The notes under the pieces were generated by a model, which saw only the letters and a program-made list of their open reading frames with translations, did no database searches and was not told where the DNA came from. Positions 1 through 64,000 of a DNA stretch of 64,000 nucleotides are shown here, piece by piece. Origin of the DNA: Polytrichum commune (Eukaryota > Streptophyta > Polytrichopsida > Polytrichales > Polytrichaceae); NCBI GenBank assembly GCA_950295325.1, contig OX485803.1, positions 71,129,554 to 71,193,553 on the forward strand, in the 5' to 3' direction. The position numbers were made by a program, and so were the translations under genes. The first letter of the stretch is position 1; each line of letters opens with the position of its first letter.

Positions 1-690
1 TGGGTGAGGTCCCCGGGCGTTGGGAACGCCTCCCATCCACGAAGACTAGGAGGCACAACGGTAAGGCCATGAGCTATGCGTAGCTCATGGCGTGGTGATT
101 CTAGAATGCTCAAGAACACCTCAATCGGAGGTGTGAGCTAGGAGTTATGGCCATTTGAGTGGGGCGCTGTCCCGGGACAGCGCCCTGGTACAGCAGTGCC
201 TGGGAGTGATTCCCGGGACTGCCAAGGTTCAAACAGGCATAACTTCCTCAAGACTTGCCCGAATGGGGCAAGCGAGGAGTCCATCGGCATCTACGTGAAG
301 CGTAGATGAAGATGCAGTGGTTGGTTGCTGGAATCAGACATCATACAAGAAAGTTATGATGGTCTGAAGCTGCTGGGGGCTTCTAGGCCCAGCGGCTAAG
401 GGAAAATGTCCACTTGGCCCCAACTCTTGGTAGAGAGACAAGAGGTTGGTTGACGGTGGGGTAGGGGCCCCGCGTAGAGTCCTAGAGGCTTATATGGGTG
501 AGGTGGTGTGGCCTCACCCACCCGAGGCCGAACGGTAAGGCCTCCATGGGCTTTGGCCTATTGTGAGGCCATAGTTGCCTAGTATGCTTCGGGTTGTTGT
601 AGTGTTGCTCCGGCAACGCGATGATCAACATAGGATTGGACTTCCATGGATGGAAGTCCACATTGGGGAAATGGGTTACCGATTAAGGGG
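1..690. other. GC-rich non-coding segment with hairpins
   Basis: No convincing ORF is present. The stretch has several short perfect inverted repeats: a 10-bp stem with a 4-nt loop at 67-90 (CCATGAGCTA arm) and a 10-bp stem with a 2-nt centre at 638-659 (GGACTTCCAT arm). GC-rich snapback words also lie around 170-220. It continues beyond the left edge of the window and was split from 3536 onward by insertion of the solo LTR, so 1-690 and 3536 onward were once contiguous. It may belong to the LTR or tail of the element carrying the minus-strand ORF at 3855-5714, but nothing proves this. Confidence 0.4.
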
Positions 691-3530
691 TGTGGTACTT
701 TTGGGCCACCCCCTTTCGAGGGAGCCTAAAAGTATCACACAAGCCCTTCGGTGAAGATGGCCTGCATTTGCAGGCGCCCAAGCCGAACCCGGATGATAGA
801 TGTATAACGTGAGTAGTTAGATTTTTAAGGGAGATTAAATATGCGTCGTAGTACCTCCGGAGGTTAGGCCTTAGTTTTTTACTAGTGTGGCTTTAAACTC
901 CACCAACCAATTTCATATCTAGTTCTAACCTTAACCTACAACCTATTCTACGCGCAGACGCACCAGCCTTGAAACCAAGGCAATCCTAATTTGTGAATTG
1001 GGATGGTTCTGATACACCCAACCGGGTGTGACTCATACCACCCTAACTCAACGAACGGAATAACGACAATTTGATGGACCATTCAATTCTTCCTATTTCT
1101 TTATTTAGTTCTATTTAGTTTTCTAAGCGGGGGAAGTTGGCCTAAGTCCCACCCTTCACACAAATTCCTTCTTAATTACTTACTTTTGTTTGCACGTCCT
1201 AACTTACTACATTAACATATTAGGCATCACCCCTTACCTCGGGTCTCTTGCCAACAAGGGTTTACGATTTATTTGGTATGTTTTGATTGTTAAATGTGTT
1301 TACACTGGATAGACCACGAAATGCAACTCAATGGGACCAGGGTGACGGGCGACCTGTAGGTTCAACCTGTTGCGCAATCTTCATAAATTGGGGCCATTAC
1401 TCCCAATCTATGGGGCCAACAACATAATAGTGGATTCGCGGGTCATTAACCCCACCTTTCCACCAACAACATTCAGAGTGGTCGTGTCGGTGATTAATCC
1501 GACTTACCACACACGAAACTTGCTAATAAATGAAGCTACTACCACAAAACATACCAAGGGCCCCGAAAACAATGGAATTGGGTACTCCCTTGGCGGTCAA
1601 GTGGTCAAGCCACTTGACCTTACGAGATAGGTGAGTGGGTTTAGAGATGCGTACCTTAGCCGTGCTCCCTCCGACCCTAAATGGAAGGCTTAAGGTTAGT
1701 TAATTTACCTCAATTTTCCTCGGTTGATTTGGGCTTGATGTAGGCCGAGCCGCTACCTCCTTCCTTGCTCCACTTTCCGAGCGTCGACCTTGCCTCCTTC
1801 TTTGTAACTAGTTTGGTAGTAAGCGTACCTTAGTTAACAATTAAAATATAAAGTGTTATTCTGCCCTGTAATTTAATCCTAAGCATAATATTTATACTTA
1901 GTGCACCAAATTATCTTTCCAATGATCTAAAAATCACTCTAATCGGATAAGAAATGCAAAAGTTATGAGGGTTGGAAGTGTGAGGTCGATTCAACCGACC
2001 CTTCCAACCCACCTATCTACCTTCTAACTTCAAAAATTCATAGCACATTCCTTACTACTTGGATCTAGGCTTTCCTTATACCATTGGAAAGCTATGAACA
2101 AGCTCTAACTAGAAAAATTATGACATCAGCAGGTTAAGCTAATAGAAATTCAGCGGACTCCTTGTAACACAGCAGTCAATCAAGAAGGCTTAAACTATGT
2201 ATCTCGCCTTCAACAATTCATATCTAATTCAAATCTTAGTCAAATCAAACGTTCTATATGACCCTGGAGAGATATTAAAAATATGTATTTGATAAAAATA
2301 TGTGATTAGAAAGGTAAGCCGAAGTGAACCCAGCAGGTCCTCTGTAATGCAGCAGTCAACCAAAAGTTCTCAAACTATGTGTCCCATCTTGCACAATTCA
2401 TATCTAATTCAAATCATGCTCAAATCAAATGTTCTAAGCCATTTTGGAAAGCTACACAAAAGTTCTACTTGGAAAAAATATAATTTCTTGGAATTAAAAT
2501 TCCTATTGGGCTCGCAGGTCTGATCCAGCAGCCGCTACCCACAAGACCACCCAGTTTTTTCTACTCCATCTTTGAAAATCCATAACTAATTGTCATCTCA
2601 ACCAAATCACAAATGGGAAACGGCTATGGATGGCTATATGAAATCTCTCTAAGAGAAAAATGATAAGTATCTTGTTCTAGCTTTTGAACTAAGCCTTCAG
2701 GGCATTGGCAGATGAGGTCTATAATGCCTCTACTCAAAACTCTACCATCCAACCTACCTCTACAAAAGAAGGAATAATTTTGTTGGTGTGTTAATAAACA
2801 CACAACCTAACTAGGAGAGAGAGAGTAGAGGAGGTTCTCAAGCCTTTCTTTTAGACCATTGAGAATACATGCTAAAGGATTTTTTCCTAACTACATTGAA
2901 GCAGGGCTTCGCCCAAAAACTAGAGAAAGAGAGAGAGCTACAAGGTGGAAGGAGGGGTTTTTAAACCCTCTCACAAAAGGGTTGGACCCCTCCTCCACCG
3001 GATCCATTTTTCAAACCCTTTCCCGAAATTTTGGCTCGGGGGTTTTCCCGGTTGAGGTTGCCACCCTCTCGCCGAGGTGGCTCCGACAAAAAACCTTTAG
3101 AAATCTTTCTAATTTTTCCGCCATCGAGTTGGCAAGGGGGCAAGTGGGCAAGTATCCCCCTTGCTCTCTTTCTTTTTTGTCTTCAAAATTCTTCACGCCG
3201 ATTTTTTCTTCTTACGTAAAACACCTCCAATAGTCTTGTGTGCCTCACACTAACTAATAAACTAACACTTGCTTAGCTAGCATTTACTAACATTTGCTTA
3301 ATAGCTAGCATCTACTAATATTTGCTTAGCTAGTTGTTTTTACTAGCTAGCATATTTTTTCTACTTTGCTATCTTCTAGCACTACTTAGTTTCATTTTGA
3401 CCTTCCTTCTTCTAGGCTAAATGCTAAATGAACTAATTTTCCCTAAATTCCCTATCAATTCTAACTTTTAATGCTAACATTCTAACTAAAAGTGATCCCG
3501 CAGAGTGGTGGACCACTCAAAGGGTTCACA
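691..3530. mobile_element. Solo LTR, 2,840 bp (copy 1)
   Basis: The segment begins TGTGGTACTT and ends GGGTTCACA, the TG...CA form of retroviral-type LTRs. It is flanked by a perfect 5-bp direct repeat AGGGG (686-690 and 3531-3535), as expected for an integrase target duplication. A nearly identical copy in inverse orientation lies at 7204-10043 and has exactly the same length. No gag or pol lies between LTRs, so this is best read as a solo LTR left by LTR-LTR recombination. The short ORFs inside (for example 1370-1630, 2302-2523 and 2859-3233) recur in the other copy only because the LTR recurs. They match no family I recognise and are not called as genes. True transcriptional orientation is unknown. 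Confidence 0.9.
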
Positions 3531-3535
3531 AGGGG

Positions 3536-3854
3536 TGAGTCCCGAAAGCAAAGTAGGAGGGTTGGTTACCTCCTATGAACTATTGGTCCGGGGTAAGAGG
3601 AGCTATCCATTAGCATGGCGGAATGCGAAGGGTTAGCGCTCGTAACCTTTGCTAGAAACGAAAATTGGCAAGATTATTAAGGGACCTAGCAAGGGTTGCG
3701 ACAATATGAGTGTGTTGATCCGTGAAGAAAAGTGTTTTTCAACACTTGAATCTCTTGGTCAAATAACGCACTTGCATTATTAATGGAGAATGTGGGAGAT
3801 CCTTGCAATGACAAGGAAAAGGGAGTGAAGATTAAACGAACGAGGGGAATGTCC
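3536..3854. other. Non-coding, continues segment 1-690
   Basis: About 320 bp between the solo LTR and the minus-strand ORF. Removing the LTR and one copy of its target duplication joins this to position 690. I see no gene or clear regulatory site. Confidence 0.4.
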
Positions 3855-5714
3855 TTAAGGGCATGTGTGGCTAAATCCGCGGGTTGGACTCTTGAGAAGG
3901 CCAACTCTAGCATTAGCCAAGAGGCCAACATTAATAAAGTACAATGAGTAAGACAATACGTGTTCATTCGAACATGAAAAATTCCTTGCATATGGTTCAA
4001 TGTTGTAATAGATAATGTGATTCTCAAAGTCATCACCCGGACTAGGACGCTTAAGGGTGGTGGATTTGGCCTCACAAGGGGACTGGCCTCGTCCGGATCT
4101 AACAGACCCGGTACTCTTTCTCCTCACCTGGGAAGAACGGACCCTTTCCGGAGCTCCTCCGGAACTAGCCGGCCGAGAGCCGCCTCCCTCCTGGCTAGGT
4201 CCTGCAGACGTTGGCGGGTTCTGGACCAGAGCGACCTCGCCAACTACCTTGTAGAGGGTTCCGGTTGGTGACCTAGGCGGACCCGGATAGAATACCCGCC
4301 GGGGTATTCCGCTTGGCGGAACCACCTTCTGGATTTCCGCCAGGAGATCCTTCATCGTCCGTGAGTACTTCACGAGGATGGGAAGGGTCTGCCTGGCGGA
4401 TGCGGGTTCTCCGGACTCCATCATCCGGTCGTAGAGATGCGCCTTGTTGACGATCTCTGCCGGATGCCCCACCAGCTCCCGGATCCGGCTGAAGACCACT
4501 GCCTGCTCCGCGTGGTACTTCCGGATCTCTTCACTCTTCTGACTCAGCTCCTGAGTCATGGCCGCTACCTGCGCGGTGAGGTGAGCATTCTCCGTCTTGG
4601 CCTGCTCGAGCTCCTTCCTGTCCGCCCTCTTGGCCAACTCCCGGAGGATATTTCCGGGTCCGCAGTCGTCCAGGGCCTGGTTCGCCCCTCGGACGATGTG
4701 TTCCAGCCGGTAGTACTGGTTCTGCAGGTCCTCCATCCCCTCCTGGACCCGCTTGAAGGGATTTTCCGGAAAGTCCCAAGCGGATAGATCCACATTCCGG
4801 CACGTGGTCTCTCGGCTGGGTCCGACTTCCGGATGATGATGAGGAGGAGGAGGAGAGAGTGGCCTCGAGATGGTTGGCGGCGGGCTTCCGGGTGACGAGG
4901 GAGGTGCTTCCGGAATGATGGGGTCGCTGGAAGTCTCCGTCTCGAAGTCTCCAACTTCCGGATGGAGCTTGTAGGTGACCTCGTCCGCCGCTATCGTCAG
5001 CAGGTCCTCCTCCTCGGCCGTGAAACAGTCGAAGTGCTGAGAGAGGTGCAGAATGAAGGGGGAGAGGAAGGAGGGTTTCCGGCCTATGTGGGGGAGGGCC
5101 CGCCCTACTATCTCCTGGATTATCAGACCCTTCACCGGCCGGACTCCGGACATGGCACCAAACAGGGTGTTAGCCATGGTGAGGCTAATCCGCTTCGGCT
5201 TGTCTGGATTAAGGATGGGCAAGAGGAATTCTAACACCCTCCGCTCCCTAAGGTTCCGGCAGTTCCCGGGGTGGAAGCCGTCCTTCGGATCCGCATCCCC
5301 TCTAAACTTTCCGGCGAACAGGCCATCGCGCCGGCCGGCCCACCCCTCTGCAATTCCCCTCGGGAACCCGTAGACCCTATTCCACACATCCGGAGTCCAA
5401 TGATCCGGATCCCTCCTCTTGGTCCTTAACCACTGATTACCTCTCTCGAACTTGAATTCTCGGAGGGTATTTTCCGCTCGGAGGTTCCAAGGTTTGGCGA
5501 GCAACCCAGCACAGCCCATAACCCGGAGATCCTCTGCTAGCTCCTGCAACTTCCTATCCTCTCTTGGAATTGCAGGGACTAGGGTTTTGAGCGGAATTGG
5601 GATGGGTTCCCTCTGATCCTCTTCCCGTGTTTCCGGCATCTTCCTCTCTTCTCTCAACTTCCGTCTCAATTTACGGAAACCCTTTCCTCTCCGGGTACCC
5701 TCTCTTCCGTTCAA
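3855..5714 (-). CDS. Plant mobile-element ORF with coiled coil
   Basis: A 619-residue open frame, far more GC-rich than its surroundings (codons rich in CCGGA). The N-terminal third (about residues 45-265) resembles the domain of the plus-strand ORF at 20104-20883. Both have a stretch ending GIAEG followed by a basic helix-rich segment. I recognise this as like the domain usually labelled 'putative plant transposon protein' in plant retroelement ORFs, a family assignment from memory of its general look. Residues about 270-310 are Pro/Ser-rich. Residues about 330-450 form a probable coiled coil with heptad-like Leu/Ala/Glu. The last 45 or so residues, after the segment shared with the other ORF (4036-4078), look like read-through. 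The first Met, at 5714, is preceded by basic residues. A TATTTAA lies near 5877 on the minus strand. It is probably an accessory retroelement protein of unknown function. Confidence 0.6.
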   Translation of the reverse strand: MNGREGTRRGKGFRKLRRKLREERKMPETREEDQREPIPIPLKTLVPAIPREDRKLQELAEDLRVMGCAGLLAKPWNLRAENTLREFKFERGNQWLRTKRRDPDHWTPDVWNRVYGFPRGIAEGWAGRRDGLFAGKFRGDADPKDGFHPGNCRNLRERRVLEFLLPILNPDKPKRISLTMANTLFGAMSGVRPVKGLIIQEIVGRALPHIGRKPSFLSPFILHLSQHFDCFTAEEEDLLTIAADEVTYKLHPEVGDFETETSSDPIIPEAPPSSPGSPPPTISRPLSPPPPHHHPEVGPSRETTCRNVDLSAWDFPENPFKRVQEGMEDLQNQYYRLEHIVRGANQALDDCGPGNILRELAKRADRKELEQAKTENAHLTAQVAAMTQELSQKSEEIRKYHAEQAVVFSRIRELVGHPAEIVNKAHLYDRMMESGEPASARQTLPILVKYSRTMKDLLAEIQKVVPPSGIPRRVFYPGPPRSPTGTLYKVVGEVALVQNPPTSAGPSQEGGGSRPASSGGAPERVRSSQVRRKSTGSVRSGRGQSPCEAKSTTLKRPSPGDDFENHIIYYNIEPYARNFSCSNEHVLSYSLYFINVGLLANARVGLLKSPTRGFSHTCP

Positions 5715-5721
5715 CTGCTAT

Positions 5722-5792
5722 GGAGTCCCGGCAAGCCAACTGCCGGTGACTGGAAATTACGGAGTCCCAGCAATCCAACTGCTGGTGGCTCG
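5722..5792. repeat. Short tandem duplication upstream of ORF
   Basis: Two imperfect copies of a unit of about 32 bp starting GGAGTCCC lie at 5722-5752 and 5761-5792, 39 bp apart. Each encloses a small inverted repeat (CCGGC...GCCGG in the first, CCAGC...GCTGG in the second). The arms differ between copies but stay complementary within each. They lie just upstream of the start of the minus-strand ORF. Confidence 0.6.
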
Positions 5793-6066
5793 AAAGAAAA
5801 ACAAAGTCTCACCACTCTTTCACTCAACAATTTTTCTCCTTGCAAAAAGTGGGGAGGAGAAGGAAGAGACCCTTAAATATCCTCCCCCCCTCTTCCTCCC
5901 AGTGTTACCGTTAGGGTTTAACGGAAAACGGTTACCAACCGTTTTCCGACGGTTTTCCCCCAACCGTCATAAACCCGTTGTAACCGCCACTTTCGGTCCG
6001 TTGGTTAATCTTGGCGTGGCCATTACTTGGTCCGGACCAGCGGTTCGGACCATGATTAAACGGTCC
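5793..6066. other. Upstream region of minus-strand ORF
   Basis: Non-coding, including a TATTTAA-like box on the minus strand near 5877 and several GGTTTTCCG/CGGAAAACC words around 5920-5960. It ends at the probable start of the 5' LTR of the gypsy element. Confidence 0.35.
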
Positions 6067-6255
6067 TGTGATAGCAAATTTTAGTTTACCTTTTTTGCAA
6101 ATCAGATTTCAGTGTAAAAAGGGTTAAATTCTGTATTAGAATCCTAAAACATTGTCAATGTAAATAGGCTATAGTCTTCAGATTCCGAAAAGCACAACTT
6201 TCAAGGCTATAGTCTGATATGAAAGGATGGAAGGTGGGGAGGACTCCTCACAGAG

Positions 6256-6261
6256 TATAAA
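6256..6261 (+). promoter_or_regulatory. TATA box of probable 5' LTR
   Basis: TATAAA in the context GAGTATAAAGGGAGG, at the position expected for a U3/R boundary promoter inside the probable 5' LTR, about 190 bp after its proposed start. Confidence 0.5.
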
Positions 6262-7203
6262 GGGAGGAGGAGGAAAGATAGAAATAAGTTATCTTTGGGG
6301 AAGAGATTGAACTCCATAGTTATTCAAAACTTTTGTAAAAGTCTGTAATTGAATGCACTTCTGATGTGCATGGCAATTGTCTTTTTGATGTTATTGTTTA
6401 TCAATACTAATTTAATACCTTTCCAGGAGTGAGTCCTGAATTGTGAGAGTTGAAGGATTTACCCTGTTCCTTTTTGTTGTGTCTATTGGATATTATTTGC
6501 AAGTTCGGGCAATAGTCTTGATATTGGGATAGAAGACTAATTCTAAGTGAGTATCAGGGCTATAGTCTGAGATTGTGTGTCAGTACACTTTGCTGAGATT
6601 GCAAAGTGAAGAGATCACTGATGTAGAAACTGTGTTTACTATGCTACAGTAACTACAGTCTATGGCCATGTGCAGTGTGTGTAGATGATTGTAAGACCAA
6701 TTGGAATAACATGATTTGGTGAATCAATTACACAATCCGGCTACATTCCTAGTTTATCATTATACAAGGATCTGAAAGAATTGAACACGGCCAGGCAATT
6801 GTCTGTATGTAATTAGTGATATTACTTTTAATGTTATGTCAAGACTATCGCCTGGATAATCAACCTCTCATAGCAGGAGATGATGAGATTTCGTATTTGA
6901 TTACTTTGAGTGAAGTCTATAGTCTTTGTGATTGATGAGTGAATCTCCCTGAGAGATAGGAAAAATCATAAGTAAGGCAAGGCTATAGTCTTTGTAATGA
7001 AGAGGAACTTTGAGAGAGGATTGCCAATATGTAACTGAGTGTAATCCTGGGATACCAATGATGCTGAAGTAAGAGTGTGAGATCAGCAAAGGAATTGATG
7101 ACAAGATCTAATATGAGAATTGAGTGAATTCAATGAATTTACTTAAGCACCAATGATGGTGTTTGTGATCTTAATCATAATGGAACTCAATATCTTAGGA
7201 AGG

Positions 7204-10043
7204 TGTGAACCCTTTGAGTGGTCCACCACTCTGCGGGATCACTTTTAGTTAGAATGTTAGCATTAAAAGTTAGAATTGATAGGGAATTTAGGGAAAATTA
7301 GTTCATTTAGCATTTAGCCTAGAAGAAGGAAGGTCAAAATGAAACTAAGTAGTGCTAGAAGATAGCAAAGTAGAAAAAATATGCTAGCTAGTAAAAACAA
7401 CTAGCTAAGCAAATATTAGTAGATGCTAGCTATTAAGCAAATGTTAGTAAATGCTAGCTAAGCAAGTGTTAGTTTATTAGTTAGTGTGAGGCACACAAGA
7501 CTATTGGAGGTGTTTTACGTAAGAAGAAAAAATCGGCGTGAAGAATTTTGAAGACAAAAAAGAAAGAGAGCAAGGGGGATACTTGCCCACTTGCCCCCTT
7601 GCCAACTCGATGGCGGAAAAATTAGAAAGATTTCTAAAGGTTTTTTGTCGGAGCCACCTCGGCGAGAGGGTGGCAACCTCAACCGGGAAAACCCCCGAGC
7701 CAAAATTTCGGGAAAGGGTTTGAAAAATGGATCCGGTGGAGGAGGGGTCCAACCCTTTTGTGAGAGGGTTTAAAAACCCCTCCTTCCACCTTGTAGCTCT
7801 CTCTCTTTCTCTAGTTTTTGGGCGAAGCCCTGCTTCAATGTAGTTAGGAAAAAATCCTTTAGCATGTATTCTCAATGGTCTAAAAGAAAGGCTTGAGAAC
7901 CTCCTCTACTCTCTCTCTCCTAGTTAGGTTGTGTGTTTATTAACACACCAACAAAATTATTCCTTCTTTTGTAGAGGTAGGTTGGATGGTAGAGTTTTGA
8001 GTAGAGGCATTATAGACCTCATCTGCCAATGCCCTGAAGGCTTAGTTCAAAAGCTAGAACAAGATACTTATCATTTTTCTCTTAGAGAGATTTCATATAG
8101 CCATCCATAGCCGTTTCCCATTTGTGATTTGGTTGAGATGACAATTAGTTATGGATTTTCAAAGATGGAGTAGAAAAAACTGGGTGGTCTTGTGGGTAGC
8201 GGCTGCTGGATCAGACCTGCGAGCCCAATAGGAATTTTAATTCCAAGAAATTATATTTTTCCCAAGTAGAACTTTTGTATAGCTTTCCAAAATGGCTTAG
8301 AACATTTGATTTGAGCATGATTTGAATTAGATATGAATTGTGCAAGATGGGACACATAGTTTGAGAACTTTTGGTTGACTGCTGCATTACAGAGGACCTG
8401 CTGGGTTCACTTCGGCTTACCTTTCTAATCACATATTTTTATCAAATACATATTTTTAATATCTCTCCAGGGTCATATAGAACGTTTGATTTGACTAAGA
8501 TTTGAATTAGATATGAATTGTTGAAGGCGAGATACATAGTTTAAGCCTTCTTGATTGACTGCTGTGTTACAAGGAGTCCGCTGAATTTCTATTAGCTTAA
8601 CCTGCTGATGTCATAATTTTTCTAGTTAGAGCTTGTTCATAGCTTTCCAATGGTATAAGGAAAGCCTAGATCCAAGTAGTAAGGAATGTGCTATGAATTT
8701 TTGAAGTTAGAAGGTAGATAGGTGGGTTGGAAGGGTCGGTTGAATCGACCTCACACTTCCAACCCTCATAACTTTTGCATTTCTTATCCGATTAGAGTGA
8801 TTTTTAGATCATTGGAAAGATAATTTGGTGCACTAAGTATAAATATTATGCTTAGGATTAAATTACAGGGCAGAATAACACTTTATATTTTAATTGTTAA
8901 CTAAGGTACGCTTACTACCAAACTAGTTACAAAGAAGGAGGCAAGGTCGACGCTCGGAAAGTGGAGCAAGGAAGGAGGTAGCGGCTCGGCCTACATCAAG
9001 CCCAAATCAACCGAGGAAAATTGAGGTAAATTAACTAACCTTAAGCCTTCCATTTAGGGTCGGAGGGAGCACGGCTAAGGTACGCATCTCTAAACCCACT
9101 CACCTATCTCGTAAGGTCAAGTGGCTTGACCACTTGACCGCCAAGGGAGTACCCAATTCCATTGTTTTCGGGGCCCTTGGTATGTTTTGTGGTAGTAGCT
9201 TCATTTATTAGCAAGTTTCGTGTGTGGTAAGTCGGATTAATCACCGACACGACCACTCTGAATGTTGTTGGTGGAAAGGTGGGGTTAATGACCCGCGAAT
9301 CCACTATTATGTTGTTGGCCCCATAGATTGGGAGTAATGGCCCCAATTTATGAAGATTGCGCAACAGGTTGAACCTACAGGTCGCCCGTCACCCTGGTCC
9401 CATTGAGTTGCATTTCGTGGTCTATCCAGTGTAAACACATTTAACAATCAAAACATACCAAATAAATCGTAAACCCTTGTTGGCAAGAGACCCGAGGTAA
9501 GGGGTGATGCCTAATATGTTAATGTAGTAAGTTAGGACGTGCAAACAAAAGTAAGTAATTAAGAAGGAATTTGTGTGAAGGGTGGGACTTAGGCCAACTT
9601 CCCCCGCTTAGAAAACTAAATAGAACTAAATAAAGAAATAGGAAGAATTGAATGGTCCATCAAATTGTCGTTATTCCGTTCGTTGAGTTAGGGTGGTATG
9701 AGTCACACCCGGTTGGGTGTATCAGAACCATCCCAATTCACAAATTAGGATTGCCTTGGTTTCAAGGCTGGTGCGTCTGCGCGTAGAATAGGTTGTAGGT
9801 TAAGGTTAGAACTAGATATGAAATTGGTTGGTGGAGTTTAAAGCCACACTAGTAAAAAACTAAGGCCTAACCTCCGGAGGTACTACGACGCATATTTAAT
9901 CTCCCTTAAAAATCTAACTACTCACGTTATACATCTATCATCCGGGTTCGGCTTGGGCGCCTGCAAATGCAGGCCATCTTCACCGAAGGGCTTGTGTGAT
10001 ACTTTTAGGCTCCCTCGAAAGGGGGTGGCCCAAAAGTACCACA
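7204..10043. mobile_element. Solo LTR, 2,840 bp (copy 2, inverted)
   Basis: Begins TGTGAACCC and ends GTACCACA. It is flanked by a perfect 5-bp direct repeat GAAGG (7199-7203 and 10044-10048). It is the reverse complement of 691-3530 over the full 2,840 bp. The only differences I noticed are two single-base changes near 8270-8280 against 2453-2466, so both insertions are recent or the copies have been homogenised. It splits the older gypsy 5' LTR. The AGRCTATAGYCT words that mark that LTR occur on both sides of the insertion (6.1-7.0 kb and 10.05-10.5 kb) but not within it. Confidence 0.92.
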
Positions 10044-10711
10044 GAAGGCAATAGTCATGTTGGGAGATGAATGGTGCTAGTGAAAAGACTATAGCCTTGA
10101 ACAGTTGCTTTGGAGGGAGGTCGAAAGGACAACACAGTCACTGGCTGGATGTTTCCTATTCCAGAGGATGGTAATTCTAACCTTTTTGGAACCATAACTT
10201 GGTAATAATCGAATTTATGTAATTCCAGTCTATGGCCTCGTTGTAATTGCGATTCCTAATGAACTAAGAATCCATTGAAGACTATAACCAGATGTGAATT
10301 ATGCTAATGTGGAACTAAAGACTATAGCAAAGATCAAAGTGCCCTTGGCTTTGACAAATAAGACTCAATGATGTTACTCTTGCAAAGACTATAGTCGATG
10401 GCTGTGCCTATGCTTGTGCACCGCACTTGGTCCGAATAAAATGAACTCACTGCCAGACAATTGCCAAGGAATTTAAAGTGAGGTGAGAGACTGTCACTTC
10501 TGCATGTACTGGAACGGAGTGATCTTTTAGATGTTTTTATCCATTGCCCGTAAATTAATTGTCATACCGAAGTTGAAGTGAAGTGTTGTACCCTTGTGTT
10601 TTCCCTAACAAAACCTTGTCTAAGACACCTAGATGATATAAGAATCACCTTTTAAGTCTTCCCTGATTTGTTCCCTGGTTTTGTTTCTAACCCAAAAAAC
10701 TAACTACATTT

Positions 10712-10728
10712 TGACGCCGCTGCCGGGG
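10712..10728 (+). other. Primer binding site, tRNA-Asp-like
   Basis: TGACGCCGCTGCCGGGG matches 15 of 17 bases of the site complementary to the 3' end of plant tRNA-Asp (TGGCGCCGTTGCCGGGG, from memory). That site is used by many plant gypsy elements of the Tat/Athila side. It lies 3 nt after the proposed LTR end at 10708. Confidence 0.75.
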
Positions 10729-10954
10729 AAGGCTTCGGTCGATTTAAGTCTAGGTGGATAAGCCTGTTAGGAAGCATTGTTAGGCTTGACTTTTTGAATA
10801 AGGAATTTAAATTAAGTCTTTGGGAAACTCAAGAAAGTGAAGAGATAAGTTCATAACTATTTCTGAAACTTTTACATGATCCTAAAGTCATAATTTCAAT
10901 TCATCATTATTGCAAAAAACCAAATGCCTAGATTTATAACTCAATGGTTAATTC

Positions 10955-11296
10955 ATGGATGAACCCAAAGTATGGAAATCTAGAGGTCATCGTAATTCTT
11001 TAAATTATCCTTTAAAATATACACCCTTTGGACTTTCTGAGAGTACCTTGGGAGAGCTAAACCTTGTAGGCTTCGAGGAAGCTGTTGAAAAGATTGTTAG
11101 AAGAATTTGTAAGTGCCAACTTGAAACAGTGGTTGACGCGAAACATCCCCAACTAGTGGGTCGGACTTGTAAAGGTCTAGGACACTACTCGAGGGATTGT
11201 GAAGTGAGTAAGCTTAAGTCTAAAGCTAAAATTGTGGAAAGGTGGAAGTCAAAAGTGTTAACCCGTACAATTGGGTTACAAACTGATTCTTTATGA
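10955..11296 (+). CDS. Small ORF upstream of gag (gypsy element)
   Basis: A 113-residue ORF in the leader of the gypsy element. It contains one C-X2-C-like then GHYSRDC segment (about residues 67-88), reminiscent of a broken retroviral CCHC knuckle, followed by a Lys-rich tail. It may be an extra gag-proximal ORF like those of some plant gypsy lineages, or a decayed part of a longer reading frame. Function is unknown. Confidence 0.35.
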   Translation: MDEPKVWKSRGHRNSLNYPLKYTPFGLSESTLGELNLVGFEEAVEKIVRRICKCQLETVVDAKHPQLVGRTCKGLGHYSRDCEVSKLKSKAKIVERWKSKVLTRTIGLQTDSL

Positions 11297-11318
11297 GTGA
11301 ATCATCTTTAACATTAAT

Positions 11319-11882
11319 GTGTCAATTTCCAAAATGTGGCCGTGGGTACTTAGCCCACAAGGGTTGAGCACCCTTGAGAGTGAGTTATACCAAGGACCAC
11401 ATTTGTTTAATGCTTTATATCGTTTTTATAAAGCATCATTCTGGGGAGTTGGAATTCACATTGGACCAAACCACCCCATTTACCCAAAGGGATTTTTAGC
11501 CAATTTCCTTAACTTAACCATTCACATTCAAGAAAAGATATTGAATAAGATTTGGAATAATGGTGAGGGTTTTAACGAAATCATTATTAATAAGGGATAT
11601 CCTAGGTTGAGAGTTGACCTGAGATTCTTGTTTCTTATTTATAGCCAACATAAGGCTGACAACTTTCCAGTCAACAAATTTGGTTATGGTTGTTGGAATG
11701 GAGGGCTTTTTACTAGCAATGAAGCTCGTTTCTATTATGGACCTTTTGACCCTTGTGTGAGTGTCAATATCCCAGATTTTTCCGATTCTTCACTTCAAGG
11801 CAAAAACTTTGTAAATTTCACAAAATTGTTCTTGAACGAGAGAAGGCGGATTGTGAAACACGATCGGCAAAGTAGGACATAG
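11319..11882 (+). CDS. Upstream ORF of gypsy element, unknown
   Basis: A 187-residue ORF rich in aromatic residues and Asn, between the small leader ORF and gag. I recognise no domain. Its position (after the primer site, before gag) is that of the additional ORFs found in some plant Ty3/gypsy lineages. Its stop at 11880-11882 separates it from the gag frame, which opens at about 11907. It is probably part of the element rather than a host gene. Confidence 0.4.
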   Translation: MSISKMWPWVLSPQGLSTLESELYQGPHLFNALYRFYKASFWGVGIHIGPNHPIYPKGFLANFLNLTIHIQEKILNKIWNNGEGFNEIIINKGYPRLRVDLRFLFLIYSQHKADNFPVNKFGYGCWNGGLFTSNEARFYYGPFDPCVSVNIPDFSDSSLQGKNFVNFTKLFLNERRRIVKHDRQSRT

Positions 11883-11906
11883 AGTCTATTTACATATGAT
11901 TTCATG

Positions 11907-14701
11907 CACTTTCCATACTGGAAACTGCACATGAAAGATCACACGCACAAACAGCCTCGGTAAGGAAAGCAGCCAATGACAAGGCTAGAGAGGATCGTGC
12001 CATTGCTAGGGATTATCGGAAGAAGCAAGTTGAAAGAAGAAAGAGTTGGTTAAGGTCTGTCATTAAGCTGCAAAAAGAACAATCTGATACTGAAACAAAA
12101 GAAGCGAGTCCAGATCCTACAGAAAATAAAGGTCAAGAGGAAACATTATCACCTCTTAAACCTCAACAACTTTATTTTGGTTCGACTTCAAATAGTTCCC
12201 AAGTAGTGACAACTCAACCTCCTTTGCTTTCTTCCTATTCGACACCTCCACCGTTACCAACACCAATAGTATCACAACCTTTTATACCATTACCTTTACC
12301 ATTATCAGTACCCCAAGTTGTAATGGCTAATATACCAAGTGCCCCGAGGATCCATAACATAGTACACATCCCATATTTCCTTGGAAGACCGGGATCAGAT
12401 CTTGACACTCATGTAGCAAAGTTTGAAATTACATGCCAGGCCAATGATGTTCCGGCTGCTAAATTTCAAGAAGTTTTTGCTGCATCATTGCAAGAAGATG
12501 CCTTTGCTTGGTATCAGAGACAACCCGCCTTTGCTAACTGGAATGCATTGAAAACTGCATTCCTGACTCATTTTAGACCCTTAGGCTTTGCCACGAGTCT
12601 AAAAGAGAAGTTGCGAACTGTTAGAATGGGCATCAACGAGAGAGTTGATACTTATTATGGCAGAATGCAAGATATCTTGCAACGTATGGGAAATCACCAA
12701 ATCCCAGATGATTTCCTTATGAGCATATTCATTGGTGGATTATATCCAATGGAGTTGAGAACCTATGTTAAGGAGGGAGCCACTGCCACATATGCTCAAG
12801 CTTACGCCAGAGCAAAAACTTGGGAGGAGTGTAGATTGGAAAATGAGTTGGTCATATATACTGACAATACTTACTCCAATAATCCAATTCCTTCACATTC
12901 GGGAACTTTTCCCATCAATGAGAATAACCAATATTATGTTACTGACGCACCATACGTGCGAAACCCCACTGCACAGTTATATACACAACCTACGATTAAC
13001 AAGGCTCCTCAACAAGAACCCACGAGTGATAAATATGATAATGCTATATGGAACCTGACAAAACAATTGTCAGAATTGTCAGTTAAGGTAGCCAATAACC
13101 GACCTAAGAGACCCCAGCCCACAAAAGAGCGTAATAATGTGTGGTGTCACAATTGTAAAGGTCAGGGACACCTCGCTAATGAATGTCCTACTCCGAAAGG
13201 ATTTAGGACTAAGTGTATATATTGTGGAGGGAATCATGCTGTTCAAGAGTGTTGGAACCTTAAACAACAAAAGGTAGTTAATCAAGTGGATAGTGGTCAA
13301 TCTCGTCCTTGGCAACAAGAACGAAATGGACCGGGACCCAATTCTACTTATAATCCTAAGAGAAATTTTAATCGCCGACCGGTACCCTTGCAGTTCCCAG
13401 GGCGTTCCAATTGGAATCAACAAAATGACACCTCCAATTGGAACCGACCTCCACTTTACAATCAAAATTATTCGAGGTTTGATTCAAACCCCGATGATTC
13501 CAGAAAATATCCTATTTGTTATAGGTGCAAAGAACTTGGACATTATGCTAATAATTGTCCGAATCCTAAGAAACCACAGGATTATGTTCCTTTGTGCGGT
13601 AACTGCAAGACAGCAGGACACCCCACAGATGAATGTCCCCATCCTAAGAAAGATTACCCACCTAATGACCGGGACTGGAAGAGGGGGAAACGAGTAAGGA
13701 TACAAGATCCGGAGGATGAAGAAGGAGGTGCTAGAGATGTAAACCACATACAACACTTTTCTACCTCATTATCTAGAGCACGAAAAGTGAATGCCGTGAC
13801 CACGAGGTCTAAAGCACCCCCAGAACCTTATCCTATCCTCGATGAAAATAGTAGTGAGCCAAGTGCTGAGGAACTAAGGGATAATTTACGAGAAAATGAT
13901 CCCAGAAATAAGTTAGTGATAGAGCCTAATGCGGTACCTAGAATTGCTACCACACCTATGTCTTTACCACAGGTAGAACTGGTGCAACCAGTTCCTATCC
14001 CTCTACCAACACCACCAATACCCCCGAGGCCTTACACTATTTTGGAAAGACCAACATCATCCACTAACCCACAGAGCCGACCAATAGAAACTCGGTCCAA
14101 AATGGTACCTTATCAAATACCTCATGTAAGGAATTTCAAGTCTAGGACAAGCTCGAAACAACCCCGAACAATGGAATTAGCTAAAGGGTTGCAACAATAT
14201 GATATAATGAAAGATTTGGATAATCTACGTCCTCAAATTACCATGAGGCAACTTTTGGCAGTTGCACCTCAATGTAGTACCACACTTGGTTCGGCAATGA
14301 TACGCAAAAGATCCAAGGTTGTGGAAGTTAATGATGTAACCCTGAGTCAAGACCCTGGTGCACCGGCAGTGGATGTAATAATTGATGGAGTTCTAGTAGC
14401 GGGATTTCAAGTTGACACTGGGTCGAGTGTCAATCTCATGAGTATAGAGACAATGGAAGAATTAGGACTCACTAACATGGTTCCTACTTCTATCATCCTT
14501 AAAATGGTGGATCATACTCGTACTAGACCTCTAGGGCAATTACCTCAAGTCCCAGTTCAAATAGCAGGTCAGGAATACAAGATTGATTTTGTCATTTTCC
14601 GCACCACTGATGCCATACAACCTATACCGGGAATATTAGGCAGACCATGGTTGATAACAGCTGAAGCTAAGGAAGATTGGGTAAAGGAACACTTACCTTA
14701 G
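11907..14701 (+). CDS. gag-pro: Gag with CCHC knuckles and aspartic protease
   Basis: The frame is open from about 11907. The first ATG lies well inside (after 12330), so the true start is unclear. From the amino side: a charged helical region (11.95-12.15 kb), a Pro-rich linker, a retrotransposon Gag domain (about 12370-12850, including a typical W-aromatic 'AFAWYQRQ' helix), and four CCHC-type zinc knuckles between 13140 and 13650 (C-X2-C-X4-H-X4-C in the first, third and fourth). A long basic/Pro linker follows, then a pepsin-type protease with active-site VDTGSSVN at about 14410 and a C-terminal ILGRPWL motif. The frame runs out at 14701 just after ILGRPWL, where related elements continue straight into pol. 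A 1-bp loss near 14680 moves the continuing sequence into the next frame. Confidence 0.85.
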
Positions 14702-17700
14702 GCAAAGGCAAGGAGAAAATGGTCTTACCTTTGTTTCCTACACGGTACCAAGGCGAGACTCAAGATGAGGGAACCGAATTTACTACTGATGGATATGAGA
14801 CTGAGTCTGAGGATAGTCCAATTCAATCTATTCATAACGTTGGTAACCACCAGAGATCTTATAACCCCGTAGGGATAGGAGAATATTTTATCTCTATGAG
14901 GGACGATGATTCGGATAATGCCATTCTAAGTTGGCAGAATTCTTGCCCAATTAACCACGTTACTATGGTTGAGGAATCACAACCACATGATAAAACATTA
15001 TTAACTCCTAACCCAAAGAAACGGACTACCCATTAAAACCCCTCGAAAGTAAATTGCCTTCTTTTGAGGAAGATTGGGAAGATGCCATGTTTTCTTACAA
15101 TACACCTATTAAGAGTTATGTGTCTAAAGATGTTTATAAAGAAATGAATTTGGGGACCGAGGAGGTTCCTAAAATCATTAAAATATATGAGAAATTGTCC
15201 AAGACTGAATGACAATATTGGTATAATTTCTTCAAAAGGAATATCAAAGTATTTGCATGGACATATAAGGATTTGAGAGGAGTCCCTCCTGAAGTATGCC
15301 AACATAAAATTGTACTTGAGGAAGGTACGGCCCCGGTCCGACAAAGACAGTACCGTATGAATCCAAAATATTCCTTAATGGTCAAAGAGGAGATAGATAA
15401 ACTTCTTGAGGCAGGGTTTATTTACAAAGTACCTTACAGTGAGTGGGTGTCACCCATTGTAGTAGTTCCAAAAAAGAATGGGAAATTGAGGATCTGTCAA
15501 GATTTCAGGAGACTCAATAATGTCACTAGAAAGGATTATTTTCCTTTACCTTTTACGGACACCATGTTGGATGCAGTGGCGGGGTACAAACGCTATTCAT
15601 TTATGGATGGTTTCTCCGGTTATAATCAAATTCAAATATATGAACCACACCGTTGGTATACAACATTTACTACGGATTGGGGTACTTTTGCTTACATGGT
15701 GATGTCATTTGGTTTGTGCAATGCTCCAGCCACTTTTCAGAGGGTTATGACAGAAGCCTTTCAGGAGTACCTACGTAAATTTATGGAAATATTTTTGGAT
15801 GATTTTGCTGTCTTTGGTGACGATAAAATCCATGCGGATTATCTCCAAAAATGTTTTGATAAATGTATGGAATTCAGCATTTCAATTAATGCCGCTAAGT
15901 CAGTTTTCTTAGTACCCTTTGGAAGATTGGTAGGACACATTGTCTCTGAACAAGGCATAGCTACCGACCCCGATAAAATTGCTAATATTGTATCTTTACC
16001 CATTCCTACTACCGTTACCGAGGTCAAAGGATTTATGGGACACACTGGTTATTATAGAAGATTCATATTTAGATATGCGATAATAGCAATGCCTTTGACA
16101 GAACTGCTTAAAAAAGGTGAGGATGTTCCAGTTTGGACGTCCGCATGCACACATGTTTTTAACATACTAAAGAGGAAATTAGTGTCAGCTCCAATCCTCA
16201 TACCTCCTAATTGGGAGAAAGATTTTCATGTATTTGTCGATGCGTCAAATGTAGCCATTGGATCAGTTCTAAGTCAAAAAGATGAAAATGAACATGATCA
16301 TCCTATTTATTTTGCTAGTCGTCAACTAGTACAAGCCGAGAGAAATTATACAGTCACTGAACGAGAAGCCTTAGGCATGATTTTCTCGGTCCAAAAGTTC
16401 CGTCATTATCTACTAGGAAATAAATTTGTCTTCCATGTAGATCATGATGCCTTGAAATACATGATTAATAAACCTCAATTGAGTGGACGAATTGCGAGAT
16501 GGGTATTACTTTTGCAAGAGTTTAACTTTACCATTGAAGTTCGACCAGACAAAAGTCATGCAAATGCCGATCATCTTTCAAGATTAAATGATGAATCTGG
16601 ATCGGAACCCATTGATGATTCATTTCCCGATGCCCAATTATTTTATATTGATGTGATTCCCCATGAGTATGCGGAAATTATTGAGTATTTACAAAATAAT
16701 AAATTTCCCTCAGATTTTAATGAAAAGCAAAAACGTAGATTGGTTTTTAAAGCCATGCTTTATACCATTATTGCTGATACCCTATATAAACAAGGCAAAG
16801 ATGGCATTCTACGTCGTTGTGTTACAAGTTCCGAAATCCCTTTGATTTTGAAAGAGTGTCATGACAATATGGCGGGAGGTCATTTTGCGGGCGATGTCAC
16901 GGCTAGAAAAATATTACATAGTGGATATTGGTGGCCTACCATTTTTGCTGACTGTACAACATACACTAGACAATGTGATGTGTGTCAAAGAATTGGGAAG
17001 CCCATCGACTCCTCAGCAATGCCGCTTACACCTATCCTAGCCCTTGCCCCATTTGAGAAATGGGGAATTGATTTTGTTGGACCTATTAACCCTCCTAGTC
17101 GTCATGGACGTTATCAATATATTTTGGTGGCCACAGACTATGTCACTAAGTGGGCTGAAGCCGAGGCCACTAGGAAAGATGATAAACATGTCGTAGCTAA
17201 GTTTCTACAAGAAAAAATTCTATCACGTTATGGTTGTCCAAAGGAATTGGTAAGTGATCGTGGCACTCACTTTGTAAATGATGTTATTAAAGAGCTCACA
17301 GAGAAATATAAAATTAAACACCGGCTCACTTCCCCATATCACCCGAGAGCTAATGGTCAAACTGAAAAGACTAATGGGATTTTGTGTAAAATCATAACTA
17401 AGACAGTTCAAAATTCTATGACCAATTGGGATAGCAAATTATTAGATGCATTATGGGCTTATCGTACTGCTTATAAAGTGACAACTAATTTACACCATTT
17501 CAATTAGTTTACGGCCAAGAGGCTATACTGCCAGTTGAATTGGAACTCCCTTCATTACGTATCGCCATAGATGAAAGATTAAGTGATGAAAAATCCCTTC
17601 GCGAGCGCATAGCAATGTTAGAAAGGCTAGATGAAATTCGTAATCAAGCCTATCTAAACATGGCTGCCATTCAAAAATGGCGTAAGACTTACTATGATAG

Positions 17701-17914
17701 TAAAATGAAAAGTAAAACACTCACCGCGGATGATCTAGTTTTACTTTATGATAGTCGTTTCCAAAAATTTCCAGGAAAATTTAAACTTCACTGGATGGGC
17801 CCTTATAAAGTTAAAATTGCACACGACAATGGTTCGTTTGAATTAATTGACTTTGAAGGTACACCCTTACCTACACGGATTAATGGCTATCGTCTTAAAA
17901 AGTATCATACATAA
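14677..17914 (+). pseudogene. pol: Pol: RT, RNase H, integrase, broken
   Basis: Reading resumes in a second frame at 14677, changes frame again near 15030, meets an in-frame TGA at 15209-15211, and is then open at 15273-17507. That part contains reverse transcriptase (MDGFSGYNQI, then the catalytic FLDD box at about 15795), RNase H (VFVDAS; TEREALGMIFSVQKFRHYL), and integrase. The integrase shows a HHCC zinc finger with CDVCQ, catalytic Asp in WGIDF, Asp in SDRGTHF, and Glu after ANGQTEK. A further frameshift near 17490 puts the end of integrase and its basic C-terminal domain in frame 17540-17914, ending GYRLKKYHT. There are at least four lesions, so it is not functional as it stands. The first RT-box residue is Phe instead of Tyr, which is common in gypsy elements. 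Confidence 0.88.
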
Positions 17915-17938
17915 CTGAGGACAGTTATGGAAATAAAG

Positions 17939-17947
17939 TGAGGGGGA
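17939..17947 (+). other. Polypurine tract candidate
   Basis: GTGAGGGGGA-like purine run about 25 nt after the end of pol, where plus-strand priming and the start of the 3' LTR are expected. The sequence that follows does not match the proposed 5' LTR. Confidence 0.45.
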
Positions 17948-17949
17948 CC

Positions 17950-20103
17950 CATTGAGATTATTATGGTGTATAAATTAAGTAATTATTATGTAAAATTGAA
18001 GTAATTAAAAACTTATATATTATGTATAGGGACATTTAGATAGTATCACAAATTTAAAAGTTTAAGTTATTATTAAAGTTAAGTTGTAAGTCAAATAAAA
18101 TAAATACAAAATGGCAATGGTCTCGGGAGCGGGTTAATCCCACCCATGACTCTAAACAGCTAAGACTACCTAAAATTAAATCTGATGTAGGCAATAGGCT
18201 TAGGTACTTAAGTAACGAAGTGGTTGAGAAGAAGTGACGGCAGGTGGGCTATAGGCTCAATTAGTGTACCATTAGTGACCACCTACCCATCATTACACGG
18301 TGAGCGGGAGCTGCCAAGGAGGCGGGCAATCTCAAACAGTTAAGCTCAACCAAGATGCAGGCAATAGTCTTTGGTGAAGGAACGAGGAGCTGCAGTTGAA
18401 GGGGTGGAGACAGAGGGTGAGAGCGAAGAGTCATCTCCTTGCAGAACGGCAGGTAAGAGTTGCTGCCCTTATGCAGTTGTCGTATTGAGATCATGTGTTG
18501 CTTCAAAAGTTGTCTATGTTGTTGTCAATGTGAGACTGAACCTAAAGACTATGGCCCTTTGGAGAACATATCATGGATACTTGCATCAGACTATGGACTT
18601 GTGGTAACCATGAGAAACCCAGACGGTTCAAGGCTATAGTCTGAATAAAAGAGAGGCGTGAGAAGAGAGAAACATGCGGCTCTGCAGCATGCAAAGACTA
18701 TGGCCACATTATGTTTTAGTTAGAGGACTGGAAGCTTTTGTAAGTTCTTGGTGGTGCACTGAGAGCTTGGAGTTCTCAAAGACTATAGCCTGATGTGTTG
18801 CGGCAACGCTGGTTACTTGGATCAGACAATAGCCTTCAGAAAAAGAGTTAGGAGAAGAGTCAAAGCAAGATAGAAATTTTTCACTCAGGCAATGGCCAGA
18901 AGCATGGGAGCATGAGATAGGAGTCCTTAGGTGACAAATTAGGCATGAAAGATATTTCAGCGAGACAATGGCCTTGTTCCGAGAGGCAATCAGATGTGAG
19001 GAAAGACGATAATCTGGAAAGAAACTCTGAGGAGAGAACAAGATCAGGTCTGAGTCGGAGTCCATTAAGAGTCTGGTAGGAAACTTTCTCATGCTCCGTA
19101 AGAAAAAAATGACAGAAGAAAGATGTCAGAAACTTTCATGTCGGTCCAAGAATGTCCCAAAAGTGAACAGTAAAGGTCTTTCCAGTAGCATTGTGTTTTA
19201 GATGTATCATTGGCCTTATAGGAAGTATTATTGAGAGTCCGAACAAGTTTGAAAAGATGGTCTTGATTGCAAGAAACAATGTTTAGGAAGATATGAGTTT
19301 TTTAGGCAAAGAAGTGAGGTTAACCCAAAGAAGTTAGCATGTGAAGAAAAATTGCTGTCAAGGAGAAAAGTTACTGAGTCCCAATGTAATGCTAGGAGAA
19401 AGTCAATAGTCTTGATTAAAAGCAAGCAAAGTTGATATACAATGCGAGGCAATAGTCTGTGAGGCCACCTGAAAAGAAAGTAAGAAAGATGTCCGAGAGA
19501 CAATAGCCCAGTGAGGATAACCTCCAGAAATAGTGATTCTTTCACAGGATAGAGGTAGGGCCCACTGCTGCCATGTAACTTTTCGTCATCATCTTCTTTA
19601 ACCCTTCGTCTCTGAAGAGAGAAACTTAGGAAGTCAATAGCCTGAGTGATTGTTAAGAGGTCTGTTATCCTTCTGAGAGATTATGGCCTTGCCTTATTAG
19701 CACTTGAACTTAATAGGACAACAAGATTTAACTTGATGGAAAAGTTACCAAGAAGCTGATACGGAGAAGGTGACCAGATAAAAAAAAAAAAAAAATTGTT
19801 CCAGAGGCAATCAACTTGGACTTGAAAGAGATAATTAAAGGAACCTATATTAGCTAAGATGGAGAAGAGGATATTTACAAGTGGATTGTGACTGGATTGT
19901 GCAGACTGCATGACAGCCTCTTTGGGGGAGAACAGACTATAGTCCAAGCCAAAGACTTCCGAGTGATTCAAGGCAATAGCTTTCCGCAGTAAAAACCGAG
20001 TTTACAGGGCAGACTATAGCACTGTGGGTAGAGACTTGGTAACTGAAGGCAATAGACTTTGAACAGTAAAGACTGAACTTACCATACAGACTATAGACTG
20101 CGA
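17950..20103. repeat. Spacer full of AGRCTATAGYCT-like words
   Basis: About 2.1 kb with no convincing gene. Words close to AGACTATAGCCT or its complement AGGCTATAGTCT recur throughout, with variants such as GGCAATAGTCTT and GACAATAGCC. Examples lie near 18360, 18548, 18632, 18695, 18780, 18824, 18963, 19447, 19933, 20012 and 20093. The same word is frequent in the proposed 5' LTR (6.1-7.0 and 10.05-10.5 kb). The copies are dispersed, not in tandem, with no constant spacing. A 15-nt poly-A run lies near 19781. Confidence 0.6.
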
Positions 20104-20883
20104 GTGAAAATGAGGCCAGTGGAGGACGAGAAGGAGGAAGAAACTCCCAGACGATGGAATGTGAAGCCCGTTGTGTTACCTGACATCCCGTTGGCATTGA
20201 AAAGAGCATGGAAGGCCAACCAAATTAAGTTGGAAATGGCAGGGGTGTTTGAATATTTGTGTTGGGTTCAGGCAATTACTAAGGTGGCCTTTGTGGGCCA
20301 TGTATTACAATTCCTGGAAACGTACTCTCTGGGTATGGAAACAGCGAAAGTTTATGGCCAAGTGATTGATTTTTCGGCCCCTGCGATAGGAAGACAATTG
20401 CGGATCCCTTCTGATGGAATAGCGGAAGGACAATTGCCTGCCTTGACGAGAAAACAACATGAAATCATTTTTGAGGGAGAATTCCCTAAAATTACCCGGA
20501 TCTGGAGGATAGAAAAGGCCAAGCAACACTGGAGGTTATGGTTCAAATTTGTGAACAATTACTTGATTTTTCGACCTCATCCCGAGACAATAGCCCAAAA
20601 ATATGTCGTGGCCGCCGTTCAGACTTGGGAAGGGAAGAGGATCAATTGGTCCCAAATAATTCAACAACAAATGCATGCTGAAATTCTGCGGGTCAAGGTG
20701 GGAGTGCCACGGACAGTGGAGTTGTACTCAGCTTTTTACATATCTTTTTTCTGCCGTGATGTCCCTACACCCCGAGGACGACAGGACGCTGTGAGGCCAA
20801 ACCCCCCACCCTTAAGCGTCCGTAGTCCGAGTAGTGGGTTTGGGCTCACATTCCTCCGCGGTATTGGATTTGGACTTGAATGA
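20104..20883 (+). CDS. Plant mobile-element ORF (paralogue of 3855-5714)
   Basis: A 259-residue ORF starting just after the last AGACTATAG word. Residues about 15-205 resemble the N-terminal third of the minus-strand ORF at 3855-5714. Shared features are the GIAEG segment and a helical region ending in a 'W-S-Q-I-I' type motif. I read it as the same plant transposon-protein domain, with no catalytic motif visible. The last 30 residues include PNPPPLS, encoded by a segment (20788-20830) almost identical to the complement of 4036-4078 near the end of the other ORF. It is either a downstream accessory ORF of the gypsy element or a separate nested element. Confidence 0.55.
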   Translation: MKMRPVEDEKEEETPRRWNVKPVVLPDIPLALKRAWKANQIKLEMAGVFEYLCWVQAITKVAFVGHVLQFLETYSLGMETAKVYGQVIDFSAPAIGRQLRIPSDGIAEGQLPALTRKQHEIIFEGEFPKITRIWRIEKAKQHWRLWFKFVNNYLIFRPHPETIAQKYVVAAVQTWEGKRINWSQIIQQQMHAEILRVKVGVPRTVELYSAFYISFFCRDVPTPRGRQDAVRPNPPPLSVRSPSSGFGLTFLRGIGFGLE

Positions 20884-23297
20884 GTCCATAGTGCAAGGTT
20901 CACCCTTCAAGTGGTCTTGGATTTAACTTTGGTCTTTGCTTCCTTTGTCTTGCCATCGCGAGAGTGCTCCACATTCTCCATTAAGTTGTGCACGTGGTTT
21001 ATTTTTAAAGAGAGGATGCAAGTGTTAAAAAAAACACTATTCTCTATAGTCAATCTCAAATACATTTACTTGTGAAAGCCACCATAACACTAACTAGCAT
21101 AATGTAACTAACTACTTGTCTATGAGCTAATTAGGTAGGCTATCTACTAAGCTCCTTCATGAACCCATCTCTTTACTTTCTAATTACATAAACCTAGCTC
21201 CTTCATAAACCCAGCTCCTTCATAAACCCAGCTTCTTAGCTTCTAACTAAACAAACCCAGCTCCTTCATAAACCCAGCTCCTTCATGAACCCAGCTCCTT
21301 AGCTTCTAACTAAACAAACCCAGCTCCTTCATAAACCCAGCTGTTTACTTTCTAACTAAACAAACCCAGCTCCTTCATAAACCCAGCTCCTTCATGAACC
21401 CAGCTTCTTAGCTTCTAACTAAACAAACCCAGCTCCTTCACAAACCCAGCTCCTTCATGAACCCACAACTTTGTAGTTGTAATCCCCAACTACCTCACTA
21501 ATTATTCAAGCCCTTAACTAATCTTCCTACCTAATTTCCCTAATTCTACTAACAACCCCTTTCTAATCACACAATTCTTCTCTAATCCTAAAATCCTAAA
21601 ATCCTAGAGAGGAGAGGGGGAGAGAGAATTTCCTAACGTCACTAAGACTAACTAATCCACACAAGTATATTTTTGCACTCATCACAACATCAAGTGCTCA
21701 ACTCTTAAACATGGAACTTGCAACCACGTGTATTCAAAACATGAACTTAAAGTACCACAAATTGGAATCATGAATTAACTTTAAAATCCTTCACGTCAAC
21801 ACTAATTCTACCAAGAGGTCAAGCCCTCTTCAAGGCTAACAAGCCTTGGCTCTCAAACTAAAAACTAAGCACACACATGTGCTCCAATATGGCTTCCCAC
21901 ACCCACACTTATAACTCGTGGGGTGCCTTGGAGCACAAAGGAAAGAGAGGATGAGTGAGGGAAGAATGAGGGATTATATAGTAAGCTTGAGGGGGTGAGC
22001 ACCCTCAAGGCTCACGATAAGCCCTTGAGATTTCCTCCTACTTAGTAGGCGCCAATCCTATCTTCTAAGCCTTCCTCCCTCAAATGATCAACAAGGATCC
22101 TAATTCGAACATTTAACTAGCCTTGGCTTTCTACCTACCACACTTTACCAAACTTGGGATGCTTCAACCCAAACTTAGCCTCCTTCGCTTTCCGCCGCCA
22201 TAACTTTCTCCCCTTACTTTCCCAAATCGTCGCTCACCACTTAATTCAAACCACGATGCTTAACTCGTGATTTGATTGGTGCTTTGAGAATTTGCTTATC
22301 CTCCACCTTGCATTCTTCCTTGGGCCTTCCCCATTAAGTGGCCATGATGAGGTGGTCCACTTGTGCGCTCCATGTGATCCTCCATTCATCCCAATTCGAA
22401 TGCACTTGCCTCTTGAGTCACTTTGGTTGTCTCCATCCATTTGTACTAGCCTACTCACTAACTACTCAATCCAAGTTCTCCTTACCTATCCTCATTCACT
22501 CAAATCCTTCCGAAGGTAAAAACACAATAACAACTCACATCCTAGCCTCTTACAACATGGTACTTCTAAGACTAACATTTCATTCTTTTTATATTTTTGT
22601 GAAGTAACATGCTACTTCAAGTGCATCAACTAACGTTTCAGGGGTCTAAGACTAAATGTGGGCACCCTTTTGGGCTCACAACATGACTTGGCTAGTGATT
22701 TCTAGGCAGGAAATTAGTATCCAACCAACCGGCTCTTACCCATCCTCCTGAGCTATCCGTGTAAATATCATTCAATAAATAACGGTCATCGTCATGACCC
22801 CCTCCTCTTATTCTATTGGTTTTTCTTGGTCCTTGTAAGCATGCTTTTACTAGACTCCCCATGAAACGCTTATGCCTTATTCCCCTTTAATCCCCCTAAG
22901 GTTAAATTCTCTTCAAGCTCATAATCACCTTTTATCCTAATTTCACCGAGGTATTTAACACCTTACCTCTCCCATCCTCGCATACCGAACCCAAGTATTT
23001 GAGTAGGGCTTCGCCCTCTCCTCCTTACCTTTTCTTTTCTCGCTTGCCCGCAACCGACCTTTCCAATAATGTACTTTGACCTAGCCTTCTTGTCTTCTAG
23101 TTTAGGGGTCCACCTTGCCTACTCACCACTATTCCTTCTCCTCATTAATCCATGTGGTCACCTAGGCTAAGGTCCTAGTAGGAATGCACCAATAATTCCT
23201 TGTTTCTTCCGTAATTGCTTAAACCTTACTTAGCCTTATTAACCCCTTTTTGATTAGTTTTTCGGTATTTACATGTGAGTGAGATTTTGCGCTCACA
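20884..23297. other. Non-coding tail region, no gene seen
   Basis: Apart from the minisatellite at 21140-21475, this is AT-rich sequence with CT-rich stretches and no ORF I can support. It ends abruptly where homology to the transposase pseudogene begins. Confidence 0.45.
21140..21475. repeat. Minisatellite of CCCAGCTCCTTCATAAA units
   Basis: Tandem copies of a unit of about 18-19 bp, CCCAGCTCCTTCATAAA or CATGAA. They are grouped into a higher-order unit of about 60-70 bp that ends TTCTAACTAAACAAA. About a dozen short units are visible. Confidence 0.85.
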
Positions 23298-25762
23298 TTC
23301 TTCTTCTGAAAATTTCTGCGATACATATTGGAAGTAATTAGAGATTACAGAAGAGTTGTTTGAGATAAGAGCACAGTGAAAAGAATGAAAATAAAATGAA
23401 ATGTATTGGGAAAACATACCCCGGTCATGAAGCCTCCCCATTGGCGATAACGGTAGTGCCAGAATGCAAGCCAGAGCTCTAGTTTGTTTAGGGCCTTCTC
23501 TGTCACTGCCCCGGCGGATACCCACCATGCACGTAGCCCGTGGTACATACTGTCTGCTTCGTCCATGGTCCTCGCCGTCCTATACTGGTGGCACATCTTC
23601 TTGTGCTGCTCCCAGAATTCTTCGGGAATGTACTTCTCGGTATACTTAACCATAGATTGGGTCCAGTGAAATTGACAGGTTCTCTCCCGGTCATCCATGC
23701 GGTCCTCCTTCTTCCCGTTGCCATATATGACCCGAACTGCATTCCAATTGGCCTGGGCGCTGTCGGCCATGAAACCCTTGAAGTTGGTATCGACAACACC
23801 ATTCCTCTCCATCACAGCATTGAGATTCTTCCAGAAAACGATCTGGGCATCACAGTCCTCCGATTGCATGTCACATCTTGCAATGGTCATGACACGACAA
23901 TACGTGGAGTCATACACGTGGCATGACATTGTGGTCCATTGTCTAACCCGTTTCACATGGTCGAACATCATCCAAGCATTCTCCAGATCTTCGCCGGGCT
24001 GCATACGCTTGACCAAGTCTACCCCACTACCAGGCCCGACTTCCGACATCTTGAAGACAAAAATCTTATCAAGATTAGCCCCTTGACCAGGGAATTTGTT
24101 CTCCTGAACAAAAGCCCATAAACTGATTCCACGGAGTTTGGTGATAGAGTCCATGACACCATACCTTCTGAGGTATCGGAAGCTCATGACCTTGTTGCGG
24201 ATGTTTGGGGAAGCCATGTCCTTGCACCGGTCGAATACAGGAACAAGTTCCTCTAGAGACAGCTTCTTTGGTGGTGCGTCATCGGGTTGAAGAAGATAGT
24301 TGCCAATTAGAATTTTGCTAGCCTCCAACACAACTGTACTCTTGGTAGCATGAGGAGTCTTCTCGATCTGTTCTTCAATTAGGCCACTGATCTCAGCCTT
24401 AGTGTCTCTGTAGTCGCCCACCTTGACAAGGTGATCGTGAGTTCCAATGTGGATGCACGCTCTTGTGTGGTTGTTTTTGCCAGCAACATAATAAATTTTT
24501 GTCCCACATGTAGCAATACATGTTGGGGGTTCTTTACATACCTTGCAAACAAGCGTAGAGTCAGGTGGGGACGCTCGATCCACTACAAAGGCTTGGAGGG
24601 TACAACCCTCAAACTCTGTCTCGTTGACTTCGAAAATACGAGGTCGGCGGATCAAATATTCGCACTCCTTGTTGTTGCAACGCAGGTGTCCAACGCAGGC
24701 GGAAGAACGGAAGGACAAACCAAAGTCGTTTGTGATGTTGGTAGTGATGGTCTTCGTCCACACATGGCCGTCGTAACGCTTGTCCATTCCCTGCATAGAC
24801 TTGGCCTGTGACCGTGCGGCCGTGTGACCAACAGGTGGCAACTCGAAGATGACAGCACCATCGAACAGAGCATGAAGGTACTCTACCCTGTCGTGTCTAA
24901 TGACCGAGTAGTCTATTTTTTTAAGAATGTTTTTTTTTCCCGGCATTGTTGCAAGTTGTTTTAATAATGGTACTATGCTAACAGTATCTTGCGACAAAGG
25001 ATAGACTTTAGGAGCGTCCCCACCAACTTTAACCTGAGGCGGGGGCTTGGTGGGACTGACCTCGTCATCTGAAGAAAGTGTAATTACAGATTCTACTCTA
25101 GAGTTCTCTACAATAGGCGTCTCGAGACCGGGCTCGAGCTTGACCTTCACATCACGTGGCATAGGAGTTTGAATGGTGCACGTAGAGGAAGAGCGAGGAG
25201 TGAGGATCTCAGTAGAAGCAGCCATCTGAGATTCAGTGAGGCCATAGACTCGGTAACTACCTGGATGAAGAGTCCAAAACATGTTATTGTTCTCATCTCG
25301 ATGCGAAATGCGACCAAGGGTGTGTGTAAGTTCTGACGTGACAACATCAAATATATCCTCGTCAATAACAATAGTGTCCTCACTGAAACCGAACCGACTA
25401 CTCAAACGTTGGGACGTCACGTAAGCTAGTCCGCTGTCCTCCATCCAAAAGGTAAGTGGGACTCTCTCTCCATCAGCATAGAGGATTGCCATGGGCACTT
25501 CTCCGTTAGCAGGCACATGAGCCATGATGAGGGGAATGAGGACTTGCGCGATGACGGAAATGTGAAAGAGGTTTCTCAACATTGTGGGATACCTATTTAT
25601 TAGAAATGCATTGCCAAAGACAACGATGATGGACATGATCCAAATGACGGATGATCTATGAAGGAAAGCATGAATGATACTTCTAAATGTGTAACACCCT
25701 AAACCAAGGAGTCTGAAAGAGAGCGGTAAGTAGGTCACGATACTCCAAATTATATCAGCCAA
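23298..25762 (-). pseudogene. MULE-type transposase, exon 1 only (L1)
   Basis: The exon-1 frame is open over nearly 800 residues (25762 down to the splice donor at 23420, GGG|GTATGT). About 20 bases of exon 2 follow from 23315 before homology to the R copy ends at about 23298. In order: a hydrophobic N-terminal stretch that may be untranslated (MAHV near 25530 is an alternative start), an acidic/Ser-rich linker, a Cys/His-rich WRKY- or FLYWCH-like region (CVGHLRCNNKECEYL), then the DDE core. The core has VYDSTY (first Asp), GFMADSAQ (second Asp) and CQFHW. The catalytic Glu and SWIM finger lie in exon 2, which is lost, so this copy cannot be active. Protein identity to the R copy is high and splice sites are conserved. 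It is head to head with the PM exons at 26157. Confidence 0.82.
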
Positions 25763-26156
25763 GTCATGGGAGACATTATACTAGACAAGATATTATTTGT
25801 TTACAAATACTAGAATTCAATAACAGGCATACATACTAAACATGATAGTAGCTCAGGAATAGAAAATGCCAAACATTATAATGCAACATTGGTATTAACG
25901 ACGAATACGCTTCTGGGGCCCAATATCTGACATGGAAGGATTCCATTACTTATAAAAGGTTTTAGCGCCGCCTTGTGTTGTGTATTAATGCATTGTGGAT
26001 TAATAGAGGAATATTTCAAGAAACTGAAGATTACTTTTCCGAATCCAAGGTGAACGTAATTATCCAAAATGTGAACATAATGATGGCGAATAGATGTTAA
26101 TTATGACATAGTTGACAATCATATATAAGAACTGGATTGCTTCATTAATGTCAAAG
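25763..26156. promoter_or_regulatory. Shared upstream region, transposase/PM pair (L1)
   Basis: 394 bp between divergent genes. The last 70 or so bp before the PM start codon are conserved with the R copy (AACATAATGATGGCG at about 26076 and about 48914). Sequence on the transposase side beyond 25762 is not. It is a probable bidirectional promoter; no TATA box is certain. Confidence 0.5.
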
Positions 26157-26865
26157 ATGAACACTAGGTCGAGAGCGAGAGCAGATCGAGAAGGTAGAAG
26201 GACCATTCAGAAGCAAAGGCGTATTGAGAGAAGGGAAAGGTTAGAATCAAGAGAGATCCTAGGAACACCATACAACTTGCGGACCACAATGGGTAGAAGA
26301 GGGGTTACTTCTTCTAGGGGGACAGGTAGAGGTTCCAAAGGGGGAAAAACGTTTGATGTTGCAGATGTAGCTCCAGTAGTATTATTTCCTGTATCGGAGG
26401 AAGACAACAAAGTTGACAAAGTGGGCAGTGAGGTGATGTTTAACGGAAAACAAAATGAAAAGTTTTAATTTGCAATCATAATGTTAAATTCTAATTGGCA
26501 ATGATATCGGGTGCTTTATGTTGTGTTTTATGTTTGGTGGGCGATTGTGAATTGAATTTGGTTTGGGTATCTGGAACAGGGAATGACGCAGACACAGGTT
26601 CAACCTAAGGCAACCTCCAGTGCCTCAACATCAGATCATACTGAGGAGCAGGTTTGTAAAGAGTGTTATCAATTAGTGACTTGAGTGGTCTTGGGTTTAG
26701 GGTAAGGGTTCTTCAAATTGATAAAACTTTATAAGGCCAACTTCATAGCTAATGACCACATGACATATACAATGACAGAAGATTGGCGATTTCGAACAAG
26801 GCGCTGATATTATTGATCTTCGAGAACTAAGCATGGACAATGAAGAACAGCAATTCGGGGAAGAG
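26157..26865 (+). CDS. PM gene, 5' exons only (L1)
   Basis: Three exons can be read, all phase 0. Exon 1 is 26157-26432 (MNTRSRARAD start; donor GAG|GTGATG), exon 2 is 26580-26651 (acceptor ACAG, donor CAG|GTTTGT), and exon 3 is 26779-26865 (acceptor ACAG, donor GAG|GTAAGT). Exon 1 encodes a strongly basic, nuclear-localisation-like segment, then a PY-LR-TMGR motif also present in the R copy, then an acidic end. Exons 2-3 are Ser/Thr- and Asp/Glu-rich. After exon 3 the sequence enters repeat array A and is cut off at 28500 by the start of unit L2, so the ParB and methylase parts are missing. Exon 1 matches 48954-49232 closely, which identifies the gene. It lies divergent from the transposase pseudogene. 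Confidence 0.65.
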
Positions 26866-26939
26866 GTAAGTTGTCCAAAACAAAAAACCTTGAATTTTTT
26901 TTTTGGAATAGTGCTCGGAGATTACAGATCTATTACTTT

Positions 26940-28500
26940 AAGAAGTTAGAATCTAGGTCTCGGCCCCGAGATAGACTTTCAAAGGGTCACTGGGCGACAC
27001 CTATACATGCCGAGGGAGAAATTTCTGGTGAGGGGGAGGGATGACGGTCGAGGGAGAGGGGGAGGGTTTGGTGGCGTTCTTGGAGATTCGGCCAATGTAT
27101 GAGGTGAGGATAGTTAAGTGTGTTATGAGTGTAACCTGATATGAGGTGAGTTTGCAATGTTGGGTATAAGGGCAATCTGGATTTCTGAGATTCGAGGGCC
27201 GAGTTGAGTGTCTCGGTCCCGAGCCAGATTTTCTGGTATGCAAATCTCGGGATTTTTGGCAGAAGTGCAATATGATCTGAGGTCAATCTGGAATCTTAAG
27301 AATAAGGGTAACATGATGTAAGCTGGTATGTTTCTGCAATTTCAGGGCCGAGATGAGTGTCTCGGTCCTGAGACAGATTCGCTGGTATTCAAACTATACT
27401 GTCACAATCATAGTTGATTTTGATATCTAGATATGCTTTATACAAGTGTTATCTGATATGAGGTCATATATGTGGGTCTCAAGTGTATGATATGAGGATA
27501 TATATGTGGGTGTGAGGTGTAATCTGATATGAGGTTATATATGTGGGTCAGAAGTGTAATCTGGTTTCTGAAATTCCAGGGCCGAGATAAGCTTAGATAG
27601 TCAAATATAAGACCGAGTTGAGTGTCTCGGTCCCGAGCCAGATTTTCTGGTATGCAAATCTCGGGATTTTTGGCAGAAGTGCAATATGATCTGAGGTCAA
27701 TCTGGAATCTTAAGAATAAGGGTAACATGATGTAAGCTGGTATGTTTCTGCAATTTCAGGGCCGAGATGAGTGTCTCGGTCCCGAGACAGATTCGCTAGT
27801 ATTCAAACTATACTGTTACAATCATAGTTGATTTTGATATTTAGATATGCTTTATACGATTGTTATCTGATATAAGGTTATATATGTGGGTCTCTTATGT
27901 AATCTGATATGAGGATATATATGTGGGTGTGAAGTGTAATCTGATATGAGGTTATATATCATGTGGGTCACAAGTGTAATCTGATATAGGTTAAGTTAGG
28001 AATGTTGGGTAGTAGTGTAATCTGATCTAAGCTAAGAAAGTGAAATGTTATACAATCAGAGTTAGGGTAATGTGATATAATGTTAGATATTTCTGAAATT
28101 TCAGGGCCGAGATGAGTGTCTCGGTCCCGAGACGGTTTAGCTGGTATTCAAACTATACTGTCACAATCATAGTTGATTTTGATATCTAGATATGCTTTAT
28201 ACAAGTGTTATCTGATATGAGGTCATTTATGTGAGTCTCAAGTGTAATCTGATATGAGGTTATATATGTGGGTGTGAAGTGTAATCTGATATGAGGTTAT
28301 ATATGTGGGTATGAAGTGTAATATGATATGAGGTTATATATGTGGGTCTCTTGTGTAATCTGATATGAGGTTATATATGTGGGTCTCTTGTGTAATCTGA
28401 TATGAGGTTATATATGTGGGTCACAAGTGTAATCTGATATAGGTTAAGTTAGGAATGTTGGGTAGTAGTGTAATCTGATCTAAGCTAAGTAAATGAAATG
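26940..28500. repeat. Repeat array A (TCTCGG-N2-CCGAGA palindrome)
   Basis: Two kinds of repeat are mixed. One holds the inverted repeat TCTCGG-N2-CCGAGA (26958-26971, 27211, about 27360, about 27624, 27773-27787, 28119-28134). Its best copies extend to TGTCTCGG..CCGAGACA, usually preceded by GGGCCGAG. A block of about 170 bp around it is duplicated nearly exactly (27201-27373 and 27612-27782, 411 bp apart). The other is a unit of about 37 bp, GATATGAGGTTATATATGTGGGT followed by TAATCT, in at least eight copies (27450-27560, 27880-27990, 28210-28440). The array lies in what would be an intron of the L1 PM gene. Confidence 0.85.
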
Positions 28501-28550
28501 TAACACTATATTCGTTAATTGGAGACTTTTTGTTGATTTTGAGACTATTT
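28501..28550 (+). other. Boundary of unit L2 (shared with R)
   Basis: AACACTATATTCGTTAA followed by a GAGACTTTTTG / ATTTTGAGAC stretch, also found at 42032-42080 with a few differences. Upstream sequences differ completely. At 28500 the array-A unit ends in mid-repeat: its other copy at about 28047 reads GAAATGTTATAC where this one reads GAAATGTAACAC. This is a candidate element end. I could not find an inverted partner in the window. Confidence 0.5.
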
Positions 28551-28812
28551 AAGGACGTGGCTTTCACAATTGTAGGAAGGAAAACAGTACAAAGATGCTA
28601 TGTTCCCAATTTAGGATTCAGATATGAGACTCAAATGCATGGAAATACACAGACGTAAATAAGAAAACGAGATATATGAAAACATTTGCATATACAAAAT
28701 CGATATCATATTTATTGAGTAGGGTTGAAGTACAAAATACATGTGGAATATCCAATATTAAGCCAAAGTCCTAAAAATATAATCCCTCTACTAAATGTAT
28801 GTTAATAATAGC
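28551..28812. other. 3' flank of gene A (L2)
   Basis: AT-rich, non-coding, between the unit boundary and the stop of gene A. It probably holds the 3' UTR of gene A. Confidence 0.4.
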
Positions 28813-29718
28813 CTACATGTTTGGATTGTGAATACAACTCGCTACTTGTATTTTTGCCTTAGCCTTTGCGGCCGTTTCTTTTTCTTTTGCTTTAATGGCA
28901 TCCATTGCTCTAAAGATCTCGGCTCCGCGGCTGTAACCTTGTTTATTGACTGATCCCGAATATGTGCCATTTGCCCATATTTGCTGAACCGCTACCGATT
29001 TGTTGGTTGTAATATTGTGAGTGAAATAAGAATGCGTTTGGGAAACCGAATGTCTTGCACTCTTCCGTAGGGCCAAACAACGATCAGACTCGCAAGAAGC
29101 TGTCTTCAGTGTTCGCCTATCCAATGACGAAGTCGATGATGCCCGGCCCACATTCGTGTACATTGGGGTCTGAACAATGACCATAAATATATATAATGAA
29201 GTGGGTTAGTATAAGTGGTTACAAGTTACGGATGGAAGTCCGAAAAATCCAAGAAGTTGAAATGCACTAATACACGGAAATCATCAAGGAAAAACTTGAG
29301 AATGCCAATAGTTGGGCACCTTCGCCTTTGGGGCGCTGGTTAGAGCTTTTGGGACATCGACGGGTGTAGATACAAGCCCGAGAGGGACGTTCGCGAACGC
29401 CGGGACATCAATTTGGGGTTCATCCATGCAAAGGCGTCTGGTCGACCGTGGGTTACGGACGTGCTTCTCACTGCGGAGGGGAGATGGAGATGGACTTGGA
29501 GCGTAATTGAGTTTTGCAACCTTTGCAGGAGGGCTATCCACGACTCCGTCTTCAAACCCGGAGTCTTTGGAGTAATCAACAGCAGAGGCAGCATCGGCGG
29601 CCGAATATTGGAATAGTGAAGGCATTGCAACGTCGCTCATACCAAGGGAAGGGGAGCCGGTTTCTGCCTGAGATGCAGACATGCCATTGACGACACTTTT
29701 GGGTGCTTGGTGAGGCAA
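28813..29718 (-). CDS. Gene A, L2 copy (unknown, two exons visible)
   Basis: Exon n is about 29718-29307 (acceptor TCTTAG, donor AAG|GTGCCC). Exon n+1 is about 29180-28813 (acceptor GTTCAG). Both junctions are phase 0. The first exon has AAS-DYSK, GVVDSPPAK, a PSPSPSPL run and RRLCMD. The second has GYSRGAEIFRAMDAIKAKE and ends in an Ala/Lys-rich helix. The same order of motifs occurs in the copy at 42573-43392, so the gene is real although I recognise no family. There is no start codon at the exon head. The first Met, in NGMSASQAE, may serve, or an upstream exon is missing. The SP-rich, low-complexity make-up suggests a regulatory or nuclear protein. It lies downstream of the FCP1-like gene on the same strand. 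Confidence 0.6.
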
Positions 29719-29810
29719 CTAAGACACAAAAATACATTACAAAGATAAGGGGAGAAATGTTAGACATTTACATGGAGAGTCCAAGTACAAACCCAAAATC
29801 ATCAAAGTTT

Positions 29811-30530
29811 TCATATTAATTTATTGAGTCTAGCGTAGCCGTACAATCTCCTAAATTCCTCATCTTGTGGGCCTAGAGGCCTATTGCCAATTGGGTTGGA
29901 GAGCACAAAATCCGGGACACTTCCGGGGTGATAGGCAAGCCTCCTAATGTAGGGTCCTAGTTCACTCTCTAGAAAGTTGTCATTTCTATCGCTTTCCCAA
30001 GGATCCGGGAATATGCAATTGCCCGGGGGATTGAGAATACTCTTTGCCGGGCTGTCGTCAATGAGGAGTGTGTTATCCGGGGTGGGCCAACAACCGTGGG
30101 GAACCCCCTCCAACATAGGGACGCCCACCCAGAGGTTCTTCCTCAGGACCTTTAAGAATTGAGGCCCACGACCTCCTCCGACCTTGGGTACAATATTGCC
30201 ACTATGGTCATAGAGGTCATCGCAGTGTTCTTGACCGAAAAGCAAGCATGGCATTGCGAGTTCTCGGAAAAGGAAACCGACGATGGCCTTCGTGTTGTCC
30301 ATGAGCATAGAGCTCCAGATGATGACATGGGCGAAGCCAAGGACCTCACGAAGGAAGCTCCTCAAGCCGGGGCGGGCACGTACAACCTTCTTATTTATGA
30401 GAGTATCGAACTGTCCGCCGTAATCCATGTCTTGTGGACTACGGAAGGGCCCCTTGGACGCACTATGCGAGATATGATTGGAATGACAAAACACCCCATT
30501 GAGGTCAAATATTATGAACGGTTTCATCAT
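29811..30530 (-). CDS. FCP1/NIF-type HAD phosphatase-like protein
   Basis: A single-exon ORF of 239 residues. HAD motif I is FDLNGV at residues 8-13, where the second Asp of the usual DxD is Asn. Motif II is VIIWSSM (about residue 70), a Lys lies in the RKNLW region (about 130), and motif III/IV is TLLIDDSPAK (about 158). This layout is that of the FCP1 homology (NIF) domain, best known from phosphatases acting on the RNA polymerase II C-terminal domain. Plant genomes hold many relatives with a DLNG variant, so the Asn may be ancestral. If it removes the general acid, catalysis would be weak. An intact frame ends LNKLI with AATAAA overlapping the end. It lies between gene A and the PM gene of L2, all on the minus strand. 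R has no counterpart, so it may be cargo or a captured host gene. Confidence 0.75.
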   Translation of the reverse strand: MMKPFIIFDLNGVFCHSNHISHSASKGPFRSPQDMDYGGQFDTLINKKVVRARPGLRSFLREVLGFAHVIIWSSMLMDNTKAIVGFLFRELAMPCLLFGQEHCDDLYDHSGNIVPKVGGGRGPQFLKVLRKNLWVGVPMLEGVPHGCWPTPDNTLLIDDSPAKSILNPPGNCIFPDPWESDRNDNFLESELGPYIRRLAYHPGSVPDFVLSNPIGNRPLGPQDEEFRRLYGYARLNKLI

Positions 30531-30904
30531 GGGCGCGCTTGGTTTTCCCGCGGGGTTGCGACATATCTCCGACAGACCCTGTGATGGAACATTTTATCTA
30601 GGTAAATGGTACTACTCAAGAAAACCAATTGACAAGCATGGATAAACTCAACAAAGAATTATAAGGCCAAAAATAATCCGAACCATCCAGTTGAAAAATT
30701 GGTATTAATGTAATTGGTGATACACATTTGGTGAATAATATACATTGTCGCAAAAAATATCTGTTGAAGTTAATGGAATCTATGCTAACAAAATTGTATC
30801 CACCCGCAGGGCGAAGTCGAGGATTGAACTCGATAATATACACACGCCACGAAGGAGGCAGACAAGGAAGTTTCGGAGGCGCGTCCGTAACGTGGGAGGC
30901 ATGC
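30531..30904. other. Spacer between FCP1-like and PM genes
   Basis: About 370 bp with no supported gene. A half-palindrome of family B (GCGTCCGTAA) lies at 30881-30890. Confidence 0.4.
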
Positions 30905-33900
30905 TCAAAGGTTGATTACCTCTTCAGGGGCGAGGTCCGCTCCAGCAGTGCCTCCCTCACCTGGCCCCGTCATGGGCACAGGATCCGGACGCGCGCCCGC
31001 AAAATTGTCCAGATCTTCGACCACCAACAAGGTGTCTCCAGCCGCTTGCGACCCTTGAGTATCCACGTAAGGCTGATCCTCATCTGTGGAGTCTTGGCTG
31101 CCCCGCATATGTACATCTTCATCGCCGATGGGGGCATTGCCTTCATTGACATCTGTCTCGGCGGCACCCGCCATGTCACGTGCCGGTATCTCCTCCACTC
31201 CTGTAGGATGAGAGGAGGGCTCCTCTGGAGTGGCGACAACAAGGGGAGAGGGCGGGACAATCAACGTGGGAGCTGGATAAGCATGCTCGGGTATATAAAC
31301 TGCATGGCTACTAGATGGAGGCCGCATGAGAGTGGTGGGCATGGACATGCCAGCCTCGGGAGTTGCATATACAACTTGGGGCCTTGCCTGCAAGCTCTGC
31401 ATCAAGCTCATGAATTGTTGGCTCTGGGCCAAGAACTGTTGATTTTGAGCCATGAGATCAGCGTGCCTTCGAGCAGACTCCAACCTAGCTTGCTCCATCT
31501 CAGCTTGGATGGCGGCCATTTTTTTGGCATGCTCCTCGTTAGCTTCTCGAAGCCGTTGGTCAAGCTCTTCCTTCATTCGCCTCTCCATCTTCTCGTCCAA
31601 TTCGGACACTGACATCGGCTCTTTCTTCACCTTGCCAGGTTCCGTAGGCAAGGCAGAGATGGCATGTGAATCCTAATCTCATCCTCGTCTTCATCGGAGA
31701 GCTCCAAGACCGCGCCTTCAGGGTATTCGTTGTATGGCGTCTTGTTCCTCTTTCGTCGACTCTCACGATATAGAGAGATATCAGGCCTCAATATCAACTC
31801 CAGCACATCCCTCCCCTCCATAGGGGGTAGATCTGAATGTTGAGATCCCCCTCCAGATGAAGCGGTGCATCCGCCTTCTGCCGCAAGGTCCACATCCTTC
31901 TCGGCCATAACACTTGGAGCACGAGATGGACCCGCAGTTGAGGGAAATCCAACTCGAGAGGTGGGAGTCCCAAAAGGTGAGAGAACAGGGGTATGAGGGA
32001 CCCTTATCGGAGTGAAGTTCACGCGTGCCTCCTGCGCATCCGTGTCGTCTGTTCCTAGCAGGAAAGCACTTGGATTAATTGGGTCGCGAACAAGGCCGTG
32101 TAAAGGCTCCTGTGTGGAGGGCTGCGCTCTTGGGGAACTGGGATCTTGGTCCTCTTCAGGGTCTGACTCCATTCCGGGCATTGCCTCTTCTCTAGAAGAG
32201 AGAGGCACAATAGGATGGGGTGTAAGGACGTCCATGATGTCTTGGATATCCATTTTGGAGGCCATTACCCTGTGAGTATGGGCGTCATCGTAGTTGGAAT
32301 CCTGCACAAAAGAATTCACCTGCAAGCCAAGCATCTGGACCATAACAAGAAAATTAGATAAGAACAATTGTGGTGATTGCATATAAATGAGGCTAGATGT
32401 CAACACATTATACGGACGCACGTTCGTAAAACCACCACTCAAAAGTTGGACAATTTTACGGACGCACGGTCGTAAAATTCACATGCACCTGATACTGGGT
32501 TTTTACGGACGCGCGTCCGTAAAATAACTATGCAAAAGATTGGTGGGTTGAAAGACAAACAAATACTCACCAGTGCTGCATACATAAACTTCGTGCCTCC
32601 GAAGACGTTGTAAACTGTCTCACTCATGACAGTTAAAGCCTTCAAGACCCCTATATAAAAGTCCATCCGGAGCTCGAACGCCGGATAGATTGCATGCATT
32701 GTCTCCTCAACAAGCTCCTTGGGATGTGGTGGCGGCAACGAATAGACTTTCTTGAACACCTCGTGTGGTTTAATGGGCAATCGTCCAGTTGGGGAAGACT
32801 TGCGTGTTAAGAAATAAAGCTGCACAGCTCCCACTTGCTTCACCCCCCTTGCCTCTTGAATGACAATGATCCCTTCTGTCTTCGCTGGGATGTAGGTGCT
32901 GTGGTACATATCGTATTCGAGGTCCATCGTTGATGTGTACAGATGGACAATGGATGTGAACCTCTCTTGCTCTACAATCCATAACCACACATGAGGCTCG
33001 AAGAGGGCAGGCGAGCGATAGCTCTTGAATGCTTTTAAAAAGGGGTCGTAGAAGGGTGCTCCCGCAACGTCTTGCTTCCAAGCTCCGGGAATTGCACGAA
33101 AATCAAAAATGGCGAAAGGGCAACCCCTGGGATCATCTCTCACAGAGGCTCTTGAAGCATGGGTGTCCCATGTGCCGAACTTCATGCCCTTTGCGACCGT
33201 GCAGAATCTTGCAAACCCTCCAAATTTCGCGTTCTTTTTCCTATCGAGAAAGTGAACGTACAACCCTGCCTCCCTCTCGTCGATGGATCCCTTCTTTTCG
33301 TTCCTTCTGGATCGTTGGGCAAGGAAGGATGATGCCCCTCTTATCAAAGCTCGCATTGAGACGCCATTGATGTGGTATTCACCCTTCAGCTTCCTCCAAT
33401 TCTCCCACACGATCTCACCATCACTATTAATGAGGTTGTGGGTGGGTAGCAATTTGCTAATCTCCCTTACAGCCATGGTCTTCTTCTTTCTGTAATCGCA
33501 CCATTCCTTAATGTGGTACGTGGATGGCTTCATGTGCTTCGGCCGCTTCAGAAAGATTTTGGGATAGGGCAGAGTTCTTCTAGGAGTTTCTAGAAGAATG
33601 TGTTCTGCTGCCCTGTAGAGCTCCGAGTCCATCAATCCTTGGAGGGGACGAAAGAACTCTCGCAAGATTGGTGGTACCTTAATCTTTGAATCGCTCTTGT
33701 ACGTGTTCTCCGTATCTGGATTCACAAGGTCCCCGTTGTTGTGGGCATCGAAGAGTCGCAACCATATTGCCCACGTCTCCTCTGTTGCAGTGATGAGCTT
33801 GAGTTCACCCTTTAATTCATGCACTGTCTTCATGCCGCTTGTCTTCATGTCTATACTCGAGAACTTTGTCAAGATGACATTGCTGAATGTCTGCAAGAGG

Positions 33901-34662
33901 CATGAATTGCAAGAAATTAGTAGACATTAAATTCAAAGAATTGAAGCAGTGGGACAAGAAGGGGCAGGTTTACGGACGTGCGTCCGTAAATATATATGAG
34001 TGACATACCTGCCATTAGGGTTCTTGACGACTGCATTGTCTCTTTCTTTTGGGGGACATTCGTGCTCCACCCACAAGGTCCTCCCAGCCACGATGTTGGC
34101 TGCCCATGAAGCCTCGAACTGCCTCACTTTATTCCCCTGGTTCATGAAGGCAGATATTGCTATGAGCTGGTTCGAGTCCTTGGAATGCACGACGAATGCC
34201 TTCCAATATCGGATTGTCTCTTTCAATGGGCTTTTTCCACTCGTCGTCTTCAAGGAGAGCTTTTGCAGCCATTACACTATGTTGGCCGTCAACAATGTAG
34301 AACTCTCCATTCTTAAGAATCGGCCAATTTTTTTCGTTGACTTCAACGATAGGATCCTTTGGTGTGACACAAATGGTCTGCCTGTCAAATTTGGGGTTGT
34401 TCATGATGTTGTTCATTTGCCACCATACCCCGCTTTCTTCTTTTGCTCTGGTATTCATACTTTCGGTGCCCTTGTGGCATTTGTAGACGTCTACCTCGAA
34501 AGTAAAATACCTGCCAAGGGGCCAGCATCCCTTCGTCTTCTCATCGAACTCTTGGAATATTTTTGTTGAGAGTTCGGCGTCAGGGCGTTGACCATTTTTG
34601 AGGAGTGGAGCGACAGTCAGTGTAGAGCTGACATACGGACCCTCTGTTAGTCCAGAGTTCAT
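30905..34662 (-). pseudogene. PM gene, L2: ParB-like plus methylase fold
   Basis: The exons I can place are 34662-34009, 33882-32571 (acceptor ATTCAG, donor CTG|GTGAGT) and 32334-30905 (acceptor GTCCAG). The first holds a ParB-type motif, FYIVDGQHS (34276-34290). A 1-bp frame change follows between 34253 and about 34200. The next exon parallels the R copy in its middle and reaches the methylase fold. The DPPY position is weak (FDFRAIPG). The SAM-binding motif I is VYNVFGGTKF and continues across the intron as LGLQVNSFVQD, equivalent to LGRHVVALEED in R. The C-terminal tail is acidic, then coiled coil (about 31650-31400) and Pro-rich. A second frame change or unseen intron lies at 31627-31651. 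Both introns contain family-B palindromes. It is probably a DNA-binding, possibly catalytically weakened, methylase-like protein. Confidence 0.65.
32400..32524. repeat. Family-B palindromes in PM intron
   Basis: Three copies lie in the 236-nt intron 32570-32335: two imperfect (about 32408 and 32453) and one perfect 24-bp palindrome at 32501-32524, arm TTTTACGGACGC. A further copy with an imperfect centre lies at 33970-33990 in the neighbouring intron. Confidence 0.9.
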
Positions 34663-34713
34663 CTGCGAGTGAGAGCGTTTATTTGCCTGTCTGCTCCCTC
34701 TTTATGCACCACT

Positions 34714-35298
34714 CTACGAGGGCCTTGAGGATTCCGGCACTGGTTTAGGCACACGCTTGGGCCGTTCAGGAACGACTTGTTTTTTCTTATCTTTCCCCTT
34801 TCTGGCCTCTAGCAAGGCTCCATTTACTCTTGTTACATTGTTCAAGAGTCGTCCAAGCCGCTTACCCGTCCAAGGTGCATTACATGCATAGTCTTGGAAC
34901 TCCGTCTGGAGATTGAAGCAAGCCACATCTGTACTACCATTTTCACATTCATTTTTGTTGAATGGATGGTAAAATTTGTGCAAAATAAATGTTACTCGGT
35001 CTTCTTTCTTCTCAAGGTCTATTACTACATAGTCCCCTTGTGCCACTGCACACTCTACTATCCACGATTTAAGCTTTATCCACTTCTCAGCTTCATCTAT
35101 GTCTGTCTTCATTTGATATGCAAATCTAAGCACATATATTTCTTTCTCGTCCTTTTTTACCAGTACTGTCCAATTATCCACAATTTCATCTTGTGGCTTG
35201 TAATGGTCGTTGGGACTTATGTCTTTGATGGCTTCTGGTAGCGGAGGAATGAGAGCTTCTGCAAACATCTCAATTGCATGTCTCTTTTTAGATGCCAT
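34714..35298 (-). CDS. ORF upstream of ParB exon (possible PM 5' exon)
   Basis: MASKKRH start at 35298, directly after an acceptor-like TTTGCAG. The frame runs to a TAG at 34714-34716. It is about 194 residues: an acidic/hydrophobic middle and a basic, Pro-rich end (KKKQVVPERPKRVPKP). I recognise no domain. It may be the amino-terminal exon of the L2 PM gene. A GT at the end of the frame could pair with an AG inside the next ORF (near 34632) and keep the phase, giving an intron of about 85 nt, but the donor is poor. Otherwise it is a separate small gene. The R copy has a different, shorter region before its ParB domain. Confidence 0.5.
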   Translation of the reverse strand: MASKKRHAIEMFAEALIPPLPEAIKDISPNDHYKPQDEIVDNWTVLVKKDEKEIYVLRFAYQMKTDIDEAEKWIKLKSWIVECAVAQGDYVVIDLEKKEDRVTFILHKFYHPFNKNECENGSTDVACFNLQTEFQDYACNAPWTGKRLGRLLNNVTRVNGALLEARKGKDKKKQVVPERPKRVPKPVPESSRPS

Positions 35299-35351
35299 CT
35301 GCAAATGATAAGATAGATAAGTTAGAATTCTTGGCAAAAGATATAGATCAT

Positions 35352-36082
35352 ACTTTACGAACGCGCGTTCGTAAAGTTTTGCAAATTTTCTCAATTACAT
35401 TTTTTGATCCAAATGAAAAGATACATTTTTCCAAATACACATAACGCGTATATTATATACTCAAATATCTCTATAAGTTACAGACGCGCGTCCGTAAACT
35501 TCGCAAAGATAGTATGGTGTTATATATCTATGTATTCAAGTTACGGTTAATATTACTTCAAGAATGCACGAACGCGCTTCCGTAACCTCTGCACATATAT
35601 TATATATAGTTGATTCATAGGTCTTCCCAGTTTACGGACGCGCGTCCGTAAACTTTGGAAATATTTTAGATGGGAAATGTCTCTTCTATTTGCAAAATCT
35701 ATTGCATTTACGGACGTGCGTCCGTAAACTCTATACATATATTTTTTGAGAGTCTTGTTTCTCACGTACACAAAGATCCACAAAGTTTACGGACGCGCGT
35801 CCGTAAACTTTGAGTATTATAAAGGCTATTTAATAATGCCTAATATTACAATATTTGGCTTCGTTTGCGTAATATGTTGTTTGAGAGTCTTGTTTCTCAC
35901 CTATACAAAGATCCACAAAGTTTACGGACGCGCGTCCGTAAACTTTGAGGATTATAAAGGCTATTTTAATATGCCTAATATTATAATATTTGGCTTCGTT
36001 TGCGTAATATGTTGTTTGAGAGTCTTGTTTCTCACCTACACAAAGATCCACAAAGTTTACGGACGCGCGTCCGTAAACTTTG
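35352..36082. repeat. Array B1 of long perfect palindromes
   Basis: Seven or more copies of a palindrome whose arm is TTTACGGACGC. One at 35352-35377 is 26 bp, with paired changes in both arms (ACGAAC/GTTCGT). Another is at 35629-35654 (26 bp). A copy with an imperfect centre is at 35707-35728. Three copies of 32 bp, arm CAAAGTTTACGGACGC, are at 35781-35812, 35916-35947 and 36051-36082. The last three are part of a 135-bp tandem unit. Degenerate copies lie near 35478 and 35568. The array is upstream of the PM coding exons and probably in its leader or first introns. Confidence 0.95.
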
Positions 36083-36437
36083 AGGATTATAAAGGCTATT
36101 GTAATGTTTGCGTATTCTAATGTTTTCATTAATGCTCCGTGTTTTTCGGGACTTTACCTTGTCGTCCAATATGGTTTTGCCCTCCAAATAAGAATGCAAT
36201 CTTACTTCACTGCAATAGCAAACACTGCACTGCAGATTGACAACATAAGGCACTTTCAGAACACTGACATGTCCAAAACTAAATGATTCTTAGAATGTAG
36301 CCATAGACAAAGTACTAAACAAATTCAGAATTCCTTGAAACTGTAATCTCACATGCTCTCATGCTAACCTTAAGCCCTAAACCACAACAATCCAAAATTG
36401 CAATCATACAAAATGCAATTGCAATGTTCTAAAAAAC

Positions 36438-36499
36438 TTACCTTTCTAGAGTGTTTACTCCTAAACCACAACTAGCTGCTCCTGGTGCAGCTAATACCA
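36438..36499 (-). other. Candidate small exon upstream of PM (L2)
   Basis: 62 nt bounded by TTTGCAG on one side and AG|GTAAGT on the other, with an open frame (LVLAAPGAASCGLG...). Splice signals are good, but there is no homologous exon to confirm it. Confidence 0.3.
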
Positions 36500-36879
36500 A
36501 CTGCAAATGAACAATAAAATTGAGGTCAGAAACCTCTAGTAATTCAATGTGCACATGCATGATTCAACATTGAGAACTACTAAAAAAAAGTTGCTCATAA
36601 ATCAGATTCATGCAACACAAGTGAAAGGAAACTATTCATTTGTATGCAAAAAATATAATGAACTACATGGTGAAGCTACAACTGAAACCCTAATGAGCAA
36701 CATCTGAAACACTAATTACCCTTGCAACAACTGAAATCAACCACTGAACACAACCTAATGAGCAGTACCAAACAACAATGAGCATCCTAATGATCTAATG
36801 AGCAACAAGCAAGCAAGTACCAAGCAGAACTTATTAATGAGCTAATAAGCTAATGAGCAGCAAACAAAGAGAACTTACT

Positions 36880-37270
36880 CTAGCTCTGACGCGCGTCAGC
36901 AATTGACCAGCAAGAATGGGTTTTGAATTGTAAGGAAAGAGAAGCAATATCAGCAAGAGAAGCAAGAGAAGAGAGAGAAGAAAGTGAAGATAAGCAAGAG
37001 AAACAAGAGAGCAAAGAGAAGATAAGAGAGAAGGAAGCAAAAGCAAGAGAAGGAAACAAGAGCCGCAAGAGAAGGAAGCAAAAGCGCGAAGAGGATGGCA
37101 AAAGGGAGCTGGTGCACTTTGAAACCCTATAACCTTAAAGCAAGAGAAGCAAGAGCAAAGTAGAAGGAAAAGAAGCAAGAGAGGATAGAGAAGGAAAGGA
37201 AAGGAAAGACACGAAGAGCGATGGCGAAAGGGAGCTGGAGTACTTGGAACCCTAAAACAATGGCGTGCCT
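36880..37270. repeat. Purine-rich (AGAGAAGCAAG) tract with duplication
   Basis: Strand-biased GA-rich sequence. Two related segments of about 45 bp (37087-37132 and 37212-37259), each holding GGGAGCTGG and AACCCTA, show a local duplication. A 12-bp palindrome TGACGCGCGTCA lies at 36887-36898. The Leu/Ser/Phe-rich minus-strand ORFs here are by-products of the tract. It may be the 5' end or promoter region of the L2 PM gene. Confidence 0.5.
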
Positions 37271-40200
37271 CCACGTGTCCCTACCCCAAACGTCACGCCC
37301 AATCGCCGGCCTATACACTTACATGGCATCACCCTACTGGTCTATATTTGGTATTGAAATAGGGGTTTAATTTATACTTAGTTCGGTGATGTTATTATCA
37401 TATTATGTCATAATAACATCTTATGTTTATGCTAAGGCAAGTTAAAAGTCACACTAAATGTCACTCTAAATATAAAATGAGCCATCTCATTGCCTCTTCT
37501 CTTCACTTTTGATAATGAGTGAAATATTTATACGAGCTCTAGAAAGTATTCATTATTTTAGGAAATTATAGGGTGTGAGGTTGAGTAAATTATTATGTCA
37601 TTGTCAACAATTAAATGACATCAATAATAATAATAAAAGCATTTTGGAACTCCAAACAATGAGAGAAACTAACTACAATTTCTAGTGTGGCCTCTATGGA
37701 GAGTGGGGGAGCACCTTTCATTAAAACCTAGAATCACGTGCGTTCACTGCATACTCTAAAAACCCCCTAATATATACAAGTTATTTTTTGTGAAATGAAG
37801 TAATACACATACAATTGCAACAATAAATATACAAGCGACAATATGTATACACAAAAAAACATCCATTCATATATATTAGTCATTACTCGGGGGGGCAGTG
37901 TGTTAAAAAGATAAGGATATAGGGGGGTATTACTTTCAATTCTCTTATTTTTTTCACATGCTATCATTATATAAATTTCTACTTTGGGTTAATAGAAAAA
38001 TGGCTTGCATTACTTATAATTCCAAATTACCTATTATTCCATACCCTATACTACTTTAAAGATGTCCAGTGCCATTTTTGATACCCTATATTACTCTTAA
38101 GTCCATTTATAATTTTTTGCCCCCATGTTTTTAAAATACCCTATCATTTGTTCGCACGTATATTGCTACTCCAACCAATGACTGCCCCCCCCCCCTGAGA
38201 GTCATTAACATAAGTATACAAATGCAATTATTGTCTCTAAGTCTACCATGAAATGATCAATAAGATCATATGTCCACTTGTTGTTAGCCACTTTTGATAC
38301 CAACATAAACCAATCTCCACGTTTGATGGACAGTCCATCAAGTCAAATGGATCCCCATACTCCACCCAACGATTACCAAACTTCCTCCGCATCCTATAAA
38401 CTCTCCCAACAAACCAAACCTCATGAAAACTTATCCAATATATACACTTATGATATGTAGTATAGTAACAGTACCATACAAGTACAATTATTGTATACTT
38501 TTTAAAGGCCTTCCATATATGTACGTAACTATAAATTATAACATGTATACCATATGTATATGCAATACGGCAAGGTCCAAATCAATACCCCTCCTGTGCA
38601 CTCACGTATAACTCGTACATGTTTAATACAGTGCACCCCCCGAGCTATGGAGGGGACTCTATATTTCGAGAATAGTAATAATATTCAATAAAAGGATGTC
38701 TTGTTGATTAACTTCAGTATAAGAATTCTTTTTCTTCTCAAAGGTGGGATTCAAATGCAATTGGGGCAATATACCAATTGGCCACAAATTCTCATGAAAC
38801 TTTGCCAAGAAATACTTGTGAATCCCTCAATTATCGCAATAAGTTGTGAAACGCAATTAACAAAACCGAAACATCGAGATATGGGGTGAATTCATATGCT
38901 TGTAATACCTTAAACAACATTACGGATTAATTCAATCCCTCCACACATAGGTCTAAGCTTGTATTAAAACAAAATGCATGGGTATGTGTTGAATGTACAT
39001 CCCTCTTGTACATTAAACAACCTTTGGGATCCATCCAATCCTTCCACACATAGGCCTCAGCTTGTATTATCGCTTATAAGTAGTAGCAAACTTGTTTATA
39101 TTTGGAGTTTTCTTTCGGTGGTGAGTTGTGTTTAGGACTCGATTATAGAATACCAATATACGATCTTCAAAACCTTTCATCAAAAGTATATGTTTAAAGC
39201 AAATGGTTTAAAGCCAAAGAAAGATTTAAAAAAATGAAAGGTAAGGTTACCCCTAAATTTGCTTCACATTTGAAATGTTTATGGTTTTATTTTACAAAAT
39301 TTAAAGGTAGTCATATAGTTTTGAATTACTTCCACTTAAGGCTACACATGTATTGGGAGTTATTCAGTTAACCATGCGTACCGTATGTCGTCGTGTTTGT
39401 TCAGGAGTGGGCGGTTATAGGGTATAGGGTATAGGGTATAGGGTATAGTGTTTAGGGTTTAGGGTTTAGGGTTTAGGGTACCACGTATGAACTAATGAGA
39501 GTATCCCCCTTCTGTCACCAACTAAAAATTGCTTGCCTTTATAATATTTGGATACCCTACCCGCCCCTTCTCTCCATTATGCTTTGTTGGGCTCATAATG
39601 TTACTTAGAACAACAACTGCTATTGTTTGAGTCATTACTGTAGATAATGTACATGGGGTACTAAAAATTGTTTTTTGTCTCACGTATAGTACATTAAGAA
39701 TGCTAGTATTAGTTTTTTTGAAAAAAATGTTGATGTATTGAAGGGGGCCCTAAGGTTAAGAGAGGAAATTGAGAATATTGATTTTAAAGCAACCCATAGT
39801 ACCTATGACAATAGATGTGCTACTTTCATGGCATCTAGGCGCTCAAAGTTTGTGTACGTATTAATACAATTATGTATAGGTGTGTAAAAGTGGGTAAATT
39901 AAACGGGTTGGATGGTAGGGTGGTGGCAAATGTAATTACTAGTTTAAATGCTAGATGAGAGGAGATAACATGATATTGGAGTGAATATCATTACATCGTA
40001 TGCAAAACAATAAAATAGATGCTAGTTTAATTTTGAATGACACGTATTTTTATACTCCATGTACTATTGTTGTTGTTGTGGTTGATGTTTCACACGACAC
40101 TATAATTTTCTGTCTCCTAGTTCTACAATGACCTCTCAATATTAGGTACTTCAATATTATAAACCACACCTCAACAATGTTCAATGCTCATATATTATTA

Positions 40201-40690
40201 GCCAATTTTCTTTGTTGTCCACCATAAATACGTAGATGCCTTTTGCTTTGTCATTATGTGGACTCATGATCTATGCATTTTGTCCACTATGAATACACAT
40301 TCCATTGTAAGGCTGGCACACGGAATGTAGTAATGTTAGGTTTTTATTTATAGGACGTAGTTGGTGGCTAGTATCCTATGTTGGAAAACGGATCCAAGGG
40401 AAACGATCAGTACTTAAGGGGACACCCCTCCACCAAGGGAGTCTTTTTGCATCTCAGATGTGGGTTGCGTTGCTTGGACCCTTGTAGTGTTCTGGATGTT
40501 TATTTCGTGCAGGTACAGATCCTATTGCAATGGACCTTTTATACCTTAAACACTAAATTCCAAGCCATAAACCCATTAGTGGAGCCAATTTTTATGTGGA
40601 TTGCACTGTCTGGATCCTTATAGTGATTGATTTTTGTTTATGGCAAGTATCGTTCCTGGTGAAATGGTCCTATTATGGCGCCGCAAATTA
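37271..40690. other. 3.4 kb AT-rich region without genes
   Basis: I see no supported gene. Local features are a 10-C run near 38187, a diverged direct repeat of about 60 bp (about 38911-38975 and 39011-39075, sharing CCACACATAGG), the telomere-like tract at 39415-39480, and a diverged tandem duplication of about 140 bp at 40440-40680 (GTGGGTTGCGTTGC... against GTGGATTGCACTG...). Confidence 0.5.
39415..39480 (+). repeat. Interstitial telomere-like repeats
   Basis: Four consecutive TTTAGGG units at the right, preceded by about five TATAGGG-type units. TTTAGGG is the usual plant telomere repeat. The tract is too short for a real telomere and lies inside AT-rich DNA. Confidence 0.9.
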
Positions 40691-40693
40691 CGG

Positions 40694-41285
40694 AGGTTTA
40701 CGGACATGTGTCCGTAAACCTTAAACCTCTTGCTTGGTTGGATATCTATTGCTGTGAGAATTGTACTTGAGCTATTTCATGTACATTGAGGTTTACGGAC
40801 GCGCGTCCGTAAACCTTAAACCTCTTGCTTGATTGGATATGTATTGCTGTGAGAATTATACTTTAGCTATTTCATGTACATTGAGGTTTACGGACGCGCG
40901 TCCGTAAACCTTAAACCTCTTGCTTGATTGGATATCTATTGCTGTGAGAATTATACTTTAGCTATTTCATGTACATTGAGGTTTACGGACGCGCGTCCGT
41001 AAACCTTAAACCTCTTGCTTGATTGGATATCTATTGCTGTGAGAATTATACTTCAGCTATTTCATGTACATTGAGGTTTACGGACGCGCGTCCGTAAACC
41101 TTAAACCTTTTTGTTCCATTGTTCGGTATTGCACCTGAGCTGACATCATGACCACTTGCCATGTATAATATACCAACGAGACTGTATTGTCATGAAAATT
41201 TTCTGACTCACGTACAGTAACCTAAATCTATTTGTGCTAGTATTGAGGTCCAGAGAGGTTTACGGACGCGCGTCTGTAAACCCAC
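40694..41285. repeat. Array B2 of family-B palindromes
   Basis: Four 28-bp perfect palindromes with arm AGGTTTACGGACGC lie at 40789-40816, 40884-40911, 40979-41006 and 41074-41101, in a 95-bp tandem unit. A fifth at 40694-40721 has an imperfect centre (GACATGTGTC), and a copy near 41256 has one arm mutated. Weaker relatives continue to about 41790 (near 41570, 41650, 41770). The core is the same as in B1, but the outer flanks differ (AGG/CCT instead of CAAAG/CTTTG) while staying complementary. Confidence 0.95.
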
Positions 41286-41935
41286 CAACCTTTGGTTCCA
41301 TAGTTTTCACCATGTGCCATGTAGAATATTACATTGAGACTGTACGGTCAATGGAGGTATAAGATCCCTAAACCCTAAACTTACATCACCCTATGTGTCA
41401 TAGTATAATATTTTGACATTGATAAAACACAGTAGGAAGCGCGTATGTTAACCTCTTCTAATTCATAATCGTCAGGCCTGGGTATACATGTCCGTGGCAC
41501 CTAGACATCTTGGTTCCCTAAACCTCTGTGTGTCTAGGACGCATTGTGTGTCTTTGACATTCGGATGTTTGCGGACGCACGTCCGTATACTAATGTTGTA
41601 TAGTTTGCGAAAACATTTGCGCATGATATTGACCTCTTTGACCACGAAGAGATTTACGGGTGCGCGCCCATAAAACTGTCATGTTTTTGTTGTCTGGACC
41701 TTTCCGCCGACTATGAACAAATAAAGACATCTGTATGCGCGTGTTTGCACTGATAATGTTGTTACATGGAGATATACGTACGCGCGTTCATATACCAATG
41801 TGTCTTTGTTTCCAGGTCATGAAATCCACTATTGTTCATATTGTGTTTCATTGACAATAAGTATTAGGACTATCCATGACATTTATTGAATGGGATATTT
41901 TGACATACTCTTCATGTGGATCACTTGTAGTGGCC

Positions 41936-42055
41936 ATGGATTCCAACATCAATGATAGTGCATTCGAGTTCTCTTCGGAAGCGTCAAGCTATGCTAGCGA
42001 ATTTGAAGGTGTCATGGAACATGAAACTACAATAACACTATATTCGTTAAATTGA
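41936..42055 (+). other. Short acidic ORF abutting unit R boundary
   Basis: A 39-codon frame, MDSNINDSAFEFSSEASSYA..., after an acceptor-like TTGTAG. Its acidic/Ser-rich make-up resembles the last exon of the R PM gene (63431-63710). It could be the terminal exon of another PM copy, to which array B2 would then belong. Its last codons lie within the sequence shared with 28501, so it appears cut by the start of unit R. Very short; tentative. Confidence 0.3.
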
Positions 42056-42080
42056 GACTTTTTGGGCATTTTGAGACATT
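42032..42080 (+). other. Boundary of unit R (shared with L2)
   Basis: AACACTATATTCGTTAAA then TTGAGACTTTTTG and ATTTTGAGAC, matching 28501-28547. On the inner side both units next carry minus-strand gene A. On the outer side the sequences are unrelated. Confidence 0.5.
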
Positions 42081-42180
42081 CACAGAAATAAGAACAAGGA
42101 TAAATGGAACACGTATTGGAGAAAGTTGTAAGATGCAAACACTTTGAAGCGGGTGTTTAGAACAAGAACCCCATTAATAA

Positions 42181-42432
42181 CTCATATTTGGGATTGTTTA
42201 GGGCGGGCAATCCAAACCTTAGGCCAAGTTGAAGGGGAAATCTTAAAACATTCATATTATCGCACAAAAACTTGTATGAATATGGTTTAGGTAGGGCAAT
42301 CCAAACCATAGATCATATTGAAGGGGAAATATGTGAACCAATATAATATAACATACAAAATATTCCAAACTCATATTTGTGATGGTTTAGGTAGGGCAAT
42401 CCAAACCTTAGACCATATGGAAGGGGAAATCA
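42181..42432. repeat. Three tandem copies around GGGCAATCCAAACC
   Basis: Units at about 42181-42245, 42260-42330 and 42366-42432 share CATATT..G..GGTTTAGGTAGGGC and AATCCAAACC, then GAAGGGGAAAT. The word GGTTTAGG...AATCCAAACC is a short inverted repeat. It lies downstream of gene A. Confidence 0.8.
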
Positions 42433-42572
42433 TGTGACACTTATATTATTGCAAAAAAAAACATATAAAGTGTGGCATGTAAAATGCATAGCATGCTAAC
42501 ACCACACATCCATTGGATAGTGCGACCCAAAATGTTCTTGCCTATGGCCCAAAACCCTACGCCTACTATGGC

Positions 42573-43392
42573 CTATCTAGCCTCGGAGACTACCTCTTTT
42601 TCTTTTGCTTCATTTTCTTTTGCTTTTTTTACTTTTGCCTCTTTTTCTTTTGCCTCTTTTTCTTTTGCTGCGGCTTCTTTTGCTCGCATTGCTTCAACAT
42701 TCCTGAAAATCTCCGCCCCGCGACTATAGCCATTCTTGGGGTGACCGCCATCAAAAACACATTTTGGATTCCGTCGGCCGCCCGAATTATACGACGAAGA
42801 ATTCGAATACGATGAAGTGGACTGTCTTGCATTTCTGGTCATGGAGTAGAAACGCTCCAACTCGACGGACGCACTAGCCCGCATAGGTTTACGGGTGGGA
42901 GCAACCTGCAACGCGTCAATGCAAGAACACATGTGTTAGTTTAGGGAGGAAGACCCAAACGTGTCACACGTTCAATTTTTAAGTGCGGGATGATTGTAAT
43001 GCGCGGTTAACCATGTTTTGGGGGGGGGGGGGGTTCACCTTGTCACCGGGGGCGTTCCCGTCGGAGTTGGCGAGGAGGGGCAAGGCGTCCCGCAAAGGGA
43101 TAGGAAGGGTGCCACTCTTCGTGGGCCGAGCGTCCATCCGCAGCCGCCGTTGAGGTGTAATACTGCCGCCGGGCCGAGAGGGGGACGTCCGGATGCATTT
43201 GCGATTTATGCCCTTGAGCGGCGACGGGGACAGAGATGGCCGGAAGATTTGCTTGGGTGGGGGGCTATCGACGACGCCGACGTTGATAGGCTCCTTGGAG
43301 TAGTCGATGGTGGACGCGGCATCGTAGACGGTCTCGTAGAAGAAGCTCCCCAAGTTTGATTCGCTGACGATCTCAATCGAGGGCTCCAAACG
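42573..43392 (-). CDS. Gene A, R copy (unknown, two exons visible)
   Basis: Exon n is 43392-about 43039 (acceptor with a T-rich tract, TTTTTTGCGCCAG; donor AAG|GTGAAC). Exon n+1 is about 42905-42573 (acceptor TTGCAG). The junction is phase 0, as in the L2 copy. Shared motifs in order are AASTIDYSKE, GVVDSPPPK, SPSPL, RRLRMD, then GYSRGAEIFRNVEAMRAKE and a long Ala/Lys/Glu helix. A start codon is not visible at the exon head, so an upstream exon probably exists between 43400 and 43900. An 18-G run lies just inside the intron at about 43021-43038. It is divergent from gene B. Function is unknown. Confidence 0.6.
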
Positions 43393-43973
43393 CTGGCGCA
43401 AAAAAGGAAACAAAACAAAACCCAAGGGGAGGGGGGGAGGGGGACGAGACTTGTATGCGAGCGTAGAGCGGAGAGCGGAGAGCAGAGAGCGTAGATTTGG
43501 AGAGCGGAGAGCGTAGATGAGACAAAAATAGTAAACTTGTTAGACTAAAATTAGGATTTTCAAAAACAGACAAGAATATATTTGGAATAATCTAGAATCT
43601 GCCAATAATAGTAAAAAATTTGGACCTATTTCCGTGGGATGTATAGGTCATAAAATTTAAAATATGGCCCTGAATTTGGAATGGTCTCATTAAGTTTGGA
43701 AACCGTGAGGTGGTTGAATTATTAAAACCAAGGATGATCACAAGAAAAAATCAATGAAAATGGATTTTCGGAGATTGGTATAATTGAAGAATGAGTCAAT
43801 CAAAATACAAATGAATCAAAATAATGAACTTCCTTCGTTTTCATTCATCACTTTGTTCTTTGTCTTATATGTGAGTCTACTCTATAGCTTGGACTTTAGC
43901 AGTTATCGTATGTGGCCGAATAGATAATATATTGGACTCATACCCAACATCATTGTATATACACTTGCATACA

Positions 43974-44444
43974 ATGGGTGATGAGAGAGATGTGTTTGTT
44001 GGATTAGGATGGGAGAAGGAAATTAGGAGTCTAGCAGATCCTCATATTCCGGCTAATTTATCGCCGGAATTTTTGTTTGCTGCTGGAAATCGAAGTAGTG
44101 ATGACTACGACCTGACTCCATTTTCGCAGTCTACACAAGCATGGAGGTGGAGGACGCGGGAGGAGCAAAAACAACGTGAGCAAAAAGAAAAGAGGCAGGA
44201 AGATGTCCCGGAGAAGGACGCTGATTTGGATGAAGACAAATCGAACGAAACGGAGGAGGAGGAGGTGAAGGTTGTAGGGGAATCTTCGAAGTCTCTTTCA
44301 TTTCGCGAACGGATGAGAGCCTTGCCGCCGCATCAACTGCCGTTGAAGGATCGAAAGAGAGATAAGACAGTTTCTTATATGGATTTGCTTAGACCGGGTC
44401 CACCTCCCTCGGATTCATCCAAGAAGTATGTGAAACGGAAATAG
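43974..44444 (+). CDS. Gene B, small acidic/basic protein (R)
   Basis: 156 residues from MGDERDVFVG (43974); a longer in-frame start at 43932 is less likely. The N-terminal part has a hydrophobic GLGWEKEI motif and a LSPEFLFAAGN segment. The middle is a charged helix (EEQKQREQKEKRQ then a Glu run), and the end is basic and Pro-rich (RPGPPPSDSSKKYVKRK). No known domain. It is convergent with the transposase, about 236 bp away, and divergent from gene A. There is no counterpart in L1 or L2. An intact frame in a unit whose other genes are broken hints at recent decay or at function. Confidence 0.5.
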   Translation: MGDERDVFVGLGWEKEIRSLADPHIPANLSPEFLFAAGNRSSDDYDLTPFSQSTQAWRWRTREEQKQREQKEKRQEDVPEKDADLDEDKSNETEEEEVKVVGESSKSLSFRERMRALPPHQLPLKDRKRDKTVSYMDLLRPGPPPSDSSKKYVKRK

Positions 44445-44680
44445 AGTTGATAGACATAGGAAGCATTGTAATCATACCTTTATTATATCAATCAATTATT
44501 GCAATTGGTTTTGGCGGTGATGGTTCTTGGAAATGAGGGATTCGGAAGAGATAAGAGTACACAAAATGTAGTGAACTATGAAAGGAACATGGTTGAAAGA
44601 GGTGTGTCCAAATTCGATGACTCGAATTTTGAGTGGACACCGTCCATTGAAAAGAATCTAGGATGTTTGTAGGTTGCCTC

Positions 44681-47600
44681 CTAGTTTTTAGCCAAAGGGT
44701 GAGTCAAGAGTCCGCTTTCTAGGACTAGCTTGACCTCGTTGAAGCTAAAGGTAGGCGCGTGAATGAAAAGGTCGGCCTCGGGATCACGGTTGCAAACCCT
44801 CAAAAATATGAAATACACATGCTTGCAATAAGAGAATTGGGTCTTCCCTCGGAACTTGGTCATCGTCTTCTTGAATGCAGGGCAAGTGCAACCCACGAAA
44901 GAGCTGATGGTGACCTGATACTGTGTGATGGTAGGAGAAACACCCGAATCCAACCCGATAATGCAACCATGTCCTGGATGAGGTATCATATTGATGGAAC
45001 GGATGCAAGCTTTCAGAGAGTCGGAGGAGGCCATGGAGAGTCGTTGCGCGGGATTTGGGCGAGTGGTAGTGCGTTTCACAATCTTGCCGTCTCTCTTGCC
45101 AGGATAGCGGTCTGGTTCTGCAGGAACGGGTACCGCGCTCAAATTTGCAGGCGGCGGAGCAGAAGAGAACAAACGTCTTGGAGAGACCGGCTTCTTCAGC
45201 AGGAGCTGGAATCCAGCCGCTTCAAGGGCAAGAATTTCAGTAGGCTTGAGGTTTGTGCCTAGCTTCACCGGCCAAACGTCTGGAATCGGCGGCATTTCAT
45301 GGTATGCTGAGTGCTGAGCAATCCATTTGCGCCTTGTACCCTTCACGCACCGGTCAATGTCATCGGAGCAGAAGAAGAATTCTGTCCTCTCAGATAAATT
45401 CCTGCGTATATTAGTCCAAACTCCGGTGTAGGTAGGCGCGGCGGTGAAATTGGCGCCTCTCACAATTCTCTCAGTACACTTCTTCTTTGTGACAGCTCTC
45501 TGGGCCCAGCAGCACTTCGCCGAGGTCTTGGGAAGTCTTGATATGTGCCACTCCTTGACGTCAACCTTTGTCTCTTCGACAGCACTGACATGACGGATCC
45601 CCCCCTCGTTCGGCGGGGACGTAGGGATGCTCTCAGGCTCAGGCTCATGATGAATATCTTGGACGATCGTATCATCTTCAGTATCTTCAAGAATGATGGG
45701 CATCTGCACAGGACGAGCCCTCACAGCACGTCCTGAACCTCTTGGATGTGAGAAGTTAACCTTGTCAGGCCGATGAGACTCCTCTTCAACTCCAAGAGGC
45801 AGATCTGCCTTCCGCTTCGAGGACCCGAATACCTCTTCTCCAGCCATGCCAGGAACACGGGTACAAAATTCATCTGCTCCAGGCATGTCCAACATGGGGT
45901 CTTCAAGCACTAAAGGATTACCTGTTTGCTTCGCCCTACGCTCTGCCATCCTTAGTTTCAGCTCTTTCTTTGTAGGGCCTGTTCCGCCCACGTCACCTTT
46001 GAGGAACTGGTAGTAATTGACAACTTGTAGGAAGCCTCGAACGAAGTCGTCAACTGTAGCAACGTAGAGGTCGCCGCCATTGTTCCCAGAGGCTTGAAGC
46101 CACTTGTTGTGTATTGATTCAGCGAGATTACATGAAGGCATTTCTGCTAGTTCTTCTTCTGTAAATTTCTGCGATAACATTTCTGGAAGCAATTAGAGAT
46201 TACAGAAGAGTTGTTTGAGATAAGAGCACAGTGAAAAGAATGAAAATGAAATGAAATGTATTGGGAAAACATACCCCGGTCATGAAGCCTCCCCATTGGC
46301 GATAACGGTAGTGCCAGAATGCAAGCCAGAGCTCTAGTTTGTTTAGGGCCTTCTCTGTCACTGCCCCGGCGGATACCCACCATGCACGTAGCCCGTGGTA
46401 CATACTGTCTGCTTCGTCCATGGTCCTCGCGTCCTATACTGGTGGCACATCTTCTTGTGTTGCTCCTTGAATTCGTCGGGAATGTACTTCTCGGTATACT
46501 TAACCATAGACTGGGTCCAGTGAAATTGACAGGTTCTCTCCCGGTCATCCATGCGGTCCTCCTTCTTCCCATTGCCATATATGACCCGAACTGCATTCCA
46601 ATTGGCCTGGGCGCTGTCGGCCATGAAACCCTTGAAGTTGGTATCGACAACACCATTCCTCTCCATCACAGCATTGAGATTCTTCCAGAAAACGATCTGG
46701 GCATCACAGTCCTCCGATTGCATGTCACAGCTTGCAATGGTCATGACACGACAATACGTGGAGTCATACACGTGGCTTGCCATTGTGGTCCATTGTCTAA
46801 CCCGTTTCACATGGTCGAACATCATCCAAGCATTCTCCAGATCTTCGCCGGGCTGCATACGTTTGACCAAGTCTACCCCACTACCAGGCCCAACTTCCGA
46901 CATCTTGAAGACAAAAACCTTATCAAGATCAGCCCCTTGACCAGGGAATTTGTTCTCCTGAACAAAGGCCCATAAACTGATTCCGCGAAGTTTGGTGATA
47001 GAGTCCATGACACCATACCTTCTGAGGAAACGGAAACTCATGACCTTGTTGCGGATGTTCGGGGAAGCCATGTCCTTGCATCGGTCAAGTACAGGAACAA
47101 GTTCCTCTAGACTAAGCTTCTTTGGTGGCACATCATCAGGTTGAAGAAGATAATTGCCAATTAGAACTTTGCTAGCCTCCAGCACCACTATACTCTTGGT
47201 AGCCTGGGGAGTCTTCTCAATCTGTTCTTCAATTAGGCCACTGATCTCAGCCTTAGTGTCTCTGTAGTCGCCCACCTTGACAGGGTGATCGTGAGTTCCA
47301 ATGTGGATGCACACTCTTGTGTGAATGTTTTTGCCAGCAACATATTAAATTTTCGCCCCACATGTAGCAATACATGTTGGGGGCTCTTTACATACCTTGC
47401 AAACAAGCGTAGAGTCAGGGGGGGGGCGCTCGATCCACTACAAAGGCTTGGAGGGTACAACCTTCAAACTCTGTTTCGTTGACTTGGAAAATGCGAGGTC
47501 GGCGGATCAAATATTCGCACTCCTTGTTGTTGCAACGCAGGTGTCCAACGCATGCGGAAGAACGGAAGGACAAACCAAATTCGTTTGTGATGTTGGTGGT

Positions 47601-48644
47601 GATGGTCTTCGTCCATACATGGCCGTCGTATTGCTTGTCCATTCCCTGCATTGATTTGGCCTGTGACCGTGCGGCCGTGTGACCAGTGGGTGGCAACTCA
47701 AATATAACCGCACCATCAAACACAGCAGGAAGGTAGTCTACCCTGTCGTGTCTAATGACCGAGTAGTCTATTTTTTTAAGAATATTTTTTCTCCCAGGCA
47801 TTCCTGCAAGTTTTTTAAGTAATGGTACTATTCTAACAGTATCTTGCGACAAAGGATATACTTTAGGAGGGTCCCCACCAACTATAACCTGAGGCGGGGG
47901 CTTGGTGGGACTGACCTCGTCATCGGAAGAAAGCGTAATTACAGATTCTACTCTAGAGTTCTCTACAATAGGCGTCTCGAGACCGGGCTCGAGCTTGACC
48001 TTCACATCACGTGGCATAGGAGTTTGAATGGTGCAGGTAGAGGAAGAGCGAGGAGTGAGGATCTCAGTAGAAGCAGCCATCTGAGATTCAGTGAGGCCAT
48101 AGACTCGGTAACTACCTGGATGAAGAGTCCAAAACATGTTATTGTTCTCATCTCGATGCGAAATGTGACCAAGGGTGTGTGTAAGTTCTAACGTGAGAAC
48201 ATCAAATATATCCTCCTCAACATTAATAGTGTCCTCTCTGAAACCGAACCGACTACTCAAACGCTGGGACGTCACGTAAGCTAGACCGCTGTCCTCCATC
48301 CGAAAGGTAAGTGGGACGCTCTGTCCATCAGCATAGAGGATTGCCATGGGCACTTCTCCGTTAGCATGCACATGAGCCATGATGAGGGGAATGAGGACTT
48401 GCGCGATGACGGAAATATGAAAGAGGTTTCTCGACATAGTGGGATACCTATATATTAGGAATGCATTGCCAAAGACAACGATGATGGACAAGATCCAAAC
48501 GACGGATGATCTATGAAGGAAAGCATGAATGATAGTTCTAAATGTGTAACACCCTAAACCAAGGAGTCTGAAAGAGAGCGGCAAGTAGGTCACGATACTC
48601 CAAATTATATCAGCCAAGTACAAGTAATCGGGTATTATATACAC
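44681..48644 (-). pseudogene. MULE-type transposase, both exons, broken (R)
   Basis: Exon 1 is about 48620-46275 and exon 2 is 46168-44681. The intron is GT-AG, phase 0. Exon 2 supplies NLAESIHNKW (the N-x-x-E-S motif carrying the third catalytic acid of Mutator-type DDE enzymes) and, near the end, a SWIM zinc finger, CTCPAF...YCKH. The layout is standard for plant MULE transposases. Three lesions break exon 1 relative to the L1 copy: a TAA at about 47346, a G run of 9 instead of 8 bases at about 47417-47425, and a missing C at about 46430. Protein identity to L1 is otherwise high. The hydrophobic N-terminal stretch is also conserved. It is head to head with PM exon 1. Confidence 0.85.
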
Positions 48645-48953
48645 CTAGGGTGGACAGCAATGTCCGAATATATGATAACCCGCTAGATCAATTAATAATC
48701 AATAGTTATTTATGTAAATTCTAGACAACCAGTGTCATGTATGAATAGGATGTACTACAATAGTAGTCATCCCTTAATCACAACAATATAGCTGACACCG
48801 ATTAGGTAGAGTAGACAATAACGGCGCCTTTTTTAGTGTTTGAATGGAGTGTGCATAAACCAAGGAATAAATAAGGAAACTGCAGGTTAATTATCTAAAT
48901 CCAAGACAATAGGAACATAATGATGGCGCATAGATGCTTGAGCATGGTTAGAG
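48645..48953. promoter_or_regulatory. Shared upstream region, transposase/PM pair (R)
   Basis: 309 bp between divergent genes. It shares AACATAATGATGGCG and the following bases up to the PM ATG with the L1 region. The transposase side differs. Confidence 0.5.
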
Positions 48954-49232
48954 ATGAACACTCGGTCGAGAGCGAGAGCAGATCGAGAAGAGAGGAAGAC
49001 TAATGAGAAACAGAGGCGCATTGAGAGAAAGGAGAGGTTCGCTACTATAGATAAGGTAGTGACCCCGTACAAATTGAGGTCAACCATGGGAAGAAAAGGG
49101 GATAATTCAACAAAGGCTACTCACAGTCGTTCAAAACGAAATGTTGAGTCATTTGAAAAGGCGGAGGTTGCTCCCATTAGGTTATTCTCATTAGGAGAGG
49201 AAGACACCTCCTTGGACAATGAAGAAATTAAG
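48954..49232 (+). CDS. PM gene exon 1 (R)
   Basis: 93 codons in phase 0, from MNTRSRARAD to EEIK, donor AAG|GTATGC. Very basic at first (RADREERKTNEKQRR), then PYKLRSTMGRKG, then acidic. It matches L1 exon 1. I link it to the ParB exon at 56751 because L1 shows the same exon followed by further phase-0 exons, and the next good acceptor on this strand (GTGCGCAG|ATC) is also phase 0. The intron would be 7.5 kb of satellite, so the link is an inference. The small acidic exons seen in L1 were not found here. Confidence 0.6.
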
Positions 49233-49689
49233 GTATGCTCTGCTTACATTACATTTAGTTTGAATTTATTTAAATTTTATGAGTCCCGTGTATAGTTGGC
49301 TTGAAAGGAAACATTATGGCATGAGAGGAAACTATCCTATGCATTCGAGTAATGATATTTTCGATGCTTTGTCGCATCATTGCAAGTTTGGCACTAGACA
49401 TTGTTAATATATATGCACTAGAAATTAGGGGTAGTAATCGTGAGGTAAACAAGGCAGCAAGTGTGGCCCTGTGGAAGCACTCACAATGCAAAGGGTGGTC
49501 ACAATGACTCGGAAGAGGAAGGGAACAAGACTGACGCAACAGTAACATACCATCGTTCCCCGCATTACAACAAACCTCAGAAATAGGGTATTCCTCCAAA
49601 TACGAGGAGTGAACACAGAGTTCAAGGTTGCAGCCTCAATTTGGAAAGGGGGAGGGATTCGAGGGGAGGGCAGTGGTCGCCCCGTGGAG

Positions 49690-52600
49690 AGGTCTGAGGT
49701 GAGGTCAAAAAAGTTTATTTTGTGGTTATATGAATTATGTAGTCATCATATGAAGTGAGGGGTGCTTGTTTGTGAGGTCTCAGGTAAGGCCTAAAGGGCA
49801 TTGTCGGATCCGACAGAGCATCCAAGACGAAGTTGAGAACCTCTAAATACTTAGAAATTTGGCTATATGAAATAGTGGGTTGACTTAGATGTGGCCTTAG
49901 TTAGTTATTGAATGAGGTGGGAGATGTTGATTTTGTGATAACTGAGTAAGGGGTTGACTTAGATGTGGCTTAGTTAGGTCTTTAATGAGGCTCAAAGTGT
50001 TCATTTTCATGCTAACTGAGTAAGGGGCAAGACTGAAATGTGGCCTTAGTTAGTACTTAGGGATTCAAATTTCTGGCCATATGGTTGAGGGGTGCTTGTT
50101 TGGGAGGTCACAGGTTAGGCCTAGAGGGCATTGTCGGATCCGACAAAGCATCCAAGACCAGCCTGAGAACCTCAGAATACTTGGAATGTGGGTAACTGAG
50201 TAGGGGCTGACATTGATGTGGCCTTAGTTAGGTTTTGAATGAGGCTGAAAGTGTTGATTTTGTGGCTAAATGAGGAGGTTATTCACTTTGATGTGGCCTT
50301 AGTTAGGTCTTGAATGAGGCTCAAATTGTTGCTTTTGTGGCTAACTGAGTAAGTTATTCACTGAGATATGGCTTTAGTTAGGTCTTGAATGAGGTCTGAG
50401 ATGTTGATTTTGTGGCTCACTGAGTAAGGGGCTGACTTTGATGTGGCTTAGTTAGGTCTTTAATGAGGCTCAAAGTGTTGATTTTGTGGCTAATTGAGGA
50501 AGGGGGCTGACTGAAATGAGCCATTAGTTCGTACTTAGGGGTTCAAATTTCTGGCCATGTGGTTGAGGGGTGCATGTTTGGGAGGTCACATGTTAGGCCT
50601 AGAGGGCATTGTCGGATCCGACAAAGCATCCAGGACCTAGTTGAGAACCTCTAAATACTTAGAAATTTGGCTATATGAAATAGTGGGTTGACTTAGATGT
50701 GGCCTTAGTTAGTTATTGAATGAGGTGGGAGATGTTGATTTTGTGATAACTGAGTAAGGGGTTGACTTAGATGTGGCTTAGTTAGGTCTTTAATGAGGCT
50801 CAAAGTGTTCATTTTCATGCTAACTGAGTAAGGGGCAAGACTGAAATGTGGCCTTAGTTAGTACTTAGGGATTCAAATTTCTGGCCATATGGTTGAGGGG
50901 TGCTTGTTTGGGAGGTCACAGGTTAGGCCTAGAGGGCATTGTCGGATCCGACAAAGCATCCAGGACCTAGTTGAGAACCTCTAAATACTTAGAAATTTGG
51001 CTATATGAAATAGTGGGTTGACTTAGATGTGGCCTTAGTTAGTTATTGAATGACGTGTGAGATGTTGATTTTGTGATAACTGAGTAAGGGGCTGACTTAG
51101 ATGTGGCTTAGTTAGGTCTTTAATGAGGCTCAAAGTGTTCATTTTCATGCTAACTGAGTAAGGGGCAAGACTGAAATGTGGCCTTAGTTAGTACTTAGGG
51201 ATTCAAATTTCTGGCCATATGGTTGACGGGTGCATGTTTGGGAGGTCACAGGTTAGGCCTAGAGGGCATTGTCGGATCCGACAAAGCATCCAAGACCAAG
51301 TTGAGAAACTCAGAATACTTGGAATGTGGGTAACAGAGTAGGGGCTGACTTTGATGTGGCCTTAGTTAGGTTTTGAATGAGGCTGAAATTATTGATTTTG
51401 TGGCTAAATGAGGAGGTTATTCACTTTGATGTGGCCTTAGTTAGGTCTTGAATGAGGCTCAAATTGTTGCTTTTGTGGCTAACTGAGTAAGTTATTCACT
51501 GAGATATGGCTTTAGTTAGGTCTTGAATGAGGTCTGAGATGTTGAATTTGTGGCTCACTGAGTAAGGGGCTGACTTTGATGTGGCTTAGTTAGGTCTTTA
51601 ATGAGGCTCAAAGTGTTGATTTTGTGGCTAATTGAGGAAGGGGGCTGACTGAAATGAGCCATTAGTTCGTACTTAGGGGTTCAAATTTCTGGCCATGTGG
51701 TTGAGGGGTGCTTGTTTGGGAGGTCACAGGTTAGGCCTAGAGGGCATTGTCGGATCCGACAAAGCATCCAGGACCTAGTTGAGAACCTCTAAATACTTAG
51801 AAATTTGGCTATATGAACTAGGGGGTTGATTTAAATGTAGCCTTAGTGTGTCAATTACTTAGGTCTCAAATGTTGATTTTGTGGCTAATTGAGTAAGGGG
51901 GTTGACTTTAATGTGTCCTTAGTGTGGTCTTTATAATCCAAATTTCTGGCCATATAGTTGATGGGTGAATGTTTGTGAGGTCTCAGGTTACGCCTAATGG
52001 GCATTGTCGGATCCGACAAAGCATCCAAGACCAAGTTGAGAACCCCTAATGTAGCTTTAGTATGGCCATTAATGAGGTGTGAAATTGTTGAATTTTTGGG
52101 TAACTGAGCAAGGGGCTGACATTAATATGGCCTTGGTTACTTCCTAGGGATTCAGATTTCTGGCCAAATGGTTGAGGGGTGGTTGTTTGTGAGGTCTCAG
52201 GTTAGGCCTTAAGGGCATTGTCGGATCCGACAAAGCATCCAGGACCTAGTTGAGAACCTCTAAATACTTAGAAATTTGGCTATATGAAATAGTGGGTTGA
52301 CTTAGATGTGGCCTTAGTTAGTTATTGAATGAGGTGGGAGATGTTGATTTTGTGATAACTGAGTAAGGGGTTGACTTAGATGTGGCTTAGTTAGGTCTTT
52401 AATGAGGCTCAAAGTGTTCATTTTCATGCTAACTGAGTAAGGGGCAAGACTGAAATGTGGCCTTAGTTAGTACTTAGGGATTCAAATTTCTGGCCATGTG
52501 GTTGAGGGGTGCTTGTTTGGGAGGTCATAGGTTAGGCCTAGAGGGCATTGTCGGATCCGACAAAGCATCCAAGACCAGCCTGAGAACCTCAGAATACTTG

Positions 52601-55600
52601 GAATGTGGGTAACTGAGTAGGGGCTGACTTTGATGTGGCCTTAGTTAGGTTTTGAATGAGGCTGAAAGTGTTGATTTTGTGGCTAAATGAGGAGGTTATT
52701 CACTTTGATGTGGCCTTAGTTAGGTCTTGAATGAGGCTCAAATTGTTGCTTTTGTGGCTAACTGAGTAAGTTATTCACTGAGATATGGCTTTAGTTAGGT
52801 CTTGAATGAGGTCTGAGATGTTGATTTTGTGGCTCACTGAGTAAGGGCTGACTTTGATGTGGCTTAGTTAGGTCTTTAATGAGGCTCAAAGTGTTGATTT
52901 TGTGGCTAATTGAGGAAGGGGGCTGACTGAAATGAGCCATTAGTTCGTACTTAGGGGTTCAAATTTCTGGCCATGTGGTTGAGGGGTGCATGTTTGGGAG
53001 GTCACAGGTTAGGCCTAGAGGGCATTGTCGGATCCGACAAAGCATCCAGGACCTAGTTGAGAACCTCTAAATACTTAGAAATTTGGCTATATGAAATAGT
53101 GGGTTGACTTAGATGTGGCCTTAGTTAGTTATTGAATGAGGTGGGAGATGTTGATTTTGTGATAACTGAGTAAGGGGTTGACTTAGATGTGGCTTAGTTA
53201 GGTCTTTAATGAGGCTCAAAGTGTTCATTTTCATGCTAACTGAGTAAGGGGCAAGACTGAAATGTGGCCTTAGTTAGTTCCTAGGGATTCAGATTTCTGG
53301 CCAAATGGTTGAGGGGTGGTTGTTTGTGAGGTCTCAGGTTAGGCCTTAAGGGCATTGTCAGATCCGACAAGACCAAGTTGAGAACCTCTGAAAACTTGGA
53401 AATTTGGCTTACTGTGGCCTTGAATGAGGTCTGAAAATTTGATTTTGTGGCTAACTCCATAAGTGAATTGACTTAAATGTGGCCTTAGTTAGGTCTTTAT
53501 AATCGAAATTTCTGGCCATATGGTTGAGGGGTGCATGTTTGTGAGGTCTCAGGTAAAGCCTATAGGGCATTGTCGGATCCGACAAAGCATCCAAGACCAA
53601 GTTGAGAACCTCTAAATACTTAGAAATTTAGCTTAGTGTGGCCTTGAATGAGGTCCGAAAAATTGATTCTGTGGCTAACTCCATAAGCGAGTTGACTTAA
53701 ATGTGGGCTTGGTTAGGTACTAAGTATTCAAATTTCTGGCCATATGGTTGAGGGTGCTTGTTTGTGAGGTCTCAGGTATGGCCTAAAGGGCATTGTCGGA
53801 TCCGACAAAGCATCCAAAACCAAATTGAGAACCTCTAAAAAGTTAAAGATTTGGCTATATGAACTAAGGGGTTGACTTAAATGTAGCCTTAGTGTGGCCA
53901 TTAATGAGGTCTGAATGTTGATTTTGTGGCTAACTGAGTAAGGGCTGAGTTTAATGTGGTCTTAGTTAGGTCTTTATAATCCAAATATCTGGCCATATTG
54001 TTGAGGGTTGCATGTTTGTGAGGTCTCAGGTTACGCCTAATGGGCATTGTCGGATCCGACAATGCCTCTAAGACCAAGTTAAGAACCTCTAATGTAGCTT
54101 TAGTATGGCCATTAATGAGGTCTGAAATTGTTGAATTTTTGGCTCACTGAGCATGGGGCTGACTTTGATTTGGCCTTGCTTAGTTCGTAGGGATTCAAAT
54201 TTCTGGCCAACTGGTTGAGGGGTGGTTGTTTGTGAGGTCTCAGGTTAGGCATTAAGGGCATTGTCGGATCCGACAAAGCATCCAAGACCAAGTTGAGAAC
54301 CTCTAAAAACTTGGAAAGTTGGCTTAGTGTGGCCTTGAATGAGGTCTGAAAAATTCATTTTGTGGCTAACTCCACAAGTGAATTGACTTAAATGTGGCCT
54401 TAGTTAGGTCTTTATAATCGAAATTTCTGGCCATATGGTTGAGGGGTGCATGTTTGTGAGGTCTCAGGTAAGGCCTATAGGGCATTGTCGGATCCGACAA
54501 AGCATCCAAGACCAAGTTGAGAACCTCTGAAAACTTGGAAATTTGGCTATATGAACTAGGGGGTTGACTTAAATGTAGCCTTAGTGTGTCAATTACTTAG
54601 GTCTAAAATTTTGATTTTGTGGCTAATTGAGTAAGGGGGCTGACTTTAATGTGGCCTTAGTTAGGTCTTTATAATCCAAATTTCTGGCCATATAGTTGAG
54701 GGGTGGTTGTTTGTGAGGTCTCAGGTTACGCCTAATGGGCATTGTCGGATCCGACAATGCATCCAAGACCAAGTTGAGAACCTCTAAAAACTTGGAAAGT
54801 TGGCTTAGTGTGGCCTTGAATGAGGTCTGAAAAATTCATTTTGTGGCTAACTCCACAAGTGAATTGACTTAAATGTGGCCTTAGTTAGGTCTTTATAATC
54901 GAAATTTCTGGCCATATGGTTGAGGGGTGCATGTTTGTGAGGTCTCAGGTAAGGCCTATAGGGCATTGTCGGATCCGACAAAGCATCCAAGACCAAGTTG
55001 AGAACCTCTGAAAACTTGGAAATTTGGCTATATGAACTAGGGGGTTGACTTAAATGTAGCCTTAGTGTGTCAATTACTTAGGTCTAAAATTTTGATTTTG
55101 TGGCTAATTGAGTAAGGGGGCCGACTTTAATGTGGCCTTAGTTAGGTCTTTATAATCCAAATTTCTGGCCATATAGTTGAGGGGTGGTTGTTTGTGAGGT
55201 CTCAGGTTAGGCCTTAAGGGCATTGTCGGATCCGACAAAGCATCCAAGACCAAGTTGAGAACCTCTGAAAACTTGGAAATTTGGCTATATGAACTAGGGG
55301 GTTGACTTAAATGTAGCCTTAGTGTGTCCATTACTTAGGTCTGAAATGTTGATTTTGTGGTTACCTGATTAAGGGGGCTAACTAAAATGTGGCCTTAGTT
55401 ATGTACTAAGTATTTAAATTTTTGGCCATATGGTTGAGGGGTGCATGTCTGTGCGGTCTGATGTTAGGCCTAAAGGGCATTGTCGGATCCGACAATGCAT
55501 CCAAGACCAAGTTGAGAACCTCTAAAAACTTAGAAAGTTGGCTATATGAACTAGTTGGTTGACTGAAATGTGGCCTTAATGTGGCATTCAATTATGCTCA

Positions 55601-56700
55601 AAATATTGATTTTGTGGCTAACTGAGTAAGGAACTGAGTTTTATGTGACCTTGGTTATGTCTTTCATGAGGCTCAAAGTTTTAATTTTGTGGCTAACTGA
55701 GTAAGGGGCAGCCTGAAATGTGGCAGTAGTTAGTTCTTGGGAATCCAAATTTCTGGCCATATGGTTGAGGGGTGGTTGTTTGTGAGGTCTCAGGTTATGC
55801 CTTAAGGGCATTGTCGGATTCGACAAAGCATCCAAGACCAAGTTGAGAACCTCTAAAAACTTAGAAAGTTGGCTTAGTGTGGCCTTGAATGAGGTCTGAA
55901 TATTTGATTTTGTGGCTAACTCCATAAGTGAATTGACTTTAATGTGGCCTTAGTTAGGTCTTTATAATCCAAATTTCTGGCCATATAGTTGAGGGGTGGT
56001 TGTTTGTGAGGTCTCAGGTTACGCCTAATGGGCATTGTCGGATCCGACAATGCATCCAAGACCAAGTTGAGAACCTCTGAAAACTTGGAAAGTTGGCTAT
56101 ATGAACTAGGGGGTTGACTTAAATGTAGCCTTAGTGTGTCAATTACTTAGGTCTGAAATGTTGATTTTGTGGCTAATTGAGTAAGGGGGCTGACTTTAAT
56201 GTGGCCTTAGTTAGGTCTTTATAATCCAAATTTCTGGCCCTATAGTTGATGGGTGCATTTTTGTGAGGTCTCGGGTTACGCCTAATGGGCATTGTCGGAT
56301 CCGACAAAGCATCCAAGACCAATTTGAGAACCTCTTAAAACTTAGAAATTTGGCTATATGAACTAGGGGGCGTCTGAGATGAGGCATTAGTGTGTCCTAA
56401 GTGAGGCTCAAAATGTTGAGTTCGTGGCTAATTTTATAAGTGGGCTCACTGAAATGTGGGCATAGTTAGGTACTAACTATTCAAATTTCTGGCCATATGG
56501 TGTAGTTGTCCATGTTTGTTTGGTCTTAGGTTAGGCTTTAAAGGCTATGTCAGATCCGACATTGCCTCTAAAACAGCTTTAAGAACTTCTAAAAGCGTAT
56601 AATTCTGGCTATCTGAACTAGGGGGTTGACTGTACTGTGGCGTGAATGAGGTTTGATTTTTTTTAGGGTTTTGGGGGGTTGATTGTAATGTGGCCTTAGT
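49690..56700. repeat. Satellite C1 (TGTCGGATCCGACA palindrome)
   Basis: About 7 kb of tandem and higher-order repeats. Each basic unit holds TGGCCATATGGTTGAGGGG, a GGTCTCAGGTTAGGCC stretch, then GGGCATTGTCGGATCCGACAAAGCATCC and AGTTGAGAACCTC, then filler units of about 60-80 bp (GTGGCCTTAGTTAGGTCTTGAATGAGG, TGATTTTGTGGCTAACTGAGTAAGG). I count about 21 exact GTCGGATCCGAC sites here, spaced roughly 220-480 bp, plus mutated copies at 53359, 55816 and 56551. Left-hand units form a larger repeat of 1.1-1.3 kb (for example 50140, 51270, 52560). The flanks extend symmetry to GC[A/T]TTG...CAAAGC. All of it lies in the proposed first long intron of PM. Confidence 0.95.
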
Positions 56701-58681
56701 TGGGTTCATTTGAATGCTCCTCATTTTTTCAATAAATTGGTTGTGCGCAGATCGTTGAGATGGATGCTGATCGTGAGTCTGTGGATGTTGGGGGTCGTAT
56801 TGGCGCTGGGTCATCCCTTAGTGTTGAGGAGCATAGGGAGCAAGGGTCTCCCTTGTCATGTGATCAAAATACTGGGCTTACACCAGGTAGTAGCAAGGCG
56901 CCGACACCCGGGATGCCACTCTGCGGCTCACCTGCAGATTCGGATTTGGGTGTTCGTGCAATGGAATATCGAATTCGCCACAATTTAAAGAAAGATAGCT
57001 TTTTAGTTGTTGAGGGCATGAGAATCCTACCGGTAGAAAAGTCCTCCATGAGAATCCCCCTGTGCAGGTTGATTCACATGCCATTGGTTCGCCCAACCTT
57101 CCGCAGTGACGTTACAAAGCTCATGTCGGCATTTCAATTTGGATACCGAGCTGGGTCAGCCACTTTTTATGTATCTACTACAAATGAGTCCGGAGATAAT
57201 CGATTCATTTCAGCGAAAGATAGGCGTGAATGGGGAGACCTATGGAATGCAGAAAATGATAAGTTTGAGTCTCTTTTGCGCAAAGATAAGGACTTGATGA
57301 GCCTCAGTGGATGTATGTTCTTTGTGTATGATGGTAACCATCGCTTGTTAGCCTGGAAGGAGTGTATTGAAACAGATCACAAGGACGATGCACTCTGGTA
57401 CGAGAAGCATGGTTGCCCAGAATGTGTCATCTTGGACACAACGGGTGGGCGTGGGGACGTCCTTAACGCAATGCACGACATCAATAAGTAAATATGATAA
57501 TTTTTCATATCGTTGTTTCCTTCATTTTTTGATTTGCATTTAATGACATTTGTCTCTACCGCAACAGGGCTAACCAGACTGCGCACGTTAAGACTAGCCT
57601 CGTACACACTCTACACTGCATTCAAAAATACGGTTCGTATGATCTTAGCTACTACCAGCCCTTATTGACCGAGGAGCAATTCCAAGCGTGCAAGAGCAGA
57701 GGCCCCAAGAGCCCTTGGTACCCGCTGACCCAGGATCTTATGGTGTCCTTCATTTTCAATGTAAGTCACTCCAAATTTCTCAACCCTCTACTTCGCATTC
57801 ATTACTCTTAGTCGTGATCTAACAATTTAGAATATATGTTCAGCAAGAGATAGCCGATGCGGTAGATGAGGCTACCCAAATATACAAGGAGGAAGTGTCT
57901 CCAGAGGAGCAGTCGGGGAACGGGTTGGGTGAAGTATTGGACGCTGTGATAAAGAAGACGACTGAGGAACTTGGACACAAGTTCAACAAGCAACAATCAA
58001 TCGCAAACCCGGCCCTTGGAAAAGACTTTCTGGAAGAGGTTATTTCCTTCTCACCAACCTTCGGAATTATACCTTCGGTATTGCTCGCATTCATTTCAGC
58101 ACTTTCTCGTAAATTCATGATTAAATTTACTCCGCCTTCTTTTTTTATGACATTTGTTTCAGGTTACTAGGCATTATAGCGCCCACCATTCTAAGAAGAT
58201 TGAGATGACATTGGAGAAATTGCAACTCATTGCCACAGCTGCTGTGGAGCCAGAGTATAAAGTCCGTTGGCTAAAGTGATGGAACAGTGGAAATTTCAAT
58301 CGTGAAGCTATCCGGTTCCCCAAAAGTCCTGCAAGCGAGGACACCTTGAAACCTTGGCTCAATAAAACAACGTTCTGGGCAGGGGTACGTCTATCCTCCT
58401 TATCCTTACTTACCAATCAACTCTTCATTCTATGCCGATTCTTATCTTGGCCTTGAATTTATCCACAGCTTGAGGATGCAGTGGTCAAGGAGTTACCTGA
58501 TATACTTCACGCATTGGGTGGGCTTGACGGAGATGTCGAAGTTGATTCATTGCCGGACTACTTGGAGAAGTGGCGGATCTGCCTTTGGGATAAGGCGTTC
58601 ATAGGTCACTTTTCAGGTTCAGATATCTACGGAAAGGGGACGTGGTGGAAGGATGTCAAAGGCTCTGACAACATTGTCAAG

Positions 58682-58706
58682 CGCTTAATTTTTCGGTACG
58701 TTAGTT
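58682..58706 (+). repeat. Exon-end duplicate flanking satellite C2
   Basis: The end of the exon and its splice donor (CGCTTAATTTTTCGGTACG...) recur as a degenerate copy at about 61118-61142, 23 of 26 bases the same, just before the next exon. The satellite block C2 lies between them. Confidence 0.75.
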
Positions 58707-58749
58707 GAGACATCATTTGTTCTCCTCATTTATTTAAAACCATTTAATC

Positions 58750-61110
58750 TATCCCTTTTAGAGCTCGTCGTGAGCTAGTTGGGTACTAAGTATACAAATT
58801 TTTGTCCATATGGTTGAGGGGTGCATGTTTGTGAGGTCTCAGGTTGGGCCTAAAGGGCATTGTCGGATCTGATAAACCATCCGAGACCAACTTCAGAACC
58901 TATAAAAACTTGGAAATTTAGCTATATGAATTAGTGGATTGACTTAAATGTAGCCTTAGTGTGGCCATTAATGAGGTCTGCAATTTTGATTTTGTGGCTA
59001 ACTGAGTAAGGGGCAGCCTCAAATGTGGCAGTAGTTAGTTCTTGGGAATCCAAAATTCTTGCCATATTGTTCAGGGGTGCATGTTTGTGAGGTCTCCGGA
59101 TGGGCCTAAAGGGCATTGTCGGATCCGACAATGCATCCAAGACCAAGTTGAGAACCTCTAAAAAACTTAGAAAGTTGGCTATATTAACTAGTTGGTTGAC
59201 TGAAATGTGGCCTTAATGTGGCATTCAATTATGCTCAAAATATTGATTTTGTGGCTAACTGAGTAAGGAACTGAGTTTTATGTGACCTTGGTTATGTCTT
59301 TCATGAGGCTCAAAGTTTTAATTTTGTGGCTAACTGAGTAAGGGGCAGCCTGAAATGTGGCAGTAGTTAGTTCTTGGGAATCCAAATTTCTGGCCATATT
59401 GTTGAGGGGTGCATGTTTGTGAGTTCTCAGGTTGGGCCTAAAGGGCATTGTCAGATCCGACAAAGCATCCGCGACCAACTTCACAACCTTTAATAACTTC
59501 GAAATTTGTCAATATGAACTAGTGGGTTGACTGAAATGTGGCCTTAATGTGGCCTTCAGTAACGGTCTAATTGTTGATTTTGTGGCTAACTGTGTAAGGG
59601 GCTGACTGAAATGTTGCCTTAGTTAGTTCTTGAATTAGGCTCACAGTGTTGTTTTCTGGCTATCTGAGTTAGGGGCTGACTTTGATGTGGCCTTGGTTAG
59701 GTCTTTAATGATGCTCAAAGTTTTGATTTTGTGGCTAACTGAGTAAGGGGCAGCCTGAAATGTGGCCTTAGTTAGGTTTTGAATGAGGCTGAAATTGTTG
59801 ATTTTGTGGCTAAATGAGGAGGTTATTCACTGAGATGTGGCCTTAGTTAGGTCTTGAATGAGGCTCAAATTGTTGCTTTTGTGGCTAACTGAGTAAGTTA
59901 TTCACTGAGATATGGCTTTAGTTAGGTCTTGAATGAGGTCTGAGATGTTGATTTTGTGGCTCACTGAGTAAGGGCTGACTTTGATGTGGCTTAGTTAGGT
60001 CTTTAATGAGGCTCAAAGTGTTGATTTTGTGGCTAATTGAGTAAGGGGGTTGACTTTAATGTGGCCTTAGTTAGGTCTTTATAATCCAAATTTCTGGCCA
60101 TATGGTTGAGGGGTGGATGTTTGTGAGGTCTCAGGTTAGGCCTAAAGGGCATTGTCGGATCCGACAAAGCATCCAAGACCAAGTTGAGAACCTCTAAAAA
60201 CTTAGAAAGTTGGCTTAGTGTGGCCTTGAATGAGGTCTGAAAATTTGATTTTGTGGCTAACTCCATAAGTGAGTTGACTTATATGTGGGCTAAGTTAGGT
60301 CCTAAGTATTCAAATTTCTGGCCACATGGTTGAGGGGTGCATGTTTGTGAGGTCTCAGGTAAGGCCTAAAGGGCATTGTCGGATCCGATACAGCATCCGA
60401 GACCAACTTCAGAACCTTTAGAAACTTAGAAATTTGGCTATATTAACTAGTGGGTTGACTGAAATGTGGCCTTATTTGGTTCTTGAATTAGGCTCACAAT
60501 GTTGATTTTGTGGCTATCTGTGTTAGTGGTTGTCTGAAATGTGGCCTTAGTTAGGCCTTCAATTATGCTCCAAGTGTTGATTCTGTGGCTAACTAAGTAA
60601 GGTGCTGACTTTAATGTTGCTTTAGTTAGTTCTTGAATTAGGCTCACAGTGTTGATTTTGTGGCTATCTGAATAAGGGGCTGACTGAAATGTGGCCTTAG
60701 TTAGGTCTTCTATGAGGCTCAAAGTTTTGATTTTGTGTCTACCTGAGTAAGGGGCAGACTGAAATGAGGCATTAATTAGTTCTTAGGGATTCAAATTTCT
60801 GGCCATATGGTTGAGGGGTGCATGTTTGTGAGGTCTCAGGTTGGGCCTACAGGGCATTGTAAGATCCGATAAACCATCTGAGACCAACTTCAGAACCTAT
60901 AAAAACTTAGAAATTTGGCTATATTAACTAGTGTGTTGACTGAAATGCGGCCTTCATGTGGCCTTTAGGTAGGGTCAAATTGTTGATTTTGTGGCTTACT
61001 GAGTAACGGGGCAGAATGAAATGTGGCTTACTTAAGTACTAAGTATTTAAATTTCTGGCCATATCATTTAGAGGTCCTAGTTTGCGAGGTCTGAGTGAGG
61101 TGTGAGGAAG
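58750..61110. repeat. Satellite C2 inside PM intron
   Basis: About 2.4 kb of the same satellite as C1, more diverged. Exact GTCGGATCCGAC lies near 59116 and 60152; mutated copies lie near 58864, 59451, 60378 and 60862. The filler units TGGCTAACTGAGTAAGGGGC and GTGGCCTTAGTTAGGTC dominate. It sits in one intron (58696-61184) of the R PM gene. Confidence 0.92.
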
Positions 61111-62449
61111 TCTCAATCGCTTAATCTTTCGATACGTTAGTTCTTTTATAAGTTGTTGATTGGCCTCACTCCTTGGTTGTGAAGGTACATCAAGCACGAG
61201 CTTTTCAAGAAGAAGGCTTTGAAGAAGCTCCCTCCATTTCTAGACGCATGGTCAGATTCCTCTTCACCCACCTTCGTTTTTTCCCCGGCTCAAAAACGCA
61301 ACTTTTCCCTCCCGCATCTCCGCGAGTGTTGCTGGTACTTGGAATGTAAGAAGACGTGGCAACCGGATGAGGAGGCGGACTTGAAGATTCGCCTCTCCGG
61401 TGGAGAGCCGAACCTGCCTCCTGCTCAAAGCGATGAGGTTGTTCTTCTAGAGAGTGAGCTTCAGGAGGTGGATGAGGTTGTTGCGACTCTCGATGAGCCC
61501 AACACTCAGAAGTCCAAGAGGAGGAAGCGTGCGACTCAAGACGAGTCATCACTCAAGAAGCGCGCGAGGAAGCTCAAGCCTGTGGAGGATGATCCCCCTC
61601 CCCCTGCTTCACTTGAGGCGGCAGTTGCATCCACTGCAACTCTAAGTGAATTACCTACTCTATCCAGGCCGCCTCCTCCGCCCATTCTTTCATCTGTTAG
61701 GCGTCCTCCCGTTGTTTCAGAATTCATGTTGAATTCCTCCATTGTTCATCAACGTCGTCATTTTCATGAGATTTCAAACTTCATTCTTTCTCTTCCACCC
61801 TCCCATCCCAAGAGAGCTCTAGGTGTTGCGAGGTCAGATGTGGGCATGGCTGATCTTGTCATTGCCGACATCCCGGAGAACCTGCCTGTACCTAATGTCT
61901 CCCATCCTTCCTATAGTGTACCTTCGTGGAATGCATTGGAAGCGATTTTCTAGGTGAGCTCTTTGATTTTGCGGATGAGATCCTGCATGACGATGGAGCT
62001 CTCCTCCTCTTTCATCCTGATGACAATGGTGACTTTAGGGAGAGCATTGAAGACCACTTTGCTGCTTTTGGGTTCACGATCTTCAAGGAGTGGCTGGGAG
62101 TCAACCGTCTTCGCCTATCTTCAGCTAAGCATAAGGACAAGACCACCAACCTCTTCCAAGTTGTACTACTTGTTCGTGCCACCAAAACAATTGGATCCGA
62201 CCTTGATAAGCGGCCGCGGCACTCGTCATTTCGGCTTCGCGATGCCAATGAGCTCAAGGCTCTTGGCATTGAGCTCGACATGGATGATGCGATCATGAAT
62301 TATACCGCAACTCCTCTCATGGACGGCTCCAAAGCTTGGCGTGGTCCCCGTGAGAAAGATATTGCTTTCATGTCCTCCTTGATAATGGCCACTACGGACA
62401 TTGGACAGGTTGTGGTGGACGTTAATGCGGGCGTTGGTATGTCCTAATT

Positions 62450-63110
62450 CCTAGTTGAGAACCTCTAAAAACTTAGAAATTTGGCTATATGAACTAGTTG
62501 GTTGACTTAAATCTGGCCTTAGATGTTAGAGGTCTGAAATGTTGAATTTGTGGCTCACTAAGTAAGGGGCTGACTCTGATGTGGCTTAGTTAGGTCTTTA
62601 ATGAGGCTCAAATTGTTGATTTTGTGGCTAACTAAGTAAGGGGCTGACTGAAATGTGGCCTTACTTGGTTCTTGAATTAGGCTCACAGTGTTGATTTTGT
62701 GGCTATCTGTGTTAGGGGCTGACTGAAATGTGGCCTTAGTTAGGCCTTCAATTAGGTTCAAAATGTTGATTTTGTGGCTAACAGAGTAAGGGGCTGACTG
62801 GAATATGGCTTAGTTAGGTCTTTAATGAGGCTCAAATTGTTGATTTTGTGGGTAACTGAGTAAGGGGGCTGTCTGAAATGTGGCCTTAGTTAGGCCTTGA
62901 ATGAGGTCTGATGGGTTGATTTTGTGGGTAACTGAGTAAGGGGGCTGACTTACATGTGGCTTAGTTAGGTCTTGAATTAGGCTCAAAGTGTTGATTTTGT
63001 GGCTAACTGAGTAAGGGGGCTGTCTGAAATGTGGCCTTAGTTAGGCCTTGAATGAGGTATGAAATGTTGATTTTGTGGGTAATTGAGTAAGGGGGCTGAC
63101 TGAAATGTGG
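62450..63110. repeat. Satellite C3 inside PM intron, no palindrome
   Basis: About 0.65 kb of C-family filler units (GGCTGACTGAAATGTGGCC, GTTGATTTTGTGGCTAACTGAG) without the GTCGGATCCGAC core. It fills the intron 62437-63125 that splits methylase motif I. Confidence 0.9.
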
Positions 63111-63710
63111 CTTACTCCGCAACAGGGACTTGTATCCATGCATGCAGGCAGCTTGGGCGCCATGTCGTTGCTCTTGAGGAGGACGAGGACACCTTCAACC
63201 GTGTCCTTAAGCCACTCAAGAGTGTTCAGCCTGCAGTGAAGGCTCCATCCATTGTTGTTGCTCCCACGCAGGCTACACAAGGCACGCAGAAGAGGCAGCC
63301 GGCCTTGAAGCGATCGAGGCCAGAGCTCTCGCAGTAAGTGAGTATGATGACCTTCTTCGCTTATTTTCCTTGTCCATTCGGCTTTTACACTTTCCATCCT
63401 CTTTCTTACAATTTTCGTGTTTTTTTTTAGACTTGGCGTTGGTGCGGATGTGTTGGGTACTCCCACCATGGGTTTCACATTGCCTATCTATGCCCATGAT
63501 ATGGCGATGGTACTAGCGGCACAACCTTCTCCTACCGAAGCTAGTACTCCGTCTCCGGGTTATGACCCCCGTGCCTTAGACTTCTTCGACCTTTCCGCGG
63601 AGGTGGATAATGAGTGCCATAGCTTAGATTCCACTTCAGATGAGGGCGGCCATGAGGGTAGTATCTTTGGAAGTAGGGAATCTAGTAGTGACGACCTCAT
63701 TGTTGAGTGA

Positions 63711-64000
63711 TTTTGGGTTTGATTGATTTGTTGGTTTGATTTATCGGTATATGGATTTATAAAGTGTGGTGTGGATTTCAATATTCCAATTATGTCATTG
63801 AATGCATCTTTTCGTTGTTCCCGCATTGCATTCTTCATTTTTGATCACCATCTATAATGTTCACCCTCAAATGTTCACCATCTATAAATGTTGAGCAATA
63901 TACAAATCTTAACATGTCCTAACTATAAGCAATTGTGAAGAGTAATTCTGAGAGAATACCATACACAAAATTGCAAACCCAATCAAAACTTTATTCAATA
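63711..64000. other. 3' flank of PM gene (R)
   Basis: AT-rich sequence after the PM stop, probably 3' UTR and intergenic DNA. No copy of the unit boundary sequence is seen before the window ends. Confidence 0.4.

Follow-up and report, generated by a model that had tools for sequence, protein, structure and literature searches.

In a window of 64,000 nucleotides of Polytrichum commune DNA (contig OX485803.1), the PM genes, so called here for their ParB-like and methyltransferase-like parts, are each accompanied by a palindrome family of their own in units L1, L2 and R. These families are real, and the pattern extends past the window. We propose, with moderate confidence in the explanation as a whole, that PM genes are transposon accessory genes, the protein product of which would bind, probably as a dimer, to inverted half-sites in the introns and upstream DNA of its own element and thereby act selectively on its own family's copies; judged from sequence, binding of the palindromes by PM is highly probable.

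Results

Palindromes in the window

Perfect palindromes were listed independently of an earlier note on this DNA, which had placed the L1 copies 3' of PM exon 3, those of L2 in two introns, upstream and at 40.7-41.3 kb, and those of R in three satellite blocks, all within PM introns. The features of unit L1 are:

23345..25780, minus strand, MULE-like transposase fragment, divergent from the L1 PM gene
26157..26435, plus strand, first exon of the L1 PM gene (MNTRSRARADREG...), 53% identical to the first exon of R over 88 aa
26958..28133, no strand, L1 palindromes TCTCGG-N2-CCGAGA, exact at 26958, 27774 and 28119 with degenerate copies interspersed

The three exact copies (nine sites if up to two mismatches are allowed) lie past the third small exon, as had been claimed. 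The transposase region of L1 is 95% identical to that of R at the DNA level (23298-25764 vs 46151-48619), and a Pfam scan of the L1 transposase fragment alone returned no match. When the L1 first exons were used as query in the fetched DNA, R was the sole relative, and L1 is assigned to its clade by its palindrome only.

The L2 palindrome is TTTACGGACG-N2-CGTCCGTAAA, and the unit comprises:

28813..35310, minus strand, L2 PM gene, a broken copy of which the exon limits are not fixed
34714-35310 and 34129-34701, minus strand, ParB-like ORFs
32439-33926, minus strand, methyltransferase-like ORF, with an adjoining ORF at 31627-32478
29811-30593, minus strand, CTD-phosphatase-like (NIF) ORF (PF03031, 5e-13)
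reaching 28813, minus strand, C-terminal ORFs
32501..32524, no strand, palindrome in the intron 3' of the methyltransferase-like exon
33969..33990, no strand, palindrome in the intron separating the ParB-like and methyltransferase-like exons
35352..36082, no strand, palindromes 5' of the start codon (35352, 35629, 35707, 35781, 35916 and 36051)
40694..41101, no strand, tandem array of palindromes, five copies with a 95-bp period

Unit R contains:

44681..48644, minus strand, MULE-like transposase in several ORFs, with a weak SWIM zinc finger (PF04434, 0.0034, below cut-off)
48954..63710, plus strand, R PM gene, a broken copy with nine inferred exons
48954-49232, 56751-57487, 57568-57760, 57844-58077 and 58163-58384, plus strand, exons 1-5
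58469-58695, 61185-62436, 63126-63333 and 63431-63710, plus strand, exons 6-9 (8 and 9 by hand reading)
49802..56307, no strand, 21 exact R palindromes TGTCGGATCCGACA in the satellite-filled intron 1
59113..60167, no strand, two exact palindromes (59113 and 60152) and degenerate copies in intron 6
62446..63114, no strand, palindrome-free 75-bp satellite in intron 7

The R gene is damaged by one in-frame stop (exon 5) and one frame break (exon 7). The window holds 23 exact copies of the R palindrome (TGTCGG-N2-CCGACA), and two of the three satellite blocks, those of introns 1 and 6, carry them; the intron 7 satellite contains no R site even at three mismatches. In intron 1, 42 of the 84 CpGs fall within palindrome sites, which make up 294 of its 7518 bp. 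Some R-type copies elsewhere possess a second palindrome family (GGCCTCGG-N2-CCGAGGCC) past the PM stop codon, in the 3' tail.

The wider statement that the palindromes are intronic is too narrow: L2 also has sites 5-6 kb upstream and the D clade has two in an open coding frame. No family was shared between units of the window, the off-diagonal of the cross matrix being 0 save for a single TACGAACG variant within L2. Dinucleotide shuffling (50 rounds per unit) never gave two copies of a 6-nt arm pair, whereas 19 of 20 real units contain 3-16 copies, and no arm pair of this length exceeded two copies in 13 control windows of 5 kb. In one of these windows there is a diverged methyltransferase fragment of PM-like type (28% identity); the other 12 lack any R- or L2-like match.

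Association with PM genes across the genome

The genome contains 658 occurrences of the R palindrome and 1147 of the L2 palindrome, the reversed control giving 0 in both cases. First-look searches returned 957 and 1112 PM candidates, of which 150 of each were scored. Among the first 50 sites listed for each palindrome, all from one contig, 45 R and 47 L2 sites have a scored PM exon of the matching type no more than 10 kb away, and 150 scored exons with 10 kb per side represent less than 1% of the genome; the outcome named beforehand as refuting, equal frequency away from PM genes, is absent from these sites. Nineteen further PM loci were chosen by protein similarity alone, and 16 of them carry a palindromic arm pair at least three times, two carry imperfect palindromes (L037 and L038) and one half-sites only (L042, with 16 half-sites and no palindrome of its sister's type); L036 has one fully perfect site only. 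In a cross matrix of 30 units, 237 sites fell in the expected unit and 3 elsewhere, with site types derived from the same 30 units, a tenth (tail) type of 6 sites in two units omitted, and L037, L038 and L042 contributing 0 exact sites.

Concordance with PM clade and borders of the sites

Within this genome palindrome type tracks PM clade, and the lack of such a link, which the earlier note had named as refuting, was not seen, with a Mantel r of 0.58 (p 5e-5; 14 of 19 units) in the R superclade and 0.83 (p 0.0016; 9 of 11 units) in the L2 superclade, both uncorrected for the tree and based on half-sites typed by hand with ambiguity letters, which is partly a matter of judgement. Omitted were L036 (broken exon), L042 (no palindrome), c20.2b (inverted near-duplicate), c28.6 (stop in exon) and L1 (no ParB exon) from the former, and L029 and E (no full exon) from the latter. 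Some of this concordance is expected from descent alone because PM is linked to its own introns.

In the L2, GAACG and D clades the half-sites are 10 nt long, the outer four bases having lain beyond the search seed, and carry 0.6-2.0 bits per column, whereas the flanks carry 0.0-0.6 bits except for one L2 column of 1.0. A first profile, in which sites were collapsed by flank likeness, lowers flank values by construction, and the profile was redone with far flanks included and no collapsing; the values hold whether or not alike sites are collapsed. The 70 sites of the R clade lie mostly in tandem arrays with common flanks, in seven distinct contexts, and the claim of a sharp border is for this reason limited to the L2 superclade. 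Across the R superclade the inner TCGG-N2-CCGA is constant and the outer bases differ. The two coding sites of D and D2 retain all specified bases, wobble positions included, in an exon that is 73% identical, and their central N2 difference alters the amino acid.

Domains of the PM protein and accompanying transposases

The R piece from the frame break through exons 8-9 (exons 7b-9) matches a family of N6/N4 DNA methyltransferases (PF01555, N6_N4_Mtase; 4.2e-7, 30.6 bits, cut-off 26.7), and Pfam returned no match for methyltransferase exons alone (L025, L030 and exon 7 of the R-type L023). A low-confidence structure model of the methyltransferase exon of L025, an L2-type locus, had only adenine methyltransferases as its ten best PDB matches (best E 0.008), none at E <= 0.001. 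The catalytic motif of N6/N4 DNA methyltransferases is (D/N/S)PP(Y/F/W); by eye, it is absent from both superclades, the R type having DIPEN or DLPEN and the L2 superclade a DFRxxPG region. The PM motif looks degenerate in sequence, and marking by N-methylation is weakened because neither superclade has a DPPY-type motif.

A DGxHR-like motif reads DGNHR in the R superclade (EGNHR in L035) and DGQHS in the L2 superclade. Pfam scans of the PM pieces gave no ParB match, nor did the submitted pieces match DUF1985 or DUF287. The best PHROG match was the ParB-like partition protein phrog_1033 for R (E 0.19) and L025 (E 0.017), a likeness at motif level, and this was not the best match for L020, L030, L033 or L035. 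The ParB exon of R, modelled with a mean pLDDT of 48, had no useful PDB match, sequence searches of the PDB with A3 and A1 gave no convincing match (best E 0.62 and 0.23), and hhalign joined the R and L2 superclades at the DGxH motif only, with negligible probability. A protein search with R PM as query (885 aa, with X marking both the stop and the frame break) evaluated 7993 candidates and gave no match with E<=0.001. The domain naming of PM from such sequence likenesses is weak.

Two unlike transposase kinds accompany PM, namely MULE-like transposases, the SWIM finger of which is below the Pfam cut-off, and DUF7869 (L024; PF25273, 1.3e-36). For units L1 and R no MULE catalytic domain could be established, nor could terminal inverted repeats or target duplications.

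Discussion

The most likely purpose of PM binding would be anti-silencing or self-regulation of the element, by analogy with VANC, the protein of Arabidopsis VANDAL (Mutator-like) transposons that binds their motif and removes methylation, and anti-silencing is a fairly probable outcome if binding occurs. Protein and site would diverge together, so that related families cease to cross-recognise. The earlier proposal that every PM protein has its own palindrome as target is supported by clade-by-clade co-variation, by the bounded half-sites of the L2 superclade and by the palindrome following PM where the transposase differs, and it stands as a prediction of binding.

Bacterial ParB proteins possess a DGxHR-type motif and palindromic parS sites near their own gene. 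PM resembles them in both respects, but shows no significant ParB domain match, and many divergent site types occur in one genome in contrast to the one conserved site of bacterial ParB.

The likeliest alternative, in our opinion still an unlikely one, is that PM represses itself or controls copy number, silencing or limiting its own family instead of acting as an anti-silencer. Palindromic operators in a gene and its upstream region are typical of autoregulation by bacterial repressors, and nothing in the present data fixes the sign of the effect. However, the number of sites across the introns exceeds what a promoter operator needs, and VANC, which among analogues with tandem motifs in their own element is the nearest one tested, anti-silences (PMC5735166, PMC10398659).

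It is quite improbable that the co-encoded transposase is what binds the palindromes (for excision, regulation or immunity) with PM riding along. Sites far upstream of PM (L2, 40.7 kb) or between the DUF7869 ORF and PM (L024), and the separate 3' tail family of some R-type copies, would suit such a role, but site clusters lie inside PM introns, both transposase kinds co-occur with PM, and the R palindrome is identical beside transposases that are 78-95% (c20.2) or 44-58% (c28.6 and c32.0) like that of R, PM staying similar (ParB exons 83-84% for the latter two).

We also consider it very unlikely that the palindromes are passengers that grew by slippage as tandem satellites, became perfect through template switching and were passed on together with the gene. 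Clade concordance is expected from linkage by itself, many sites (nearly all those of the R clade) are in tandem arrays, and flanks beyond the core are often palindromic with differing sequences, up to 56 bp in L026, as quasi-palindrome correction would produce. This would not account for L2-superclade cores kept amid unrelated flanks, CpGs retained in cores within CpG-poor introns, wobble bases kept in coding sites or copy numbers beyond those of shuffles (<=1) and control windows. Action of the palindromes as hairpins in transcribed introns (in splicing or small RNAs) is hardly credible. Arms that match perfectly over as much as 28 bp could fold in RNA, but many R-type arms measure only 7 bp, some clades have a fixed centre that does not pair, and sites also lie several kb 5' of the ParB exon (L2, 40.7 kb).

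Returning to PM as the putative binder, ParB-methyltransferase accessory genes are already known from algal transposons, with a guessed role (PMC12477816). Sola1-1_Ec32 of Ectocarpus, a 21.5-kb DNA transposon, encodes an accessory protein of 1104 aa with ParB-like and N4C/N6A methyltransferase domains, for which its authors suggest own-transposon binding and epigenetic modification, citing green and red algal cases (PMC12477816). The two-domain protein kind is alike, as is its strand opposite the transposase; PM differs in its MULE-like and DUF7869 ORFs, its many copies in one genome, a catalytic motif that looks degenerate, an extra CTD-phosphatase-like domain in the L2 superclade and its clade-specific palindromes, of which the relevant part of the Sola1-1_Ec32 account makes no mention (PMC12477816). 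No published account of palindrome pairing by such genes was found in the literature searched.

VANC and VANDAL resemble PM in combining a transposon-encoded protein with short tandem motifs in element introns and upstream DNA, the motif being family-specific and evolving with the protein (PMC5735166, PMC10398659). As in VANDAL elements, the PM palindrome is a repeated non-coding motif of its own element that is rare elsewhere, for two families among the listed sites and in the 30 fetched units. VANC proteins have DUF1985/DUF287 domains and a non-palindromic motif, YAGTATTAY (PMC5735166), and their function has been shown experimentally (PMC5735166, PMC10398659), that of PM being predicted. 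The parallel would be close in function, not one of family.

With about as much for this view as against it, PM genes could represent a diversified transposon self-recognition system within one genome, in which every one of at least nine half-site types belongs to a particular PM clade, a methyltransferase scaffold with altered catalytic features is joined to a ParB-like module beside unlike transposases, families address their own copies, and the outer bases of R-superclade sites resemble a readable recognition code. The algal accessory genes were published without targets, in the relevant part of that account, and in the present genome the likely targets are apparent from the sequence. PM proteins may supply new sequence-specific DNA binders, and with so many natural pairs of protein and site in a single genome, their specificity, how it evolved and what it does epigenetically can be tested directly. 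If true, the proposed mechanism would constitute a second VANC-like system, differently built.

Results

The earlier note held that each PM gene (a ParB-like plus methyltransferase-like gene of a transposon unit) has a palindrome family of its own, and the three families were confirmed as private to their respective window units (TCTCGG-N2-CCGAGA in L1, TGTCGG-N2-CCGACA in R, and a separate family in L2). Its placement of R palindromes in three satellite blocks was correct for introns 1 and 6, while intron 7 is without sites. The L1 palindrome fits the type of L034, a PM unit elsewhere in the genome, and L1 is without a ParB exon. A repeated arm-pair family was present in 19 of 20 PM units (3–16 copies each), the sole exception being c14.03, whose fetched PM starts only at R residue 147; no arm pair recurred in shuffled DNA (50 shuffles per unit). 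Arm pairs did not exceed two copies in 13 control windows, 12 of which gave no R- or L2-like match and one of which contains a diverged methyltransferase-like fragment.

Among 19 PM loci (L025–L043) selected by protein identity only, the palindrome was repeated in 16, imperfect in two and represented by a half-site only in one.

Palindromes of further PM units
L025–L029 (60–96% identity to L2): TTTACGGACG-N2-CGTCCGTAAA
L030, L031 (47–48% identity to L2): TTTACGAACG-N2-CGTTCGTAAA
L032 (56% identity to R): TGGTCGG-N2-CCGACCA
L033: TGTTTCGG-N2-CCGAAACA
L034, with L039, L040 and L041 of its type: TGTCTCGG-N2-CCGAGACA
L035: CTCTCGG-N2-CCGAGAG
L036: L032 type, three outer arm pairs, one site fully perfect
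L037, L038: imperfect
L042: one half of the sister unit's site, present 16 times
L043: GGGTTCGG-N2-CCGAACCC
D (past the right end of the window) and D2 (at 32.0 Mb): common palindrome TTTGGGTCG-N2-CGACCCAAA
E (14.02 Mb): GAACG-type; NIF exon 60% identical to that of L2

The ParB exon of D and D2 is 32–36% identical to those of L2-clade members. L042 also has its own 75-bp satellite with an unrelated palindrome, TTCAAAT-N2-ATTTGAA.

Genome-wide counts, made for the R and L2 palindromes in the 408 Mb assembly (64 contigs), gave 658 and 1147 exact sites, respectively, and zero for the reversed-sequence control of either. Positions were examined for the first 50 sites of each, all on contig C1, against 150 scored exons per protein search (out of 957 L2 and 1112 R candidates). 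Forty-five of the 50 listed R sites lay within 10 kb of a scored R-type ParB exon, the remaining five falling at 14.070–14.078 Mb in a fragment with R-type non-coding DNA and no strong R exon; for L2 the figure was 47 of 50, the other three (25.983 Mb) being more than 10 kb from any scored L2-type exon. Palindromes equally frequent away from PM genes, which the earlier note saw as fatal to recognition, are thus not what the listed sites reveal.

Across 30 units, 237 exact sites were of the expected type and three of another, in each case the next-nearest, these counts excluding a tail palindrome that has six sites, spread over two R-type units. Built from 15 R-superclade rows, the protein tree joined L033 with L037 (97/96), L035 with L042 (100/99) and L038 with L043 (91/85), with L034 and L039–L041 placed beside these pairs without resolution and L032 on a long branch of unsure placement. 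Mantel tests of PM against palindrome type gave r 0.58 (p 5e-5) and r 0.83 (p 0.0016), without tree correction. Within this genome, palindrome type thus tracks PM clade, as had been anticipated; since introns are linked to their own gene, this concordance alone does not prove recognition.

Recognition rather than mere linkage may be argued from site borders, sameness across introns, independence of the transposase, CpG share and coding sites. The half-site of the L2 superclade (the PM protein group named after L2) is 10 nt long and ends sharply in three clades (70, 30 and 62 sites), with 0.6–2.0 bits inside and 0.0–0.6 beyond, except for one L2 column at 1.0; its outer four bases were outside the search seed, and the border was the same with or without collapsing alike sites. 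This test is silent in the R clade because the 70 sites there share only seven contexts, in which flanks reach 1.5 bits. The border was seen in all clades where it was testable (3/3). Within one element, sites in different introns and in the upstream DNA have identical clade-specific bases, and the R palindrome is identical next to transposases of 78–95% and of 44–58% identity. The CpG share within palindromes is high in R intron 1 (42/84), L041 (14/17), L033 (18/33), L035 (28/54) and D2 upstream (42/119), and lower in L030 (18/70), L2 upstream (44/169), L1 (6/30), R intron 6 (4/25) and L032 (14/140). Two palindromes of D and D2 are part of an open coding frame, where they read as the peptide FGSxDPN (L023 511 and 580; L017 3125 and 3056, minus strand); all specified bases are kept, third codon positions included, within a stretch otherwise 73% identical, and the central N2 changes the amino acid.

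The bases flanking the core are often palindromic too, with differing sequences and up to 56 bp perfect (L026 1865; L027 3953; L028 1486), which suggests palindrome-perfecting template switching. A second family, GGCCTCGG-N2-CCGAGGCC, spaced by approximately 138 bp, follows the PM stop codon in some R-type copies and has no exact site in the window's R.

Sites of the second palindrome family
L016 1640–2059: four sites
L023 6630–7047: four sites
c28.6 (stitched) 26025 and 26163
c14.06: two sites

L1 and R share a layout in which a MULE-like transposase occupies the minus strand and the PM gene diverges on the plus strand. Between the two units, the first PM exon shows 53% identity (88 aa). GT..AG boundaries permit splicing of R exons 1–7, while exons 8 and 9 were delimited by hand reading. 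The C-terminal piece of R matched PF01555 above the Pfam cut-off (4.2e-7), and exon 7 alone of L023, another R type, did not. The window copies of R and L2 are broken by a stop and frame breaks; many relatives have ParB exons free of stops. L2 exons encode ParB-like, methyltransferase-like and CTD-phosphatase-like (PF03031, 5e-13) parts, the ParB-like name being tentative because it is based on a DGxH motif and two weak PHROG matches. The ten best PDB matches of a low-confidence model of the L025 methyltransferase-like exon were adenine methyltransferases, MTA1 and CcrM among them; the lowest E was 0.008, with none at E ≤ 0.001. At the position of the DPPY-type motif, the methyltransferase catalytic motif, R-type PMs have DIPEN or DLPEN and L2-type PMs a DFRxxPG stretch; because of this alteration, the methyltransferase part may be non-catalytic yet able to bind SAM or DNA. 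The usual motif of CTD-phosphatase-like domains is DxDx; all four copies here read DLNG and are possibly inactive.

CTD-phosphatase-like domains reading DLNG
Window 29811–30593
L023 1331–2173
L024 6343–7125
L017 1458–2300

Neighbouring repeats and frames
Window 691–3530 and 7204–10043: inverted copies of 2.84 kb, 99.9% identical, of a young repeat; a third, partial copy (98.6–98.7%) lies right of the window
Window 28503 and 42035: ACACTATATTCGTTAA recurs in direct orientation where L2 and an L2-type remnant (42.0–43.5 kb) end on the PM 3' side, with no inverted partner within the window
L024 192–986, minus strand: DUF7869 protein (PF25273, 1.3e-36), divergent from the L2-type PM gene and perhaps the transposase of that unit; no long ORF of this kind was among those listed for window 37.3–42.5 kb
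Window 43875–44444, plus strand: 189-aa open frame, flanked by the L2 remnant on one side and the R transposase on the other, with no significant Pfam match (best 0.025)

Discussion

A ParB-like plus methyltransferase accessory protein is in print for Ectocarpus Sola1-1_Ec32, in a paper that mentions green and red algal relatives and suggests self-binding (PMC12477816). The titles and abstract beginnings searched made no mention of palindromes paired with such proteins, and the wider literature may differ. By analogy, the nearest tested system is VANC, whose motifs are repeated in VANB and VANC introns and upstream of VANA (PMC5735166) and are family-specific, evolving via tandem repeats (PMC5735166, PMC10398659); PM palindromes are likewise family-specific and repeated in introns and upstream. 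PM would most likely dimerise to bind both half-sites and, once bound, most likely alter the chromatin of its own transposon family.
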